From NCBI RefSeq assembly GCF_000469545.1, contig NZ_KI273072.1, positions 1 to 64,000 of the forward strand: a stretch of 64,000 bases of DNA, in the 5' to 3' direction. This DNA is from Mitsuokella sp. oral taxon 131 str. W9106 (GTDB taxonomy: Bacteria; Bacillota; Negativicutes; Selenomonadales; Selenomonadaceae). The translations under genes were made by a program, and so were the position numbers. Shown here in pieces: positions 1 to 64,000 of the stretch. Position 1 is the first letter of the stretch, and every line of letters begins with the position of its first letter. Under the pieces are notes generated by a model that did no database searches, was not told the DNA's origin, and worked only from the letters and a program-made list of their open reading frames with translations.

Positions 1-90
1 GCTTCGACCGAGGAGATCGCGGCAGCGAGCCACACGCTCGCCGACCTCGCGCAGGAACTGCAGAATGGGGTCAGCAAGTTCCATCTCTAA
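1..90 (+). CDS. Methyl-accepting chemotaxis protein, C-terminal end (partial)
   Basis: Reading frame 1 is open from the left edge to a TAA at 88-90 and encodes 29 residues. The tail has the look of a chemoreceptor signalling-domain end: a Ser/Ala/Glu-rich coiled-coil segment followed by the typical short end AQELQNGVSKFHL, similar to the common ELQxLVxxFxL finish of MCPs. Chemoreceptors pass ligand signals to CheA/CheW at the inner membrane. The ligand-binding part lies outside the window, so the stimulus cannot be told. The call rests on the tail only. Confidence 0.7.
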   Translation, partial: ASTEEIAAASHTLADLAQELQNGVSKFHL

Positions 91-112
91 ACGAGATGCT
101 TGGAACATCGGC

Positions 113-163
113 AAAAAGGGGCGCCGCGCTTCGATGGAAACATCGGGCGCGGCGCCCCTTTTT
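113..163. terminator. Bidirectional intrinsic terminator between convergent genes
   Basis: A 12-base GC-rich stem (118-129 with 147-158) is flanked by five A on the left and five T on the right, so it can stop transcription from both sides. It sits between the chemoreceptor end (plus strand) and the minus-strand glucosaminidase gene, which converge here. Confidence 0.85.
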
Positions 164-186
164 GCCGAGTTGGCGCTGTGGCGAGG

Positions 187-1500
187 TCAATGGGAGAGGA
201 GACAGGATTCCAGGATGAATTGGTTCGCGAGAATGTCCATGTTTGCAGGCTGCTTCCCTGCCGCCTTGCCGAGCGCGCTCCATGCTGCCGCATAGTCTTT
301 CTTGCCGATGCAGGCAAAGGCGAGCGCGTTCTGCGCGATGGCGTCGTCCGGCGATTCTGCTAGGAGGGCGTTCAGCTCGCGGATTGCCGCATCGTATTTC
401 CTAGCGATGCAGAGCAGGCGGGCGCGGTTGTAGCGTGCTGCTTGGTCGTGCGGCGCGGCCTCTGCGAGCAGGCGCGCGTACGTCTTTTCCGCTTTTTGAG
501 GGTTCCCCGTCTTCTCCTCGGCGAGCGCGCGGTCGAAGAGCGCGTCCGCGCCCGGCGATTTGCCGTCGGCTGCCCGCTCGAAATCGGCGAGGGCATTGGC
601 GTAGTCGCCGCGCGCGTAGTACGCGCTGCCGCGGTATTGATAGGCGGCGGGATCGTTAGGCGTGCGTTGCACGCGCGCCTCTGCTGCCGCGAGCGAGCGG
701 TCTGAGGCATCGGGGCGCTCAGCCTCCGCCAGGAGCGCGAGGATCTGCTCGCCGTAGCTCTTGCCGGGGACTGCCCAGACGCCGTCCAGCTCACGCCATT
801 TCTTGATTTTGCCGAATACGTCCGGGCGGTTTGCCCGAAGGAGCGTGTAGCGCGGATCGACGAGCGCCGTCGTGGGCGGCGCTTCGCTCGCGTATGCCTT
901 GAGGTGCTGGATGTGGGCGCGGACGCCGAGCCGGGGCGTCGCAAAGCTTGCGCCAGGCGCATGGCTGCCCGTCGCGCCGAGCCCGCAGAAGTTGTTCTGC
1001 GCAGGCGATACGTCGCCGCCGTAGGAGAAGAATCCCGTCTCCTTGAGCGCCTGGCAGAGCGCAAGGTCGCCTCGGATGCCCTCGCGCGCGCCTTCCTCGT
1101 AGTAGAATGCGACGATCTCGCGGACGGAGCAGCTCAGTTTTGGGCTCGGGCTGCGCCGTTCGATGAAGGCGGCCATCTGCTCCGGCGTCGCCTGCGGCTC
1201 GCCCAGGATCGCCGCCTGCATGGAGGGGCGCGGTGCGCGCGGCGTATCATAGGCGCGCGTGAGATGGAACGTCACCGCGCGGACCGCCTTTTCGTTGACG
1301 GCGCATGGAAGCGCTGCGGGGAAAGCGGGGCGCTCTGCCGTGATCTTCGCCTGCTGCGGCGCACCGGCCTGCTGTGCGGCTTCTGTCTCCTGCGCGGAAG
1401 GCGCGGAGGGTTCGCGTACCGCCGCATGCGGAGGAGGCGCAGTTGCAAGGAGAATCGCGGCGGCGATGGTGGCAGCGCTTCTTTTCCGATAGGGTCTCAT
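187..1500 (-). CDS. Secreted glucosaminidase-domain protein with C-terminal TPRs
   Basis: 437 residues from an ATG at 1498-1500, preceded by AGAGGTG; an upstream in-frame ATG at 1557 lacks a ribosome site and would bury the signal peptide. Residues 1-26 look like a signal peptide (RKR, then a hydrophobic stretch ending PHA). Residues about 120-262 resemble the Glucosaminidase (FlgJ/LytG-type) fold, including QALKETGFF with Glu154 as the likely catalytic acid and a QNNFCGLGATG segment. Residues 265-420 carry TPR-like helical repeats (YQYRGSAYYARGDY). It probably trims peptidoglycan outside the inner membrane, and the TPRs may bind a partner. Involvement in flagellar rod passage is possible but not shown. 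A face-to-face promoter pair lies upstream. Confidence 0.8.
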   Translation of the reverse strand: MRPYRKRSAATIAAAILLATAPPPHAAVREPSAPSAQETEAAQQAGAPQQAKITAERPAFPAALPCAVNEKAVRAVTFHLTRAYDTPRAPRPSMQAAILGEPQATPEQMAAFIERRSPSPKLSCSVREIVAFYYEEGAREGIRGDLALCQALKETGFFSYGGDVSPAQNNFCGLGATGSHAPGASFATPRLGVRAHIQHLKAYASEAPPTTALVDPRYTLLRANRPDVFGKIKKWRELDGVWAVPGKSYGEQILALLAEAERPDASDRSLAAAEARVQRTPNDPAAYQYRGSAYYARGDYANALADFERAADGKSPGADALFDRALAEEKTGNPQKAEKTYARLLAEAAPHDQAARYNRARLLCIARKYDAAIRELNALLAESPDDAIAQNALAFACIGKKDYAAAWSALGKAAGKQPANMDILANQFILESCLLSH

Positions 1501-1597
1501 GAGGGCACCTCTTTTCGTGGGCTGCGTCAAATGGCACGGATGCATGGAGCATCGCATGCATCCGCAACGTTCGGATCAAACCCTTTCCGTCCGTCGA

Positions 1598-1626
1598 TTG
1601 ACGGGTGCGATGCGAATCCATATAAT
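1598..1626 (+). promoter_or_regulatory. Sigma-A-type promoter for rarD
   Basis: TTGACG (1598-1603), a 17-base spacer and TATAAT (1621-1626). Transcription would start near 1633 and run through the minus-strand promoter at 1661-1689 and the octamer repeat before reaching rarD. Confidence 0.7.
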
Positions 1627-1660
1627 AGAATCCATGGAATAAAATGGTGGAAACACCGTC

Positions 1661-1689
1661 ATTATAAGGGAAGCGCCTCGCTGCGTCAA
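1661..1689 (-). promoter_or_regulatory. Sigma-A-type promoter for the glucosaminidase gene
   Basis: On the minus strand TTGACG (1689-1684), a 17-base spacer and TATAAT (1666-1661). Its start near 1654 lies downstream of the plus-strand start near 1633, so the two promoters face each other and their first roughly 20 transcribed bases overlap. Confidence 0.7.
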
Positions 1690-1715
1690 TGTGCAAAGAC
1701 GCTTCTGCTTTCCTA

Positions 1716-1747
1716 TGAAAGAATGAAAGAATGAAAGAATGAAAGAA
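1716..1747 (+). repeat. Four perfect tandem copies of the octamer TGAAAGAA
   Basis: Units at 1716-1723, 1724-1731, 1732-1739 and 1740-1747, all identical. The array ends five bases before the AAGGGAG ribosome site of rarD, inside its 5' leader. Such short tandem arrays can change copy number by slippage. Confidence 0.95.
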
Positions 1748-1764
1748 GTTTGAAGGGAGTTTTT

Positions 1765-2649
1765 ATGCAGGACTCACGCCGTGCCGGCGCACTCGCCGCG
1801 CTCGCTACGTACCTGATATGGGGCGTGCTGCCGCTCTACTGGAATTTCCTTGCGGCGGCGGACGCGTGGGAGATTCTCGCACACCGCATCGTCTGGTCGT
1901 TTGTCTTCATGCTTTGCGTCCTCGCATGCACGGGGAGATGGCAGACGTTCTGCGCGGACTGCCGCACGCTGTGGCGGGATAAGCGGCGCGGCGGCGTCCT
2001 CATCCTCGCCGCGCTCTTCGTCAGCATGAACTGGCTCACATATATATGGGCGGTCAATCACAATCACGTCATCGATACGAGCATCGGCTACTACATCAAT
2101 CCGCTCATGAGCGTCCTCTTCGGCGTCGTATTCTTCCGGGAACGGCTTGCGGGGCTCCAAAAAATCAGCGTCGCGCTTGCCGCCTGCGGCATCGCGATCC
2201 TCACATGGGAACTCGGCTCGCTCCCGTGGATCGCGCTCGTGCTCGCCGTGACGTTTGCGACGTACGGCGCGCTCAAAAAGCAGCTCTGCCTCAATCCGTT
2301 TTCGAGCATCACGCTGGAGACCTTGCTCCTCCTGCCCGTCGCATTCCCATACGTCGCGTATTGCGTGATGGGAGAGGGGAATCATTTCTCGCTCGCGACG
2401 CCCGGCCTCGCGCTCCTGCTCATGGGCACGGGCGTTGCGACAGCCGTGCCGCTCGTGCTTTTTTCCTACGGCGCGAACCTGCTGCCGCTCTCGGTGCTCG
2501 GCTTCTTCCAGTACATCAGCCCGACGATCGCGCTGCTCTTGGGCATTTTCTTCTTCCGCGAGCCGTTCGGCGCAGCACAGGCGGCCGCGCTGGCCTTCAT
2601 TTGGGCAGGGATCGCGCTCTTCATGGGCGTCGAGCGCCTTCGCCGATAA
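1765..2649 (+). CDS. rarD: RarD-type EamA permease
   Basis: 294 residues with about ten hydrophobic segments, the size and pattern of RarD in the drug/metabolite transporter superfamily. The N-terminal YLIWGVLPLYW and a later ISPTIALLLGIFFFREPF are characteristic. The ATG at 1765 is chosen because AAGGGAG sits at 1753-1759; a TTG at 1750 in the same frame would overlap that site. It sits in the cytoplasmic membrane. RarD proteins were named for chloramphenicol sensitivity, but the natural substrate is not settled. It has its own promoter and an octamer repeat in its leader, and does not look co-transcribed with its neighbours. Confidence 0.88.
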   Translation: MQDSRRAGALAALATYLIWGVLPLYWNFLAAADAWEILAHRIVWSFVFMLCVLACTGRWQTFCADCRTLWRDKRRGGVLILAALFVSMNWLTYIWAVNHNHVIDTSIGYYINPLMSVLFGVVFFRERLAGLQKISVALAACGIAILTWELGSLPWIALVLAVTFATYGALKKQLCLNPFSSITLETLLLLPVAFPYVAYCVMGEGNHFSLATPGLALLLMGTGVATAVPLVLFSYGANLLPLSVLGFFQYISPTIALLLGIFFFREPFGAAQAAALAFIWAGIALFMGVERLRR

Positions 2650-2688
2650 ATTTTCGCGGCTATGAAGATTCTTAGATTCTTTATCCTA

Positions 2689-2697
2689 TGATATAAT
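2689..2697 (+). promoter_or_regulatory. Extended -10 promoter candidate
   Basis: TG at 2689-2690, one base, then TATAAT (2692-2697). The -35 region 17 bases upstream is poor (TTCTTA). It would drive the acetyltransferase-glycosyltransferase fusion gene starting at 2782. Confidence 0.55.
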
Positions 2698-2781
2698 TAG
2701 AAAGCGAATGATTATGGAATGAGAGAGCCGGCTATAGGATAAAAGCGATTATGGCAGATGCCAAAGCGTGAGGGGGACGGA

Positions 2782-4725
2782 ATGGATATAAGTTTCAAGG
2801 AGTCAAGGACAGAACAGGACTTACGCGTAGAAGGCAATTTCGAAAAGACGGGCGGGGAGCGCTACACAGGGTACTATGCTGCTCACGTTGGCGTGTACAG
2901 CTATGTCGTAAGCGGCAGGGTGAGCGGCACGCTTCCGCTCTTTCTTCGTATTGGACGGTATAGCTCCATTGGCACCGATCTGTTGTTGATTGCAAATAAC
3001 ACGCACGATTATAGAACGGTCACGACGTTTCCTATGTTCAGCCTTAGGCTTAGCGATAAGTTTCTTTCGCAGGAACGCGCTGAACAACCGTTTTCCAGTA
3101 ATGTCAAACGGCAGGTCACGATTGGGAATGACGTTTGGATTGGGGATAAAGTGACGATCCTAGGCGGCGTTCATGTCGGAAATGGCGCGGTTATTGGCGC
3201 AGGATCTGTCGTGACGAAGGATATACCGCCATACGCGATTGTCGGCGGCAATCCTGCACGGCTCATTCGCTATCGGTTTCCTGAGGAGACGCGCAAAAAA
3301 CTCGATCATATCAAATGGTGGAATTGGCATGAGGAGGATATTGCAAGACATGCGGCGGCGATGCGCGATCCCGTATCGTTTGCCGCACAGTTTGACGCGC
3401 CGTACAATCTCGGACCAGATGAAGCCAGCACGTATTTTTCTGCACGGCGCAGACCGGGCGGAACGCTCATTCTCGCTGTGGCGGATGAGGATCAGCGTTA
3501 CCCTGATTGGCCGAACGTCCTGAAAGAGTACCTGCGGACGCGCGGTGCGGACGATTACCTGCTCTTTGTCGGAAAGGGCGAAAGGCGTTTCTTGGGTCGT
3601 CAGCAAGACGACCGATGGGGCATCCTTTACGGACTTTCGATGCAGCAGCAGGTACGTCTGCTCTACGAAGCGGATGCGCTCGTATCGACGCGTTCGACTG
3701 AGTGCTCGCTTCTCCTTGACTACGCGGGAACGTTTGGCAAGAAAATCTGTGACGGGCTCGACCAATGGCCGTTTGATCATTTCCTGGAAGCGCCGGATCC
3801 TCGCCGCTTTGAGCGGCGCCCGCTATTGACGGTTGGCTTCTTCACGCGCGACCGCTGTCCGTGCCTTTGCGAGTCGCTTGCGGAAGCACTCCATCAGATT
3901 GGCAATAATCCCTTGGTGGAAGTGCTCGTCGCGGACAACGCTTCGACGGACGATACGGAATTCCTTGTCCGCGAGATGCAGGGCAAGTACGGCAATCTTT
4001 CCTACTCGCGCAGCGGCGTCGGGTTCGATGCTCCTGCCGATATGGAAATGGTGTGGAAAAAAGCGCGCGGTACGTATGTCATTGCGGCGGATGACGGCGA
4101 TCTCTATATGCCGGGCGTCTTGCAGCGCTTATTGACGGAAATCCTGCAGCATCGCGAGAGCACTGTATTTGGGCTTTTGACGGGAGGGCTGACGTATTCG
4201 GCAGAAATGGGAAGCGGTGCGCCCGCCTATGTAGGGCAGATGTCCTTTGCGATGACGTTTGCAGGCGGTATCGCGTTCGCGAAAGAAGCACTGCAGAAGA
4301 TTGATCATTCGGGACGGCATCATGCGACGCATGGCAATTTGGTGTATGCGCAGCTTGCCGCCTTGCGTGAGAATCCTGGTTTTTGCATTATTCGCGGCAG
4401 GATATTTCAATCCTCTTCGGGCAAACATAGTCCGCGCGGCCACGATTTTGCCGAAGCGTTCCTAAAGAATTATTTGGATCTCATCATAGCGTATGCAGGT
4501 CTTTCTTCGGAGCAGCTCTCTGCGGAAAAGCACAGGTTGTTTGAACGCTTTTTGCTGCCATGGCTATCGGATGTTTTGCACGGCGGCATGGCATCAAGCC
4601 TTGACGGGATGGTTCCGCTTTTTGCAGAGTATTATGGGCAGGAGCCGTATTATGGGGAGGCATTGGCTAAGATTCGCGCGATTGAGGCGCAGGCGAGATC
4701 GGCACGAGAGCGTAAAGGACAATGA
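2782..4725 (+). CDS. CatB-like acetyltransferase fused to a GT2 glycosyltransferase
   Basis: 647 residues from the ATG at 2782, six bases after an AGGGGGA site. Residues 1-200 form a left-handed beta-helix acetyltransferase of the CatB/NodL type: hexapeptide repeats around [15 protein letters not shown], and [21 protein letters not shown] linker of unassigned character (about 210-345) follows. From about residue 350 there is a GT-A glycosyltransferase: [25 protein letters not shown] and a DDGD metal site. The protein could both acetylate and transfer a sugar in surface glycan assembly, acting in the cytosol. It stands apart from the main island and its sequence looks less GC-rich than its neighbours, which hints at acquisition. 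Donor and acceptor are unknown. Confidence 0.78.
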
Positions 4726-4830
4726 CGGAGCTTCGCCATGTTGGCATCGACGTAATGGACTGCACGCTACGCACATGGGAAAGCAGGCCACTTTCCCGCT
4801 GAGGCGGCAGGCTGCGCATATAAGCAAAGG

Positions 4831-4866
4831 AAGGGAAACGTCCATTTGCGCGGACGTTTCCCTTTG
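4831..4866 (+). terminator. Intrinsic terminator after the fusion gene
   Basis: A perfect 13-base stem (4831-4843 with 4852-4864), an 8-base loop and a short T run. The -35 element of the next promoter lies partly in the loop. Confidence 0.65.
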
Positions 4867-4875
4867 TGCTATGAT
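4846..4875 (+). promoter_or_regulatory. Promoter candidate for the small toxin-like gene
   Basis: TTGCGC (4846-4851), 18 bases, TATGAT (4870-4875), with an extended TG at 4867-4868. It reads toward the 27-codon gene at 4951 and overlaps the preceding terminator hairpin. Confidence 0.5.
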
Positions 4876-4950
4876 ACTGGAGGAGCCACCATAACGGTAG
4901 GCGGTTTCCTCGCAGGAAGGCGAAACTTTCGGAAGCGAGGTGATGCGGAG

Positions 4951-5034
4951 ATGGAACAAGTGATTGTCGCATTGGCGTTCATCCTGCTCCTGTATAATCG
5001 AAGCAAAAAAATAACCGCCCCATATTCCAAGTGA
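4951..5034 (+). CDS. 27-residue holin-like membrane peptide, possible type I toxin
   Basis: ATG at 4951 follows GCGAGGTGA (4935-4943). The peptide is MEQVIVALAFILLLYNRSKK plus seven residues: one hydrophobic helix and then a basic, polar tail. This matches the small holin-like toxin type common in Firmicutes (TxpA/BsrG/Hol-Tox kind). As is usual there, the last sense codons and the stop lie within a strong terminator stem-loop (5007-5056) whose stem begins AAAAATAACCGCC. If real, it depolarises the membrane when an antisense RNA from the opposite strand is lost. I could not place an antisense promoter with confidence. It could also be a non-functional relic. Confidence 0.6.
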   Translation: MEQVIVALAFILLLYNRSKKITAPYSK

Positions 5035-5056
5035 CGGCGTGACGGCGGTTATTTTT
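5007..5056. terminator. Stem-loop terminator overlapping the toxin-like gene end
   Basis: A perfect 13-base stem (5007-5019 with 5044-5056) starting in A residues and ending in five T, with a 24-base loop that contains the toxin stop codon (5032-5034). The A-rich left arm and T-rich right arm let it act on both strands. Confidence 0.8.
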
Positions 5057-5179
5057 GATAAGATAACCAACGAGCGAGGAAAAAACCGTCCATCGGTGGC
5101 TTTTCCTTCTTTTCGTATACGTCAAACGGGATGGTTTTGCAAGTACGGCCAGCAGCGCGCCCATCTGTGCATTTTAGGA
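5057..5179. other. Intergenic stretch, nothing recognised
   Basis: Between the small toxin-like gene and the ilvB promoter I see no coding frame with a ribosome site. If the toxin has an antisense RNA, its promoter would be expected here on the minus strand, but no clear -10/-35 pair stands out. Confidence 0.5.
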
Positions 5180-5209
5180 TTGCGGTATCGTTCCAGTGTC
5201 GTGTATAAT
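5180..5209 (+). promoter_or_regulatory. Promoter candidate for ilvBN
   Basis: TTGCGG (5180-5185), 18 bases, TATAAT (5204-5209), giving a leader of about 100 bases before ilvB. The leader shows no T-box AGGGTGG element and no run of branched-chain codons, so attenuation of the usual kinds is not apparent. Confidence 0.6.
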
Positions 5210-5315
5210 ATAAGAACGCTTTTGGAATGTGCAAGGGAAGCGATGGGCAGGCGAACCCGATTTTCGCATGGAGCGTATCGCGTGAAGGAATAGAGAGGTC
5301 GAAGGGGGCTTTCGA

Positions 5316-7010
5316 TTGTTGATGAATGGGGCGCAGGCTGTGCTGGAGAGCCTGAAAAAGGAAGGCGTGGAGGTGGTGTTCGGCTATCCGGGCGGCGCGG
5401 TTCTGACGCTTTACGATGCGGTCTGCCAGATGAAGTTTCCGCATATCCTGACGCGCCATGAGCAGGGCGCTGTGCACGCAGCGGACGGCTACGCGCGTGC
5501 GACGGGCAAGGTCGGCGTCGTGTTTGCGACGTCGGGACCTGGGGCGACGAATCTCATCACGGGCATCGCGACGGCGTGCACGGACTCCGTGCCGCTCGTC
5601 TGCATCACGGGACAGGTCGCGAATCCCTGCATCGGCAAGGACTCCTTCCAAGAGGCGGATATCTGCGGCATCACGACGCCGATCACGAAGCACAATTATC
5701 TCGTCAAGGACGCACGCGACTTGCCGCGCGTCCTCAAGGAAGCGTTCTTCATCGCGCGGACGGGGCGCAAGGGACCCGTCGTCATCGACGTCGCGAAGGA
5801 CGTCTTCGATACGACGTTCGACTACCGCTACCCGGACTCGGTCCGCCTGCGCGGCTATACGGGCGCGTACATCGGCGATGTGGCGGAGGTGGACGCGGCC
5901 GTCGAGGCGATCCGCGCAGCGAAGAAGCCGCTCCTCTTCACGGGCGGCGGCGTCGTCTCGTCCGGGACGAGCGAAACGCTTCGCGCGATCGTGCGCCGCC
6001 TCGGCGTCCCCGTGACGGCGTCGCTCCTCGGACTCGGCACGATTCCGGCCGACTGCGAGAGCTTTTTGGGATTTGCGGGCATGCACGGCTCGTATGCGTC
6101 GAACATGGCGATCCAGGAGTGCGACCTGCTGCTCGCCGTCGGCATGCGCTTCAGCGACCGCGTGACGGGCAAGGCGACGGAGTTCGCGCCGCATGCGAGG
6201 ATCGTCCATTTCGAGCTCGATGCGGCGGAGGTGGGTAAGAACATCCCCGCCGACCTGCGCGTGCTCGGCGATCTAAGCTGGTCGCTCCCCATCCTGCGCG
6301 ACGAGCTCGCGGCCTGCGCGGACGACTTCCCTGCCCGCTTTGCGCCGTGGCTCGCGCACGTGCGGGAGATGCACGCGCGCGTGCCGTTCCGCTGGCATGA
6401 GCAGGGCGACGCGATAAAGCCGGGCGCACTCATCCGCAAGGTTTCGGAGCTTGCGCCGAAGGACGCGATTGCCGTCACGGACGTCGGGCAGCATCAGATG
6501 TGGGCGGCACAGTTCTTCGACGTCTACGAGCCGCGCCATTTCCTGACGTCGGGCGGGCAGGGCACGATGGGCTACGGACTTCCCGCCGCGATGGGCGCGC
6601 AGGTCGCCTGCCCCGAAAAAGAGGTCATTCTCTTTACAGGGGACGGCAGCATCATGATGAACTGCCAGGAGTTCGCGACGATTGCGGACAACGACATTCC
6701 CGTCAAGACCATCATCGTGCACAATTCGATTCTCGGCATGGTCGGGCAGTGGCAGCGCCTCTTCTACAATCATCGCTACGCGCATTCGGAGCTCAAGGGC
6801 AAGACGGATTTCGTGAAGCTCGCCGAGGCGATGGGCGTCAAAGGCTATCGCTTGACGAAGAAGGAAGAGCTCGAGACGCGGCTGCCGGGACTGCTCGCGC
6901 AGAAAGGACCGCTCGTCATCGACGTGCTCGTGCCGGAAGAGGAGGACGTCCTGCCGATGGTGCCGGGCGGCAGACGACTTGACCAGATGGTGCTGGGAGG
7001 GAACAAATGA
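5316..7010 (+). CDS. ilvB: Acetolactate synthase, large (catalytic) subunit
   Basis: 564 residues, the usual IlvB length. It joins two pyruvates, or pyruvate and 2-oxobutyrate, in the first common step of branched-chain amino acid synthesis, using thiamine diphosphate, Mg and FAD. Glu49 in RHEQGAVHAADGYA is the cofactor-activating glutamate. The C-terminal diphosphate site is GDGSIMMN and is followed by the AHAS signature GMVGQWQRLFY. Start: TTG at 5316 is 7 bases after AGGGGG; ATG at 5322 is 13 bases after it and is a fair alternative. It overlaps ilvN by four bases, so translation is coupled. Its presence gives an internal comparison for the divergent TPP enzyme at 56825. Confidence 0.95.
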   Translation: MLMNGAQAVLESLKKEGVEVVFGYPGGAVLTLYDAVCQMKFPHILTRHEQGAVHAADGYARATGKVGVVFATSGPGATNLITGIATACTDSVPLVCITGQVANPCIGKDSFQEADICGITTPITKHNYLVKDARDLPRVLKEAFFIARTGRKGPVVIDVAKDVFDTTFDYRYPDSVRLRGYTGAYIGDVAEVDAAVEAIRAAKKPLLFTGGGVVSSGTSETLRAIVRRLGVPVTASLLGLGTIPADCESFLGFAGMHGSYASNMAIQECDLLLAVGMRFSDRVTGKATEFAPHARIVHFELDAAEVGKNIPADLRVLGDLSWSLPILRDELAACADDFPARFAPWLAHVREMHARVPFRWHEQGDAIKPGALIRKVSELAPKDAIAVTDVGQHQMWAAQFFDVYEPRHFLTSGGQGTMGYGLPAAMGAQVACPEKEVILFTGDGSIMMNCQEFATIADNDIPVKTIIVHNSILGMVGQWQRLFYNHRYAHSELKGKTDFVKLAEAMGVKGYRLTKKEELETRLPGLLAQKGPLVIDVLVPEEEDVLPMVPGGRRLDQMVLGGNK

Positions 7011-7510
7011 TGAAAAAATACTTGCTCGCCGTGCTCGTCGACAATAAGCCCGGTGTCCTGACGCACGTTTCGGGGCTTATCAGCCGCCGTGCATTCAACA
7101 TTGAGAGCATTTCGGCAGGCTACACGGAGGAACCTTCCATCACGCGCATCAACATCGTCGTCTCCGTCGCGTCGGAAAACGAGCTCGATCAGGTCGTCAC
7201 GCAGCTTGGCAAGCTCATCGACGTCATCCGCATCGTCAACCTCACGAAGTACGACTCGATCGAGCGCGAGCTCGTGCTCATCAAGGTCGCCGCGACGAAG
7301 GAGACGCGTGCCGGCATTGCGAGCGTCGTAAACATCTTCCGTGCCAATATCGTCGACGTTAACCCGGAGGATGTCGTCATCGAGCTCACGGGCGGCAAGG
7401 CGAAGATCGACGGGCTCTGCCAGGTCATGGAAGAGTACGGCATCATCGAGATCGCGCGGACGGGGGCGATCGCGCTCTCGCGCGGGCCGGTGCCGGTCAA
7501 GGAAATGTGA
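7007..7510 (+). CDS. ilvN: Acetolactate synthase, small (regulatory) subunit
   Basis: 167 residues, standard for the long-form small subunit. An N-terminal ACT domain (LLAVLVDNKPGVLTHVSGLI, residues about 4-75) binds valine for feedback control, and a C-terminal IlvN domain follows. It binds IlvB and raises its activity. The ATG at 7007 overlaps the ilvB stop in an ATGA arrangement, the normal sign of a coupled two-gene unit. No terminator is obvious right after it; the next promoter lies at 7556. Confidence 0.95.
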   Translation: MMKKYLLAVLVDNKPGVLTHVSGLISRRAFNIESISAGYTEEPSITRINIVVSVASENELDQVVTQLGKLIDVIRIVNLTKYDSIERELVLIKVAATKETRAGIASVVNIFRANIVDVNPEDVVIELTGGKAKIDGLCQVMEEYGIIEIARTGAIALSRGPVPVKEM

Positions 7511-7555
7511 ATGCTGAGAAGAATTTGATTTCCCTGATCCAAGCCGAATACGCTT

Positions 7556-7584
7556 TTGACAATATGGCATGCGTATGCTAAAAT
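7556..7584 (+). promoter_or_regulatory. Strong sigma-A-type promoter
   Basis: TTGACA (7556-7561), 17 bases, TAAAAT (7579-7584), with an extended TG at 7576-7577. It reads into the small membrane protein gene at 7634 and possibly on into the HMA2/ATPase genes. Confidence 0.8.
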
Positions 7585-7633
7585 ACGAAAAACGGGCGGA
7601 TGCCCGCAAGGTACTTTAAGGAGGATGAACAGT

Positions 7634-7837
7634 ATGTTCCAGAAGACAGATTTTTGGATCGGTCTTGCGGTCGGTGCAGTTGCAGGCATTTTCGGCTATC
7701 GCTTCATGCAGGAGCGTGAGCAGCAGATGGCATCGCTTCAGGCTGCGCCTGCGGGGGAGATCCCGGTCGCAGAGCTCCAGCGCCAGAAGGAAGAGCTCGA
7801 GGATCTCATCGCTGCACAGGAAGCCAAGAAAGGCTGA
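7634..7837 (+). CDS. Small membrane-anchored protein, function unknown
   Basis: 67 residues starting at ATG 7634, nine bases after AAGGAGG; an ATG at 7625 lies too close to that site. Residues 6-25 (DFWIGLAVGAVAGIFGYRFM) form one membrane segment of the YtxH-like glycine-rich type, and the rest is a charged, probably coiled helix rich in Gln, Glu and Lys. The family is not recognised beyond that. It is the first gene behind a strong promoter and is separated from the HMA2/ATPase genes by a hairpin that may act as a partial terminator, so it could be made in excess over them. Confidence 0.7.
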   Translation: MFQKTDFWIGLAVGAVAGIFGYRFMQEREQQMASLQAAPAGEIPVAELQRQKEELEDLIAAQEAKKG

Positions 7838-7887
7838 TGCGGTGCGATGCGGTGCCGTGTACGGGTACAGGATCGCCATGCGGGGAG

Positions 7888-7942
7888 GCTGCTGCAGGGA
7901 AAAACACCATGAGGATGGCGTTCCCGCAGCAGCTTTTCTTTT
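7888..7942 (+). terminator. Hairpin with T tail between small membrane protein and HMA2 genes
   Basis: Left arm GCTGCTGCAGGGAA (7888-7901) pairs with TTCCCGCAGCAGC (7921-7933) with one bulged A, followed by TTTTCTTTT. It may end the short transcript or attenuate read-through into the metal ATPase genes, because no separate promoter was found before 7980. Confidence 0.7.
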
Positions 7943-7979
7943 GCCGGCCTTGTTTGTTTTCCTTTGAGGAGGAAGGATT

Positions 7980-8279
7980 TTGAGTTTGCTTGACAGCTTG
8001 CAGATTCCGACGAGTACGCTTGATGTATTCATCCGTACGGTCGAGGTATCAAGCTATATTCCGGGGCGCGCCCGGCTCTATTCGAGACGCCTCGTCGGCA
8101 ATCCTGCGCTCGCGCGCGAAGTCGAGGCGCGGCTTTTGGCATTTGCGGAGATTGACGCTGCCGCGACGAACGAGACGACGGGTTCGATTCTCATTCAGTA
8201 CGAGCCGGCACGCCTTCGCCAAAATGCGAAGCTTCGCAAAGTCGAAGATTACATCAAAACACATGTGAGGAGGAAATAG
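7980..8279 (+). CDS. HMA2-like protein (first of two)
   Basis: 99 residues with a TTG start at 7980 placed by the GAGGAGGAAGG site just upstream. It resembles the heavy-metal-associated-like (HMA2) fold: SSYIPGRARLYSRRLV opens a beta-alpha-beta unit and TGSILIQYEP matches the later strand. No CxxC metal site is present, so it does not look like a classical copper chaperone. It precedes a second HMA2-like protein and a P1B-type ATPase, three bases before the next gene, so a role as partner or regulator of that pump is likely. The metal is unknown. Confidence 0.65.
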   Translation: MSLLDSLQIPTSTLDVFIRTVEVSSYIPGRARLYSRRLVGNPALAREVEARLLAFAEIDAAATNETTGSILIQYEPARLRQNAKLRKVEDYIKTHVRRK

Positions 8280-8282
8280 CCC

Positions 8283-8918
8283 ATGTCCTATCTATCCGGC
8301 TTTATGATGGGCACTGCGATCGGCAAGAGCCTTCGCCAGATGCTGGGAGGCGCTGCTCCCGCGCAGGGATTCCTGCACCGCGCGGGCACGGTGCGGCAGG
8401 TGCGCCGATCCGCACCGCATTCTGCCCTGCAGGTCGTGAGCAGCCTGCCCGGACGCCGCCGCTATCGCGCCGCGCTCAGCGAGGAGCTCGCCGCGCTTCT
8501 CATGGCGCATCTCGCGAAGCTCGACTTCTTGAAAGAAGTTCGCGTGAGCGCATCGACGGGGAGCATCCTGCTCGTCTTTTCGGAGGCGCATGCGGCGCGG
8601 GTCGATGCGCTTGCAGAGTGGCTGAGAACGAGAATTTTTGCCCATCCGGCGGAAGCGACGGAAGCCCGCAGGGCTGTCTTGCGCGAGGCGGACGAGCCGC
8701 ATGCCGGCGATCTGACGCGAAGCATTCACCGTACGGCGCGCGCGTTTTCGGCATGCATCAACCGATTGACGGGCGGGCTTTTCGATATGAGCTCGTTCGC
8801 GTCGTTCATCCTCGTGCTGCGCGGACTTCGGAAGCTCGTCCTCACGAAGGCGTCTCCATCGGGCGCGCAGATGCTTTGGTGGGCGCTTTCCCTCATGAGG
8901 GGGTGGCGCACGGTATGA
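8283..8918 (+). CDS. HMA2-like protein (second of two)
   Basis: 211 residues. Residues 45-115 repeat the pattern of the preceding protein: SALQVVSSLPGRRRYRAAL, then SASTGSILLVFSEAHAARV, again without CxxC. The C-terminal part has weakly hydrophobic stretches ending just before the ATPase start. The stop overlaps the ATPase ATG (ATGA at 8915-8918), pointing to coupled translation. It probably works with the ATPase, but the role is unproven. Confidence 0.65.
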   Translation: MSYLSGFMMGTAIGKSLRQMLGGAAPAQGFLHRAGTVRQVRRSAPHSALQVVSSLPGRRRYRAALSEELAALLMAHLAKLDFLKEVRVSASTGSILLVFSEAHAARVDALAEWLRTRIFAHPAEATEARRAVLREADEPHAGDLTRSIHRTARAFSACINRLTGGLFDMSSFASFILVLRGLRKLVLTKASPSGAQMLWWALSLMRGWRTV

Positions 8919-11011
8919 AACGCTATGCATCCTGCTGTCTGAATCTCGCCGCACCGCTCCCGCGCGAAGCGGCGCTGCGCCTCAGTGCGCGGATCCGCTG
9001 CTTCCGCGCGGTCAAGGCGTGCACGGCGCACGGAAAACGCATTCGGATTTGGTATGAGGGCGCGCTTCCCACGGCGCAGATCCAGCACATGGCAGTTGCA
9101 GCGGTGCGCGAGGAGAAGGAAGCGTCCGTGCAGCAGGCGGATCGTCTCGCCGAGTACCGCCGCGATGCGATCGTCTCGCTCGCGAGCTTTGCGGCGATGG
9201 AGATCCTGCGCCGCACGTCGCCGGGCTTCTTTGTGGGGATGAAGGCAATGCGCAGCCTGCTCGTGCTCGTGATCGCCCGCAAGTTCATCCAAAACGGCGT
9301 GCAGGGCATGATCCGTGACCGCCAGCCGAACGCCGACACGCTTACGGCGACGGCGGTCATCGCGTCGGTGCTCGCCGGAAAGCCGGAGTCGAGCCTCACG
9401 CTGCTCGCGATCTCGAACGGCGCGGAGATGCTGACGAGCTACGCGGCAGAGCGCGCCCGCTCGCACATCTCAGGGCTGCTTTCCCTGGACCAGCGCCACG
9501 TCTGGCTCGTAGAGGGCGAGGCGGAACGCAAGGTCCCCATCGAGGACGTCAAGGCAGGGGACATCATCGCAGCGCATACGGGCGAGAAGATCGTCGTCGA
9601 TGGACGCGTCGTCCGCGGCGATGCCGCGATCAACCAAGCGTCGATCACGGGCGAGTCCGCGCCTGCGATGAAGCATGCGGGCTCGCCTGTCTACGCCGGA
9701 TCGGTCGTCGAGGCAGGCGAGCTCGTCATCGTCGTCGAGAAGGTCGGCAAGGATACGAGCCTCGCACACATCGTCCACCTCGTCGAGGAGGCGCAGACGC
9801 GCAAGGCGCCGGTGCAGAATTTCGCCGATCAGATGGCGAATTTCCTCGTGCCCGTGTCCTTTATCGGCGCGGCGATCGTCTACGGCGCGACGCGCGACTG
9901 GCAGCGCGTCCTGAACCTGCTCTTCATCGATTTCTCATGCGGGCTGAAGCTCTCGACGGCGACGGCGATCTCGGCGGCCATCGGCGCGGCGGCAAAGCGC
10001 GGCATCCTCGTCAAGGGCGGCGGCTACATCGAGGCACTCGCCGATACCGATACGGTTGTCCTCGACAAGACCGGCACGCTGACCGTCGGCATCCCGCAGA
10101 TTTCGTTTGTGCGCACGGCGGCAGGCGTCGAGGAGAAGGAAACGGTACTGCTCGCGGCATCGGCGGAGCTGCACTCCGTCCATCCGCTCGCCGTTGCGAT
10201 CCAGAAGTACGTCAAAGAGCGCGAATGGGAGACGCCGCACCATACGGTCTCCAAGACGATTGTCGCGCGCGGCATGCTTGCCGACGTGCCGGATTTCGAG
10301 GGCTACAAGGGCGGACGCGTGCGCGTCGGCAGCAAGAAGTTCCTCGCGGAAAACGGCATCACGGATGACGAATCGCTCGACGTCGGGCTCACGGGACAGA
10401 ATCTCCTCTACATCGCACGCGACAAGAAACTCATCGGGGTCATCGGCATCGAGGATCCCGTGCGGCCGAAGATGAAGAAGACGCTCAATCAGATGCGCCG
10501 CTATGGCATCGATGAGATCGTCATGCTCACGGGCGACAGCAAGGCGGTCGCCGAAAAGGTTGCTGCGCGCATGGACATCGACTCGTTCCACGCGGAGATC
10601 CTGCCGGAGGACAAGAGCGCTTACGTCAACGCGCTCAAGCAGCGCGGCACGGTCATGATGGTCGGCGATGGCATCAACGATGCGCCTGCGCTCGCATTTG
10701 CCGACGTCGGCGTATCCTTGGGCGGCCGTCAGACCGATATTGCGGCGGAGTCCTCCGCTGTCACGATCCACAGCGAAGACCCGTCGCGCCTCATGGAGGC
10801 GCTGACGCTTGGAAAGCGCACGATGGCACTCGTCCACCAGAACTTCATGGCGACCATTCTCGTCAACAGCGCCGCGATGATGCTCGGCGCACTCGGCCGC
10901 ATCAATCCGCTTTGGGCAGCCGTCATCCACAACACGGCGACGCTTGCCGTCGTGCTCAATAGCTGCCGCATCCTGAGCCCTGCCGTTCGCGGCGTCCGCC
11001 GGAGAAGGTAG
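8915..11011 (+). CDS. P1B-type (heavy-metal) ATPase with an SCG motif in place of CPC
   Basis: 698 residues. ATG 8915 is preceded by AGGGGGTGG; the open frame extends further left but overlaps the previous gene. Residues 1-70 are HMA2-like. Pump landmarks follow: TGES near 245, the phosphorylated Asp384 in DKTGTLT, an HP-type SAELHSVHPLAVA segment, TGD in the P domain and GDGINDAPA near 584. The membrane segment before the P domain reads DFSCGLKLSTA (Ser341-Cys342-Gly343), not CPC or CPH. It exports a transition metal across the inner membrane using ATP. The altered motif means copper or cadmium/zinc specificity should not be assumed; a manganese- or iron-type substrate is a possibility. Confidence 0.85.
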   Translation: MKRYASCCLNLAAPLPREAALRLSARIRCFRAVKACTAHGKRIRIWYEGALPTAQIQHMAVAAVREEKEASVQQADRLAEYRRDAIVSLASFAAMEILRRTSPGFFVGMKAMRSLLVLVIARKFIQNGVQGMIRDRQPNADTLTATAVIASVLAGKPESSLTLLAISNGAEMLTSYAAERARSHISGLLSLDQRHVWLVEGEAERKVPIEDVKAGDIIAAHTGEKIVVDGRVVRGDAAINQASITGESAPAMKHAGSPVYAGSVVEAGELVIVVEKVGKDTSLAHIVHLVEEAQTRKAPVQNFADQMANFLVPVSFIGAAIVYGATRDWQRVLNLLFIDFSCGLKLSTATAISAAIGAAAKRGILVKGGGYIEALADTDTVVLDKTGTLTVGIPQISFVRTAAGVEEKETVLLAASAELHSVHPLAVAIQKYVKEREWETPHHTVSKTIVARGMLADVPDFEGYKGGRVRVGSKKFLAENGITDDESLDVGLTGQNLLYIARDKKLIGVIGIEDPVRPKMKKTLNQMRRYGIDEIVMLTGDSKAVAEKVAARMDIDSFHAEILPEDKSAYVNALKQRGTVMMVGDGINDAPALAFADVGVSLGGRQTDIAAESSAVTIHSEDPSRLMEALTLGKRTMALVHQNFMATILVNSAAMMLGALGRINPLWAAVIHNTATLAVVLNSCRILSPAVRGVRRRR

Positions 11012-11045
11012 GGGAGCGCCGCAGAAACGTCCCAAAAACGTCCAA

Positions 11046-11067
11046 GGAAGGACTTTGGAAGGACTTT
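11046..11067 (+). repeat. Tandem 11-base repeat GGAAGGACTTT x2
   Basis: Two identical copies (11046-11056 and 11057-11067) in the gap between the ATPase and yvyF. A weak hairpin with CCAAA/TTTGG and GTCC/GGAC arms overlaps the first copy but has no T run. Confidence 0.9.
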
Positions 11068-11148
11068 TGCAGCAGACGGCGAATAGGACGATAGAAAGAG
11101 CAAGAGAGTCCGCCGGATGAAAGGATGGGCTGAGCATGGGCTGCCAAA

Positions 11149-11186
11149 GGACATGTCGGCGCAAGGAGGACATGTCGGCGTAAGGA
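11149..11186 (+). repeat. Tandem 19-base repeat that duplicates a ribosome binding site
   Basis: Copies at 11149-11167 and 11168-11186 differ at one base (GGACATGTCGGCGCAAGGA against GTAAGGA at the end). Each ends in AAGGA. The second copy forms the ribosome site of yvyF (ATG at 11196). Confidence 0.92.
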
Positions 11187-11195
11187 GTGGAAAGA

Positions 11196-11603
11196 ATGGC
11201 TGGAAAGATTCGGAACTGCAAGATGTGCGGAAAGATTTTTGTCCCGTACAACAATGCAAAGATTTGCCCGGACTGCAAGGAAAAAGAAGCGAAGATGGAG
11301 TCGGTCGTCATCAACTATGTGCGCGACAACCCCGGCGTAAAGATACCAAAGATCCTGGAGGACACGGGCGCAACCGAGGCGCTGATCCGGCGCCTCATCC
11401 AGGAAGGCCGTTTCGAGAGCGCGGGCGTCCCGCTCAAATACCCGTGCGAGCGCTGCGGCGCGCCGATCACGACGGGGAAGTTCTGCCGGAACTGTGCGGA
11501 CGAGATGCGCTCGGCAATCGAGTCGAAAGGCTCGAAGCTCGCAAGCGCCGTCGAGAAACAGCAAAAGAAAAAGGGCGCGGGCATTTATTCCAAGGAGCTG
11601 TAA
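11196..11603 (+). CDS. yvyF: Flagellar operon protein, YvyF family
   Basis: 135 residues from the ATG at 11196, nine bases after TAAGGAG; an in-frame GTG at 11187 overlaps that site. Two zinc-ribbon-like pairs are seen: NCKMCGKIF with CPDCKEKEAK near the N-terminus, and CERCGAPI with CRNC near residue 90. Between them is a helical DNA-binding-like segment (IPKILEDTGATEALIRRLI). This matches the TIGR03826/YvyF family, which precedes flgM in Bacillus-type flagellar operons, as here. Its exact role is not firmly known; a regulatory function is plausible. Confidence 0.85.
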   Translation: MAGKIRNCKMCGKIFVPYNNAKICPDCKEKEAKMESVVINYVRDNPGVKIPKILEDTGATEALIRRLIQEGRFESAGVPLKYPCERCGAPITTGKFCRNCADEMRSAIESKGSKLASAVEKQQKKKGAGIYSKEL

Positions 11604-11714
11604 GCATCGCGGCAGGCCCGTTGGCGCATCGCGTGGGTTGGACTGCCTAAAGGTGAAAACGGCAGGAAAATGAAGATAATGCGAGGGAAATGGAACTATC
11701 TTTCGTAGATGCCG

Positions 11715-11748
11715 AAAAAGCAAGAGTTAAGTCTCTTGCTTTTTTTTT
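11715..11748. terminator. Intrinsic terminator after yvyF
   Basis: Stem AGCAAGAG (11719-11726) with CTCTTGCT (11733-11740), six-base loop, A run before and eight further T after. It separates yvyF from flgM, so flgM needs its own promoter. Confidence 0.88.
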
Positions 11749-11754
11749 CGATAA
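11728..11754 (+). promoter_or_regulatory. Possible sigma-28 promoter for flgM
   Basis: TAAG (11728-11731), 15 bases, TTCGATAA (11747-11754). It matches three of four and six of eight consensus positions (TAAA, GCCGATAA) and overlaps the terminator's loop and T run. Sigma-28 control of flgM is common in relatives, but the match is weak. Confidence 0.35.
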
Positions 11755-11824
11755 CATAGCAAAAGGATTGAAATGCGGCAGGGAAGCAGCGGGTATGATA
11801 TCTACTTTATGAGGCGGTGAAACC

Positions 11825-12103
11825 ATGGTCATCAACAACAACGTACAGGCAGTCACAGGCGCCTACCACGCACCGCGTGCGGCGCAGGCACGCCGCGCCG
11901 ACAGCCCTTCGGCACCGCAGGCAGGTGCCGAAGTCGTCTTTTCGGACGAGGCACAGAGCTTCAGCTCCATGCTGCAGGAACTAAAAGGCATGGATGAGAC
12001 GCGCCCGGAGAAGGTCCGTATGATCGGGGAGCAGCTTGCGGCGGGAACGTACCATCCTTCCGCGAAGGACGTTGCGGCAAGCCTTTTGGCGCTTCGCTAC
12101 TGA
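11825..12103 (+). CDS. flgM: Anti-sigma-28 factor FlgM
   Basis: 92 residues, typical size. The C-terminal half contains VRMIGEQLAAGTYHPSAKDV, close to the conserved FlgM segment that binds sigma-28 (usual form: VxxIKxxIxxGxYxVDxxxIA). The N-terminal part is Ala/Gln/Pro-rich and probably disordered, suiting export through the flagellar hook. FlgM holds sigma-28 inactive until the hook is complete. The ribosome site is GAGGCGGTG before ATG 11825. It heads the block flgM-flgN-flgN2-flgK-flgL. Confidence 0.9.
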   Translation: MVINNNVQAVTGAYHAPRAAQARRADSPSAPQAGAEVVFSDEAQSFSSMLQELKGMDETRPEKVRMIGEQLAAGTYHPSAKDVAASLLALRY

Positions 12104-12150
12104 TTCGGCGAGGATGCCGCTAGGAAACGAAACGAAAGGAAGGCTGCACG

Positions 12151-12633
12151 ATGTGGCAGGAACTCACCTCGGTGATCGACGAGCTGAACAAGAGCTACGA
12201 AGCGCTCGTCCGGCTCGGCGAGAAGAAGCAGACAGCGCTCGCTTCTCTCGATATGAAGGGGCTGGAATCGCTCCTCGGCGAGGAGGCAAGGCGCACGAAG
12301 GCGGTTCGGGAGCTTGAGGAGCGGCGCAAGCAGGTCCTGACGCGCCTTGCGGCGACGGAGGAACGCCTCTCGCCGGATGCGCAGATGAAGGACGTGATCG
12401 CGCTCGCACCGAAAGACCTCGCGCGCCGGCTTCGACAGGCACACGAGGCACTGGGGAAGAATGCGGCACGTGCGGCGGAGCTCAGCGACAACAATCGCTT
12501 TCTCGCCGAGCATGCACTCGGCGCTGTGACGTTCCATTTGAACCGCATCGGCGGGGCGAAGGCGACAGGCGAATACGGAAGCAGCGGCGGCGAGCATATC
12601 GGTCACGCGCAGAACTTCGAGTTTAAGGCGTAG
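12151..12633 (+). CDS. flgN: FlgN-family flagellar chaperone (first copy)
   Basis: 160 residues, almost entirely helical with long heptad-like stretches (LIDxL-type start: ELTSVIDELNKSYEALVRLG). FlgN binds the C-termini of FlgK and FlgL and keeps them export-ready in the cytoplasm. Position between flgM and flgK supports the call. The C-terminal tail is Gly/Ser/His-rich and probably loose. A second FlgN-like gene follows four bases later, which is unusual. Confidence 0.82.
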   Translation: MWQELTSVIDELNKSYEALVRLGEKKQTALASLDMKGLESLLGEEARRTKAVRELEERRKQVLTRLAATEERLSPDAQMKDVIALAPKDLARRLRQAHEALGKNAARAAELSDNNRFLAEHALGAVTFHLNRIGGAKATGEYGSSGGEHIGHAQNFEFKA

Positions 12634-12636
12634 ATC

Positions 12637-13128
12637 ATGATGAAACAGAACGAATCGATCCGAGAAGCCATCTCCATCCTGCAGGAGCAGGCCGAGACGC
12701 TCGGGCTTTGCCTCTCGCGGTATCGATCCTTGCAGGCACTTCTGCGAGAGAAGCAGGCGTGGCATGGCGTCGCGGAGGCGACGAAGGAGATCGAGCCGCT
12801 GCTCGCGCGGCTCGCCGCACTCGTCAAGCGCCAGCAGGGATTCCTTGCGGACAAGGGCACGGCGCGCATGACGCGCTTTGTCGTGCAGCAGGGCGCAGGG
12901 AGCTTGCGCGACACGGCGCTTCGCCTCATCAAACGCGTTGCGGAGCTTGAAACAGCTCTTCGGCGAGAGAGCGCGGATGCGCAGATGCTCCTCGAAAACA
13001 GCCATCATTTTGCCGTGTTCAATATCAATGTGATGACGGCAGTCAAGGCGAACGAGACGTACGTGCCGCCGGGAGCGGCAGAAACGGAGCACGCGCGCGG
13101 GGTCAAGATGTTCGACGCGAATGTCTGA
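12637..13128 (+). CDS. Second FlgN-like helical chaperone
   Basis: 163 residues in tandem with the first FlgN-like gene. It is helical with a similar layout: an N-terminal segment IREAISILQEQAETLGLCLS, a central coiled region and a final MTAVKANETYVP-type tail. The two proteins are clearly diverged. The next gene is flgK, so one may serve FlgK and the other FlgL. A plain hypothetical coiled-coil protein is the alternative. Confidence 0.65.
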   Translation: MMKQNESIREAISILQEQAETLGLCLSRYRSLQALLREKQAWHGVAEATKEIEPLLARLAALVKRQQGFLADKGTARMTRFVVQQGAGSLRDTALRLIKRVAELETALRRESADAQMLLENSHHFAVFNINVMTAVKANETYVPPGAAETEHARGVKMFDANV

Positions 13129-13209
13129 CCCCGTGCCTTGCGCGAAGAGGCAAGGGACGAATCGACCGAAAGGCGATAGGCAGGGTACAGAAAGATCAGG
13201 TGAGACGCT

Positions 13210-15057
13210 ATGCGCGCTACATTTTCCGGGCTCAATACGATGGTCCGCGGTATTTTTTCCAATCAGCTCTCCCTCGATACGGTAGGGCACAACATCACGA
13301 ACGCCTCGACGGAAGGCTACTCGCGCCAGAGCGTGCAGCTCGGCGCGACGCCGGCAGAGGAAGTCGCGGGCATGTACGGCGGCAACCTCGTCGGCACGGG
13401 CGTCACCGACCTCTCGATCACGCGCGCGCGGGATTTCTACGCGGATCGTCAGTATTGGCAGGAAGAGGCGACGCAGAACTACTTCAAGACGCGCGCAAAG
13501 AATTACGACAAAGTGGAGAGCGTCTTTGACGACTCGGAAAAGCACGGCATCAAGAACGCGATGGAGGAATTCTACAAGTCGTGGGACGCGCTCTCGACCA
13601 CGGCATCGCTCGACAGCAGCCGCGTGACGGTCGCGGAAAAAGGACGCGTCTACGCCGACCGCATCAAGACGGCAGCCGCCCAGCTTCAGGATCAGATCCG
13701 CTCGCAGTACGAAGACATGCGCCTTTCCGTCACGCAGATCAACGAGTACACGACGCAGATCGTCGCGCTCAACAAGAGCATCCTCGCCGCAGAGGCGACG
13801 GGCGCGATGGCGAACGACCTGCGCGACCAGCGCGACCTCACGGTCGACAAGCTCTCCGAGTACGTCAACCTGAGCGTCGAGGAGAACTCGAATGGCATGT
13901 ACTCGCTCGTTTCGAACGGGATCTCATTCGTCAACGGCGCAAGCAAGCTCGACTTCAAGATGTCCGATCCCGTGCAGAACAAGCGCTACGGCGTCAACGA
14001 CTACAGCGTCGAGGTCGCAGATGCGAAGGTGACGTACATACCGGCGAACGGCAGCCTGCGCGCGCAGATGGACGGTATCCGCGAGAACAAGCAGTACATG
14101 GACGAACTCGCCGACATGGCCGGCTACATGATGACGACGTTCAATCAGATGCATCAGCAGGGTGCGGGCATCGATGGCTCGGACAGTGCGCTCGGCACGG
14201 CCGGCGGCCCGACCTACGGCATCAATTTCTGGGGCGATGACGATTCCTACTATACGTGGGATGCGGACCGCAGGGAAGTGGTTCGGACGTCCTATCGGGC
14301 CGGCACGGTGACGCGCACGCTCGACGTCGTCAACATCACGCCTGCTTCGGGCACGACGAACCCGCACGAGCCGCGCGTGACGATCACGGGCACGGTCGAT
14401 CCGAGTAAGAGCAAGCGCCTCGCGGGCATCGAGGTCATCAACGAACTCGCGCTCAATGCGAAGATCGCGGAAAAGGGCGGCACGAGCCGCATCGCGGCGC
14501 GCAAGTTCTCCGTCGATGAGGACGTCGATCCGTCGGGCGCACGTCTTGGCACGTACACGACGCGCGTCAACGGCACGGGCGACGGCACGAACGCCGTCAG
14601 CGTCAAGAATGCGTTCAACATGGACCGCGATAACGTCAAGAAGGCGATGAATGCGGCGATTACGGCGGATGTCGCCACGATCCACCCGGTAACGGGCGTC
14701 GTAGGGGCGGCGTCTCCATCGAATATCATCGCCATGGCCGGCAGCCCCTCGGGTGCGCGCGTCGTCACGGATCCCGACCGCAGCATCGCGGACGTCTCGC
14801 TCAACAGCTTCTACCTTTCCATGATGACGAAGCTCGGCAGCGATTCGCAGACGATGGATGGCAAGGCCGATGCGCAGGGCAAGCTCGTCGAGCAGATCGT
14901 GAGCTGGCGCAATTCGACGTCGAGCGTCGATTGGAACGAGGAACTCTCGAACATGATCAAGTTCCAAAAGGGCTACAGCGCGTGCTCGCGCTGCCTGACG
15001 ACGATGGACGAGATGCTTGACCGGCTGATCAACAGCACGGGCATGGTCGGCCGTTGA
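13210..15057 (+). CDS. flgK: Flagellar hook-associated protein 1
   Basis: 615 residues. The N-terminus ATFSGLNTMVRGIFSNQLSL and LDTVGHNITNASTEGYSRQ is the classical FlgK signature. The C-terminal helix NMIKFQKGYSACSRCLTTMD matches the flagellar C-terminal domain, although Ala is usual where one Cys occurs. FlgK forms the first junction ring between hook and filament. The start ATG 13210 is preceded by AGGTGAGACGCT. The middle variable region (about 300-500) is somewhat longer than the minimum for the family. Confidence 0.95.
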   Translation: MRATFSGLNTMVRGIFSNQLSLDTVGHNITNASTEGYSRQSVQLGATPAEEVAGMYGGNLVGTGVTDLSITRARDFYADRQYWQEEATQNYFKTRAKNYDKVESVFDDSEKHGIKNAMEEFYKSWDALSTTASLDSSRVTVAEKGRVYADRIKTAAAQLQDQIRSQYEDMRLSVTQINEYTTQIVALNKSILAAEATGAMANDLRDQRDLTVDKLSEYVNLSVEENSNGMYSLVSNGISFVNGASKLDFKMSDPVQNKRYGVNDYSVEVADAKVTYIPANGSLRAQMDGIRENKQYMDELADMAGYMMTTFNQMHQQGAGIDGSDSALGTAGGPTYGINFWGDDDSYYTWDADRREVVRTSYRAGTVTRTLDVVNITPASGTTNPHEPRVTITGTVDPSKSKRLAGIEVINELALNAKIAEKGGTSRIAARKFSVDEDVDPSGARLGTYTTRVNGTGDGTNAVSVKNAFNMDRDNVKKAMNAAITADVATIHPVTGVVGAASPSNIIAMAGSPSGARVVTDPDRSIADVSLNSFYLSMMTKLGSDSQTMDGKADAQGKLVEQIVSWRNSTSSVDWNEELSNMIKFQKGYSACSRCLTTMDEMLDRLINSTGMVGR

Positions 15058-15088
15058 TCACGAAATCGATAACATGAGGTGACATGAA

Positions 15089-16468
15089 ATGAGCGTTCGT
15101 GTAAGCAGCAACCAAATGGTCTATACCTATAAGAGAGCACTCAATGCGGCAAATGCCCGTCAGGACAAGCTCATGGAGCAAGGCGACGGCTCAAAGCTCC
15201 ATCGTCCGTCCGACAATGCGGCGGACTACTCGAAGTTTCTCCGCTTTGGCACGGCGGATGCCGAAAACGTGCAGTATCAGGACAATGTTTCGACGGGCGT
15301 ATCGTGGATGAAGACGACGGATGCCTCGCTCGTCTCGATGACGGCGATCCAGACGACCTTCAAGGAGAAGACCGTTGCGGCGGCGAATGACACGAACAAC
15401 CAAATGGACATGAAGGCGACGGCCAAGGAAATGATGGCCGAGATCCAGGAAGTCGTCTCGATCGGCAACACGCAGCAGGGCGACCGCTTCCTCTTCGGCG
15501 GGCAGCGCGACCTCGTGCGCCCGTTCGAGATGAACGAGAAGGAGATCACGCGCGGGCTCGCCAAGACGCTCGACGAGAAGCAGGCGCGTTTCTTCAGCGG
15601 CCAGGACGGCGTCGACGACAGCACGGACCGCAGCATCACGCAGATGCTGCGCCTCAGAGGCAGCGACAACAACGTCTACTACCTCAATACGAAGGACGGC
15701 AATATCTACTCGGAGAAGTTTGTCGAGAAGGGGTACAAGGACGTCGTCGCGCAGAATGCGGATGCCGTCGCCGATGCCTCGGTGCACCCCGTGGGGAAGC
15801 TCGCGGGCTGGACGGGCGCGGCGCCGACGGAGAAGGTTTCGAAGTACTTCAAGAACACGGGCGAGCTCATCCAGGCGGGCGGCGCCCCGCCGACGCTTAC
15901 GGGCGCGACGGCGAACGCCAACAACAAGGAGGGCATCCCGCTGCCGACGTCCTTTAAGTTCGAGACGATCGAGCAGAAGATCGTCACGTACAGCGGAGAC
16001 CGCAAGTACATCTCGATGGTCAAGAAGAACGGCACGACGGAGCCGACGGCTGACACCGTCAACGTCACGGGCCCCGACATCTTCGGCACGGACATCTTCG
16101 ACGATGCGAACTCCGGCAACGTTGCGTCCGGCACGGCGATGCTCAACGACATGCTGACGGTCTATACGAAAGTCAACCAGGACGACCATCACTGGCTCGT
16201 AACGGACGGGCAGACGATCTCCGACCAGGCACACGGGCAGACGGTCAATACCGAAGCCAAGCTCGGCGCGCGCCAGAATCTCTACGATTCGACGAAGGAA
16301 ATGCTCGCCAAGCAGGAAACCATCATCACGGGCGACATCACGGACGTCAGCGCGACGGACGTCGCGGCGCTCGCCGTGAAGCTCATGGAAGCGCAGACCG
16401 TCTACAATATGAGCCTTTCGCTCGGCGCGCGCATCCTGCCCGCATCGCTCGCGGATTACCTGCACTGA
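15089..16468 (+). CDS. flgL: Flagellar hook-associated protein 3
   Basis: 459 residues, longer than the roughly 300 typical of FlgL, with an inserted outer domain from about 190 to 370. The N-terminus (RVSSNQMVYTYKRALNAANA) and the QEVVSIGNTQQGDRFLFGGQ segment are the FlgL hallmarks, and the C-terminus ends in the usual amphipathic helix. It forms the second junction ring below the filament. It lies 31 bases after flgK with its own GAGGTGAC site. Confidence 0.93.
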   Translation: MSVRVSSNQMVYTYKRALNAANARQDKLMEQGDGSKLHRPSDNAADYSKFLRFGTADAENVQYQDNVSTGVSWMKTTDASLVSMTAIQTTFKEKTVAAANDTNNQMDMKATAKEMMAEIQEVVSIGNTQQGDRFLFGGQRDLVRPFEMNEKEITRGLAKTLDEKQARFFSGQDGVDDSTDRSITQMLRLRGSDNNVYYLNTKDGNIYSEKFVEKGYKDVVAQNADAVADASVHPVGKLAGWTGAAPTEKVSKYFKNTGELIQAGGAPPTLTGATANANNKEGIPLPTSFKFETIEQKIVTYSGDRKYISMVKKNGTTEPTADTVNVTGPDIFGTDIFDDANSGNVASGTAMLNDMLTVYTKVNQDDHHWLVTDGQTISDQAHGQTVNTEAKLGARQNLYDSTKEMLAKQETIITGDITDVSATDVAALAVKLMEAQTVYNMSLSLGARILPASLADYLH

Positions 16469-16492
16469 TGACTGGAAGCATTCCGAAAAAGA

Positions 16493-16501
16493 TGCTATAA
16501 T
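16493..16501 (+). promoter_or_regulatory. Extended -10 promoter candidate before the DUF6470-fliW-csrA group
   Basis: TG at 16493-16494, one base, then TATAAT (16496-16501). The -35 region is weak (CTGGAA near 16472). It would give the regulators an input separate from flgK-flgL. Confidence 0.45.
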
Positions 16502-16540
16502 GGATCGGATCATGGAATCCGCTTGGAGGAGGGAAGCGCG

Positions 16541-17122
16541 ATGCTGCGGCTCAATATACGGCAGACCCAGGCGGAAGTCGCCGTTCGGCGCATCTCCTAT
16601 ACGAAGCTTGAGGCGCATGCAACGCCGGCACAGCTCACGAGCGAGACGAAACCGGCGCGTTCCAATCGCGGAACGACACCGATTCGAATCGATATCGACA
16701 GCTATCCGAGCCGCCATTCGTACGGCTATGACAGCCATACGGACTTTGCGAAAGAGCACGGGCAGCAGGGCTTTGCCGATGTGAGGAAGGGGACCTCGGA
16801 GCATACGGCGCAGGCGTGGACGAATATCGACCAGGCGGCGCGCCCGGACAGCGAGGCGATTCCGCATATGTACAAGGCGGACATCGAGCAGTTTGCAAAG
16901 CAGCGCCGCGTCATCGTCGCCGCGCATATCCCGGACCCGGTCTTCACCGTCCATCCGAGCGAGGTCGTCGGCACGCCTGAGCCTGCGCACCTCGAGCAGC
17001 ATGTTTCAGCGGAGCCGTTCGCAAAGACGCATTACACGCCGGGGAAGATCGAGACGTATCTCACGCAAAAGGCCGGCGTCCAGCAGTGGACGTCTGAAGG
17101 GCGCTACGACATCATGGCATGA
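16541..17122 (+). CDS. DUF6470-type flagellar operon protein (YviE position)
   Basis: 193 residues from ATG 16541, after GGAGGAGGGAAG. The opening LRLNIRQTQAEVAVRRI resembles the start of YviE/DUF6470 proteins (LxIxxTxxxIG-like), which sit between flgL and fliW in Bacillus-type operons. The rest is polar, His-rich and lacks membrane segments or known catalytic motifs. The function is unknown even in the model organisms. The call relies on synteny plus the N-terminal pattern. Confidence 0.7.
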   Translation: MLRLNIRQTQAEVAVRRISYTKLEAHATPAQLTSETKPARSNRGTTPIRIDIDSYPSRHSYGYDSHTDFAKEHGQQGFADVRKGTSEHTAQAWTNIDQAARPDSEAIPHMYKADIEQFAKQRRVIVAAHIPDPVFTVHPSEVVGTPEPAHLEQHVSAEPFAKTHYTPGKIETYLTQKAGVQQWTSEGRYDIMA

Positions 17123-17154
17123 TAGGGCTGCCGTGTTTTGGGAGGCAAAACGGA

Positions 17155-17601
17155 ATGAAAACAATCAAGACGCTTCGTTTCGGTGAGATTGAGATTGACG
17201 AAACGAAGATCGTTCACTTCGAGACGGGCATCCCCGCCTTTGAGGAGGAGCACGAATTCGTCGTGATCCCATACGACGAAGAGAGTCCGTATCTCTTCCT
17301 CCAATCGGCCGCGACGCCGGATCTCGCCTTTCTTATGACGAATCCGTTCCTCTTCTTTCCCGATTACGCCTTCGAGCTCGACGATGCGAGCCAGGAGGCG
17401 CTCGGCATCAAGGAGCAGGACGACATGGAGCTCTACGTGCTTTTGACGCTTCCGGGCGGAAGCGTGCCCGATATGACGGCGAATCTCATGGCGCCTGTCG
17501 TCATCGGCAATAAGACGATGCATGGAAAGCAGATCGTGCTCGAGAAGAGTCCCTACACGACGAAAGAGCGCCTCTTCCCGAAGAAGGAGGAGAAAGCGTA
17601 A
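17155..17601 (+). CDS. fliW: Flagellar assembly factor FliW
   Basis: 148 residues from ATG 17155 with GGGAGG upstream. It has the family pattern: an N-terminal LRFGEIEIDETKIVHFETGI, then HEFVVIPYDEESPYLFLQS and MTANLMAPVVIGNKTMHGKQ. FliW binds either flagellin or CsrA. When flagellin is exported, FliW is freed, blocks CsrA and so lets flagellin mRNA be translated. The stop overlaps the csrA start (TAATG), matching the conserved fliW-csrA pair. Confidence 0.94.
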   Translation: MKTIKTLRFGEIEIDETKIVHFETGIPAFEEEHEFVVIPYDEESPYLFLQSAATPDLAFLMTNPFLFFPDYAFELDDASQEALGIKEQDDMELYVLLTLPGGSVPDMTANLMAPVVIGNKTMHGKQIVLEKSPYTTKERLFPKKEEKA

Positions 17602-17828
17602 TGCTCGTACTCACGCGCAAGCCGCGTCAGCAGATCATGATCGGCGACGACGTCGTCATCAATATCGTCGAAGTGCAGGGGGACAACGTGCGGATCGCGA
17701 TCGACGCGCCGCGCGACGTCAAGATATACCGCGGCGAGATATACCGCGCGATCCAGGACGAAAACAAACAGGCGGCAGCGCCTGTGCCTGCCAAGCTCGA
17801 CCTGTCGGCAGCACTGCCGAAACCATGA
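17601..17828 (+). CDS. csrA: Carbon storage regulator, translational repressor
   Basis: 75 residues; the core MLVLTRKPRQQIMIGDDVVI and IAIDAPRDVKIYRGEIY is textbook CsrA, including the Arg in the RNA-binding strand. The tail is somewhat longer than usual and Ala/Pro-rich. CsrA binds GGA motifs in hairpin loops near ribosome sites. Two such candidate sites are visible here: one in the flagellin leader (21461-21478) and one just after csrA (17842-17862). Confidence 0.95.
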   Translation: MLVLTRKPRQQIMIGDDVVINIVEVQGDNVRIAIDAPRDVKIYRGEIYRAIQDENKQAAAPVPAKLDLSAALPKP

Positions 17829-17841
17829 CCACAATTCCCGC

Positions 17842-17862
17842 GGACGCCATGGAACGGCGTCC
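17842..17862 (+). promoter_or_regulatory. Hairpin with ATGGA loop, candidate CsrA site
   Basis: GGACGCC (17842-17848) pairs perfectly with GGCGTCC (17856-17862); the seven-base loop is ATGGAAC. A second ATGGA (17912-17916) overlaps the flaG ribosome site. Paired ANGGA sites, one looped and one on the ribosome site, are the classical CsrA target arrangement. No T run follows, so it is unlikely to be a terminator. Confidence 0.5.
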
Positions 17863-17925
17863 TGCGAGGTGGTAGATAAAAGGATTGCCTGTTAGGGAAA
17901 ACACGTTATCTATGGAGGGATACCA

Positions 17926-18366
17926 ATGATTGGAAAAGTACAGGACGTGGTGGCTGCTGCTGTCGTCGTCGGCTCTGCCGACCAAGGCTTTGGGCGGCCA
18001 TCTGACGCGCAGCAGGCGGGCGCGGACAGTGCGCAGGAGACTGGCGCTGCCGCGCCGCAGACGCCCGAAAGCGTTCAGTCCGCGGATGAGACGGACACGA
18101 ACGCGCAGGACGAAAAAGACGGCAAGGACAAGGACAAGATGGACGAAGAGTCCGTGAGCTACATGGCGCAGGAACTCAACGAGCTCATGAGCCGGATCAA
18201 TGCGAACCTCTCCTTCACGTATCATAAGGAAGTGAATCTTCTCTCGGTACAGATGCTCGACAAGAAGACGAACAAGGTGCTGAAAGAAATGCCGCCGGAA
18301 GCCATGATCGACCACATGATCAAAGCAAAGGACTGGATCGGCGCGTTCCTCGACAAGAACGCATGA
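17926..18366 (+). CDS. flaG: FlaG family flagellar protein
   Basis: 146 residues. Residues 1-80 are low-complexity Ala/Asp/Gln/Lys-rich and probably flexible. Residues 80-145 match FlaG/YvyC: NELMSRINANLSFTYHKEVN, then VQMLDKKTNKVLKEMPPEAM. FlaG proteins influence filament length and sit before fliD, as here. The start has a GGAGGGA site that overlaps a candidate CsrA motif. Confidence 0.88.
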   Translation: MIGKVQDVVAAAVVVGSADQGFGRPSDAQQAGADSAQETGAAAPQTPESVQSADETDTNAQDEKDGKDKDKMDEESVSYMAQELNELMSRINANLSFTYHKEVNLLSVQMLDKKTNKVLKEMPPEAMIDHMIKAKDWIGAFLDKNA

Positions 18367-18384
18367 CGCAGGGAGGAGAAAGCA

Positions 18385-20487
18385 ATGAGCACGAGAGGCA
18401 TTTACGGGCTTTCGGGATCGGGCATCGATGTCGATTCGATGGTCCGCGTCGGCATGATGTCGAAGCAGAAGCAGTACGACAAGATGTACAAGGAGCAGAC
18501 GAAGAATCAGTGGAGGAAGGACGCATACGCGGATCTCTACGCGGATCTCACGAAGTTCAACAATGCGACGATGTCGAATTACAAGATGTCGACGACGACG
18601 AGCCCGATGAACACGTCGAGCTCGAAATCGACTGTCGCAACGGCTTCCGCGAACGCCGACGCAGCCGTCATGACGCATACGGTCAATGTCACGGATCTCG
18701 CATCGAACGCCTACCTGCTTTCGCATGACCACGTCAAGCGTGCGAATACGAGCGCGAGCGCATCGAAGAGCCTCTATCTGAAAGATATGCTGTTTGACCA
18801 GACGACGCAGGCAAGCCTTCAGGCGGCGATGAGCGCGCCGGGGTTTGACCGCAACCAGGCGCTCGTGAAGTTCGAGGTTGCGGATGGGCAGGATGAGACG
18901 GCGCACAAGAGACAGATCTCGTTCTCCTATGAGGATATCTTCGGCAGCAACGAGACACTCAACGATCTCGCATCGCGCTTCAACAGCGCGGGCGTCAACA
19001 TCCGCGCCTCGTACGATACGGCAAACGATACGTTCTCGCTCTACCAGAAGTCGGGCGGCGACGGCAACAAGATCCTGCTCTCCATCGCGCAGGACGGCTC
19101 GGCGGAATCGGCAAACGGCAAGCGGCTCATCCAGAACCTCGATCTCGCCCAGTCGGAGCAGACGACGGATGCGAGCGGGAATCTGACGAGCACGCTCTCC
19201 GCCCCGATCGCCTTTGCGGCGCATGCGGGCACGCATGAGATCGGCGGGGACGAGACGTCCTATGAGAGCGGCGTCTCCGTTGCGGGCACGGACGCGCTCA
19301 GCAGCATTTTCACGCCGGCTGGCGGCATGGATCACAGCGCTTCTTTTGTCATCAAGCACGGCACGAAATCGGCGACGGTCAGCCTTGCGGATGTGACGAC
19401 GGATGACTACGATTCGCTCGTCACCGCGATCAATGCGGCCGCTGCTGCCGTCCCCGGCATGGATCTCCAGGCTGCGCGTGACCCGATGACGGGACGCATC
19501 AAGATCGGCAACACGAACCCCGCCAATACGGGCAACGTTTCATTCGACGTCAGCTCCTCGCTTCAGACAAATGCGGCGGCAAACGGGCGTTCGCTTCTCA
19601 ATGCGATGAAATTCGTTTCGGACAAGAAGCTGACGGCGGACACGACGGGCGTCGATGCAGCCGGCAAGAGCGCGACGGCAGTCATCGACGGCAAGACGTA
19701 CAAGTCCGATACGGGCAAGATCCTCGTCGCCGGCGTCAGCTACACGCTCCAGTCGAAGGGATCGACATCGATCGCCGTCTCGCAGGATACGGACAAGCTC
19801 GTCGAAAACGTCAAGAAGTTCGTCGAAGACTACAATAAGATGATCGACAAGCTCAACGGCATGTACACGGAGAAGCAGTACAGCGACTACCAGCCGCTCA
19901 CGAAGGAGCAGGAAGCGGCGATGACGAAGGAGCAGGTCGCAAAGTGGAACGAGAAGGCGAAGTCCGGCCTCTTCTACCACGACCAAAACGTCGGCAAGAT
20001 CATCAGCTCGATGCGCGAGGCGATCTACACGCCGGTCGACAGCGTCGAGGGCAAGTACAATACGATGATGTCGCTCGGCATCTCGTCCGAGACGAACCAA
20101 GGCCACCTGAAGCTCGACGAAGACAAGCTCAAGAAGGCGATCGCCGCCGATCCGAATGCCGTGCGCCAGGTCTTCTCGAACCTGGGCGAAGTCAAGAATG
20201 CCGACGGCACGACGTCGACGAACTACAAGAACGAGGGCGCGGTCAACCGCATCTCGGATGCATTGTACGCGAACCTCAAGACAATGAAGAAGTACGCGGG
20301 GAATTCGTCGAAGATCGACGACGCGAGCCAGCTCGGCGATCTCATGAAGTCGCTGCAGACGAAAATGACGAACTTCCAGAAGCTCCTCGACGGCTTTGAG
20401 AAGTCGCTCTACAAGAAGTACGATGCGATGGAGGTCGCGATCCAGCGGCTCGGCGTCTCGATGAACTACATCACGGGCGGACGCTGA
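18385..20487 (+). CDS. fliD: Flagellar filament cap protein
   Basis: 700 residues, longer than many FliD proteins (about 450-550). The N-terminus (YGLSGSGIDVDSMVRVGMM) has the FliD start GSGIDVDxMV and then a long coiled region. The C-terminal FliD domain includes LVENVKKFVEDYNKMIDKL and a final helical MEVAIQRLGVSMNYITGGR. FliD caps the filament and guides flagellin folding. The extra length lies in the surface-exposed middle (about 230-450). ATG 18385 follows GGAGGAGAAAG. Confidence 0.93.
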   Translation: MSTRGIYGLSGSGIDVDSMVRVGMMSKQKQYDKMYKEQTKNQWRKDAYADLYADLTKFNNATMSNYKMSTTTSPMNTSSSKSTVATASANADAAVMTHTVNVTDLASNAYLLSHDHVKRANTSASASKSLYLKDMLFDQTTQASLQAAMSAPGFDRNQALVKFEVADGQDETAHKRQISFSYEDIFGSNETLNDLASRFNSAGVNIRASYDTANDTFSLYQKSGGDGNKILLSIAQDGSAESANGKRLIQNLDLAQSEQTTDASGNLTSTLSAPIAFAAHAGTHEIGGDETSYESGVSVAGTDALSSIFTPAGGMDHSASFVIKHGTKSATVSLADVTTDDYDSLVTAINAAAAAVPGMDLQAARDPMTGRIKIGNTNPANTGNVSFDVSSSLQTNAAANGRSLLNAMKFVSDKKLTADTTGVDAAGKSATAVIDGKTYKSDTGKILVAGVSYTLQSKGSTSIAVSQDTDKLVENVKKFVEDYNKMIDKLNGMYTEKQYSDYQPLTKEQEAAMTKEQVAKWNEKAKSGLFYHDQNVGKIISSMREAIYTPVDSVEGKYNTMMSLGISSETNQGHLKLDEDKLKKAIAADPNAVRQVFSNLGEVKNADGTTSTNYKNEGAVNRISDALYANLKTMKKYAGNSSKIDDASQLGDLMKSLQTKMTNFQKLLDGFEKSLYKKYDAMEVAIQRLGVSMNYITGGR

Positions 20488-20539
20488 TTGGAAGCGCTTC
20501 GCTGGGAAAAAGCGGATCCCGCGCAATGGGGAGGAAGAC

Positions 20540-20953
20540 ATGGTAAACAGTGCAGCAGAGGCCTACAAGCGCCAGCAGATCATGACGGCGACACCAGAGG
20601 CATTGACGCTCATGCTATACAACGGCTGCCTGAAGTTCATCGATGAAGGCACGGCGGCTGTTGCGGAAAAGAAATGGGAGCAGGCGAACATAGCCCTGCA
20701 GAAGGCGCAGAACATCATCTCCGAGTTCCGCATCACGCTGAACATGGAATACGATATCTCAAAGCAGCTCATGCCACTCTACAATTACGCGTACGACCGT
20801 CTCGTCGAAGGCAATATGAAGAGCAGCGTGGAGAAGATCCAGGAAGCGCGCGACATCATCAGCGAGCTCCGCGATGCGTGGGCACAGGCGATGAAGAAGG
20901 CGCGCCAGGATCAGGGCACGAGGAACGTGCAGGGCGGCAGCTATGTCGGATGA
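20540..20953 (+). CDS. fliS: Flagellin chaperone FliS
   Basis: 137 residues, typical. AAEAYKRQQIMTATPEALTL and MLYNGCLKFIDEG are signature FliS segments, and NIISEFRITLNMEYDISKQL follows. FliS binds the flagellin C-terminus in the cytoplasm and prevents early assembly. It lies directly after fliD, as in most Firmicutes, and its end overlaps the next gene by 11 bases. Confidence 0.95.
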   Translation: MVNSAAEAYKRQQIMTATPEALTLMLYNGCLKFIDEGTAAVAEKKWEQANIALQKAQNIISEFRITLNMEYDISKQLMPLYNYAYDRLVEGNMKSSVEKIQEARDIISELRDAWAQAMKKARQDQGTRNVQGGSYVG

Positions 20954-21302
20954 GCAGCGCGCACGCGCGCAGGCGGAGGAAGACTTCCGCCTATACCTTA
21001 CGCTTTCGGAAGAGATGCTCAAATTCATCTCGCGGGAGGATGTCGAGGAGTTCCTCGACTTGCAGCAGCAGCGGGATGCGCTCGTCGAACGCATGAAGGA
21101 GAATCCTGCGACGGAAGCATTTCGCGAGGAGGCCGCATGCCGGGCGATCGTCGCGCGGATCCAGCCGATCGAGCAGCAGCTTCTCTACAAGGCAAAGGCA
21201 TGGCTCAACAAGAGCCGCCGCCAGACCGCTGCCGTGAAGAACTACAGCGTCACGCCGCTCGACGTGCATCCGGCAGGAAATTTCATAAGCCGCGATTCGT
21301 AA
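20943..21302 (+). CDS. FliT-like small helical flagellar protein
   Basis: 119 residues, all helical and highly charged, overlapping the fliS end by 11 bases. Position after fliS and composition fit a FliT-type chaperone for FliD, although no strict motif supports it. The second half (AKAWLNKSRRQTAAVKNYSV) is basic. No Shine-Dalgarno of note is visible, so translation is probably coupled to fliS. Confidence 0.6.
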   Translation: MSDEQRARAQAEEDFRLYLTLSEEMLKFISREDVEEFLDLQQQRDALVERMKENPATEAFREEAACRAIVARIQPIEQQLLYKAKAWLNKSRRQTAAVKNYSVTPLDVHPAGNFISRDS

Positions 21303-21359
21303 GCCGCGTTCGTAAAAAGTTCGGGGGAGAGGAAAAACGAAAAAAATTCGTTTTCCCCC

Positions 21360-21389
21360 TTAACATTTCCATCGGGTTTACGATATAAT
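21360..21389 (+). promoter_or_regulatory. Flagellin promoter, overlapping sigma-A and possible sigma-28 elements
   Basis: TTAACA (21360-21365), 18 bases, TATAAT (21384-21389) fits sigma-A. In the same place TAAC (21361-21364), 14 bases and TACGATAT (21379-21386) resembles a sigma-28 site (TAAA, GCCGATAT). Flagellin genes are normally sigma-28 dependent; which factor acts here is undecided. Confidence 0.65.
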
Positions 21390-21460
21390 AGGTGTAAGGC
21401 ACGGTGTGGTGTGTTTTTTTGGTCAGCTAGCAGCCAAGGAGCAGCCGCTTCGTCCGAAAC

Positions 21461-21506
21461 GCGGTCACGGATGGCCGCAGACAATCAAACTGTTCAATCA
21501 GGGAGG
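21461..21506 (+). promoter_or_regulatory. CsrA target in the flagellin leader: hairpin plus ribosome-site motif
   Basis: GCGGTC (21461-21466) pairs with GGCCGC (21473-21478, one G-T pair) and leaves the hexaloop ACGGAT, almost the ideal CsrA loop. A second motif, AGGGA (21500-21504), overlaps the GGGAGG ribosome site. The arrangement parallels the two-site CsrA control of hag in Bacillus subtilis, and fits the fliW-csrA pair nearby. Confidence 0.65.
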
Positions 21507-21516
21507 AAAAACAATC

Positions 21517-22851
21517 ATGGCAATGGTAGTAAAGAACAACATGTCGGCAGTCAACACGCTGAACACGCTCAACAGGAACTCTTCGGCACTCGCAAAGAGC
21601 CTGCAGAAGGTTTCGTCCGGCATGAAGATCAACGGTGCTGCGGATGACGCTTCGGGCTATGCGATTTCCGAGCGCATGCGCGTCCAGATCCGCGGTCTCG
21701 ATCAGGCAAATGCCAATACGCAGAACGGCAGCAGCATGATGAAGGTCGCTGAGGGCGCTGTTTCGAGCACGGTCGAGATCCTGAAGACCCTCAAGGAGAA
21801 GGTCATCAACTCGGCCAACGACACGAACACGGATTCCGACCGTCAGCAGATCCAGAAGGAACTCAACCAGAGTGTCGACCAGATCGATGACAATGCGAAC
21901 GTCACGTACAACGGCAAGTACCTCGTCGATGGCTCGCACAACAACAAGGTTACGGCTACCTGCACGGCGCTGACGAACGAGAGCCTGTTCTCCTCGACGG
22001 TCGGCGGCTCAGCTCTCACGGATCTTCAGACGCGTACGGGCGAGAAGCTTAACATCCACAGCACGGATAATATTACGGTTTCCTTCGTCAAGCAGGGCCG
22101 TACGTACACGACGACGTATTCGGTCGGTTCGGCCAGCACGCTCGACTCAGTCATGACGGGTCTCTCGTCGGCAATGAACGGCACGGAGGTGGCCTCTACT
22201 GTGGGCAGTATGTCGATCACGGGCACGAACTCCTACATCGGCCTCGATACGGCTGGCAACTCGGTCTTCACGGCGGATAACGGCCGCGCGCTGACGATCA
22301 CGTCGAAGGGGTCGGGCACGGATTATCAGATCTCCGGCTTCACGATCAGCATCTCGAACAACCAAGGCGCGATCAACAAGTCCGCGAACGCTGCGCTCGA
22401 CAACTTCACGGAGTCCATCCGCGCACAGAACCAGTCGGACGACAACGCGATCGTCCTTCAGGTCGGCACGAAGGCGAACCAGGCGATCAAGGTCGGCATG
22501 ACGGATATGCGCTCGACGGCTCTTGGCCTCAAGGGCACGGACGGCAGCGTCCTGAACGTTTCCACGCAGGTCAAGTCGAATGCCGCGATCACGGTTCTCG
22601 ACAACGCCCTCCAGAAGGCGCTCGACCAGCAGACGACGATCGGTTCCGTCGAGAGCCGCCTCGAGTACACGAGCAGCAACCTCACGACGGCAAGCGAGAA
22701 CGTCCAGGCTTCTGAGTCGACGATTCGCGATGCGGATATGGCAAAGGAAATGACGAACTACACGAAGAACAACGTTCTTCTGCAGGCCGCTCAGTCCATG
22801 CTCGCACAGGCAAACCAGAGCAGCAGCTCGGTTCTCAGCCTTCTCCAGTAA
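21517..22851 (+). CDS. fliC: Flagellin
   Basis: 444 residues from ATG 21517, with GGGAGG upstream; the frame is open further left but lacks a ribosome site there. The N-terminal D0/D1 region (NTLNRNSSALAKSLQKVSSG, then GAADDASGYAISERMR) and the C-terminal helices (ending LAQANQSSSSVLSLLQ) are conserved flagellin. The middle (about 150-340) is Ser/Thr-rich and variable, the usual place for O-glycans. It is the last gene of the flagellar block and directly precedes the glycosyltransferase island, the arrangement expected for flagellin glycosylation. Control is probably by CsrA/FliW on its leader. Confidence 0.97.
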   Translation: MAMVVKNNMSAVNTLNTLNRNSSALAKSLQKVSSGMKINGAADDASGYAISERMRVQIRGLDQANANTQNGSSMMKVAEGAVSSTVEILKTLKEKVINSANDTNTDSDRQQIQKELNQSVDQIDDNANVTYNGKYLVDGSHNNKVTATCTALTNESLFSSTVGGSALTDLQTRTGEKLNIHSTDNITVSFVKQGRTYTTTYSVGSASTLDSVMTGLSSAMNGTEVASTVGSMSITGTNSYIGLDTAGNSVFTADNGRALTITSKGSGTDYQISGFTISISNNQGAINKSANAALDNFTESIRAQNQSDDNAIVLQVGTKANQAIKVGMTDMRSTALGLKGTDGSVLNVSTQVKSNAAITVLDNALQKALDQQTTIGSVESRLEYTSSNLTTASENVQASESTIRDADMAKEMTNYTKNNVLLQAAQSMLAQANQSSSSVLSLLQ

Positions 22852-22888
22852 TCTTTTTGCCGAATGGCTTAAGATTTGTGCTAGCAGG

Positions 22889-22918
22889 AAGCTCCCTCCT
22901 CGGAGGGGGCTTTTTTTT
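22889..22918 (+). terminator. Flagellin terminator
   Basis: GCTCCCTCC (22891-22899) pairs with GGAGGGGGC (22902-22910) and is followed by eight T. It should stop most flagellin transcripts before the glycosyltransferase genes. No strong promoter was found between here and 23011, so the island may depend on read-through or on an unrecognised promoter. Confidence 0.85.
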
Positions 22919-23010
22919 GTGCAAGAAGACAGTTCGGATCCGGAAAAGGTTTTTCGCATGAATTGGAGAATAAAATAAAAAGGGTTTGGTTTGCATCGAA
23001 GGGGTAAGAA

Positions 23011-26000
23011 ATGAAACTCACGGCGTGCTACATGGTAAAAAACGAGGCGAGGAATCTGCCGCGCTCGCTCGCATCGATTCGGGGCGCATGGGACGAGCTC
23101 ATCGTCGTCGATACGGGGTCGACTGATGCGACGAAAGAGATCGCTGCATCCTTTGGCGCGCATGTCTTGGATGTTCCGTGGTGCGATGACTTTTCCGCGC
23201 CGCGCAATGCTGCGTTGGAGCAGGCACGAGGTGACTGGATCCTCTTTTTGGATGCAGATGAATCGTTTGAGAAGAGCAAGGATCTTCGTGCGCAACTGGA
23301 TGGATTGATGCAGGAATCCGTCGATGCGTGGCTTCTGCCGCTGAAAAATGTCGAAGAAGGCAGCGCAGGAGCTGCGGCGGGCAATGTGCAGTACCTGCTG
23401 CGTCTCTTTCGCAACCGTGCCGATCTTCGCTACAGGGGACGCATCCATGAAAATATTGTACGCAGGGATGCAGAACTTGTATGGAAATACGCGCCGCAGA
23501 AATTGCTCCTATTGCATACGGGCTACGCATCGCACATTTCGCGGGAAAAGGCGGAGCGCAATATACGCATTTTGCTGCAGGAAGCGAAGCGCGAAGGGGA
23601 TGCGGTGACGTATTCCGCTTACCTTGCAGATGCCTATCATGGACTTGGTGAATACGAACGCGCAAAATACTATGCCATGCTTGCCATTGATAACGGCGTC
23701 GTGACAATAGGCAACCGCACGGGACTGTATCATCTTGTGCAGGAGTGCATGCGCCATTTGGGTTATCCGTTGGAAGAGCAGCTCGCGTGGGCACAGAAGA
23801 CGAAAAAACAATTTCAAAACCATCCCGACAGCCTAGCGGAATGCGGCATCGTTTTGAGTTCGATGGGACGATTGGCGGAAGCGAAGAAGAATCTTTCGGC
23901 AGCGCTTCAGCACTATGAAGCGAAAGATTACGATAAAGGATACGGTTCGTTTTTTTATGATGGAATCGCCGAACAGATTGCGGATCGCCTAAAGACGATT
24001 GCCGTCATTGAAAAAGATGAAGCGGAAGCGGCGCACTGGGAAGCGCAAGCGATGCGGTATAAGAAAAGGCAGAGGGGAGAATGCGAATCCGTGCGGATTT
24101 CGGCTTGCTACATTGTCCGTGATGAGGCGGAAGAACTTCGCCGCTCCCTTGAAAGCGTTGCGGGCGAGGTCGATGATATCGTCCTCGTCCTGACGGGAAA
24201 GGACAGCGCGGCTGCGGAAGTGGGGCAGTCGTTCGGCGCGCGCTGCCAAACATTCGATTGGTGCGATGATTTTTCCGCCGCGCGCAATGCTGCGATAGAG
24301 GCGGCACGGGGCGACTGGATCGTCTTTCTCGATGCCGATGAGTATCTCTCTGAAAAAACGCGCGGCAATCTGCGCAGCATGATCGAGCGCGAAGCGGAGA
24401 AGGGGACGCAGCAGCTCCTTTTTCCCATCCGCAACATCGAGGCGGGGACGGGCGAGACGCTGCTCGTGAGCTGTGCGACGCGCGCCTTTGCGCGAAAGGA
24501 AGGGCGCGCTTACGTCGGACGCATCCACGAGGAGATCCGCGATGATGCAAAGGGAACGCCGCGTCTCGTCGAGCCGATGCGGCGTATCGCAGAAACGGAG
24601 CTTATGCTCATTCATACGGGGTACAGCGCGGCGCGCTCGAAAGAGAAAGCGGAGCGCAACTTGCGGATTCTCTTGAAGGAGCTCGTGACCGCAGCGTATC
24701 CGGAATCGCTTTACATGTATCTCGCCGAAGCCTACGACGGCATCGGCGATGCGGAGCATGCGATCTACTACGCGAAGCGCGACCTTGCGACGGGCGGGCA
24801 TAAGGGCGTCGCCTATGCGAGCCGTTCGCATCGCATCCTCCTGCGCCTTTACGCAGAATCACGGCAGTACGAGGCGCGCATGAAAGTCGCTGAGCAGGCG
24901 GTGCACGATTTCCCGGATCTGCCCGACTTTCATGCGGAGTACGCCGAGTGCCTTGCCGACGCGCTCGATTACGAAACGGCGCTTACGGAGTCGGAGCGGG
25001 CGGCGAAGCTCGCCGCAGCCTACCATGGAATCGAGCCGAGCATGCTGGACCCGGCAGCGCTTTCCGTGATGGAACGCCGCCGCGCCGTATGGCAGGCAAT
25101 CTGCGTGCGCGCAGCGGAGATGAAGCTCTTCGCCTGCCTCATCGTGCGCGATGCGGGGAAGGATTTCGCGATTTGGGCGGAAAATGCAAAAGCGTATGCG
25201 GACGCGCTCATCGTCGTCGATACGGGCTCGAAAGACGGCACGCGAGAGCGTGCGGTGGAAGCGGGCGCACGGGTCATAACCCTCGCTTGGCAGGACGATT
25301 TTGCGGCCGCGCGCAATACGGCGCTCGCAGCCGCAAAAGAGGCAGGGGCGGATTGGGTCACGGTGCTCGACGCCGATGAGACGTTTTTCGATCCTTCGAA
25401 GGTGCGCCTCTTTGCTGCGCGCACGGATCTCAGCATGGAGACGATCGATGCCGTGCAGCTTCCGATCCTTCACGTCGATGAAGACGATGGCGGGCGCGAA
25501 ATCAAGCGACAGCCCTACATCCGCCTGCTCCGCATGGGGCGCGGGCTATTCTACGAGGGGCGCGTCCACGAGCAGCTGAGGAAAGCGGGCGGCGAGCCCG
25601 CAATTTGGACGGAGGGGCGGCATCTTTCGATTCGCCATACGGGCTACAGCATGGGGCGCATCCGCGAAAAGGTGCGGCGCAATCTCGCACTCCTTCTGCA
25701 GGAAATCGCGGAGGGCGGGAAAAAGCCGTACCATGACCGCTACCTCGCCGACTGCTACTATGGGCTGGGCGACTATGAAAAAGCGCTCGCCCATGCGCGC
25801 GCGGCACGCAGGAGTCCTGTGCACTCGATTGGCGCGGAGAGCGATCTCTTCCGGCTCATGCTGGATGCGATGCGGGAACTTTCCGCACCGCGCACGGAGC
25901 AAGCTGCGCTTGCGCGCGAGGCGGTCGCCGCCTTCCCCCTCCTTCCCGACTTTTACGGCAGGCTCGGAATCCTGCTCGCGCCTTCTGCGCCCACAGAGGC

Positions 26001-26970
26001 GCTTCCGCTCCTGCAAAAGGCGATTGCCCTTGCGGAGACGGGAACGGACGGCAAGGAGGCAAGCCAGTTTGCAGACGAGGCGGCAGAGACCCATGCCGCG
26101 CTTGCTGCCTGCCACTTCGCGTGCGGCGCGCGGGAAGCGGCGGAGCGCGAGGCGCTCATGGCCATTTCGCTCGATGGGCATGAGGCGCAGGCGCTCGACG
26201 TGCTCTGCGCCCTGCATGCGGATGGGGGAGAGGGGGAACTTGCCGCCCTGCTGGTTTCAATCTTAGGCGAGGGAGATGCGGTGCGCCCCTACCTCCTTCG
26301 CTTCGCTGAGAGTTATGGGCATATCGCACTCTATCGCCAGCTTTCAAAGGATTGGCAGACGGAATGCGAAATCGGCGCGTTCTACGACAAGGCAAAAGAA
26401 GAAGAGGCGGCATCGCTTCTCGCGAAGCTTGCGCCGGAAGCAGCGCAGCATATTCGCGAAGCGCCTGCCGTGCTGCTCATGCTGGAGCGGCAGGAGACGC
26501 CAGAAGCGGCGCACCTCGCGCTGCGCCTTGCCGCACTCATGCCGCCGGCGATGCAGGCGCTTTGGCAGGCGTATCGCGGTGCGGATCTCCCGCATGGCGC
26601 ATGGGCGGATGGCTGGAATCTCTTTGCGCTTGCCTTCGTCCGCTGGGGCAGCGACGCACAGGTCGTGCGCGTCCTGCCGCTCGTGTCCGCGCTTGGCGAC
26701 GCGGAAAAAGCAGCATTCTTCCATCAGCTCGTCATGGGACGACGATTCGCGGCGGCGGTTTCATCGGCAGGGCTTGTCCCTGCTGATTCGCCTGCCGCGA
26801 ATGGCAAGTTTTGGTACGATCTAGGACGCGCGTTTTTCGCCATGGATGAGAGGAAGACGGCACGGGAGTGCTGGGAACGGGCAATCTCGCTCGACCCTGC
26901 GCACGGCGGCGCATGCGCTTATCTCGTTTGGACGGCGCAGGACGATGGGGAAAAGGAGGGACGCGCATGA
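23011..26970 (+). CDS. Triple GT2 glycosyltransferase with TPRs
   Basis: 1319 residues with three repeats of the same unit. GT2 domains start at residues 1, 361 and 704, each opening [MV][KR][LI]xAC and carrying a nucleotide-binding loop, W-x-DDFxAxRN and a LDADE metal motif; TPR-like helices follow each. Unit 1 has VVDTGSTDAT and unit 3 VVDTGSKDGT, but unit 2 reads VLTGKDSAAA and may be impaired. This resembles the SunS-like family of TPR-linked GT2 enzymes, some of which glycosylate peptides. It is the first gene after flagellin, so flagellin glycosylation is the natural guess. Unit 2 begins at a GTG preceded by AGGGGAG, as though once a separate gene. Confidence 0.85.
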   Translation: MKLTACYMVKNEARNLPRSLASIRGAWDELIVVDTGSTDATKEIAASFGAHVLDVPWCDDFSAPRNAALEQARGDWILFLDADESFEKSKDLRAQLDGLMQESVDAWLLPLKNVEEGSAGAAAGNVQYLLRLFRNRADLRYRGRIHENIVRRDAELVWKYAPQKLLLLHTGYASHISREKAERNIRILLQEAKREGDAVTYSAYLADAYHGLGEYERAKYYAMLAIDNGVVTIGNRTGLYHLVQECMRHLGYPLEEQLAWAQKTKKQFQNHPDSLAECGIVLSSMGRLAEAKKNLSAALQHYEAKDYDKGYGSFFYDGIAEQIADRLKTIAVIEKDEAEAAHWEAQAMRYKKRQRGECESVRISACYIVRDEAEELRRSLESVAGEVDDIVLVLTGKDSAAAEVGQSFGARCQTFDWCDDFSAARNAAIEAARGDWIVFLDADEYLSEKTRGNLRSMIEREAEKGTQQLLFPIRNIEAGTGETLLVSCATRAFARKEGRAYVGRIHEEIRDDAKGTPRLVEPMRRIAETELMLIHTGYSAARSKEKAERNLRILLKELVTAAYPESLYMYLAEAYDGIGDAEHAIYYAKRDLATGGHKGVAYASRSHRILLRLYAESRQYEARMKVAEQAVHDFPDLPDFHAEYAECLADALDYETALTESERAAKLAAAYHGIEPSMLDPAALSVMERRRAVWQAICVRAAEMKLFACLIVRDAGKDFAIWAENAKAYADALIVVDTGSKDGTRERAVEAGARVITLAWQDDFAAARNTALAAAKEAGADWVTVLDADETFFDPSKVRLFAARTDLSMETIDAVQLPILHVDEDDGGREIKRQPYIRLLRMGRGLFYEGRVHEQLRKAGGEPAIWTEGRHLSIRHTGYSMGRIREKVRRNLALLLQEIAEGGKKPYHDRYLADCYYGLGDYEKALAHARAARRSPVHSIGAESDLFRLMLDAMRELSAPRTEQAALAREAVAAFPLLPDFYGRLGILLAPSAPTEALPLLQKAIALAETGTDGKEASQFADEAAETHAALAACHFACGAREAAEREALMAISLDGHEAQALDVLCALHADGGEGELAALLVSILGEGDAVRPYLLRFAESYGHIALYRQLSKDWQTECEIGAFYDKAKEEEAASLLAKLAPEAAQHIREAPAVLLMLERQETPEAAHLALRLAALMPPAMQALWQAYRGADLPHGAWADGWNLFALAFVRWGSDAQVVRVLPLVSALGDAEKAAFFHQLVMGRRFAAAVSSAGLVPADSPAANGKFWYDLGRAFFAMDERKTARECWERAISLDPAHGGACAYLVWTAQDDGEKEGRA

Positions 26971-28442
26971 GGATCACGGCTTGCTGCATCGCAAAAAATG
27001 AGGCGGCGAACTTGCCGCAATGGCTCGCGAGCGTGCGCGGCTACGCCGATGCCATCGTCGTCGTCGACACGGGCTCAACCGATGCGACGGCGGAGATCGC
27101 GCGCGCGGGCGGCGCGCGCGTCCTCTCGTTTTCGTGGACGGGCGACTTCGCGGCGGCGAAGAACTATGCGATCGAGGCGTGCGAGGGGGACTGGATCGCC
27201 TTTCTCGATGCCGATGAATTTTTCCGCGAGGAGGATGCGCCCACGGTGCGCGTGCTTGTCGCACGGTACGACGCGGAGGAGCACGTCGCGGGCCTTGCGA
27301 TGCGCCTCGTGAACATCGACCGCGACACGGGCGAGAACATGGGCACGTCGATGGTCGCGACGCGCCTCTTCCGAAACCGCCCGTGGATCCGTTACGTCGG
27401 CACCGTGCACGAGAGTCTGCGCAACCTGCGCCCCGCCTTGCCGCAGGAAATGAAGTATGTGGAATCGCCCGTCATCTACCATACGGGCTACTCGCGCGCG
27501 ATCATTGCGGAAAAGTCGGCGCGCGACCTTGCGATGCTGCTCGCGCGGCAGGAGAAGGAAGGCGTGCAGCCGCTCGACGACTTCCACCTCGCCGACTGTT
27601 ACTATTCGCTGAAGGACTACGAAAAGGCGGCGCATCATGCGGAGCGCGCGGCGCACGACACGCATCAGCCCGTCGGCATGGAGCAGCGCCCCTATATGGT
27701 CTGGGCGCAGTCGCTCATGCTGCTCGGACGGCCCGGCGCGGAAGTGCGCGCGGTGCTCCACGAGGCGGAGCGCCGCTACCCAGAGGCCGCAGCGTTCTTC
27801 CAACTGGACGGCATCGCCTGCCGCAGGATGGGCGACTTCCTCGCGGCGGAGCAGGCGTTCCTTTGCGCGCTCTCACTTACGGCAGAGCACCCAGACGACG
27901 CGGCGGCTCGGCTCCTGCCGCTGACGTATGAGCATCTGGGGGAGATCGCGCTTAGGAAGGGCGACAAGGAAACGGCGCGCGCGCTTCTCGCCGAGGGGCT
28001 TCGCCTCCAGGTGCGCCACGGGCACATGCTCCAACTGCTCGCCGAAGCGTGCGAGGGGCTGGCGGACGCGGATGTGATCGCGCTCCTGAATGGGCTTTTT
28101 GACAAGGCGCGCGATGCAGGCTACCTTGCGCAGATGCTCGCTGGGACGCGGCTCGGCCGCGCCGCGCTCTACTATGACCACGCGGCAGGCGGCGTGCTGG
28201 GGAGGATGGACCGTCTCCTTTTGGCAGGGCGGCCAGAGCCTGCGGCGGCGCAGCTCGTCGAGGAATTGGAGCGGACCTTTGTCCTCGCGGACGCGGCGCT
28301 CCATAGCGCGGGAACGGATGCGGCGCATGGCGTATGGCAGGTGCTCATGCCAAACGAGATCGCGGACGGTGCGAAGGAGAACGAACGGCTCAGAAAGCGA
28401 ATGGAGCGCACGCGTCTTTGGTACTGCAGCAAAAATGCGTAA
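26967..28442 (+). CDS. GT2 glycosyltransferase with TPRs (fourth SunS-like unit)
   Basis: 491 residues from ATG 26967, overlapping the previous stop (ATGA) and following AAAGGAGGG. The opening MRITACCIAKNEAANLPQWL, VVVDTGSTDATAEIA and FLDADEFF make it a close paralogue of the units in the preceding gene. TPR-like helices occupy residues 190-400. It is probably cytosolic and adds a sugar to the same glycan or protein. Its free-standing state beside a three-unit fusion shows the module is being multiplied here. Confidence 0.85.
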   Translation: MRITACCIAKNEAANLPQWLASVRGYADAIVVVDTGSTDATAEIARAGGARVLSFSWTGDFAAAKNYAIEACEGDWIAFLDADEFFREEDAPTVRVLVARYDAEEHVAGLAMRLVNIDRDTGENMGTSMVATRLFRNRPWIRYVGTVHESLRNLRPALPQEMKYVESPVIYHTGYSRAIIAEKSARDLAMLLARQEKEGVQPLDDFHLADCYYSLKDYEKAAHHAERAAHDTHQPVGMEQRPYMVWAQSLMLLGRPGAEVRAVLHEAERRYPEAAAFFQLDGIACRRMGDFLAAEQAFLCALSLTAEHPDDAAARLLPLTYEHLGEIALRKGDKETARALLAEGLRLQVRHGHMLQLLAEACEGLADADVIALLNGLFDKARDAGYLAQMLAGTRLGRAALYYDHAAGGVLGRMDRLLLAGRPEPAAAQLVEELERTFVLADAALHSAGTDAAHGVWQVLMPNEIADGAKENERLRKRMERTRLWYCSKNA

Positions 28443-28473
28443 CGGGAAAGGGAAATCAGGAAGGAAAGCCATT

Positions 28474-31400
28474 ATGAAAGCAGAGAAGGAGCTCGCAGAA
28501 GTCTATGCGGCGGCGTACCGCGCGCTCGAATCGCACGATTACGAGGCGGCGCGCATAGCTGCCGGGAAGCTTGCCGCACGCGCGCCGGTCGAGGCGGCAG
28601 GCCTTTCGTGCGCGATCGGGATTGAGGCGGGCGAGGCGGAGGCGGCGGAGGCGGCGTGGGAAAAACTTGCAGCCCTCGCGCCGCAGGACGTCTACACGAA
28701 ATTCCTCGCCGCCCGCATCGCCTTTCTGCGTGAGGATTACGCGCGCGCGCGGGATATCTTGCTGCCCATTCGCGCGGAGAAGGCGAACGATGACTATCAG
28801 GAGCGGATATGGAACCTCTACGGACAGTGCGCGCGCATCTTAGGCGATCCAAAGGAGGCGGGGCGTGCCTACCTCCACGCGGCGCGCGCGGCGACGTCCT
28901 TGGCGTTTGCCGCGACGGAGTACAGCGACTATCTGTTCAATCTCCACTACCTCCCCACGAGCCTTGCGGAGCAGAGACGGGCGGCAGAGGGATACGGCAG
29001 GCTCTTTCATGGCCTGCCGCAGTTTTTCCACGCCTATCCGAAGGAAAAGGAGAAACTGCGCATCGGCTACATCTCGGGCGACCTGCGCAACCACGTCGTC
29101 CTGCGCTTTGTCTATGCGTTCTTTTCGCACTGGGACAAGGAAAAATTCGAGGTATATGCCTACGCGAACAACGAGGAGGACGCCTGCAGCCGCCATCTGC
29201 AAAAGCGCGTCACGGCATGGCGCAATATCCTAGGGCTGCCGGCAGAGCAGGCGGCAAGCCAGATCTACGAGGACCGAATCGATATCCTCGTTGACTTTTC
29301 CGGGCATACGAAGGACAACTGCCTGCCTGTGCTTGCCTATCGTCCGGCGCCCGTGCAGATCTCGGGCATCGGCTACTTCGCCTCGACGGGGCTTCCCACC
29401 GTCGACTACTTCCTTTCCGATACGACGCTCGCGGCAGGAGAGGCGGAGCGCGCGTTTACGGAAGAGCTTCTCGTCCTTCCCGCGAGCCATTTCTGCTACA
29501 CGCCGCTGGAGGATCCCGCATTCCTTCCCGCCGCGCCTTCCGCGAAAAAAGGCTATATCACGTTCGGCAGTTTCAACAACTTTGCGAAGGTCAATGAAGA
29601 AGTGCTCGGCGCGTGGCGCGAGATCCTCGCGCGCGTGCCGGATTCGCGCCTCTTCCTCAAGACGGACGCGTTCGATGCGCCCGCGAGCCGCGAAGCGGCG
29701 CTCGCGAAAATCGAGGCGGCTGGCATCGACCTCGCGCGCGTCGATTGGCGCGGCGCGACGCGCGACTACCTCGGCGCGTACCGCGCAGTCGACATCGCGC
29801 TCGATCCATTTCCGTACCCCGGCGGCGGCACGACGTGCGATGCGCTCTACATGGGCGTCCCCGTCGTGACGAAGACCGGCGAGAGCCTCGGCGAGCGCTT
29901 CGGCGCGAGCATTCTCGTAAATCTCGGCCTTTCGGAGCTCGTCGCAGGGAGCACGGAGGACTACGTCCGGCGCGCCGTGGCGCTCGCGGGCGACGCGGAG
30001 ACGCTCTCGCTCCTGCACGCGAATCTGCGGAGGATGATGGAGCGCTCGCCGCTCATGGCGCACGAGCTCTACGCGTCTTCCATCGCGTCCGCCTATGCGG
30101 GCGTCTGGACGGCGTACTGCGGGAAGGCGAAGGCACCGAGCCGTGCAGAAATGCGCACGCTCGCGCAGCGGATGCGGTCGTTTCAGCAGAGGGGAGACAT
30201 ACGGCAGGCGGCAGCAGCCGCCTCGCATATCGTCGCGGGAGAGCCGGCCGATGCATCGCTCCTGAAGGAGGCGGCATTTGCCGCGATGGACGCGGGCGAC
30301 TCCTCCACGCTTCAAGCGGCGGCAGCCGCGCTTTGCAGCCATGTGCCGAAGAGCGGCATTGCGGCGCTCGCCGAAGCCTTTTCCGCCTCGCTTCGCGGCA
30401 GGCACTCCGCGGCGATTGCAAAGGCGAAGCAGGCGATAACGGCGCATGACCTGCCGAAGGAGGAGCGCGGCATCGCCTATCACCTGGAGGCCGAGAGCTA
30501 CAAGAAGCTCGGCCGGCGCGACAAAGCGGCAAGAGCCTACCTCGCATCGAGCGAGTTGAAGACGGCCGCACAGGGGAAGCTTGCGGACTACAGCAATTAT
30601 CTCTTGAACCTCAGCTACGGCACGCATGCGGAAGAAGACCTTTTGCGGGCGGCAAAGGGCTACGGTTCGCTGCTCGCCGGCATACAGCCGCTCACGCATG
30701 CGAAGGCGGCGCATCGCCATGCGCGCCTTCGTGTCGGCTACATCTCGCCCGACTTCTGCCGCCACGTCGTCGCCTGCTTTGCGCTGCCGTTTTTCCGCCA
30801 TGCGGATCGGGCGGTCTTCGAGGTATACGGCTACATGCTCGGCGCGGCAGATGCGGAGACACGGGAATTTGCGGCGCTTGCCGACCACTTTTGCGACCTT
30901 TCGGCGCTCCCGCCGAAGCGGGCGGCGCAGCGGATCGATGCAGACGAGATCGACATCCTGGTCGACCTTTCGGGGCATACGGGCGGGAATGCGCTGCCGA
31001 TCCTCGCCTATAAGCCCGCGCCCATCTTGGTTTCGGGCATCGGCTACTTCCGTACGACGGGGCTGCCCGCCGTCGACTATTTCCTCACGGACGAGCACCT
31101 TGCGCCTGCAGGCGAGGAGGCGTATTTCACGGAGAAGCTCCTGCGGCTTCCCGAAAGCCATTGGTGCTACGAGCCGCTCGCGGGCTCGCCGCCGACGGCA
31201 CCTGCGCCGTTCCTAAGAAATGGCTATGTGACGTTCGGCGCGCTCGCCCATTTCGACAAGGTCACGGACGAAATGCTCGCGCTTTGGGGCAAGATCCTCG
31301 ATGCCGTGCCAGACAGCCGCCTTTACCTAAAGAGCGCCGTCATGGACGATGCCGCACGGCGCGCGCGCGTGGAAGGACGTCTCGCGCAGGCTGGCATCGA

Positions 31401-33474
31401 CCTTTCGCGCGTGCAGCTCGAGGGGCGTACGGGCGACTACCTCACGGCGTATTACGGAATCGACATCGCGCTCGACACGTTCCCGTACACGGGCGGCGGA
31501 ACGAGCTGCGATGCACTCTACATGGGCGTGCCGCTCGTGACGCTGGCAGGCGAGCACCACCACGGACGCTTCGGACTGAGCCTCCTCGAAAACGTCGGCC
31601 TTTCGGATCTCGCCGCAACGAGCGGCGCGCAGTACGTCGGGATCGCCGCAGCGCTTGCAGGGGATGCCCATCGTCTCGCCGCGCTTCATCAGACGCTTCG
31701 CCTTTCGATGCGCTCGAGTGCACTCATGGACGGCGCGCGCTACATGATGCGTCTCGAACGTCGCTACCGCGCGATCTGGCGCGCGCATTGCAGCAAAATG
31801 GGCGAGCGGGATGCGCACGCGGCAAGCGAGGAGGCGCTCGGCGAAGCATTTTCGGCAGGCGATTGGGAGAAAGCCTCGCGCCTCGCATTCTGGCAGGCGG
31901 GGCTTTCACCGCGCCGCGAGGATGCCGAGCGCATGGAGGTCTTTGCCGCGTACGAGCGCAAGTGCAATTGCCGCACCGCGATGCTCGCGGCGGACTGCCT
32001 CGAAAAGGAGGGCGCAGATGCCCAGCTTCGCTTCCTGCGCGCTTCGGCGCTCGAACAGCTCGGCGCGCTTCCCGACGCGCTCGCCTTGACGCGCGAGACC
32101 TTGCAGATGGCGCACCTCGCGCCCGACGTGCGGCTGAAGCTCCTGCAGCTTGCCGCCTTCACGGCGTTCAAGCTCGGCAATCCAAAGGCACCCGATTACT
32201 ACCGTATGGTTTTTGAACAGGATCCCGCCGATGTCGATTCGTACAGCTCGGCGCTCTTTGCCTACAATTCCTTTTCGATCAAGGAAGACAATCTCTTCGC
32301 GCGCTCACAGCGATACGGCACGTTCTTTGACGGCGTCAGGCCGTATGCGCACGACGGCGCGCATCATCGTCACGAGAAATTGCGCATCGGCTACATCTCG
32401 CCCGATTTTCGCTTCCACGTCATGTTTCATTTCTACCTCGCGATGTTTACGGGCTACGATGCGGATGCGTTTGCGGTTTATGCCTACAGCCTTTCGGCGA
32501 AACGAGACAGCCGGACGGATATCGTCGCGCGCTGCGCCGATACATTCCGCGACCTTTCGGGCATGTCGGCGGATGAAGCGGCGAAGATCGTCTATGCAGA
32601 CGGGATTGACATTCTCGTTGACCTGGCCGGCCACACGGCAGGGAATGGCCTGCCAATCCTCGCGCGCAAGCCGGCACCCGTCTTGCTATCGGGGCTGGGC
32701 TACATGGCGACGACGGGACTGCCTGCCGTCGACTACTTCCTGACGGACGGCGTCCTCGACCCGCCAGGGGTCAACGAGCGGTATTTCACGGAGCGGCTTC
32801 TTCGCCTTACGAGCCATTTCTGCTACAGCGGCGTGCAGGATGCGCTTCCTGCATCCCTTGGCGCGCCGGCAAAGGAGCGCGGCTGGATCCTGTTCGGCTC
32901 GTTCAACCACTACCGAAAGATCACGGACGAAATGCTCGCCGCATGGCGGGAAATCCTCGCGCGCGTGCCGGGCTCGAAACTCCTCGTCAAGACGCAGGTC
33001 TTTTTCAGCCCCCAGATGGTGCTCGCGGCACATGCTCGCTTTCGCAGGGCGGGACTCGATCTGAACCGCGTGATCTTTGAGCCTGCGACGCTCGATTACA
33101 TGGAGCGCTACCTCGACGTCGACATCGCGCTCGATACGTTCCCGTACCCCGGCGGCGGCACGACCTGCGATGCGCTCTACATGGGCGTGCCTGTCGTGAC
33201 GTGTGCCGCGAGCCGCCACAGCACGCGTTTTTCCGCGAGTATCCTCGAAAATGTCGGGCTGGACGGCCTCGTGACGGACCGCATCGCGGATTACATCGAC
33301 CGTGCCGTCCACCTCGCGGGCGACATGGAGCTCTTGGACGCGCTGCACCAGAAGCTGCGTCCGATGATGCAGGCATCCCCCGTCATGGATGTCGGGCATT
33401 ACATGGAAGAGCTTGAAGCCGCATACCGAAAGGTCTGGGCGCGCTGGCAGGAAGGACAGGGGAACAAGGCATGA
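28474..33474 (+). CDS. Triple GT41 (OGT/SPINDLY-type) glycosyltransferase with TPRs
   Basis: 1666 residues from ATG 28474 (site AGGAAGGAAAG). TPR-like helices fill about 1-170, 565-745 and 1120-1300. Three GT41 catalytic modules start with GYISGDLRNH (about 193), GYISPDFCRH (about 750) and GYISPDFRFH (about 1301). Each has DILVDxxGHT, a GLPxVDYFLxD segment and FPYxGGGTxCDALYMGVP. The His in the GYISxDxxxH motif matches the conserved active-site His of OGT. Such enzymes transfer GlcNAc or other sugars to Ser/Thr of proteins in the cytosol. Three full copies in one chain is unusual. Flagellin is the likely acceptor from context; the donor is unknown. Confidence 0.88.
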   Translation: MKAEKELAEVYAAAYRALESHDYEAARIAAGKLAARAPVEAAGLSCAIGIEAGEAEAAEAAWEKLAALAPQDVYTKFLAARIAFLREDYARARDILLPIRAEKANDDYQERIWNLYGQCARILGDPKEAGRAYLHAARAATSLAFAATEYSDYLFNLHYLPTSLAEQRRAAEGYGRLFHGLPQFFHAYPKEKEKLRIGYISGDLRNHVVLRFVYAFFSHWDKEKFEVYAYANNEEDACSRHLQKRVTAWRNILGLPAEQAASQIYEDRIDILVDFSGHTKDNCLPVLAYRPAPVQISGIGYFASTGLPTVDYFLSDTTLAAGEAERAFTEELLVLPASHFCYTPLEDPAFLPAAPSAKKGYITFGSFNNFAKVNEEVLGAWREILARVPDSRLFLKTDAFDAPASREAALAKIEAAGIDLARVDWRGATRDYLGAYRAVDIALDPFPYPGGGTTCDALYMGVPVVTKTGESLGERFGASILVNLGLSELVAGSTEDYVRRAVALAGDAETLSLLHANLRRMMERSPLMAHELYASSIASAYAGVWTAYCGKAKAPSRAEMRTLAQRMRSFQQRGDIRQAAAAASHIVAGEPADASLLKEAAFAAMDAGDSSTLQAAAAALCSHVPKSGIAALAEAFSASLRGRHSAAIAKAKQAITAHDLPKEERGIAYHLEAESYKKLGRRDKAARAYLASSELKTAAQGKLADYSNYLLNLSYGTHAEEDLLRAAKGYGSLLAGIQPLTHAKAAHRHARLRVGYISPDFCRHVVACFALPFFRHADRAVFEVYGYMLGAADAETREFAALADHFCDLSALPPKRAAQRIDADEIDILVDLSGHTGGNALPILAYKPAPILVSGIGYFRTTGLPAVDYFLTDEHLAPAGEEAYFTEKLLRLPESHWCYEPLAGSPPTAPAPFLRNGYVTFGALAHFDKVTDEMLALWGKILDAVPDSRLYLKSAVMDDAARRARVEGRLAQAGIDLSRVQLEGRTGDYLTAYYGIDIALDTFPYTGGGTSCDALYMGVPLVTLAGEHHHGRFGLSLLENVGLSDLAATSGAQYVGIAAALAGDAHRLAALHQTLRLSMRSSALMDGARYMMRLERRYRAIWRAHCSKMGERDAHAASEEALGEAFSAGDWEKASRLAFWQAGLSPRREDAERMEVFAAYERKCNCRTAMLAADCLEKEGADAQLRFLRASALEQLGALPDALALTRETLQMAHLAPDVRLKLLQLAAFTAFKLGNPKAPDYYRMVFEQDPADVDSYSSALFAYNSFSIKEDNLFARSQRYGTFFDGVRPYAHDGAHHRHEKLRIGYISPDFRFHVMFHFYLAMFTGYDADAFAVYAYSLSAKRDSRTDIVARCADTFRDLSGMSADEAAKIVYADGIDILVDLAGHTAGNGLPILARKPAPVLLSGLGYMATTGLPAVDYFLTDGVLDPPGVNERYFTERLLRLTSHFCYSGVQDALPASLGAPAKERGWILFGSFNHYRKITDEMLAAWREILARVPGSKLLVKTQVFFSPQMVLAAHARFRRAGLDLNRVIFEPATLDYMERYLDVDIALDTFPYPGGGTTCDALYMGVPVVTCAASRHSTRFSASILENVGLDGLVTDRIADYIDRAVHLAGDMELLDALHQKLRPMMQASPVMDVGHYMEELEAAYRKVWARWQEGQGNKA

Positions 33475-35930
33475 CAAAATATCGTATCGGCTATCTTTCG
33501 GATGGCTTTTCCAATGAGGATCTGCGCGATTTCCTTCCCGTCTATTTTACGGCGTATGACAAGAACCGCTTTTCCGTATACGGCTACCATACGGGACGCG
33601 TGGACGAGGTCACGGCGATGTTCCGCGAGGCGGCGGACGGCTGGCACGACATGGAAGGAAGGACGGCAGCGGAGATCGCCGGCGCGATTCGCGCCGACGG
33701 CATCGACATTCTCGTGCAGCTCACGCGCCGCGACTTGCCGCTCTTTGCCGCCGTCCGCGCGGCGAAGAGCGCACCCATCGTCGTATTCGAGCCAGAGGGC
33801 GCGTTCTGCTACTCGCCGTTTGAGAAGGTGCTCGAATACGCTGTCTGTGCGCCGTTCCTCGATCGCGGCGCGTTGAAGGCGGCGTACCTTGACGGCAAGG
33901 CGGCAGGCGAGATCGACTACGACGCGCTCGACTTCGGTCTCTACCGCCATGCGCCGACGCTTGCGGCACTCTGCTGTGCGGCAGACCACAGCGTGCCGGT
34001 CGTCGTCTGCGACGAGGCGGGCTCGCCCGCACTTGCCCGCACGATGGAGGCACTTGGCATGGGGGGGCTGTACACGCGGGAGGAAAGGGATTTTGCCGCC
34101 GCCGCGCTGCGCCTTTCGGAGGACTTCGAGGAGATCGCGCACTATCATCGCAGGCTGCATTGGCGGCTTCACCGTTCGGCGATCATGGATGCAGCAGCCT
34201 TCATGATCGATACGGAACGGGCGTATAGCCGCCTTTTGGCAAAACGAGAGAAACGAACCAGAAAATCGCTCGAAACGTCGCTCTGTGCAGCAGGGAAAAC
34301 ACGGGATTGGAATGCGTTTCTCGCCGCATTCCACGCGCTTGACGGGAAAGGCAGGATTCCGAGGAACAAGCGCCTCATGGCAGCATGGGCGTACTTTTTC
34401 CTGCATGATTTCCTGCGCTGTCTCTTTTGGGCACGGGAAGCGGAACGATGCGGCGAGGAAAAGCCGATTACACAATGCTATCTGCAAAATCATGCACTCA
34501 TCCGTGCGAAGCGCTGGCAGGAGACCTATGCGGTCTCGCAAAAGGCGCTTGCGCTCGCTGCGCAGGGCGAACCGATGAGCAAGGATATCCGCTTTGCCGT
34601 CATGATGAATTTGGGAAGCGCATCGTATCGGCTGGGAAAGCCGGAGACGACCCAGGCGTACATGGAAGCGTATCGCCTTGCGACGCATGAAGTGGATATC
34701 TGCAGCTTCTACAGCAGCGTGCTCATGTCGTATAATTTTCAGGACGTGCCGCCGAAAAAAGTCTACGAAAGGCATCTGACGTACAATGATTTGTTCCGGC
34801 AAATAAGGCCCTATACGCATGAAGCCCACAAACGAAAGGAGAAGCTGCGCATCGGCTACATCTCACCGGATTTCCGCGCACACGTCATGGCGAGTTTCTG
34901 CTGGCCGTTCCTCGCGACGTTTGACCGCGATTCCTTTTCCGTCTACGCCTACAGCCTTGCGCTTGGCGATCCGTACACGGATACGTTTCATTCGCTCGTG
35001 ACCGTTTGGCGCGATGTTCATGAAAAAACGTATGCGGAAATCGCAAGGCAAATCCATGCGGATGAAATCGATATCCTCGTCGACCTCGCGGGACATACGA
35101 TGGGGTCGGGGCTTCCCGTGCTCGCGTATAAGCCGGCGCCCGTCCAGGTGTCAGGGCTCGGCTACATGACGACGACGGGACTCAGGACGGTCGACTACTT
35201 TTGGACGGATTCCTTCGTGGATCCTGTCGGACAGGGAGACGCCTATTTTTCCGAACATCTCGTGCGGCTCACGAGCCAGTTCTGCTACAACGGGCAGACG
35301 AATCTGCCCGCATCGGCAGGGGCGCCTGCGAAGGCGCGCGGTTACATTCTCTTTGCCTCGTTCAATCAGTACACGAAAATCACGGACGAACTCCTCGCGG
35401 ACTGGGCGAGGATTCTCGCTGCCGTACCGCGGTCGCGGCTGCTTATCAAAACGGAGGTTTTCGCCGATATACCTACTGTGGAAACCGCATACCGCCGCTT
35501 CGAGACGGCAGGCCTCCCGATGGACCGCGTGCTTTTCGAGCCGCCGTCACAGGACTACATGTACCGTTATCTCGACGTGGACATCGCGCTCGATACGTAT
35601 CCGTATCCCGGCGGCGGCACGACCTGCGATGCGCTCTACATGGGCGTCCCCGTCGTCACGCGCTATCGCGAAGACCGGCATAGCACGCGGTTCTCCCACG
35701 GAATTTTGTCGGTCATCGGCCTGCCGGAGCTTTCCTCTGCGTCGCGCGAAGGGTATGTGGAAAAGGCAATCGCACTTGCACGCGACGGCGAGCTGCTCGA
35801 CGCCCTGCATCAGAACCTGCGCACGATGATGCAGGGCTCCCCGCTCATGGATGCGCAGGGCTACATCGACGAAGTCGAAGCGAAGTATCGGATGATGTGG
35901 AAGCGTTATGAGGAAGGCCAGCATGGATGA
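33471..35930 (+). CDS. GT41 glycosyltransferase with a degenerate first module
   Basis: 819 residues, overlapping the previous stop by four bases. Residues 1-260 are a broken GT41 module: it opens YRIGYLSDGFSNEDL, losing the usual His, reads DILVQLTRRD instead of DILVDLxGHT, and lacks the central third including the GGGT and LYMGVP part. TPR-like helices follow (270-450). Residues 458-815 form a complete module with GYISPDFRAH, DILVDLAGHT and YPYPGGGTTCDALYMGVP. It is thus one active plus one presumably inactive, perhaps substrate-binding, unit. A seven-G run at 34061-34067 lies in the broken module. Confidence 0.85.
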   Translation: MTKYRIGYLSDGFSNEDLRDFLPVYFTAYDKNRFSVYGYHTGRVDEVTAMFREAADGWHDMEGRTAAEIAGAIRADGIDILVQLTRRDLPLFAAVRAAKSAPIVVFEPEGAFCYSPFEKVLEYAVCAPFLDRGALKAAYLDGKAAGEIDYDALDFGLYRHAPTLAALCCAADHSVPVVVCDEAGSPALARTMEALGMGGLYTREERDFAAAALRLSEDFEEIAHYHRRLHWRLHRSAIMDAAAFMIDTERAYSRLLAKREKRTRKSLETSLCAAGKTRDWNAFLAAFHALDGKGRIPRNKRLMAAWAYFFLHDFLRCLFWAREAERCGEEKPITQCYLQNHALIRAKRWQETYAVSQKALALAAQGEPMSKDIRFAVMMNLGSASYRLGKPETTQAYMEAYRLATHEVDICSFYSSVLMSYNFQDVPPKKVYERHLTYNDLFRQIRPYTHEAHKRKEKLRIGYISPDFRAHVMASFCWPFLATFDRDSFSVYAYSLALGDPYTDTFHSLVTVWRDVHEKTYAEIARQIHADEIDILVDLAGHTMGSGLPVLAYKPAPVQVSGLGYMTTTGLRTVDYFWTDSFVDPVGQGDAYFSEHLVRLTSQFCYNGQTNLPASAGAPAKARGYILFASFNQYTKITDELLADWARILAAVPRSRLLIKTEVFADIPTVETAYRRFETAGLPMDRVLFEPPSQDYMYRYLDVDIALDTYPYPGGGTTCDALYMGVPVVTRYREDRHSTRFSHGILSVIGLPELSSASREGYVEKAIALARDGELLDALHQNLRTMMQGSPLMDAQGYIDEVEAKYRMMWKRYEEGQHG

Positions 35931-37401
35931 GTTCGCACGCCTTCAAGCGAAGATGAAGCAGGCGTATGAAGCCGGAAAATACTTCGAAATGCTGCGCCTT
36001 TTGGATCGGATGGAGCGGCGGAAAGGGCTTTCGCCGGATGCGATATGGGGCATTCACCTCGCGCGCGGCATGGCGCAGTTTGAGCTCGGTGCGACGGAGG
36101 AGGCCGTGGCGGCATTTCGCGCCGCCCTCGAGGGGGGCACGAATGCTTCCATCGAGTCGCGCCGCCGTCTCATGAGCAATTATTTGATGTATTTGCACTA
36201 CCTTTCCGATGTGCCGATGGAGAAGATGCGGGCGGCACATTTTGCCTATGCCGGTCTCTTCCCTTCCATCCGGCCGTTCGTGCATGAGAAGCGGGAGGAA
36301 AAGGCGCGCCTTCGCATCGGATACCTTTCGCCGAATCTTACCGACCATATCGTGCTCTCGTTTGCAGTCCAGCTCTTTGTACAGTACGACCGCACGCGCT
36401 ATGAGGTCGTGCTCTACAGCACGGGGGAGCGAAAGAATGAGGTAACGGAATGGATCGCGGGATTCGTCAACGGCTTTCGCGATATTTCCGCGCTTTCGCC
36501 TGAGGATGCCGCCCGCGAAATCCAGGAGGACGGCGTGGATATCCTCTTTGATCTTGCGGGACATTCCGAGGGCGGGAGGACGCTTGAGATCGCGGCGTAC
36601 AAGCCGGCCCCCATCCAACTTTGCGGGATCGGCTATTTTGACACGACGGGCCTTCCCGCTATGGATGCATTCCTCGGCGACGTTTACTGCGATCCAGAGG
36701 GCGCGGATGCGCAGTTTTCGGAAACGCTCCTGCGCCTGCCGCAGAGCCATTTCTGCTTCACGCCGACGGAGCAGCTTGCACATTTTGCGGGGGCGTACCG
36801 CCTGCACAGTCCGATCGTATTCGGCAGTTTCAACAACTTCGCGAAGATCACGGACGAGATGCTCGTCGCGTGGAAGGAAATCCTCGCGCGCGTGCCGGGA
36901 AGCCGTCTCGTGCTAAAGAACGTCAAGCGGCAGAAAGAACCCGTCCGCTACATGGAGAAACGCCTGAGAAGGCTGGATCTTCCACAGGAGCGCATCGAGG
37001 TTCGCTGCGCGACGCAGGACTATCTGCGCGAATACCTCGACGTGGATATCCTGCTCGACACGTATCCGTACGTCGGCGGCGGCACGACCTGCGAGGCTCT
37101 CTACATGGGCGTGCCCGTCGTCACGCGCTACGGCGCGCGCCACGGCTCGCGCTTCGGGCTTGGCCTGCTCGAAAACATCGGTGTGGGCGAGCTCGCCGCG
37201 CCGACTGCCGAAGCGTACATCGAACGCGCCGTCATGCTCGCGAATAGCCCCGATCTCGTCGCCGCGCTCCATGCGAACCTGCGGCAGATGATGGAACAGT
37301 CGCCCGTCATGGACGGAAAAGGCTATACGCGTTCGGTTGAGGCGGCGTTTGAGATGCTGTGGGAAGAATGGCTTCATGGCGGAAAAAGGGAGGAGGGTTG
37401 A
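35923..37401 (+). CDS. Single-module GT41 glycosyltransferase
   Basis: 492 residues. ATG 35923 (after AGGAAGG) lies inside the end of the previous gene, which stops at 35930. Residues 1-120 are short TPR-like helices. The GT41 module runs from about 127 to 485: GYLSPNLTDH, DILFDLAGHS, GLPAMDAFLGD and YPYVGGGTTCEALYMGVP. It is the most compact of the GT41 proteins and shares long nucleotide-level similarity with its neighbours around the GGGTTC motif. It probably works in the same O-glycosylation pathway. Confidence 0.86.
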   Translation: MDEFARLQAKMKQAYEAGKYFEMLRLLDRMERRKGLSPDAIWGIHLARGMAQFELGATEEAVAAFRAALEGGTNASIESRRRLMSNYLMYLHYLSDVPMEKMRAAHFAYAGLFPSIRPFVHEKREEKARLRIGYLSPNLTDHIVLSFAVQLFVQYDRTRYEVVLYSTGERKNEVTEWIAGFVNGFRDISALSPEDAAREIQEDGVDILFDLAGHSEGGRTLEIAAYKPAPIQLCGIGYFDTTGLPAMDAFLGDVYCDPEGADAQFSETLLRLPQSHFCFTPTEQLAHFAGAYRLHSPIVFGSFNNFAKITDEMLVAWKEILARVPGSRLVLKNVKRQKEPVRYMEKRLRRLDLPQERIEVRCATQDYLREYLDVDILLDTYPYVGGGTTCEALYMGVPVVTRYGARHGSRFGLGLLENIGVGELAAPTAEAYIERAVMLANSPDLVAALHANLRQMMEQSPVMDGKGYTRSVEAAFEMLWEEWLHGGKREEG

Positions 37402-37402
37402 T

Positions 37403-38659
37403 TTGAGCAAGAACGATATTTTTTCCATGGCAGATTTTTTGGTGGAGCAGGAACCGATGCTGTTTGATCCCGCGCGCCCGAAAGAGGATGAGAACAGCGA
37501 AAAAGAAATCGCGCAAACGCTTTTGCGCTGCCAGGAAGCACCGGTCGTTGCCTCCTTTCTCGCGCTGCAGGAAGGGGACGCACGGCGTGCTATGATGTAT
37601 TTCTCGTTTTGGATTCGCTACTGCAAACGGTTTTTGGGGAGCAAGATCTCCATGGAACCGTGTTATCATATTGTTGCGTTATTCTTGCGGCTCGGGCATT
37701 GGCAGGTTGCGGAAGATTTTGCGCGCGAGCATATTGCGGCGCAGCCATCGAATGAGGACGCAATGTTCTTTTTGGGCGTTGCGCTGCTCGGAAAAGGCGA
37801 TGCAAAAGGGGCTTGTGCGGCATGGGAAAAAGCATTGGAACGCAAGCATAGCTTTACGGAAGCCAAGCGCAATCTCGCATACCTCGCGGCGGGCGGACGT
37901 GACGTACGGCAGCTTCCGTGCCGAATCCCGCATGAGGACCTTATGTGCGCATCGGACTGCGACGGCTTGGACTTTCCCGTCTTTATCAATTCGCGTGACC
38001 GCGTCGATTGCCTGCGCCAGCTTGTCGAATGGCTGCTTGCGGCGGGGCATCGGCGCATCGTTATTCTCGACAACGATTCGGATTATCCGCCGCTTCTCGC
38101 ATATTACAACGAATTGGCGAAAGAGGATGCCGTGCACGTTGCGTATTTGCATAAAAATGGGGGACATACGGCGATTTGGGATTCGGGCATACTGGAGCAA
38201 ATGAATGTGACGACGCCTTACGTCTACACGGATTCCGACGTCGTTCCGACGGAGGAATGCCCGCCCGATGCCGTGCGCCATTTCTTCGGGATTTTACGGC
38301 GCTATCCGTTTCTCGACAAAGTCGGATTCGGTCTTCGCCTCGATGATTTCCACGGGGCAGGGACAGAGCCCATGAAAGCCCATGAGCGAAAGTATTATCG
38401 CTATCCGCTTGAGAAAGACGTTTATTTTTCCCAGATCGATACGACGTTTGCCTTGTATCGAAATGTGCGCCATTACGTGATCGGCTTGACGGCACGCACG
38501 ACTGGAGCTTATATGGCACGCCACCTTCCGTGGTACAAATCGTATACGGTCTCGTCCGAAGATGAGCGGTATTATCGTGCGCGCGCTTCAAAAAGCTCGA
38601 CCATGGCCCGAATGGATCAAGGTGAGGCTTTGAGGACGCCGGGCGGCGGATTCTTTTAA
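37403..38659 (+). CDS. TPR plus GT-A glycosyltransferase (first of a paralogous pair)
   Basis: 418 residues with a TTG start at 37403 placed by AGGAGGG; the frame is open further left and an ATG at 37427 is an alternative. Residues 1-180 are TPR-like. The C-terminal part has PVFINSRDR, RRIVILDNDSDYPP and TPYVYTDSDVVP (metal-type acidic motif), then HLPWYK. The gene at 43005 shares the same order of motifs, so both belong to one family of probable glycosyltransferases of unknown specificity. Part of its acidic-motif region also appears in the wrecked gene at 39704. Confidence 0.75.
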   Translation: MSKNDIFSMADFLVEQEPMLFDPARPKEDENSEKEIAQTLLRCQEAPVVASFLALQEGDARRAMMYFSFWIRYCKRFLGSKISMEPCYHIVALFLRLGHWQVAEDFAREHIAAQPSNEDAMFFLGVALLGKGDAKGACAAWEKALERKHSFTEAKRNLAYLAAGGRDVRQLPCRIPHEDLMCASDCDGLDFPVFINSRDRVDCLRQLVEWLLAAGHRRIVILDNDSDYPPLLAYYNELAKEDAVHVAYLHKNGGHTAIWDSGILEQMNVTTPYVYTDSDVVPTEECPPDAVRHFFGILRRYPFLDKVGFGLRLDDFHGAGTEPMKAHERKYYRYPLEKDVYFSQIDTTFALYRNVRHYVIGLTARTTGAYMARHLPWYKSYTVSSEDERYYRARASKSSTMARMDQGEALRTPGGGFF

Positions 38660-38745
38660 GCACAGATGCAAAAATCGTTTTAGTGTCAATAAGGAGAATC
38701 GTTTTGGGAAGAGCAGGCAGGAAACGAAGAAGGAGAAAGAAAAAA

Positions 38746-39711
38746 ATGCAGAACACGAACACGTACACGCCAAATGAGATGAAGATGCGCGAGCTCATGG
38801 AAAAGAAGCAGTACGCGCGTGCGCTTGAGATGCTTGCCGAGATCGTCCGGCAGAAGGAAGTGAAGCCGGAATTTCTCTATGACGGCGCCTACGCCTACTT
38901 CATGCTCGGCGATTACGACCGTGCGGCGGACTGGGTCACGAATACCTTGACGTATGCCGGCATGAGTGTCAAGGCACGTCTGCTCCTCGCCCGCATCTGC
39001 CTGGCAAAGGGGCGCACGGACGATGCAATGGAGCTTCTGGAATTCCTGCTGACAAAAGAGGCAGCACAATTAGACGCTGCGAAAAAGAATGAGATCCGCA
39101 TGATCGGATCCTCGCTCGCCTACCGCGATACGGCACGAACGCATCGCGATTTCCCGGCACTCGGCGCGTTCGTTCTCGGCGCGCCGCAGCAGGCTGTGCA
39201 GGCGCAGAATACGCCGGGCGCGGGGAATGCACCCGCAGGAGCATCGGACGCAAAGCGCCTGCTCGCCAAGCTCAAGCAGAAGATCGCACAAACGCAGGGG
39301 AATCTGCCGAAGGGCATTGCCGACCCAGTTGGCACGGCGACGGCATCGGTGCCTGCTGCGCCCGTATCGTCGCCTGCGCCGATCGCGCCCGCTGCAATAC
39401 CTGCCGCAGCGCAGGAATCGGACGGTCCCGACGCGGCGGCACAGGCGCGCAGCATCCTCGCGCGCGACATTCCGGCACGCGAAAAAGTACGCATCCTGAC
39501 GCAGTTTGCGGGCGGCTATTACACGGCACATGACCCCGCGCGCGCAGAAGCGATGCTCGCCGCTGCGCTCCGCGTCGATGTCTCGGACTGGACGCTGAGG
39601 AACATGGCGCTCGTGCAGGCGGATCTCGGCAACAAGGAGAAGGCGCTTGCCTTTGCCGCGCAGATGAAGCGCACGGATTTTTTGCTCCTGCACGTCCTGC
39701 GCGATGTCTGA
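38746..39711 (+). CDS. TPR-repeat protein, no catalytic domain seen
   Basis: 321 residues from ATG 38746 (site AAGGAG). Residues 1-130 and 235-320 are TPR-like helices (ALEMLAEIV, GAYAYFMLGDYDRAADWV), split by an Ala/Pro-rich linker of low complexity. No enzyme motif was found. It may serve as a scaffold for the surrounding TPR-bearing glycosyltransferases. An 86-base gap with two AATCGTTTT copies precedes it, one of the larger gaps in the island. Confidence 0.7.
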   Translation: MQNTNTYTPNEMKMRELMEKKQYARALEMLAEIVRQKEVKPEFLYDGAYAYFMLGDYDRAADWVTNTLTYAGMSVKARLLLARICLAKGRTDDAMELLEFLLTKEAAQLDAAKKNEIRMIGSSLAYRDTARTHRDFPALGAFVLGAPQQAVQAQNTPGAGNAPAGASDAKRLLAKLKQKIAQTQGNLPKGIADPVGTATASVPAAPVSSPAPIAPAAIPAAAQESDGPDAAAQARSILARDIPAREKVRILTQFAGGYYTAHDPARAEAMLAAALRVDVSDWTLRNMALVQADLGNKEKALAFAAQMKRTDFLLLHVLRDV

Positions 39712-40203
39712 GCCGCGCGTGAAGACGCCGTACGTCTACACGGATTCCGACGTCGTGCCGCAGGCGTGCTGCCCAAAGGACGACGGGCGATCTTATGGTT
39801 CCTACGATGCGGATGTCTCCGCTAAGATATTGATCTCGGTCGAAAAGTACTTTGTGCGATGGCAGGTCGATGTGTGGCAGGACGGCGTGCAGGTCTTTTC
39901 CCATACGTTTGATCCGACGGGGGCGCGTGTTCACTTCGTTTTCGCGAGCCGCTGTATCGGCGATACGATCGCCTGCATTCCCTACTTAGGCGTGTTCTGT
40001 GCGCGCTACGGCGTGCGGGCATCCTACGCATGGCGTGCCACGGCTGTTTCAACGACCCGCGCTGGTACTGGTCGGAAGATCCGTGCCATTTGGGAAGGGA
40101 AGAACCGAACCGCCTGATGGAATGCCAGCGCACGATTACGCCACGCATGGTCATGGAAGCGGTCACGCGCCTCGTGCATGACCGAGAGAGGGGGAGCGTA
40201 TGA
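39704..40203 (+). pseudogene. Remnant of a TibC/Aah-like heptosyltransferase joined to a glycosyltransferase scrap
   Basis: Frame one (39704-40117) starts with a scrap nearly identical to the neighbouring glycosyltransferase (TPYVYTDSDVVP). It continues into VDVWQDGVQVFSHTFDPTGA and SRCIGDTIACIPYLGVF, which resembles the N-terminus of autotransporter O-heptosyltransferases of the Aah/TibC type. The C-terminal end of such a protein then appears in another frame (ATG 40030 to TGA 40203): CFNDPRWYWSEDPCHLG and ECQRTITPRMVMEAVTRL. The roughly 250 central residues are missing and the frame breaks near 40020. I read this as an internally deleted, frame-shifted gene. A functional 57-codon downstream peptide is unlikely. 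The family assignment is from memory of conserved ends. Confidence 0.65.
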
Positions 40204-41708
40204 TAAGGTATCCGCAGATCCTGCCACCGAAGGCGCGCACAGTCGTCGAGCTCGGCTGCGGCGACGGCACACTCGGCGCCGCGTTCAAGCGCATTCAGCC
40301 GGCGTGCCGCTATTTCGGCATTGACAGTTCGTACGAAAACGTGCGCGAAGCGGCACGCCGGCTTGACCGCGCGGCGGTCGAGCCGCCCGCCCCGGTGGAT
40401 CTCTCGCACTACGGGCTCTCGGACATCGATTGTATCCTATGCCATGCGCCGTACTGGCAGGGGGCGGATCTGCAGGCGCTTTTGGCCGCGTATCGGCAGA
40501 TGCTCTCCAAGGCGGGGCAGATCGTGCTTGCGATGGACCTGCAGTATCCCGTTTCGGCCATCGCGCCGTTGCTCGCATCATTTGGTCCTGCCATCGGGCA
40601 GGATACCGACGGCGTGCGCTACATCCGTCTCTTTTGCGGCGCTCAGGCAGTGCCGCTCGGTATCCGCACGCTGACGTACGACCCCGCTTGCGAAAACATC
40701 CGCGTCCGCCTGCCGAACGGCTTCATGCAGACGGATCCGGGCATCCTGATCGAGGAGGAGACGTTTGACGAGCAGTTGTGCTTCGATCCCCTTCCGACGC
40801 AAGAAAACGTGCTCTTATTCGAACGCCTGTTTATCACGAACATCGAGCATCCGCTGATGGACTTAAACCGCGCGGCCGCGCAGCATCAGGTGCTCGTGCA
40901 CGAGTTCGACGACCTGCCGTACTGGGGCGCATTCTACAAGCGCAATCTCCACGAGGAGACGGACTACATCGCCTTTCGCGGCGTTCACGCTGTGCAGACC
41001 TCGACGCCGGCACTCGCCGATTACTTTCGCACCTATAATCCATACGTGCTGACCTTTCCGAATATGCTCATAGAGCTTCCGGAGGCGCGCTCTTTTGACC
41101 CGCGTGCGGAGGTGGTCACGATCTTCTTCGGCGCGGTCAACCGCGAGGCGGACTGGCAGGCGATCATGCCTGCGATCAATGCGGCAATCGCGCGTTACGG
41201 CACGCGGCTCCGCTTCAAGGTCACGGCGGATCGGAAGTTCTTCGACGCGCTTCAGACGGAGGCGAAGGAGTACGTCGGAGGTGCGTACAACGAGGGAAAG
41301 TTTGCGCCGTACGAACTCTACATGGAAGCGATGCACGAATCGGATCTCGCGCTGCTGCCGCTCGGCGATACGGAATTCAACCGCATGAAATCCGATCTTA
41401 AGTTCATCGAGGCAGCAGGAAATGGCGCCGTCGTGCTCGCCTCTCCGACGGTGTACGAACGGACCGTGCGCGATGGGCGTACGGGATTCCTCTACCGCAG
41501 CCCGCAGGAGTTTTCGGAGCTTTTGCGCATCTTGGTCGAAGATCCCGTGCTTCGCTATGAGACGGCGACGCTCGCTTATGATTATGTCAGGCGGAACCGC
41601 CTGCTCGCACAGCACTACGAGGAGCGCATCCATGCCTATCGCGAGCTTGCCACGCATTTCGAAATGCTTGAATCCGCACGGCAGGCGCGCATTGCAACGT
41701 ACTTATAA
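40200..41708 (+). CDS. Methyltransferase-glycosyltransferase fusion
   Basis: 502 residues. Residues 1-160 form a class I SAM-dependent methyltransferase (VELGCGDGTLG at 16-26, then FGIDSSYENV). Residues about 230-490 look like a GT-B glycosyltransferase of GT4/CgeB type: FDDLPYW, VTIFFGAVN, a DLALLPLGDTEFNRMKSDLK stretch and IEAAGNGAVVLASPTVY with GRTGFLY. It could methylate and transfer a sugar. The ATG at 40200 overlaps the stop of the upstream remnant. Donor and acceptor unknown. Confidence 0.75.
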   Translation: MIRYPQILPPKARTVVELGCGDGTLGAAFKRIQPACRYFGIDSSYENVREAARRLDRAAVEPPAPVDLSHYGLSDIDCILCHAPYWQGADLQALLAAYRQMLSKAGQIVLAMDLQYPVSAIAPLLASFGPAIGQDTDGVRYIRLFCGAQAVPLGIRTLTYDPACENIRVRLPNGFMQTDPGILIEEETFDEQLCFDPLPTQENVLLFERLFITNIEHPLMDLNRAAAQHQVLVHEFDDLPYWGAFYKRNLHEETDYIAFRGVHAVQTSTPALADYFRTYNPYVLTFPNMLIELPEARSFDPRAEVVTIFFGAVNREADWQAIMPAINAAIARYGTRLRFKVTADRKFFDALQTEAKEYVGGAYNEGKFAPYELYMEAMHESDLALLPLGDTEFNRMKSDLKFIEAAGNGAVVLASPTVYERTVRDGRTGFLYRSPQEFSELLRILVEDPVLRYETATLAYDYVRRNRLLAQHYEERIHAYRELATHFEMLESARQARIATYL

Positions 41709-41773
41709 GAACAGAGGATGCGCCGAGGAAGGCGGCAGTCGTGCTCAGCCTAGTTCGCAGGGAGGTGCGTTTT

Positions 41774-42973
41774 TTGGCGAAAGAAATCATTTGCTACCAT
41801 ACGAACCGCTCGCATGTGGCGCTGCGCCCGAATATGGTAAGTCTCGCCGACGGCTTCCGCGCACTCGGCTGCGCCGTCACGGAATGTGATCTCGACAACC
41901 GTGCCGATACGGATGCGTGCTATACGCGGCTGCTGTCAGACGGCAATGCGATCGCTTTTACGGTCGGCAACAATGATCTTGGCATGGTACTGCACGATGA
42001 AAATGGCGCGCCGTACTACCCCTATGATGCGATCGACACGCCGCACGTGTCCGTCATGCTCGACGTGCCGTACAACCCTTGCGTGACGGGCTTTGATACG
42101 CCGTGCCGCCACCATATAGCAACGCTTCTCGACCGTCATGTCGCGCCCATATTGCCGCTTGCATGGCCGAAAAAGCGTATGGCAGGAATCTTTCTGCCGC
42201 TCGGCGGCACGCAGGCACTGACAGAAGATCAGGCATTCAGTGCCGCGCGTCCCTACGACGTGGTCGTCAGCGGCGTATTCCCGAGGGGCGAAGCGTGGCC
42301 CAGGCGGCGCTGGCATGAGGAGGGGCTTCCCGCTGCCGCTTGCTCGATCTTGGATGAGGCGGCAGACCGCTTGGAACTTGAGCCGAAAAATAGCTGGGAC
42401 GGGGTTCTTGATGTGCTCGCGGCGCGGGGCTTTTCGTCGGATGTTTTCCGGCGCCGCATGATCCCGTATTTGCCGCTCATGCAGCGCTATATCAAGCAGT
42501 ATCGGCGCTTGAAGGCGGTCGAATTTCTCGTCCGTGCGGGCATCACGCCGGATGTCTTTGGCGATGGCTGGGAGGGCGTCCCGTTTGCGGATGGCCTTCG
42601 CCTGCACGGTCCTGTGCCCTACGAAGAAATGCTCGCGATCATGGGAAAGGCGAAGGTCGTCTACCAGGATAACGCCGAGTTTGCGAACGGGGCGCATGAC
42701 CGCGTTTTCACAGCGATGCTGAACGGCGCCGTCGTCGTCAGCGAGGAGAGCACCTATCTCGCGGAAGCCTTTGAGAATGGCAAGGATATCGTACTCTTTG
42801 ATTGGAAGACAGGCGCTGGGCGCGTGGCGGAATCGGTGCCCGTGCTGATCGCCGATGAGACGCTCCGCTTATCTTTCGCGCTGCGCGCCTACGGCAAGGC
42901 GAAAGCGCATCATACATGGCGAAATCGCGCAGCGCGCATTGCGGAGGCAGTGGAACTCCTATACGGTGTGTGA
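41774..42973 (+). CDS. CgeB-like glycosyltransferase
   Basis: 399 residues from TTG 41774, chosen for the GGGAGGTG site at 41760-41767; GTG 41741 is an alternative with AGGAAGG. It has the GT-B pattern of CgeB/DUF3880 proteins: an N-terminal segment with VGNNDLGMVLHDENG, a central TPHVSVMLDVPYNP, and a C-terminal GPVPYEEMLAIMGKAKVVY with HDRVFTAMLNGAVVVSE, the usual nucleotide-sugar-binding end. It is probably cytosolic. Its sugar is unknown. It lies 65 bases after the previous gene. Confidence 0.75.
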   Translation: MAKEIICYHTNRSHVALRPNMVSLADGFRALGCAVTECDLDNRADTDACYTRLLSDGNAIAFTVGNNDLGMVLHDENGAPYYPYDAIDTPHVSVMLDVPYNPCVTGFDTPCRHHIATLLDRHVAPILPLAWPKKRMAGIFLPLGGTQALTEDQAFSAARPYDVVVSGVFPRGEAWPRRRWHEEGLPAAACSILDEAADRLELEPKNSWDGVLDVLAARGFSSDVFRRRMIPYLPLMQRYIKQYRRLKAVEFLVRAGITPDVFGDGWEGVPFADGLRLHGPVPYEEMLAIMGKAKVVYQDNAEFANGAHDRVFTAMLNGAVVVSEESTYLAEAFENGKDIVLFDWKTGAGRVAESVPVLIADETLRLSFALRAYGKAKAHHTWRNRAARIAEAVELLYGV

Positions 42974-43004
42974 CGGTATGGGCGCATGAAAAGGAGGTGC
43001 AGCA

Positions 43005-44162
43005 GTGCGGCATTCACTCGGCGATTTGAAGCGTGCATACGAGGCGGCGGATGCCGCCTTTGACACGGAAGGCCGCGCGGCGGCAATGGCGGAAGCCTTT
43101 CGCATCATCTGCGGGACACCTTCCCTTGAAACGAGCGAAGCGGGGGCGTTTTTCGCGCGAAAACCGAAAATTTTCCTGCTCGCTGCCATTTCCTTTCTCG
43201 TGCGGGAGCGGCCAAAGGAAGCGCTTTATTACCTTGGGCTGCTGGATGAGGGCGTACTTGCGAGGCCCGCATGGTTCCCCATGTATGGCTACTACAAGGC
43301 ATGGGGCTATGACCTGCTCGGTGATTCGGCACGTGCAAAGGCGTATCTCATGCACCATCTGGCGCAGTTCAAGGGCGATGAAATGGCGCGTCAGAACCTC
43401 CTCGCGCTCGGCGCAGGAGCGCCGCGCAGGTGGTTCGATGCCTCTCCGCTCACATCTGTGACGGGATCGTATGCCGACATACCGATCTTTATCAATTCGC
43501 GCGACCGCCTTGGCACTCTGCAGGATCTCATACTGCGCCTTTTGGAGCTTGGGCAGCGGACGGTCATCGTACTTGACAACGGCTCGACGTATGCGCCGCT
43601 CCTGCACTACTACAGGGAGATCGAGAAACGCGGCATTCGCGTCGTCCGCCTGCCGAATCTCGGCCATCGCGCCCTTTGGGACAGCGGCGTGCTGCGTACG
43701 CTTGGCGTAACGGGCGCGTATGCCTATACGGACTCGGACATCGCATTGGGCGAGGGCTTTCCGAAGGATTTCATGCGGCGGCTGCTCCTGTGCCTTTCGA
43801 AGCATCCTTATCTTGTGAAAGCGGGGCTTGCGCTTGAATACCGCGATATCACATTCTATGACCGCGAGAAGATTCAGGCCATCGAATCGAAGCTGTACGA
43901 GATACCGCTTGCGAAAGATGCGTATTTTGCCGATGTCGATACGACGTTTGCCGTCTACCGCGGAAGCATCCGGCACTATGTGCGCGGCCCATCGGCACGT
44001 CTCGCAGGCGCGCTCACGGCACGCCACCTGCCTTGGTACTACGACGAGACGAACCGCCCCGCTGATGAGACGTACTACATGGAGCATGCGGAGGCATACT
44101 CCTCGATGAAGGGATTTCAGCAGATGAGGCAGCAGCAAGAACAGAAAGGAACAGGGACATGA
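43005..44162 (+). CDS. TPR plus GT-A glycosyltransferase (second of the pair)
   Basis: 385 residues with a GTG start at 43005 placed by AAGGAGGTG. It is a paralogue of the gene at 37403: DIPIFINSRDR, RTVIVLDNGSTYAPLL, AYAYTDSDIALGEGF and ARHLPWYY come in the same order, while the N-terminal helical region is different. The acidic motif TDSD fits a metal-dependent GT-A site. It overlaps the next gene by four bases (ATGA). No better function can be given. Confidence 0.75.
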   Translation: MRHSLGDLKRAYEAADAAFDTEGRAAAMAEAFRIICGTPSLETSEAGAFFARKPKIFLLAAISFLVRERPKEALYYLGLLDEGVLARPAWFPMYGYYKAWGYDLLGDSARAKAYLMHHLAQFKGDEMARQNLLALGAGAPRRWFDASPLTSVTGSYADIPIFINSRDRLGTLQDLILRLLELGQRTVIVLDNGSTYAPLLHYYREIEKRGIRVVRLPNLGHRALWDSGVLRTLGVTGAYAYTDSDIALGEGFPKDFMRRLLLCLSKHPYLVKAGLALEYRDITFYDREKIQAIESKLYEIPLAKDAYFADVDTTFAVYRGSIRHYVRGPSARLAGALTARHLPWYYDETNRPADETYYMEHAEAYSSMKGFQQMRQQQEQKGTGT

Positions 44163-45328
44163 CACAGGCGGCAGCGAGCAGGGGAGACGGCGTGACGAGC
44201 ATCGTCATCCTAAGCTACAACACGCTCGATTACACGCGGCTCTGCATCGAGAGCATCCGTACGTATACGGAGGCGGGGACGTATGAGATCCTCGTCGTCG
44301 ACAACGGCTCGCATGATGGATCGGCTGAATGGCTCAAGGAACAGGCAGATATCCTGCTCTTCTGCAATGCGGAGAACCGCGGTTTCCCCGGCGGATGCAA
44401 TCAGGGGATGCGGGCGGCGATGGGCGACAGCCTGCTGCTCTTGAACAGCGATACGATCGTCACGCCGAACTGGCTCGGCAATATGCGCCGTGCGCTCTTT
44501 TCCGCGCCCGATATCGGCGCGGTCGGCTGCGTGACGAATCGCTGCTCGAACGAGCAGAAGATTCCCGCTCCGTACGAAAGTATTGAAGAGATGGAAACGT
44601 TTGCGGAAGCGTTCAACGTATCCGACCCCGCGAAATGGCACCCGTGGTTCATGCTCGTCGGGTTCTGCTTTCTTATGAAGCGTGAGGCCTACATCGAGGT
44701 CGGCGGCTTTGACGAACGCTTCAGCCCCGGCAACTACGAGGACGATGATCTTTCTGTCCGCCTGCGCATGGCGGGTTACGATCTCCTGCTTTTGCAGGAT
44801 ACGTTTATCCATCATTTCGGCAGCGCGTCGTTTGGCAGGAAACAGAACGTGAGCGAGGCGGAGCTGCAGCGCAAACAAGAGGCCTACGCTGCCCTTTTAC
44901 AGCGCAATGCGGAAAAATTCGTTCGGAAGTGGGGCGTCGACCCGAAGTCCTACCGCACGCGCTATACGGTGGAAGCGGTACTGCCCGACGAACTGCCGCA
45001 GGGCGCGCGCGTCACGCTCGTCGGCTTTTCGCGCGGCATGGAGCTCTACCACCTCGGCGCGCATTGCCCCGAGGCGACCGTCGTGGGCGTCATCGTCGGC
45101 GCGCCGCCGGAAGTCCCCCTGTCTAGGCGCATTTCCGTCCGTCGCGTCGAGCAGTTCGCGGATGCGCCGGATGCCATTGAACCCGCCCAAGACTACATCA
45201 TCGTGCGCGACGCGCTGAATGGCGATGCGGAATCCTTGTGCAGGCGGCTCTGCGGCAGGCTGAGGATCGGCGGCAAGCTGCTCGTGCCCAACGGCGGCGG
45301 CATGCGCGAGTTCAGCCGCACGAGCTGA
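44159..45328 (+). CDS. GT2 glycosyltransferase (rhamnosyltransferase-like)
   Basis: 389 residues. Classical GT2 domain at 13-240: SIVILSYNTLDYTRLCIESI, ILVVDNGSHDGSAEWL, ENRGFPGGCNQGM and LLLLNSDT, then FDERFSPGNYEDDDLSVRLR as the acceptor-side motif. This pattern is common in rhamnosyl- and related transferases. Residues 275-385 are an added domain of unknown function (DYIIVRDALNGDAE). It is part of the overlapping gene chain. Confidence 0.85.
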   Translation: MTQAAASRGDGVTSIVILSYNTLDYTRLCIESIRTYTEAGTYEILVVDNGSHDGSAEWLKEQADILLFCNAENRGFPGGCNQGMRAAMGDSLLLLNSDTIVTPNWLGNMRRALFSAPDIGAVGCVTNRCSNEQKIPAPYESIEEMETFAEAFNVSDPAKWHPWFMLVGFCFLMKREAYIEVGGFDERFSPGNYEDDDLSVRLRMAGYDLLLLQDTFIHHFGSASFGRKQNVSEAELQRKQEAYAALLQRNAEKFVRKWGVDPKSYRTRYTVEAVLPDELPQGARVTLVGFSRGMELYHLGAHCPEATVVGVIVGAPPEVPLSRRISVRRVEQFADAPDAIEPAQDYIIVRDALNGDAESLCRRLCGRLRIGGKLLVPNGGGMREFSRTS

Positions 45329-45344
45329 TGAGGGAGGAATAACG

Positions 45345-46733
45345 ATGGGGTCGAATTGGATGGATTTGGCGCAAGGCGCGGAAAAGAAGGGGCGGTTCGG
45401 CCTTGCCGAGCTGCTGTTTCAGCGCGCGGAGGCCTCGGCGGACGATGCGGCCTACCGCGCCTTTGATGCGGCGCAGCGCGCGGGGGCATCGGCTATCCTC
45501 GCAGCCATCTACAGCGAATGTGCGTCGTGCATGGACGGCTCGAACCTCGTTTTCCTCCTGCGGCGCACGGCGATGCTTGCCGCGCTCTTGGAGCAGAATT
45601 TTGACTCTCGTGCAGGCGCGGCCGTTGACGCGGTTTCAGCTGCGCTGTACGAGGAGCTCCAACGCACGGAGCGCCTCGTATTTTGCCTCGCCTTTCAGCA
45701 GGGCTGGTCGCTCTTAGCGGACGAGACGGCGCAGTTTCCAGACGACGAGCAGGTGCATATCCGCGCCCTCTGCAGGTGCGCCATGGGCGCGGTGCGGGGC
45801 ATCGCGGAGCCGCCGCTCGTGAGCGTGCTGATCCCCGCCTACAACCTTCCCGATCTATTCGCGCGGACAATGCGAAGCGCGGCGATCCAAGACTGGCCGA
45901 ATCTTGAGATCCTCGTCGCGGACAACAGTACGAACGAGGAGACGGCGGCGGAGATGGAGCGCTACGCGGACGACCCGCGCGTGCGCTACATCCGCAACCG
46001 CACGGCAAGGACGAAGGCGGAGAACTTCGCCGTATTCGAGCATGAGGCGCGCGGCGAATACCTCCAATGGCTTATGCAGGACGACATCCTGCTGCCACAG
46101 AAGATCACCTGCATGGCGCGGGCGCTCATGGATAATCCGCAGATTACGCTCGTCGGCTCGCAGCGTGCCTTCATCGACGCACGCGGAATCCGATGGCCCG
46201 AGGAGCGGATGCAGAAGGTTCGCCCCGACTTCGGCATCACGGACGCGTACGCGAGCTACGACGGGCACACCATCGTCCGTGCCATGCTTACGCGCCTGCA
46301 GAACCTTATCGGCGAGCCGCCTTCTGTGCTGTTCCGAAGACGCGATCTGATCCACCACTACTGGCGTGCGGAGTCGCGCGGGTATCGCGTGATCTCCGAT
46401 GTCGTCATGTGGATGGAGCTGCTTGAAAAGGGAAACCTGCTCATGTTCCGCGATGCGCTCTCTTGCTACCGTCGGCATGGAAAACAGGAAGGACAACGAA
46501 GCGATATACTGATCGAGAGCCGTCTCGAATGGTGTCGCTTGCTCGACGCGTATCGCGCGCGTGAGAACTTCTTTGAGGCAGCCGAGGTGCAGAGCGCATA
46601 CAGGAAACTCATGGCAGATTATGAAAGTGGCATGAAAAAAGTCAGCCAAAGGATCGGCGGCCCGCTCAGCGCGGCGTACGAAAAGCGAATGAGCGAAATA
46701 CGGCAAATACTTGCTGTTCTGGAATCAAAATGA
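45345..46733 (+). CDS. GT2 glycosyltransferase with an N-terminal helical domain
   Basis: 462 residues. Residues 1-150 are helical and of TPR-like character. The GT2 domain begins near 160 (PLVSVLIPAYNLPDLFARTM), with ILVADNSTNEETA, a QWLMQDDILLPQKI metal motif and a C-terminal LSCYRRHGKQE. The metal motif and following residues match those of the genes at 48166 and 49805, so these three form one subfamily. Ribosome site GAGGGAGGAA before ATG 45345. Confidence 0.82.
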   Translation: MGSNWMDLAQGAEKKGRFGLAELLFQRAEASADDAAYRAFDAAQRAGASAILAAIYSECASCMDGSNLVFLLRRTAMLAALLEQNFDSRAGAAVDAVSAALYEELQRTERLVFCLAFQQGWSLLADETAQFPDDEQVHIRALCRCAMGAVRGIAEPPLVSVLIPAYNLPDLFARTMRSAAIQDWPNLEILVADNSTNEETAAEMERYADDPRVRYIRNRTARTKAENFAVFEHEARGEYLQWLMQDDILLPQKITCMARALMDNPQITLVGSQRAFIDARGIRWPEERMQKVRPDFGITDAYASYDGHTIVRAMLTRLQNLIGEPPSVLFRRRDLIHHYWRAESRGYRVISDVVMWMELLEKGNLLMFRDALSCYRRHGKQEGQRSDILIESRLEWCRLLDAYRARENFFEAAEVQSAYRKLMADYESGMKKVSQRIGGPLSAAYEKRMSEIRQILAVLESK

Positions 46734-46753
46734 ATGGAAAAGAGGAAACGATT

Positions 46754-48136
46754 ATGATCAGCATGATTCTTGCTGTACATAATAATTTGTCGTATACGCA
46801 GCATTGCGTGGCCGTGCTGCAGGATAATTTCGCGCCCGATGAATACGAGCTCATCGTCGTCGATGACGGCTCTGCGGACGGTACGGCAGAATGGCTCAAG
46901 GGAAATGGCGTGCAGTTCCTTCGGCATGAAGAGGCGAGAGGGATCGCTGCCGCGCGCAATCTCGGTGCATCGGCGGCAAAGGGCGACGCGTTTCTCTTCT
47001 TGGAAGCGGACGTGTGGCTCACGCATGCAGCGCTTGAGGAAATGGTTGCCTGTGTGAACCGTGATGCGCGCGTCGGCATAGTAGGCTGCCTGTCGAACTG
47101 CGATGAATACGGCTGCGGCTTGTTCCAGGATGCAGCAGATTATGAAGGCTATGAGGGATATAAGGCCTTTGCGCAGAGGGTGGCAAATGATGCGCGACAA
47201 AGCGCCAAGCGGGATTGTCCCGCCATATTTGCAACTGCTTTTGCCATGCTCATCACGAGACCGGCATGGTTTGCTCTTGGCGGATTTGACGAAAGCGCGT
47301 GCGGCAAGTCGGTGGGAGCAGACGTCGATTTCTCACTCCGTGCTTGGCAGGCAGGCTATCGCGTGGTACGTGCAAAGGGAGCTTATGTGCACCGTATACG
47401 TCCCGTATGGAATGGGACTGCAGAAGGGCTCGAGCAGGAAACGATGTGCGGAAGGATGTGGTTCAAGCAAAAGTGGGGCTTTGAAATCAACTATTCGTGC
47501 AACGTCCGCACGGAGCTTTTGCAGTTTGTCCAGCCAAAGCAGGCGAGTCCTTCCGTGCTTGAAGTCGGCTGCGCCTGCGGCGGCAATTTCATGCTGCTTC
47601 GCGAAAAATTCCCGGATATCACGTGCTGCGGCATTGAACTCGATGACCGGTCTGCTGCGGTCGCGAATTGTTTTGGGCAGATCTTCAATATGGACGTCGA
47701 GACGCTCGATATGCCGGCGTGGGAAAATCAGTTTGATGCGGTCATTCTGGGCGATGTCCTTGAACACCTGTATGATCCGTGGCAGACGGTGCGCCACATG
47801 TACCGTGTGACGCGTCCTGGCGGGCGCATCATCGTGAGTGTTCCGAACATCACACATATCTCGATTTTCGATATGATGTTAAGCGGTCAGTGGAAATATG
47901 CGGCTGCGGGTATCCTCGATCATACGCATCTTCGGTTCTTTACGCAAGCGACGGCAAAAGAAATGGTCGAATCCGCTGGCTACCGTGTCGTGACGCTCGC
48001 GTCCGTCTCGGTTATCGAAGGAGAGGAACAAGAGCGGCTCAAGGAAATACTGCGGCCGCTTCTTCGGGCGGATGCCCCTTCGTATCAGCTCGACGCGTAC
48101 CAGTGGGTCATCGTCGGCGAGAAGGCAGAGGCATAA
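46754..48136 (+). CDS. GT2 glycosyltransferase fused to a methyltransferase
   Basis: 460 residues from ATG 46754 (site GAGGAAA); ATG 46730 overlapping the previous stop is an alternative. Residues 1-245 are GT2: MISMILAVHNNLSYTQHCVA, IVVDDGSADGTAEWL and a GGFDESACGKSVGADVDFSL acceptor motif. Residues about 265-455 are a SAM-dependent methyltransferase of the UbiG type (VLEVGCACGG, ILGDVLEHLYDPW, TRPGGRIIVSVPN). It could add a sugar and methylate it. O-methylated sugars are known in flagellin glycans, which fits the context. Confidence 0.85.
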   Translation: MISMILAVHNNLSYTQHCVAVLQDNFAPDEYELIVVDDGSADGTAEWLKGNGVQFLRHEEARGIAAARNLGASAAKGDAFLFLEADVWLTHAALEEMVACVNRDARVGIVGCLSNCDEYGCGLFQDAADYEGYEGYKAFAQRVANDARQSAKRDCPAIFATAFAMLITRPAWFALGGFDESACGKSVGADVDFSLRAWQAGYRVVRAKGAYVHRIRPVWNGTAEGLEQETMCGRMWFKQKWGFEINYSCNVRTELLQFVQPKQASPSVLEVGCACGGNFMLLREKFPDITCCGIELDDRSAAVANCFGQIFNMDVETLDMPAWENQFDAVILGDVLEHLYDPWQTVRHMYRVTRPGGRIIVSVPNITHISIFDMMLSGQWKYAAAGILDHTHLRFFTQATAKEMVESAGYRVVTLASVSVIEGEEQERLKEILRPLLRADAPSYQLDAYQWVIVGEKAEA

Positions 48137-48165
48137 GGCCTTGCACGCGTGAGAGGAGGTGCTGC

Positions 48166-49770
48166 ATGGAAGCGAATCGAATCGCGATTTTTGCGCAGTG
48201 CGGAGCGGACGGCACGTCCAGGATGCGCGAATACGTTTCTGCGCTTCGCGTGCCCGAGGGCTGCGAGGTGGACTTCGAGGAGGTTCCGTTTACGGAGCAT
48301 ATCGCAGCAGCGTATCAAAATGCCATGAAGGCATCTTCGGCGAAGTATAAGATTTACCTGACCGAAGGAAGCGTGCTGCTCCATGAAGACATTCTCGCCG
48401 ACATGCTCGCGGTATTCCGGTCTGACGATTCCATAGGTCTCATGGGGATCCTCGGCGTGAAGCAGCTTTCGGCGAGTGCCCTCTTTGCGCGCTCTTTCCC
48501 GATTGAGGGCGGACGCGTGCTCTTTTGGGACGGCACGCATTTCGATGGCGTCCCGCCGGCGGCAGATGTGACGGACGTGATGGCGATCAGCCGCGAATGC
48601 ATTGCGACACAGTACGACGTGGCGTGGCGCGCCGATCTCTTTGCGAAGGATTGCTTTTGGGCGGAGGCGCAGTGTGCAGAGTTTCGCCGCAGGGGCTATC
48701 GGACGGTAATCCCTCGTCAGGAAGAGGAATGGCTGCTTGCGGCGGGAAAGTCGCCGGACGCTGACGAACCGAGCCGCAGGACATTCCTCGATGCGTATTC
48801 GGCGGGGCTTTATCCGCTCGTTTCGATCATCATTCCGACATTCGAGCGCCCGCATTACTTCCGTCTCGCACTCGAAAGCGTGCTTGCACAGACGTATCGG
48901 AATCTCGATATTTTCATCACGGACAATTCGCATGACGAGAAAACGGCAAATATGATGGCGCGCGACTTTGCAGGCGATCCGCGTATCCATTATGAACATC
49001 ATGCGGACTTTGACGCGGCCGGAAATTGGATGCGCGCAATGTCTTATGACAATCCGAATGCCGCCTACGTCAACTGGCTTATGGATGACGATCTCTTCCT
49101 GCCGCAGAAGATTGAATGCATGATCGAGTATTTCCTGCAAAACCCGGATGTCAGTCTCGTGACGTCGTATCGTCAGCGCATTGATGGCGAAGGGAAGCTC
49201 CTCGTGGATTCTCCAGACACGGAACCGTTCGTTTTCTCGACGCAGAAGCTGGACGGCAAAATGGTCGGACGCGAGATGCTTCGCCGCTGCACGAATTTCA
49301 TTGGCGAGCCGACGACAGCCCTCATAAAGAAAGCGTGCATGAACGGCACGCGTCTTGGCTGGACGGGGCGGGAAGGGAAGTATCTCATCTCGGATTTTCC
49401 GACATGGCTCAATCAGATGGAACACGGGAATCTCGTTTACATACGAGAGGCGCTCAGTCAGTTCCGATATCATGACGGCAACGATTCAGCGCGTCCGCAA
49501 ACGCTTCTTTGCGGTTCGATCTGCTGGGCCATGATGATCCAGGAGGCCATTGGACGCGGTGTTTTTTTGGCCGATGAGACGGTTCGGCGTGAGGCCATTG
49601 TAAAATGGCTTTACGACGCTTCGTTTACGATGAAACTCATGACGCCGTATCCGCAGGTATGGGCAATGGAAATATGCAAGGACTATTACACCGTTTTTTC
49701 CGCGATGGCGGATGCGCTGGGCCATGGCTTGCAGCCGCATTTTGAAATGGACACGCGCGTAGATCTATGA
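48166..49770 (+). CDS. GT2 glycosyltransferase with an N-terminal Rossmann-like domain (copy A)
   Basis: 534 residues from ATG 48166 (GAGAGGAGGTG). Residues 1-205 form a second domain (ANRIAIFAQCGADGTSRMRE, KYKIYLTEGSVLLHEDIL) of a kind seen in some glycan enzymes. The GT2 domain starts near 217: PLVSIIIPTFERPHYFRLAL, NLDIFITDNSHDEKTA and MDDDLFLPQKIECM. It is a tandem duplicate of the next gene. The frame is open well to the left, but only this ATG has a ribosome site. Confidence 0.82.
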   Translation: MEANRIAIFAQCGADGTSRMREYVSALRVPEGCEVDFEEVPFTEHIAAAYQNAMKASSAKYKIYLTEGSVLLHEDILADMLAVFRSDDSIGLMGILGVKQLSASALFARSFPIEGGRVLFWDGTHFDGVPPAADVTDVMAISRECIATQYDVAWRADLFAKDCFWAEAQCAEFRRRGYRTVIPRQEEEWLLAAGKSPDADEPSRRTFLDAYSAGLYPLVSIIIPTFERPHYFRLALESVLAQTYRNLDIFITDNSHDEKTANMMARDFAGDPRIHYEHHADFDAAGNWMRAMSYDNPNAAYVNWLMDDDLFLPQKIECMIEYFLQNPDVSLVTSYRQRIDGEGKLLVDSPDTEPFVFSTQKLDGKMVGREMLRRCTNFIGEPTTALIKKACMNGTRLGWTGREGKYLISDFPTWLNQMEHGNLVYIREALSQFRYHDGNDSARPQTLLCGSICWAMMIQEAIGRGVFLADETVRREAIVKWLYDASFTMKLMTPYPQVWAMEICKDYYTVFSAMADALGHGLQPHFEMDTRVDL

Positions 49771-49804
49771 GGCTCGCAGGGATTTGAAGAAGGGGGGGCT
49801 TGTC

Positions 49805-51421
49805 GTGCAGGAACATCGGATTGCCATTTTCGCGCGCTGCGGCATGGACGGCACAGCCGCTATGCATTCATATATTGGGGCGCTCACCGTGCCGAAGGGA
49901 TACGAGACGGAGTTCATCGAACTTCCGCAGGGGGGGAATGTCGCCGCCGCATACCAGCATGCCATGGAGGCGAGTGACGCAAGGTATAAGATCTACTTGG
50001 ATGAAGGAAACATCATCCTAAAAGAGGATTTGCTCGTGACCCTGCTGCATATTTTCGGGACGGACGAGACGATTGGGCTCATCGGCCTCGTCGGCACGGA
50101 GCAGCTTGCGGCAAATGGGATCTTTGCCCAATCGCCGCACGTCGTCGGAAAGCTGCTCTATCCGAACGGACAGCGCTTTGACGGCGATGAACAGGAAAAC
50201 GATCTCGCGGATGTGATGACGGTCACGGGCAATCTTATCGCGACGCAGTACGATGTGCCATGGCGCTCCGATCTCTTCCCAATCGATTCCTTTTGGGCGG
50301 AGTCGCAGTGTGCCGAATTTCGGCGCAGGGGCTATCGATGCGTCGTTCCGCAGCAGGAAAAGGAATGGCTGCTCACGGGCGATAAACGGGCGCCGATCCA
50401 TGAAGCGAGCCGCCAGGCTTTCCTCGATACGTATTCGGCAGAACTCTTCCCGCTCGTCTCGATCATCATTCCGACGTACGAACGCCTGCATTTTTTCCGC
50501 CTCGCGCTCGAAAGCGTGCTCGCACAGACGTATCGTAATCTCGACATCTTTGTCACGGACAACTCGCATAATACCGAGACGGCGGATATGATGGCACGCG
50601 ATTTTGCAGACGACTCACGCATCCATTACGAGCATCATCCGGAATTCGATGCGGCGGGCAACTGGGCGCGCGCGATGGCGTACGATCACCCGAATGCCGT
50701 CTACGTCAACTGGCTCATGGACGACGATCTCTTCCTGCCGCAGAAGATCGAGAAGATGGTCGGCTGCTTCTTTGCAAACCCCGATCTCAGCATCGTGACC
50801 TCGTACCGCCTCGCAATCGATGCCGAGGGGAATCCGCTCCCCGATACGCCGCTCAACGCATCCCCGTTCACGCACACGACGAAGCTCAGCGGCGCATCGG
50901 CGGGACGCACGATGCTCATGGAACAGGTCAATTTCATCGGCGAGCCGACAACGGCACTCGTGCGCAAGGACTTTTTGCTCGACGGCCATCGGCTCGGTTG
51001 GACGGGGCGCGAAGGCAAGTATTTAATCTCGGATTTTCCGACGTGGCTGCGGTTGCTTGCGGCGGGCAATCTGCTCTACCTCGTCGAACCACTGAGCTGC
51101 TTTCGCCACCATGCGGGGCAGGATCAGCTGTCGAGCGAGCGCATGATCGCAGGTCGCATCTGCTGGGCACTTTCCATCGCGCACGCCATCGAGACGGGCG
51201 CGTTTTTGGAAGACGACGGCGCACGGCGCACGGCGATCCTGCAGTGGATCCACGGCTGCACGGTGGACGTTGGCTCCTATAAAGACAAGGAGGACGTGTG
51301 GGGGAGCGAGTCGTGCCGAGATCTCATCGGCGTGCTGCAGGACATGGCGGCGGCACTTTCGGGCGGGCATAGTCCCGCATTCTCTTTCGTGGCGCGACTC
51401 GGGGGGGAAAAAATGGCATGA
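49805..51421 (+). CDS. GT2 glycosyltransferase with an N-terminal Rossmann-like domain (copy B)
   Basis: 538 residues. GTG 49805 is chosen because it aligns with the start of copy A (QEHRIAIFARCG against EANRIAIFAQCG) and follows a purine-rich site whose core is a run of seven G (49792-49798); TTG 49784 is open upstream. The same order of domains as copy A: PLVSIIIPTYERLHFFRLAL near 217 and MDDDLFLPQKIEKM. The gene ends in G7A6 (51401-51413), overlapping the next start. The pair probably add two similar sugars or act on different acceptors. Confidence 0.82.
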   Translation: MQEHRIAIFARCGMDGTAAMHSYIGALTVPKGYETEFIELPQGGNVAAAYQHAMEASDARYKIYLDEGNIILKEDLLVTLLHIFGTDETIGLIGLVGTEQLAANGIFAQSPHVVGKLLYPNGQRFDGDEQENDLADVMTVTGNLIATQYDVPWRSDLFPIDSFWAESQCAEFRRRGYRCVVPQQEKEWLLTGDKRAPIHEASRQAFLDTYSAELFPLVSIIIPTYERLHFFRLALESVLAQTYRNLDIFVTDNSHNTETADMMARDFADDSRIHYEHHPEFDAAGNWARAMAYDHPNAVYVNWLMDDDLFLPQKIEKMVGCFFANPDLSIVTSYRLAIDAEGNPLPDTPLNASPFTHTTKLSGASAGRTMLMEQVNFIGEPTTALVRKDFLLDGHRLGWTGREGKYLISDFPTWLRLLAAGNLLYLVEPLSCFRHHAGQDQLSSERMIAGRICWALSIAHAIETGAFLEDDGARRTAILQWIHGCTVDVGSYKDKEDVWGSESCRDLIGVLQDMAAALSGGHSPAFSFVARLGGEKMA

Positions 51422-52056
51422 AACACTTGATTATCGTGGGCGTTGGCGGCTTCTCACGGGAAGTGTTCTGGCACGCGAAGGAATCCATCGGGTATGGAAC
51501 CGAATGGGATCTCAAGGGCTTCCTGGATGGCGATGTGAAGCTGGATGCGCAGGCGTATGAAAAACTCTCCGCACCGCTTTTAGGGGATGTCGATACCTAT
51601 GGGATGGAATCCGATGATTGTTTTATCTGTGCCATTGGCAGTCCGAGCGTAAAAGAAAAACTCGTCCGAAAGATTTTGCAGCGTGGCGGCGAATTTATAA
51701 ACGTGATACATCGTACCGCGATCGTCCATCCGACGGTGCAGATGGGACGGGGGAATATTTTATGTCCGCTCGTGCATATCTTGGATCATGCAAAAGTGGG
51801 CAGCTTTGTGACCTTCAATGGGCGTTCCGGCATGGGGCATGATGCGGAAGTCGGGGATTACAGCAGCCTGATGTCGGGCATCGACATCACCGGATACGTA
51901 CGTGTCGGAAAGCGGACGTTCTGGGGGAGTGGTTCCAAAGCCGTTCCGCATAGCCGCATTGATGATGATGCAGTCATAGGCGTTGCGAGCGTCGTGTTCA
52001 AGCATGTCAAGGCGGGGACGAAGGTATTCGGCATCCCTGCGATGCCAATTGAATGA
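51418..52056 (+). CDS. Sugar acyltransferase, NeuD/PglD/VioB type
   Basis: 212 residues. Residues 1-80 are a Rossmann-like PglD_N unit (HLIIVGVGGFSREVFWHAK); residues 85-205 form the left-handed beta-helix with hexapeptides and the final AVIGVASVVFKHVKAGTKVF and GIPAMPIE. The family N- or O-acylates sugars with acyl-CoA or acyl-ACP. It lies directly before an ACP and a KAS III gene, so an ACP-borne acyl group is a sensible donor, as with VioB-like enzymes in Pseudomonas flagellin glycosylation. Sugar target unknown. Codon use looks less GC-rich than in the GT genes. Confidence 0.85.
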   Translation: MKHLIIVGVGGFSREVFWHAKESIGYGTEWDLKGFLDGDVKLDAQAYEKLSAPLLGDVDTYGMESDDCFICAIGSPSVKEKLVRKILQRGGEFINVIHRTAIVHPTVQMGRGNILCPLVHILDHAKVGSFVTFNGRSGMGHDAEVGDYSSLMSGIDITGYVRVGKRTFWGSGSKAVPHSRIDDDAVIGVASVVFKHVKAGTKVFGIPAMPIE

Positions 52057-52067
52057 GGAGGATTTTT

Positions 52068-52292
52068 ATGAACGAGCAGGATTTTTTGGATGATTTGACG
52101 GATTTGATGGACACAGAGGATAACATCACGATGGAAACGCGTCTTTCCGATGTGGAGGAGTGGGATTCGCTCAGTCATGTCGCCTTTATGGCACTTGCCG
52201 CGACGAAAGCAAGCGGGAAGATTGCGCCGACGGATGTGAAGGGCGCGCAGACCGTGCGCGATCTCTACCAACTGCTTTACGGAGTAAAATGA
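52068..52292 (+). CDS. Acyl carrier protein (first)
   Basis: 74 residues from ATG 52068 (GAGGAGG); ATG 52053 is open upstream. Acidic, four-helix ACP pattern with the phosphopantetheine Ser34 in EEWDSLSHVAF. It is not the housekeeping AcpP, which reads LGADSLD around the Ser. It carries the acyl chain for the adjacent KAS III and SDR. Its stop overlaps the next start (ATGATG at 52289). Confidence 0.85.
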   Translation: MNEQDFLDDLTDLMDTEDNITMETRLSDVEEWDSLSHVAFMALAATKASGKIAPTDVKGAQTVRDLYQLLYGVK

Positions 52293-53320
52293 TGATTGGA
52301 CTTCTGGAAGATGTAGGCATCGAGGCGATGACGGCGACTGCGTCCCAAAATCGCGTGCCGGTGGAAGCGGTTCTGAAAGACTTGATGCCGCTGAAAAAGG
52401 CAAGACGTCTGGCACGTGGGACGGGGATTGATGCGCTGAGCCTTGCACCGCCTGACGTCTGCACGTCGGATTTATGCTTTGAGAGCGCGAGCAGACTGCT
52501 CGCGGAAATCGATCGAAACGAAATCGGCGCACTTGTATTTATCTCCCAGACGGCGGATTATCTGTCGCCTGCGACGAGCTACTGCCTGCAGGAACGGCTC
52601 GGCCTTACGCATGATATTTTGGCATTCGATGTCAATCTCGGTTGCTCGGGCTTTTGCTATGGTATTTTTTTGGCGGGGACGCTCCTGCCCGCACTCGGTG
52701 GGCGAAAGGTTCTTCTTCTCTGCGGGGATACGTCAAGCCGAAACGCATCTTCAGATGCGTCTGCCATGCGCTCGATTGCAGGGGATGCAGGGTCGGCCGC
52801 CATCGTCGCACCGCAGATCGGCAATGCGCTTTACTATCACATGGAGAGCTTTGGCGAAATGGCGGATTACCTTCTCATTGCGCGCGGCGGCAGCCGCGCG
52901 CCCCGCATCGCGGATGAGAACGGGCTTGCTCTGCACGAGGGGAACTACGTCGTCATGGATGGCATGGGGGTCATGAATTTCACGATTGACGAAGTGCCGC
53001 GAAATATCCATGCCCTACTGGATTTTGCAAGGGTGGACTGTGCCGTCCTCGACCGTGTATTGCTTCATCAAGCGAATGCGATGATTGTTCGGACGCTCGC
53101 CTCGAAGATCGGTGTGGCGGAAGATCGGGTGCCGTTTATGAGCAGCCAGATCGGCAATACGAGCTCGGCGTCCATCCCCGTATGCCTTGCGGAGATGGCG
53201 CGTACGGGGCAGTATGCAGGCGGCAAGTTCCTCCTTTCTGGCTTTGGGGTCGGCATGTCCATCGCGTCCTTGCTGATGGATTTTTCGCAGGTGCGGGTAT
53301 TGGGGACGTGTGACTTATGA
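52289..53320 (+). CDS. 3-oxoacyl-ACP synthase III family (KAS III, first)
   Basis: 343 residues. All three catalytic residues are visible: Cys119 in VNLGCSGFCYGIFLAG, His260 in LLHQANAMI and Asn290 in QIGNTSSAS. It should condense an acyl-CoA starter with malonyl-ACP, or transfer an acyl group as some KAS III-like enzymes do. The site GGAG and a TGATG overlap with the ACP gene suggest coupled translation. Together with the ACP, SDR and acyltransferase it resembles the acyl modules of Pseudomonas flagellin glycosylation islands. Confidence 0.87.
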   Translation: MMIGLLEDVGIEAMTATASQNRVPVEAVLKDLMPLKKARRLARGTGIDALSLAPPDVCTSDLCFESASRLLAEIDRNEIGALVFISQTADYLSPATSYCLQERLGLTHDILAFDVNLGCSGFCYGIFLAGTLLPALGGRKVLLLCGDTSSRNASSDASAMRSIAGDAGSAAIVAPQIGNALYYHMESFGEMADYLLIARGGSRAPRIADENGLALHEGNYVVMDGMGVMNFTIDEVPRNIHALLDFARVDCAVLDRVLLHQANAMIVRTLASKIGVAEDRVPFMSSQIGNTSSASIPVCLAEMARTGQYAGGKFLLSGFGVGMSIASLLMDFSQVRVLGTCDL

Positions 53321-54081
53321 GCGATTTGCAATTGGATTTCAGCGGGAAGCGATTCGTCGTGGTCGGTGCTTCCTCCGGGATTGGGCGGCAGATTGCACGA
53401 GAGCTCGCCGCAAGCGGTGCAGACGTTCTCGCCATTGCGCGAAACAAAGAACGGTTGGAGGCACTGGAGCAGGAATCGGAGCATATTCAAGCGGCATCGC
53501 TTGATGTGCTCACTGCGTCGACAGAGGACTGGGCGGAGTTGCTGTCAAGCGATGTGCAGGCACATGGAAAGTTTCATGGCGCGGTCTATACGGCAGGCAT
53601 ATCAGGCGCAACGCCACTGCGGCATTTTGATGAGGCATTTGCCCGTCGTATTATGGAAACAAGTTTTTGGGGCGCGATACGCGCGCTTCAGGTTATGACG
53701 AAAAAAAGGATTTCCCAGGAGGGTGCTGCGTTTCTCCTCTTTTCCTCCGTGGCAGGTCATACGGGAGAAAAAGGGCTTTTTGCCTATGCGGCTGCAAAGG
53801 CGGCCGTCATGGCAGGGGTGAAGTCGCTTGCACATGATTTAGCCAAAGATCGGAAACGGATCAATAGCATCAGTCCCGGCTATGTGCGAACCGGAATGAC
53901 AATCCAATCCGAGGAAGATATGGGGACGCCCGCAAATGTCGTGAGAGGGCATCTCTTCGGCATCGGCAAACCGCAGGATGTGGCGGGCATGGTGCTCTTT
54001 CTTTTGAGTGACCGCGCATCCTGGATTACGGGAGAGGACTTCATTGTCGATGGCGGTTATATGCGCGGGGCGTGGAATTGA
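53317..54081 (+). CDS. Short-chain dehydrogenase, 3-oxoacyl-ACP reductase-like
   Basis: 254 residues. NAD(P) site VVGASSGIGRQIA near 15-27, Ser in LFSSVAGHTG near 143, and Tyr157/Lys161 in YAAAKAAV. The closing segment SDRASWITGEDFIVDGGY is typical of FabG-like enzymes. It likely reduces the 3-oxoacyl-ACP made by the neighbouring KAS III to a 3-hydroxyacyl-ACP. A role as a sugar oxidoreductase cannot be excluded. It overlaps the KAS III stop (ATGA). Confidence 0.85.
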   Translation: MSDLQLDFSGKRFVVVGASSGIGRQIARELAASGADVLAIARNKERLEALEQESEHIQAASLDVLTASTEDWAELLSSDVQAHGKFHGAVYTAGISGATPLRHFDEAFARRIMETSFWGAIRALQVMTKKRISQEGAAFLLFSSVAGHTGEKGLFAYAAAKAAVMAGVKSLAHDLAKDRKRINSISPGYVRTGMTIQSEEDMGTPANVVRGHLFGIGKPQDVAGMVLFLLSDRASWITGEDFIVDGGYMRGAWN

Positions 54082-54097
54082 TAGAAAGGGTTGAGTT

Positions 54098-55132
54098 ATG
54101 CCGATTGCAAGAATCGCAGCACTTTCTGCGGCCATACCAAAAGAGCAAGTCGATGTCCTGAACCTCGGCTTTGACGCGGAGCTGACAAAGCGGACGATGC
54201 GCTTGACGGGCGTGCGTGCCGTACGCTATGCGCCAAAGGACAAGACGGCGGCAGACTACTGCCTGCGCGCGGCGCAGGAAATCTTCGATCAGACACAGGT
54301 GCGTCCCTGCGACGTGGACGGCATCATCTTTGTGACACCGCATCCCGATTACGTGTACCCCGGCAACAGCAGCATCGTGCAGAGTGCGCTCGGAATTCCC
54401 AAGAAATGCTGTGCGCTCGATGTCAACCATTCCTGTACGGGGATGGTCTACGGCATTTACCTTGCCGATCTCCTCGTGTGCGCTGGAGACTGCAAAACGG
54501 TTCTCGTCTGCTGCGGCGATACGGCATCGCATCACCTGAACGCGCGGGATCGCGCCCTGCGCATGGTCGTCGGCGATGGCGGAGCGGCGGCACTCGTGCA
54601 GGGAGACGGCGCGGAAGCCATGCACTACGCGTTTTATCACGATGGCGTGGGGCTAAAGAGCCTTTATACGCCGGCCGGGGGCGAGCGGATGCCGCGTGAG
54701 CGAGGTGTGACGGACGTGCCGAAGACGGATGCGGAGGAGAACGTCCGCACACTTGAGGATGAGTACATGGACGGCATGGAGGTCATGCGGTTCGTCATGA
54801 ACGAGGTACCGCCGCGCATCGATGCGGTGCTCGCGGCGAGCGGCTGGGCGAAGGACGAAGTGGACGTCTACGCCCTTCATCAGGCGAATGCATTCATCGT
54901 CAAGAGCCTGGTGCGCGCCATGAAGCTCGCAAAGGAGAACGTGCCGTTTGATGCGGCCGAGACCGGCAACATCGGAGGCGCGTCGCTCGCCCTTGCTCTC
55001 TGCCATGCGGCAGCAAAGAGACATGCGCCCCTTTCGCGCGCGGTGCTGGCGGGGTTCGGGGCGGGGCTTTCCGTTGCGGCCATGACGGCAGACCTTGCGG
55101 AGACAAAAGTGCTTCAAGCCGCTTTGCTATGA
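54098..55132 (+). CDS. 3-oxoacyl-ACP synthase III family (KAS III, second)
   Basis: 344 residues. Cys113 in VNHSCTGMVYGIYLAD, His261 in ALHQANAFI and Asn291 in TGNIGGASLA form the full triad. The two KAS III proteins are clearly diverged. Having two suggests two condensations with different starters, or one elongating and one acyl-transferring enzyme. It follows the SDR by 16 bases. Confidence 0.87.
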   Translation: MPIARIAALSAAIPKEQVDVLNLGFDAELTKRTMRLTGVRAVRYAPKDKTAADYCLRAAQEIFDQTQVRPCDVDGIIFVTPHPDYVYPGNSSIVQSALGIPKKCCALDVNHSCTGMVYGIYLADLLVCAGDCKTVLVCCGDTASHHLNARDRALRMVVGDGGAAALVQGDGAEAMHYAFYHDGVGLKSLYTPAGGERMPRERGVTDVPKTDAEENVRTLEDEYMDGMEVMRFVMNEVPPRIDAVLAASGWAKDEVDVYALHQANAFIVKSLVRAMKLAKENVPFDAAETGNIGGASLALALCHAAAKRHAPLSRAVLAGFGAGLSVAAMTADLAETKVLQAALL

Positions 55133-55145
55133 GGGGAGAAACGAT

Positions 55146-56243
55146 ATGCTGCAGATACCCGTGTATGAACGAAACGCACAGCATCATATTTATGAAGATA
55201 TACAAAACGATGGACGGCCTATCGTGATATATGGGGCTGGAGAGGTTGCCGGTCTCGTTGCAAGACGGCTGCAAAAGCATGGGCTTTGCCCGCATGCCTT
55301 TGCGGTAGATCGCGCGTATTATCGAAGTGGACAGAAAATCGATGAAGTACCGGTTTGCTGCTATGAAGAGCTACAAACCCACGCGAATGATTATATCTTC
55401 TTGCTCGGCATAGGACAGCCGGAAGCTCGCGTCCGTGCGTTTTTTGAAGATGGACAACGCTGCGGGGGAGGGAGACTATCCATCAATACGCCTTATGGGG
55501 AATTCGCGCCGATGAATCGTACCTTCTTGGAACAGCATCAAGAGGCGCTGCAGGAGACGTACGCTTGGTTGTCCGACGCTCTATCGAAGCAGACCATGCA
55601 AGCCTATCTGAATCTGAAACTGAGCGGGGATTTGCGATTTAATTTTGATGTGTTCCGAGCCGATCAATATTTTAACGCACTGACGGAGTTCTTAAAGGGC
55701 GGACTGTTCGTGGACTGCGGTGCATTCACAGGGGACACGGCAGAAGCCTTTGTCCGATGGTCTGGCGGCACGTGCAGCAAGATCATTGCGCTTGAGCCCG
55801 ATGCCGAAAACTATAAAGCACTTCGAATGCGAACCGATGCGCTTGCGTGCCCTGTGGACACCTATCCGTTTGGCGCATGGTCCCAAAAGGATGTGCTTCG
55901 GTTTCAAGGTGAGGCGGGGAGCTCTTCGACACTCGGAGAGGCGGGAATGATTGAGGTTCCGGTCGAGGCACTCGACAACCTGATCCAGCAGGATGTGGAC
56001 TTTATCGAAATGGACATAGAGGGCGCGGAGATGGAGGCACTTTCTGGTGCACAGGAAACGATACGTCGCTGCCACCCTGCGCTTGCCATTGCCGCTTACC
56101 ACAAGGCAGAGGATCTTATCACCATACCGCAGTATATCAAGACGTTTGAGACAGAGGATGTAACGTATCGGTTTTTCTTGCGAAAGCATCATGTAGCCGA
56201 TGAACTGGAACTGGATTTGTATGCACTGCCAGAGCGGCAATGA
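55146..56243 (+). CDS. FkbM-family methyltransferase
   Basis: 365 residues from ATG 55146 (GAGGGGAGA). An N-terminal nucleotide-binding-like region (PIVIYGAGEVAGLVARRLQK, about 30-100) precedes the FkbM methyltransferase domain: GLFVDCGAFTGDTAEAF near 195, IIALEPDAENYKALR and DFIEMDIEGAEMEAL. FkbM proteins O-methylate natural products and sugars. It is likely to decorate the glycan or the acyl group. The gene looks less GC-rich than its neighbours. Confidence 0.85.
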   Translation: MLQIPVYERNAQHHIYEDIQNDGRPIVIYGAGEVAGLVARRLQKHGLCPHAFAVDRAYYRSGQKIDEVPVCCYEELQTHANDYIFLLGIGQPEARVRAFFEDGQRCGGGRLSINTPYGEFAPMNRTFLEQHQEALQETYAWLSDALSKQTMQAYLNLKLSGDLRFNFDVFRADQYFNALTEFLKGGLFVDCGAFTGDTAEAFVRWSGGTCSKIIALEPDAENYKALRMRTDALACPVDTYPFGAWSQKDVLRFQGEAGSSSTLGEAGMIEVPVEALDNLIQQDVDFIEMDIEGAEMEALSGAQETIRRCHPALAIAAYHKAEDLITIPQYIKTFETEDVTYRFFLRKHHVADELELDLYALPERQ

Positions 56244-56255
56244 GGAGGAAAACAC

Positions 56256-56738
56256 ATGGAGGATGCAGCCGAAAGACTGACGCATATTGACGCCTATCAG
56301 ATTCAGCAGTACCAGCAGAACCGCTACCCGCTGCTTTTCGTCGACGAGATTGAGGAGGCCGTGCCGGGGAAGTCGGCGGAGGGGTATAAGAATTTCACCT
56401 ACAACGAGTGGTTTTTCCCCGCGCATTTTGCCGATGAACCGAACGTGCCGGGGTTCGTGCAGATCGAGGTGCTCACGCAGGTATTTCTGATGACGTTCCT
56501 GACGCTTCCCGAATACAAGGGGAAGAAGACGGGTTTCATTGAGGTGAAGAGCCGTTTCCGCAGGAAGATCGTGCCGGGCAACCGGCTCGACGTCGAGGCG
56601 GAGCTGCATAGCTTCAAGCGCGGCCTTGCGAAGGGCGTTTCAAAAGGTTACGTGAAGGGGGAGCTCGCGTGCCAGGCGGAGCTTCAGATCGCGATTCCCG
56701 ACGTCATGGCCGCATTTCGCCCGGCGGCTCGGAAGTAG
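56256..56738 (+). CDS. FabZ-like hot-dog dehydratase
   Basis: 160 residues. The FabZ-type core is present: His57 in FFPAHFADEPNVPGFVQIEV and Glu71 in QIEVLTQ correspond to the catalytic His and Glu of hydroxyacyl-ACP dehydratases, although the usual GHFPG reads PAHFADE. It would remove water from a 3-hydroxyacyl-ACP. It shares the cluster with two ACPs, two KAS III and the SDR, giving nearly a full elongation cycle; no enoyl reductase is seen. Confidence 0.8.
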   Translation: MEDAAERLTHIDAYQIQQYQQNRYPLLFVDEIEEAVPGKSAEGYKNFTYNEWFFPAHFADEPNVPGFVQIEVLTQVFLMTFLTLPEYKGKKTGFIEVKSRFRRKIVPGNRLDVEAELHSFKRGLAKGVSKGYVKGELACQAELQIAIPDVMAAFRPAARK

Positions 56739-56824
56739 GAGCGAATTGGAGTGCTCATGTGGCGCATCAAGCTGAAAGAACGGTGCGTTCGAAAAGCAAA
56801 TTCAGCCAGCAGGGAGGAACCGAT

Positions 56825-58612
56825 GTGGAGCGCGTAGCGGATTACATTATGCAGCGGCTCGTCGAGGCGGGCGTCCGGCACGTTTTTCTCGTGACGGGAA
56901 GAGGGATTCTCTTTTTGACTGACGCCCTCGCGAAGGAGAAGCGGCTTACGCCGATCTCGACGTATCACGAGCAGGGCGCGGCGTATGCGGCGATGGCGTA
57001 CGCGCAGGCGAAGGGCGGGGTGTCCGCCTGCCTCGTCTCGACGGGGTGCGCGGCGACGAACGCCGTTACGACGGCACTGTGCGCGTGGCAGGACAACGTG
57101 CCGATGGTGTTCCTTTCGGGTCAGCACATGCTCGCGGAGACGACGCGTTTTACGAAGCTGCCGATCCGCACGTACGGCTCGCAGGAGGCGGACATCGTCG
57201 GCATCGTGCGTCCCATCACGAAGTACGCCGCGATGCTGGAGCGCGCGGATGATGTTGGCAAGGTGCTTGACAAGGCGTTTGCGCTCGCGCAGACGGGACG
57301 CAAGGGCCCGGTTTGGATCGACGTGCCGCTCGACGTGCAGAACGCGCGCATCGAGCCGGATGCGCTGCCTCGCGGCGCGGCAATGGCGGCGAGTTTGCCG
57401 CCCGTTGCGCCTGCGGCTGTCAAGCGGATTGCCGATGACCTTGCCGCAGCGAAGCGGCCGCTCTTCCTCGTCGGCGGCGGCGTCCGCGCGGCAGGCGCGG
57501 AAACGCTGCTTGCCGAGGCCGTCACGCGCATGGACGTGCCGCTCGTCTTCACGCCAGCGGGCGCGGACGCCTACGGCAGCGCACACGCGCGTTCCATCGG
57601 CGCGGTCGGCAGCATCGGCGGCAGCCGTGCGGGCAACTTTGCCCTGCAGCACGCGGACTGCATCCTCGTGATCGGCACGAAGCTCTGCTCGCAGGTCACG
57701 GGGGTGGATTTTGATTCGTTCGCGCCCGGTGCGCGCATCAAAGTCGTCGATATTGACGCAGTCGAGCATACGAAGCGAGAGCCCGCCCACGAGGCGTTTC
57801 TCCATGCCGACGCAGCGGATTTTTTGCGGGTGCTGCTCGCGCAGGACTTGCCGCAGACAAGTGCCGCGTGGCGCGCGCAGTGTGCGCATTGGAAGGAGTC
57901 GCTTGCCGTCTCGGAGGAGATATTTGTAAAGGAGCTTGCGGAAGAGAACCAGCTCGATCTCTACGCGTTTTCCGATGCGCTCAGCGCGTGCCTTCCTCCC
58001 GATGCGGCAGTCATCACGGACGCGGGGCTGGAAGAACTCATCGTTCCCGCAGCCGTTCGCTTTGGGGCGGGGCAGCGCTGCCTTTTCCCCGCCGCGCAGG
58101 GGGCGATGGGCTATGCAGTTCCCGCCGCGCTCGGCGCGCATTTTGCGGGAAAGCCTCACATCGCCGTCGTCGTCGGCGATGGCTCCATCCTGATGAATAT
58201 GCAGGAACTCTACATTCTTGCGGCGCATGGCGCTGCCGCGAAGATCTTCGTCATCAACAACGATATGTACGCCGTGATCCGCAAGCGCCAACGCGACCTG
58301 TTCCGCCAGCGTACCATCGGAAACGACCCGTCGGACGGCGTGCCTGCGCCGAACTTTTCCGCGATGGCGGGAAGCGTCGGCATCCGCTACGCGCGGATCG
58401 AAGGCACAAAAGGGCTATCTGCCGCCATCGAAGCGGTGCTCCAGATGGAAGGGATGGTGCTCTGCGAGGTCCTATGCACGCCCGATCAGAAATACCTGCA
58501 CCGCTCTTACGGATTAAACGAAAAGCGACGGCTTGAATACCGCCCGTTCGACGATCTCTCGCCCTTTATGGAGCGGAAGCGGCTTAATCGAGAACGGCAA
58601 ATCGACGATTAA
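56825..58612 (+). CDS. Thiamine diphosphate enzyme, acetolactate-synthase-like but not AHAS
   Basis: 595 residues with a GTG start at 56825 after GGGAGG; the frame extends left into the previous gene. It has the TPP fold: Glu49 in YHEQGAAYAAMAYA and the diphosphate site GDGSILMN near residue 455. Where IlvB (5316) has GMVGQWQRLFY this protein has YAVIRKRQRDLFRQ, so the AHAS substrate signature is missing, and no ilvN follows. It probably decarboxylates a 2-oxo acid and joins the fragment to an aldehyde or acyl group. The partner could be the LuxC product or a NeuB-related substrate. Confidence 0.8.
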   Translation: MERVADYIMQRLVEAGVRHVFLVTGRGILFLTDALAKEKRLTPISTYHEQGAAYAAMAYAQAKGGVSACLVSTGCAATNAVTTALCAWQDNVPMVFLSGQHMLAETTRFTKLPIRTYGSQEADIVGIVRPITKYAAMLERADDVGKVLDKAFALAQTGRKGPVWIDVPLDVQNARIEPDALPRGAAMAASLPPVAPAAVKRIADDLAAAKRPLFLVGGGVRAAGAETLLAEAVTRMDVPLVFTPAGADAYGSAHARSIGAVGSIGGSRAGNFALQHADCILVIGTKLCSQVTGVDFDSFAPGARIKVVDIDAVEHTKREPAHEAFLHADAADFLRVLLAQDLPQTSAAWRAQCAHWKESLAVSEEIFVKELAEENQLDLYAFSDALSACLPPDAAVITDAGLEELIVPAAVRFGAGQRCLFPAAQGAMGYAVPAALGAHFAGKPHIAVVVGDGSILMNMQELYILAAHGAAAKIFVINNDMYAVIRKRQRDLFRQRTIGNDPSDGVPAPNFSAMAGSVGIRYARIEGTKGLSAAIEAVLQMEGMVLCEVLCTPDQKYLHRSYGLNEKRRLEYRPFDDLSPFMERKRLNRERQIDD

Positions 58613-58631
58613 AAAAAGGGGGAGTGATTGC

Positions 58632-59678
58632 ATGGCACGATGCGTGTTTCGCGACGGCACGGAAGTGGCAGACTACGGGCGGCCGTATGTCGTGGCAGAG
58701 GTCAACAGCAGCCACAATGGGAATGCAGGGACGGCGCGCCGGATGATCGACGCCGCCGCCGAAATCGGCTGCGACTGCGTGAAGTTCCAATCGTGGTCGG
58801 CAAAGAGTCTCTACTCGGCGACGTATTACGCGGAAAATCCCATTGCGAAGCGCTTCGTCGACCGCTTCTCGCTCGCGCCCGAGACGCTTGCCGAGCTGGC
58901 AACGTACGCGCGCGAGAAGGATCTCGCGTTTTCCTCGACGCCGTATTCGGAGGAGGAAGTCGATTTCCTCGTCGATACGTGCAGGGCGCCGTACCTGAAA
59001 ATCGCTTCGATGGAGCTCGACAATCTCGATTTTCTCGCTTACATCGGGGCAAAGCGCGTGCCGCTCGTGCTCTCGACGGGCATGGGGACGATGGAGGAGA
59101 TTCGGCGCGCCGTGAAGACGCTTGAGACGGCAGGCGCAGAGCAAATGGTGCTCCTGCACTGCGTCTCGATCTACCCGACGAAGGTCGAGACGATCAACCT
59201 GCGCAATATCCTCGGCCTGCGCAAGGCATTTCCGAAGTACCCAATCGGGTTTTCCGACCATACGGAAGGGGATGCGGCGTCCGTTGCTGCCGTCGCGCTC
59301 GGCGCAGCGCTCATTGAGAAGCACTTGACGCTCGACCATACGAAGGTCGGCATGGACAACGGCATGGCGACCGAGCCGGCGGCATTTTCCGCTCTCGTCG
59401 TAAAATGCCGCATGGTGCAGCAGGGGCTTGGCGCAGAAGAGCGCACGGTCTACGCGGAAGAGATGGAGCAGCGCAGGAAGATGCGGCGCAGTGTCATCTT
59501 TGCGCGTGACCTGCCCGCAGGCCATGTGCTCGCGCGCTCCGACCTCTATGCGAAGCGGCCGGGCACGGGGATCGCGCCGGATCGGATGGGCGCGCTCGTC
59601 GGAAAGACGCTCGCGCGCGCCGTACGGGCGGATACGCTTTTATGCAGGGAAGATATTTTGGAGGATTTAGACGCATGA
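58632..59678 (+). CDS. NeuB-type synthase (nonulosonate synthase family)
   Basis: 348 residues from ATG 58632 (AAGGGGGAG). The N-terminal barrel has VVAEVNSSHNGNAGTARRMI, CDCVKFQSW, PYLKIASMELDNL, STGMGTMEE, LLHCVSIYPTK and GFSDHTEGD, all NeuB-family marks. The C-terminal SAF-like part includes SVIFARDLPAGHVLARSDL. NeuB-type enzymes add phosphoenolpyruvate to an aldose to make sialic, legionaminic or pseudaminic acid. No NeuA, NeuC or pse/leg genes are in the window, so the substrate may be different. Confidence 0.85.
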   Translation: MARCVFRDGTEVADYGRPYVVAEVNSSHNGNAGTARRMIDAAAEIGCDCVKFQSWSAKSLYSATYYAENPIAKRFVDRFSLAPETLAELATYAREKDLAFSSTPYSEEEVDFLVDTCRAPYLKIASMELDNLDFLAYIGAKRVPLVLSTGMGTMEEIRRAVKTLETAGAEQMVLLHCVSIYPTKVETINLRNILGLRKAFPKYPIGFSDHTEGDAASVAAVALGAALIEKHLTLDHTKVGMDNGMATEPAAFSALVVKCRMVQQGLGAEERTVYAEEMEQRRKMRRSVIFARDLPAGHVLARSDLYAKRPGTGIAPDRMGALVGKTLARAVRADTLLCREDILEDLDA

Positions 59679-59917
59679 CGGATTTAGAGAAGTATACGAA
59701 CGTATTCACGGAACTCTTCGCAAAGAGCGCGGACGAGGTCAAGAAGCTCCACTATCAGGATATTCTCGAATGGGATTCCGTCGGGCACATGACGCTTATA
59801 TCGAGCCTTGAAGAGGCGTTTGACATCATGATGGAGACGGACGACATCATCGACTTCGAGTCCTATGAAAAGGGCATCGAGATCCTGAAGAAGTATGGCG
59901 TATCGTTTGATGCCTGA
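59675..59917 (+). CDS. Acyl carrier protein (second)
   Basis: 80 residues from ATG 59675, overlapping the NeuB-like stop and following GGAGG. The phosphopantetheine Ser35 sits in LEWDSVGHMTLISSLEEAF. It differs from the first ACP and from housekeeping AcpP. It lies just before a hydrolase and an acyl-activating ligase, which could load it directly. Confidence 0.85.
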   Translation: MTDLEKYTNVFTELFAKSADEVKKLHYQDILEWDSVGHMTLISSLEEAFDIMMETDDIIDFESYEKGIEILKKYGVSFDA

Positions 59918-60590
59918 GAAAAGATGGTTTTCGCGCTACGTTCTGCCGTTTATGGCTTCGAATATGTACGTTCTCGCCGAAGGAGAGGATGCGCTCGTCA
60001 TTGACCCACAGCCATCGGAAGAGGCTTGCGCCGCGCTGCAGCGCACGGCGGCAGGACGCATCCTCGTCCTGCTCACACACGAGCATTTCGACCATACGTC
60101 GGGCGTCAATTTCTTTCGCCGCCATATCCCGTCCGTACGCGTGCTCGCGCATGCGGAAACGGCGCACCACATCGAAACGGCGCGCAACAATCGGCCGCTT
60201 GCCCTATTGAAGATGGTGGCCGAAGAGAATCGTGCGGAGATCATGGAGGCGTATCGTTCGTATCCGATGGAATCCATTTCCGTCGATGCGCATCTCGCGG
60301 ACGGGCAGGAATTTTTGTGGCACGGTCATGTGATTGACGTTGTGGAAGTGCCGGGACACTCGCCCGGCAGCCTCCTTTTTTCGTTCGACGATGGGATGGT
60401 GTTCACGGGCGACTATCTGATCCCTCGGACGGCGGTCATCCTGCGCTATCCGGGCGGCTCGGAAGAGGCGTATGAACGCATCACGCTTCCGAAGCTGAAG
60501 GCGATACCAAACGGGAGGCTCATCTTGCCGGGACATGGCGCACCGTACCGTTTCGACGGACGCGCAATGGATTGGAATCAAAGGAGGTGA
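59910..60590 (+). CDS. Metallo-beta-lactamase-fold hydrolase
   Basis: 226 residues from ATG 59910, overlapping the ACP stop; ATG 59895 is an alternative and neither has a good ribosome site. Metal ligands: His57, His59, Asp61 and His62 in THEHFDH, then a GHSPGSLLF segment, Asp in TGDYL and PGHG near the end. The set is that of glyoxalase II-like enzymes. Members in polyketide clusters act as thioesterases, so release of an acyl chain from the ACP is an attractive role here. Confidence 0.82.
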   Translation: MPEKRWFSRYVLPFMASNMYVLAEGEDALVIDPQPSEEACAALQRTAAGRILVLLTHEHFDHTSGVNFFRRHIPSVRVLAHAETAHHIETARNNRPLALLKMVAEENRAEIMEAYRSYPMESISVDAHLADGQEFLWHGHVIDVVEVPGHSPGSLLFSFDDGMVFTGDYLIPRTAVILRYPGGSEEAYERITLPKLKAIPNGRLILPGHGAPYRFDGRAMDWNQRR

Positions 60591-60595
60591 AGACG

Positions 60596-62005
60596 ATGGT
60601 ATGGGATTTTTCGGCATTTGGCGCGCAAACAGCGCTTCTTTCGGAGACATGCACGATGACCTATCAAGAGCTCGGCGCACGGTCGGGGCAGATTGCCGCG
60701 CCTGTGCCGCCGCGCTCGCTCGTCTTTTTGCTGGCCCGCAATTCCCCTGCCGCGATTGCGGGCTATGTTGGTTTCCTGCAGCGCGGTGCCGTGCCCGTGA
60801 TGCTCGATGCGGCGCTCGATGCGGAACTGCTCGCCGCGCTGCGGAGGGCGTATCGTCCGCGCTACGCATGGCTCCCAGAAGAACGCGCAGCGGCGTTCGC
60901 CGAAGGAAGCGAAGTCCTGCGGCAAACGGGGTACGTGCTGCTCGACCTGCAGGAGGAATCCATCCCCCTGCACGAGGATCTCGCACTCCTGATGACGACC
61001 TCTGGCTCGACCGGAAGTCCGAAGCTTGTTCGTCAAAGCTATGGGAACCTGAAGTCGAATATCGACTCGATTATTGATTATCTGCGCATTGATGTCTCGG
61101 AACGTGCCATCACCAATCTTCCGATGCACTACGTCTACGGGCTGTCGGTGCTCAATACGCACCTCGCGGCAGGCGCGTCTGTCGTCGTGACGGAGCGGAC
61201 GCTTTTTGACCGCGCATTTTGGCAGCTCGTGCGCGAGCGGGGGGTCACGAGCCTTGCCGGCGTGCCCTACACCTACGCGATGCTCAAGAGGCTTCGCTTC
61301 TTCCGCATGGATCTTCCCGCGCTTCATACCTTGACGCAGGCGGGCGGCAAGCTCGACCCAGAGCTGCATGCGGAATTCGCGGAATTTGCCGCGCGCGAGG
61401 GCAAGTCGTTTGTCGTGATGTATGGCGCGGCGGAGGCGACGGCGCGCATGGGATACCTGCCAGCGGCGGACGCAGTCCGCAAGACGGGTGCGATGGGCAT
61501 TGCCATTCCGGGCGGGCGCTTTGAACTCGTCGACGAAGCGGGCAGGGAAATCACGGAAACCGACACGGTCGGGGAACTCGTCTATTACGGCGCGAATGTC
61601 ACGATGGGCTACGCGACGAGCGGCGCCGATCTCGCGCTCGGCGATACGCGCGGCGGGCGGTACGAAACGGGCGATTTGGCGAAGCGTGATGCGGACGGCT
61701 GCTACACGGTCGTCGGGCGCAAGCACCGCTTCCTGAAGCTTTTCGGCAAGCGCACGAACCTGCAGGAAGTCGAGCATATCCTGCGCCGTCACTTCGGCGA
61801 CATCGACGTCGCCTGTGCCGGCACCGACGATCACCTCCACGTGTTCGTGACGGACGGGGCACTTGCTGCCGAAATCGTACCGTTTTTGAGCGGGAAGCTC
61901 GGCGTTCATCGTTCGGCGTTTGCGGTGAAGTGCATTGCGGCGATTCCGAAGAATCCTTCCGGAAAGACGGTCTATCGGGAATTGGAGCAGTATTATGACG
62001 TATGA
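60596..62005 (+). CDS. ANL-superfamily acyl-activating ligase
   Basis: 469 residues from ATG 60596 after a full AAGGAGGTGA. The phosphate loop TTSGSTGSPK lies at 134-143; YGAAEATARMGYL follows near 275; a GRYETGDLAKRDADG region and the C-terminal PKNPSGKTVYREL with the catalytic Lys complete the adenylating enzyme. It makes acyl-AMP and passes the acyl group to CoA or a carrier protein, most likely the ACP two genes upstream. It overlaps the LuxE-like gene by 11 bases. Confidence 0.87.
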   Translation: MVWDFSAFGAQTALLSETCTMTYQELGARSGQIAAPVPPRSLVFLLARNSPAAIAGYVGFLQRGAVPVMLDAALDAELLAALRRAYRPRYAWLPEERAAAFAEGSEVLRQTGYVLLDLQEESIPLHEDLALLMTTSGSTGSPKLVRQSYGNLKSNIDSIIDYLRIDVSERAITNLPMHYVYGLSVLNTHLAAGASVVVTERTLFDRAFWQLVRERGVTSLAGVPYTYAMLKRLRFFRMDLPALHTLTQAGGKLDPELHAEFAEFAAREGKSFVVMYGAAEATARMGYLPAADAVRKTGAMGIAIPGGRFELVDEAGREITETDTVGELVYYGANVTMGYATSGADLALGDTRGGRYETGDLAKRDADGCYTVVGRKHRFLKLFGKRTNLQEVEHILRRHFGDIDVACAGTDDHLHVFVTDGALAAEIVPFLSGKLGVHRSAFAVKCIAAIPKNPSGKTVYRELEQYYDV

Positions 62006-63077
62006 GGAAGTCCTCGCCCTGCCGCCGTTCGGCGTGGCGCGTGAGGAAAAGCAGGCGATGCTGAAAGAGGAACTCCTGCATTTGACACAATACCATCAGG
62101 CGCACTGCGCGCCTTATGCGCGCATGATGGACACGGTCGGATTTTCGCCCAGGCGCGTAGGGCGGGCGGAGGACATCCCGTTTCTGCCCGTTCGCCTGTT
62201 CAAGGAAATGGAGCTTTGCAGCGTCACGAAGGAAGCCGTGTTCAAGACGATGACGTCGTCGGGTACGACGGGGCAGCAGGTATCAAAGATCTTTCTTGAT
62301 CGCGAGACGGCGACGAATCAGCAGAAGACGCTCGTGCGCATCGTCTCCGACTGGACGGGCAGGAGCCGCATGCCCATGCTCATCATCGACTGCCCGTCCG
62401 TCGTCCGAAATCGCGCGATGTTCTCGGCGCGCGGCGCGGGCATCCTCGGATTTTCGATCTTTGGGCGAAAGAAGCTCTATGCCCTGAATGATGCGATGGA
62501 GCTGCAGACGGACGCGATCCGCGCATTCCTCGCCGAGCATGCGGGCGAGCGGATCCTCATCTTCGGCTTTACCTTTATGGTTTGGCAGCACTTTTGCAAG
62601 GCACTGAAGGCGGCTGGCGAGAGGCTGCCCCTCGAAAATGCCGTGCTCATACACGGCGGCGGCTGGAAGAAGCTCGCCGCAAAGGCCGTGTCGCCTGCGG
62701 CGTTTCGCGCGGCACTGCAGGAGGTCTGCGGCGCGGTCGAAGTCGCAGACTACTACGGCATGGTCGAGCAGACGGGCTGCATTTATCTTGAGTGCGAGCA
62801 CGGGCACCTCCATGCGAGCACGTATTCCGACGTCATCGTGCGCCGCGCGGCGGACTTTTCACCCGCGCCCTTTGGCGAGCGCGGCATCATCGAAGTCGTG
62901 TCCCTCCTGCCGAAGTCGTACCCTGGGCACGCGCTCCTCACGGAGGACGAGGGCATCGTGCTCGGCGAGGACGACTGTCCGTGCGGGCGAAAGGGAAAGT
63001 ATTTCAAGGTGGTCGGCAGGCTGAAGCACGCGGAGCTAAGGGGGTGCAGCGATACCTATGCAGCAGCATTCAAATGA
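61995..63077 (+). CDS. LuxE-like acyl-protein synthetase
   Basis: 360 residues from ATG 61995. LuxE-type features: FKTMTSSGTTGQQVSKIF near 84-101 for adenylation, a central ILIFGFTFMVWQHF, DYYGMVEQTGCIYLE, and a C-terminal ELRGCSDT in which Cys351 matches the acyl-carrying cysteine of LuxE. In bioluminescent bacteria LuxE activates a fatty acid and hands it to LuxC for reduction. Here it is followed by a LuxC-like gene, overlapping it by 20 bases. No luxAB or luxD is present. Confidence 0.85.
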   Translation: MTYEEVLALPPFGVAREEKQAMLKEELLHLTQYHQAHCAPYARMMDTVGFSPRRVGRAEDIPFLPVRLFKEMELCSVTKEAVFKTMTSSGTTGQQVSKIFLDRETATNQQKTLVRIVSDWTGRSRMPMLIIDCPSVVRNRAMFSARGAGILGFSIFGRKKLYALNDAMELQTDAIRAFLAEHAGERILIFGFTFMVWQHFCKALKAAGERLPLENAVLIHGGGWKKLAAKAVSPAAFRAALQEVCGAVEVADYYGMVEQTGCIYLECEHGHLHASTYSDVIVRRAADFSPAPFGERGIIEVVSLLPKSYPGHALLTEDEGIVLGEDDCPCGRKGKYFKVVGRLKHAELRGCSDTYAAAFK

Positions 63078-64000
63078 CGGGATGGAGCGGGCGGACGTGA
63101 CCTACGTGGTCGGGACGAAAGAGACCGAGGCGCAGATGGAGCTGCTGCGCCCGCTTCCGATCTTTTCCAAGGAATCGAAGGACTTCCTCGCGGCGCTTGC
63201 GGAGAGGATTCTATCCGACGCGGAGGCCAAAGCGTATCCCGACGTCGTGACGCTCGGCTTTTGGTGCCGCCCCGCCTCGCTCCGCCAGATGGAAAAGCCG
63301 TATGTGGGGGAGCGGAACCGGCTCGGGCGCGGCATCGCCTTTCACGTCGCGCCCGCGAACGTCGCGGTGAACTTCGCTTACTCGTGCCTTGCGGCATTCC
63401 TCGCAGGAAATGCGAGCATCGTGCGCCTGCCGTCGAAGGATTTCCCGCAGGTCAGGATCCTGTGCCGCCTCGTTTCGGAAGTCTTGCAGGAATATCCCGC
63501 TCTCCTGCCGTATTTCCTCTTCGTACGCTATGGGCATGAGCCTGCGATCAACGTGCGATATTCCAGCCTCTGCCAGACACGCGTCGTATGGGGCGGTGAC
63601 GCTACGATTGCGGCGGTGCGCCGTGCGCCGCTTGCGCCGCGCGCGCGTGAGATCCCGTTTGCCGACCGACACTCGCTCGTCGTGATCGATGCGGACGCCT
63701 GCCTTGCGGCAGATCGCGCGCGCATCGCGCAGGCCTTTTATCGCGATACCTATCAGAGCGACCAGAACGCCTGCACCGCACCGCACTTCGTCGTATGGCT
63801 CGGCAAAGCGGCGCGCGTGGAGGCGGCGCAGGAAGCCTTCTGGGGCGCACTGCACGAATGCCTAAAGACGCGCTATGCACTGCAGCCCGTGCAGGCCGTT
63901 GCGAAGCTTGCGGCACTCTATCGGCTCGGCGCGTGCACGGAGGCGCGAAAGGCGCCGATGCCCGATAACCTCATCACGCGCGTGCACGTGCGTGTGCTCC
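63058..64000 (+). CDS. LuxC-like acyl-CoA/acyl-protein reductase (partial, runs off right edge)
   Basis: An open frame from ATG 63058 (AAGGGGG at 63038-63044) reaches the right edge with no stop, 314 residues so far. It contains GRGIAFHVAPANVAVNFAYS and the catalytic Cys239 in YQSDQNACTAPHFV, the aldehyde-dehydrogenase-like active site of LuxC. With the LuxE-like partner it should reduce an activated acyl group to an aldehyde using NADPH. The C-terminus is missing from this window. Confidence 0.85.
   Translation, partial: MQQHSNDGMERADVTYVVGTKETEAQMELLRPLPIFSKESKDFLAALAERILSDAEAKAYPDVVTLGFWCRPASLRQMEKPYVGERNRLGRGIAFHVAPANVAVNFAYSCLAAFLAGNASIVRLPSKDFPQVRILCRLVSEVLQEYPALLPYFLFVRYGHEPAINVRYSSLCQTRVVWGGDATIAAVRRAPLAPRAREIPFADRHSLVVIDADACLAADRARIAQAFYRDTYQSDQNACTAPHFVVWLGKAARVEAAQEAFWGALHECLKTRYALQPVQAVAKLAALYRLGACTEARKAPMPDNLITRVHVRVL

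Follow-up and report, generated by a model that had tools for sequence, protein, structure and literature searches.

Directly behind the flagellin gene fliC of Mitsuokella sp. oral taxon 131 str. W9106 lies a long array of glycosyltransferase (GT) genes, which raises the question of which molecule these enzymes modify and whether their number reflects a long or variable glycan, as an earlier note had proposed. We addressed this in a 64-kb window at the start of contig C23, within a genome of 2.31 Mb.

Layout and modular core of the island

Upstream of fliC, the window encodes FlgK, an FlgL-like protein, FliW, FliD, FliS and a weak match to FliT. The island behind this main fliC spans ~60 kb and ends beyond the window, near contig position 83063. 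Between 23011 and 51421 all main genes lie on the + strand; overlapping starts, previously ascribed to most of them, occur at 7 of 15 junctions, i.e. about half, and the other gaps are at most 83 bp. The flagellin gene, identified by its Flagellin_N and Flagellin_C domains, and the conserved core of the array follow each other on the same strand as originally described:

21517..22851 (+): fliC, flagellin, the presumed acceptor (Flagellin_N and Flagellin_C matches)
22895..22918 (+): terminator-like hairpin with a T8 run, in the interval between fliC and the array
23011..26970 (+): S1-S2-S3, 1319-aa fusion of three GmaR-like GT2 modules, their C-terminal regions TPR-like (Pfam; GmaR 3.3e-30)
26967..28442 (+): S4, single GmaR-like GT2 module with a TPR-like tail (Pfam; GmaR 1.7e-23)
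28474..33474 (+): Oa-Ob-Oc, three fused SPINDLY-like GT41 modules, 1666 aa (PF13844, catalytic residues kept)
33471..35930 (+): fusion of a degenerate GT41 module (33471-~34280) with an intact one of Oc type
35908..37401 (+): Od, single GT41 module (Pfam, trees, order)

The hairpin lies within the 159 bp that separate fliC from the array, and since most relatives have comparable hairpins 3' of fliC, the flagellin gene probably forms a transcript of its own. Outside the island, a fusion of a hexapeptide acyltransferase with a GT2 domain is located upstream of the flagellar genes (2758-4725). An assignment of 17522-17875 to CsrA was dropped for want of Pfam support, and a PHROGs search yielded no match.

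All four GT2 modules that had been described as SunS-like are present, with intact DxD, HE and HTGY motifs in each, but they are better classified as GmaR-like. Their best solved relative is GmaR of Listeria (1.7e-23 and 3.3e-30, compared with ~1e-14 for SunS), and the model of the SunS peptide S-glycosyltransferase (TIGR04195) reached 145.2 bits over three stretches, far below its equivalog cut-off of 350. GmaR transfers GlcNAc onto Listeria flagellin, which its TPR region has been proposed to bind (PMC9638930). The array modules share with GmaR of Listeria monocytogenes the succession of a GT2 domain and TPRs, the latter with weak Pfam matches here; GmaR, however, consists of one module plus an antirepressor domain, whereas the array contains four modules, three of them fused in one chain.

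Of the six GT41 modules counted previously, five are intact, with PF13844 matches and conserved catalytic and donor-site residues, whereas the sixth (33471-~34280) is degenerate, every checked catalytic and donor-binding residue being gone. A further intact module that has kept these residues is encoded outside the window (contig 65773-67251). The third module of 28474-33474 matches SPINDLY (6e-78) and TtOGT (7e-61), both ahead of XcOGT and human OGT. As in SPINDLY and OGT, a TPR-like region is combined with a GT41 catalytic domain that has the SPINDLY-type donor tyrosine, but the array carries several modules per chain and is situated beside flagellin. Tyr744 of SPINDLY shapes donor choice and is also found in XcOGT and TtOGT (PMC9715652). 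Each of the island's six intact GT41 modules has a tyrosine at the equivalent position, and this one residue, shared with XcOGT and TtOGT, suggests that the donor may be a smaller sugar rather than GlcNAc. One GT41 gene is located off the island (G000:C9:92970-94064), and relatives also have single GT41 genes of ~575-590 aa.

Downstream genes and the length of the glycan

The core is followed by a series of more heterogeneous genes:

37373..38659 (+): GTx1, putative GT-A-type transferase with a DSD motif and a TPR-like start (without a family model)
38743..39711 (+): conserved non-catalytic TPR protein (Pfam: TPR, without a GT domain)
39704..40117 (+): remnant of a TibC/Aah-type heptosyltransferase (TIGR04414, 38.7 bits)
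40200..41708 (+): methyltransferase and GT-B fusion (Pfam)
41741..42973 (+): GT-B, Glyco_trans_1_2 (Pfam)
43005..44162 (+): GTx2, paralogue of GTx1 (alignment to GTx1)
44159..45328 (+): GT2 (Pfam)
45345..46733 (+): GT2 with an N-terminal extension (Pfam)
46730..48136 (+): GT2 and methyltransferase fusion (Pfam)
48160..49770 (+): Glyco_tranf_2_5 and GT2 fusion, copy a (Pfam)
49784..51421 (+): Glyco_tranf_2_5 and GT2 fusion, copy b (Pfam)

Pfam domains thus bear out both the further GT2 and GT-B enzymes and the methyltransferase fusions (40200-41708 and 46730-48136) noted earlier. The Pfam search gave no GT domain match for GTx1 and GTx2, which share 37% identity and the DSD motif in an alignment and are regarded as putative transferases; a GT-A fold of GTx2 is a guess from this motif, as its AlphaFold2 model is of low confidence (mean pLDDT 45.5). 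The model of the TPR protein, homologues of which are encoded in the loci of 21 out of 33 relatives, comprises two confidently predicted TPR bundles and a low-confidence linker, and matches just generic TPR structures with low TM-scores. Full-length-looking relatives of the heptosyltransferase remnant (385-410 aa) occur elsewhere. In the part of PMC5207246 considered here, the type B locus of C. difficile is described as containing GT2-family genes 3' of fliC, one of which, GT2, is a GT2-methyltransferase fusion with the same domain pair as 46730-48136; that locus differs in having three GTs, with no GT41 reported in this part, and its GT2 and GT3 elongate the flagellin glycan.

The remainder of the window encodes a putative sugar and acyl block:

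51418..52056 (+): NeuD/VioB-type sugar N-acyltransferase (TIGR03570, 158.3 bits, cut-off 160.8)
52068..52292 (+): tentative acyl-carrier-protein-like small ORF with a WDSL motif (without a Pfam match)
52289..55132 (+): KSIII - SDR - KSIII, acyl group (Pfam, NCBIfam)
55143..56243 (+): FkbM methyltransferase (Pfam)
56256..56738 (+): FabA/FabZ-like dehydratase (Pfam)
56813..58612 (+): thiamine-diphosphate enzyme, acetolactate-synthase-like (Pfam; NCBIfam below cut-off)
58623..59678 (+): NeuB-family synthase (under both equivalog cut-offs, NeuB and PseI)
59675..59917 (+): second acyl-carrier-like ORF, WDSV motif (without a Pfam match)
59895..63077 (+): metallo-hydrolase, AMP ligase and LuxE acyl-protein synthetase (Pfam)

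The true start of the first KSIII lies near 52289, and a LuxC-like gene begins at 63058 after LuxE. Beyond the window, the island contains two DegT aminotransferases, one more GT41, LicA/B/C-like genes and more GTs. Genes for an NTP-transferase, a choline kinase and an EamA permease (contig 73880-80031) look like LicC, LicA and LicB and adjoin a hexapeptide-glycerophosphotransferase fusion; given these Lic-like genes, choline phosphate on a glycan is possible.

The viosamine island of Pseudomonas syringae and the PAK island resemble this block in gene types, namely an aminotransferase, a NeuD/VioB acyltransferase, KSIII, a ketoreductase, an ACP and a methyltransferase (PMC3927599). All of these types are present here, the ACPs being recognized by motif only and the aminotransferase, DesI-like but below its cut-off, being located outside the window. 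The likeness is one of parts list: the genes sit behind the GT core and the Mitsuokella island adds an extra KSIII, a dehydratase, the thiamine-diphosphate enzyme, NeuB and LuxE/LuxC. By analogy with this parts list, an N-acylated amino sugar would be a fair guess for a cap. As the genes at 51418-63077 have few or no homologues in relatives' loci, the link of the 51-63 kb block to flagellin is one of position and orientation, and genes such as the homologues of NeuB and LicA/B/C might contribute to a different surface molecule.

Do these genes build one long oligosaccharide, stepwise, on flagellin? Many GTs are gathered in a single cluster, and the non-core GT2, GT-B, GTx and Glyco_tranf_2_5 enzymes could elongate a glycan, comparable to GT2 and GT3 in the cited part of the C. 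difficile work. However, the majority of array modules are members of families in which the characterized enzymes act on polypeptides (GmaR, SPINDLY/OGT), and the best comparator considered here, P. syringae, has a flagellin glycan that is a trisaccharide (PMC3927599); we therefore consider a long oligosaccharide improbable. Variability stands in part: phase variation was rejected, as neither a G8 tract nor a long simple repeat occurs in the array, whereas variation between species does exist, in the downstream genes. For the core, neither a long nor a variable glycan is supported.

Flagellin as the presumed acceptor

The comparison covered 60 relatives, 36 of them from the family. GT41 genes were identified in all 33 family relatives with flagellin and in none of the 3 without it (G009, G012 and G023), where GmaR-like matches are also absent or weak; the flagellin-less side of this co-occurrence consists of three related genomes. 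In most of some thirty relatives' loci, fliC is followed by a GT2 array, a GT41 array and usually a TPR protein. This linkage to fliC is conserved over genera and absent from the three genomes without flagellin, while in G008 and G036 the array lies at another place than fliC. The same kind of array is found in Selenomonas ruminantium S137, with a flagellin that is 78% identical. A second flagellin of W9106 (C17:12896-14218; 59% identical) has no array beside it. It adjoins an open frame of 2299 aa that looks like a filamentous-haemagglutinin-type adhesin, and frames of ~3200 aa with the same adhesin-like look follow fliC in G008 and G036.

The central 218 residues of the fliC product include 61 Ser/Thr (28%). 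In passages of PMC7142665 and PMC13339959 that cite Rath 2018, two properties of S. sputigena flagellin are reported, O-glycosylation at several sites and rhamnose-linked glycans, respectively. In W9106, RmlC (dTDP-rhamnose) is encoded on C17, which is only suggestive of dTDP-rhamnose as a donor and gives no pointer to the transferase that would use it. GDP-fucose was set aside as a donor, as no GMD match exceeded the cut-off, which is likewise only suggestive, and Maf-type transfer of nonulosonates to flagellin was ruled out, as no match to Maf (PF01973) was found in the genome.

No TM-like protein is encoded in the window cluster, and among the cluster proteins up to contig position 83063 the LicB-like permease outside the window alone has TM-like segments. 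Wzx/Wzy-type parts are absent from the locus, the initiating transferase (PF02397) being encoded on C25 and the flippase (PF13440) on C25 and C3, and an assignment as a polymer locus was rejected for this reason. By its description, FlmG of Caulobacter is of the same TPR-GT protein type, although it is a single module and uses pseudaminic acid; its TPR domain binds flagellin, which its GT domain modifies in the cytoplasm (PMC7591256). The apparently soluble nature of the proteins, the location of export parts on other contigs and the likeness to GmaR, SPINDLY and FlmG fit a modification of flagellin in the cytoplasm before export.

The cluster might instead produce another surface polymer such as LPS O-antigen or capsule, with fliC adjacent by chance. 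NeuB, LicA/B/C-like and glycerophosphotransferase-like genes, all of which are present, are known from LPS and capsule loci of other bacteria, but the window cluster lacks an initiating transferase, a flippase and membrane proteins, the fliC linkage has been kept over genera and GT41 is missing where flagellin is, so that we regard this as very unlikely. Flagellin as the acceptor is well supported by comparative sequence evidence. The proposal that the array is the genetic basis of flagellin O-glycosylation is accordingly strengthened, as an inference, by the fliC linkage, the co-occurrence of flagellin and GT41 in the family, best matches to GmaR and SPINDLY/OGT without membrane or export parts, and the S. 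sputigena reports as cited above.

On this reading, the locus belongs to an established kind of island. Islands of Enterobacteriaceae also have GTs beside fliC (GT2 or GT41), methyltransferase fusions and NeuD-type genes, but measure 2.4-23 kb, have one to three GTs that all come from the same family and are poorly conserved between species (PMC4875605), whereas the island described here spans ~60 kb, has ~18 GT units in the window, combines GT2 with GT41 and maintains its core order. What is unusual is the collinear polymodular core.

Conservation of module order and a proposed division of labour

In phylogenetic trees the modules group by position and not by genome, with high support for S2 (99/98), S3 (100/98), S4 (100/99), Oa (95/95), Ob (97/95) and Od (100/99) while S1 (97/81) and Oc (88/96) are less well supported; the backbones are open and Oe does not form a resolved group. 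In class models that left out whichever genome was being scored, the modules follow one another as S1-S2-S3, S4, Oa-Ob-Oc, Od, Oe, and 461 of 489 module pairs in 34 loci agree with this succession. In 17 loci outside model training, agreement was 95.7% (180/188 pairs). When S modules were shuffled among themselves and O modules likewise, none of 2000 shuffles reached the observed value, also in the loci outside training. The core order that is collinear across genera is S1-S2-S3, S4, Oa-Ob-Oc, Oc, Od. Common descent explains this order; the point is that each module stayed distinct. Pairwise identities of 29-35% among the four GT2 modules and 37-49% among the intact GT41 modules are low and mark the modules as old duplicates.

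The layout of 33471-35930, a degenerate module fused to one of Oc type, also occurs in G010 and G021, where modules with the same type of residue loss are found at the same place in open frames. Dead GT41 modules with an open frame thus occupy an identical position in three genera; as they are very divergent, with about 27% identity where they align, we make no claim that the dead state is of common descent. In G028 (C5, L067-L069), four successive two-module GT41 genes of Oa-Ob type represent a lineage-specific amplification.

That the repeats are redundant products of recent amplification or decay without distinct functions would suit the dead GT41 module, the heptosyltransferase remnant and the fourfold amplification in G028, but is very unlikely given modules that are only 29-49% identical with catalytic residues kept, are older than the genera, have conserved their order and include dead copies in open frames whose position is shared by three genera.

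We consider it likely that the locus is a flagellin glycosylation island with a peptide-acceptor priming set, a division of labour among its modules and downstream extension and capping. The cluster proteins look soluble, and their probable place of action is the cytoplasm, where flagellin would be modified prior to its export. Four GmaR-like GT2 and five SPINDLY-like GT41 modules would start glycans on Ser/Thr of flagellin, and each array position would have kept a job of its own over time, in the simplest case one particular site or sugar; the sugars and this division of labour are what we infer from the sequences. TPR regions, perhaps together with the TPR protein at 38743-39711 and the dead GT41 module, may hold flagellin, and the downstream GTs, methyltransferases and acyl-amino-sugar genes would lengthen or cap the glycans differently from lineage to lineage. 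More speculatively, and in our view rather unlikely, the core could resemble an assembly line: the order and fusion of its modules would mirror a set or succession of flagellin sites that is fixed, and the conserved dead GT41 module would act as a holder.

As a flagellin glycosylation island, the array supplies candidate genes for the multi-site flagellin O-glycans of S. sputigena. With about nine to ten peptide-acceptor modules in a preserved order, compared with one to three transferases in the islands of Enterobacteriaceae (PMC4875605), it would be a natural system for studying how sugars are assigned to sites on one protein, and its core also bears on why transferase domains fuse.
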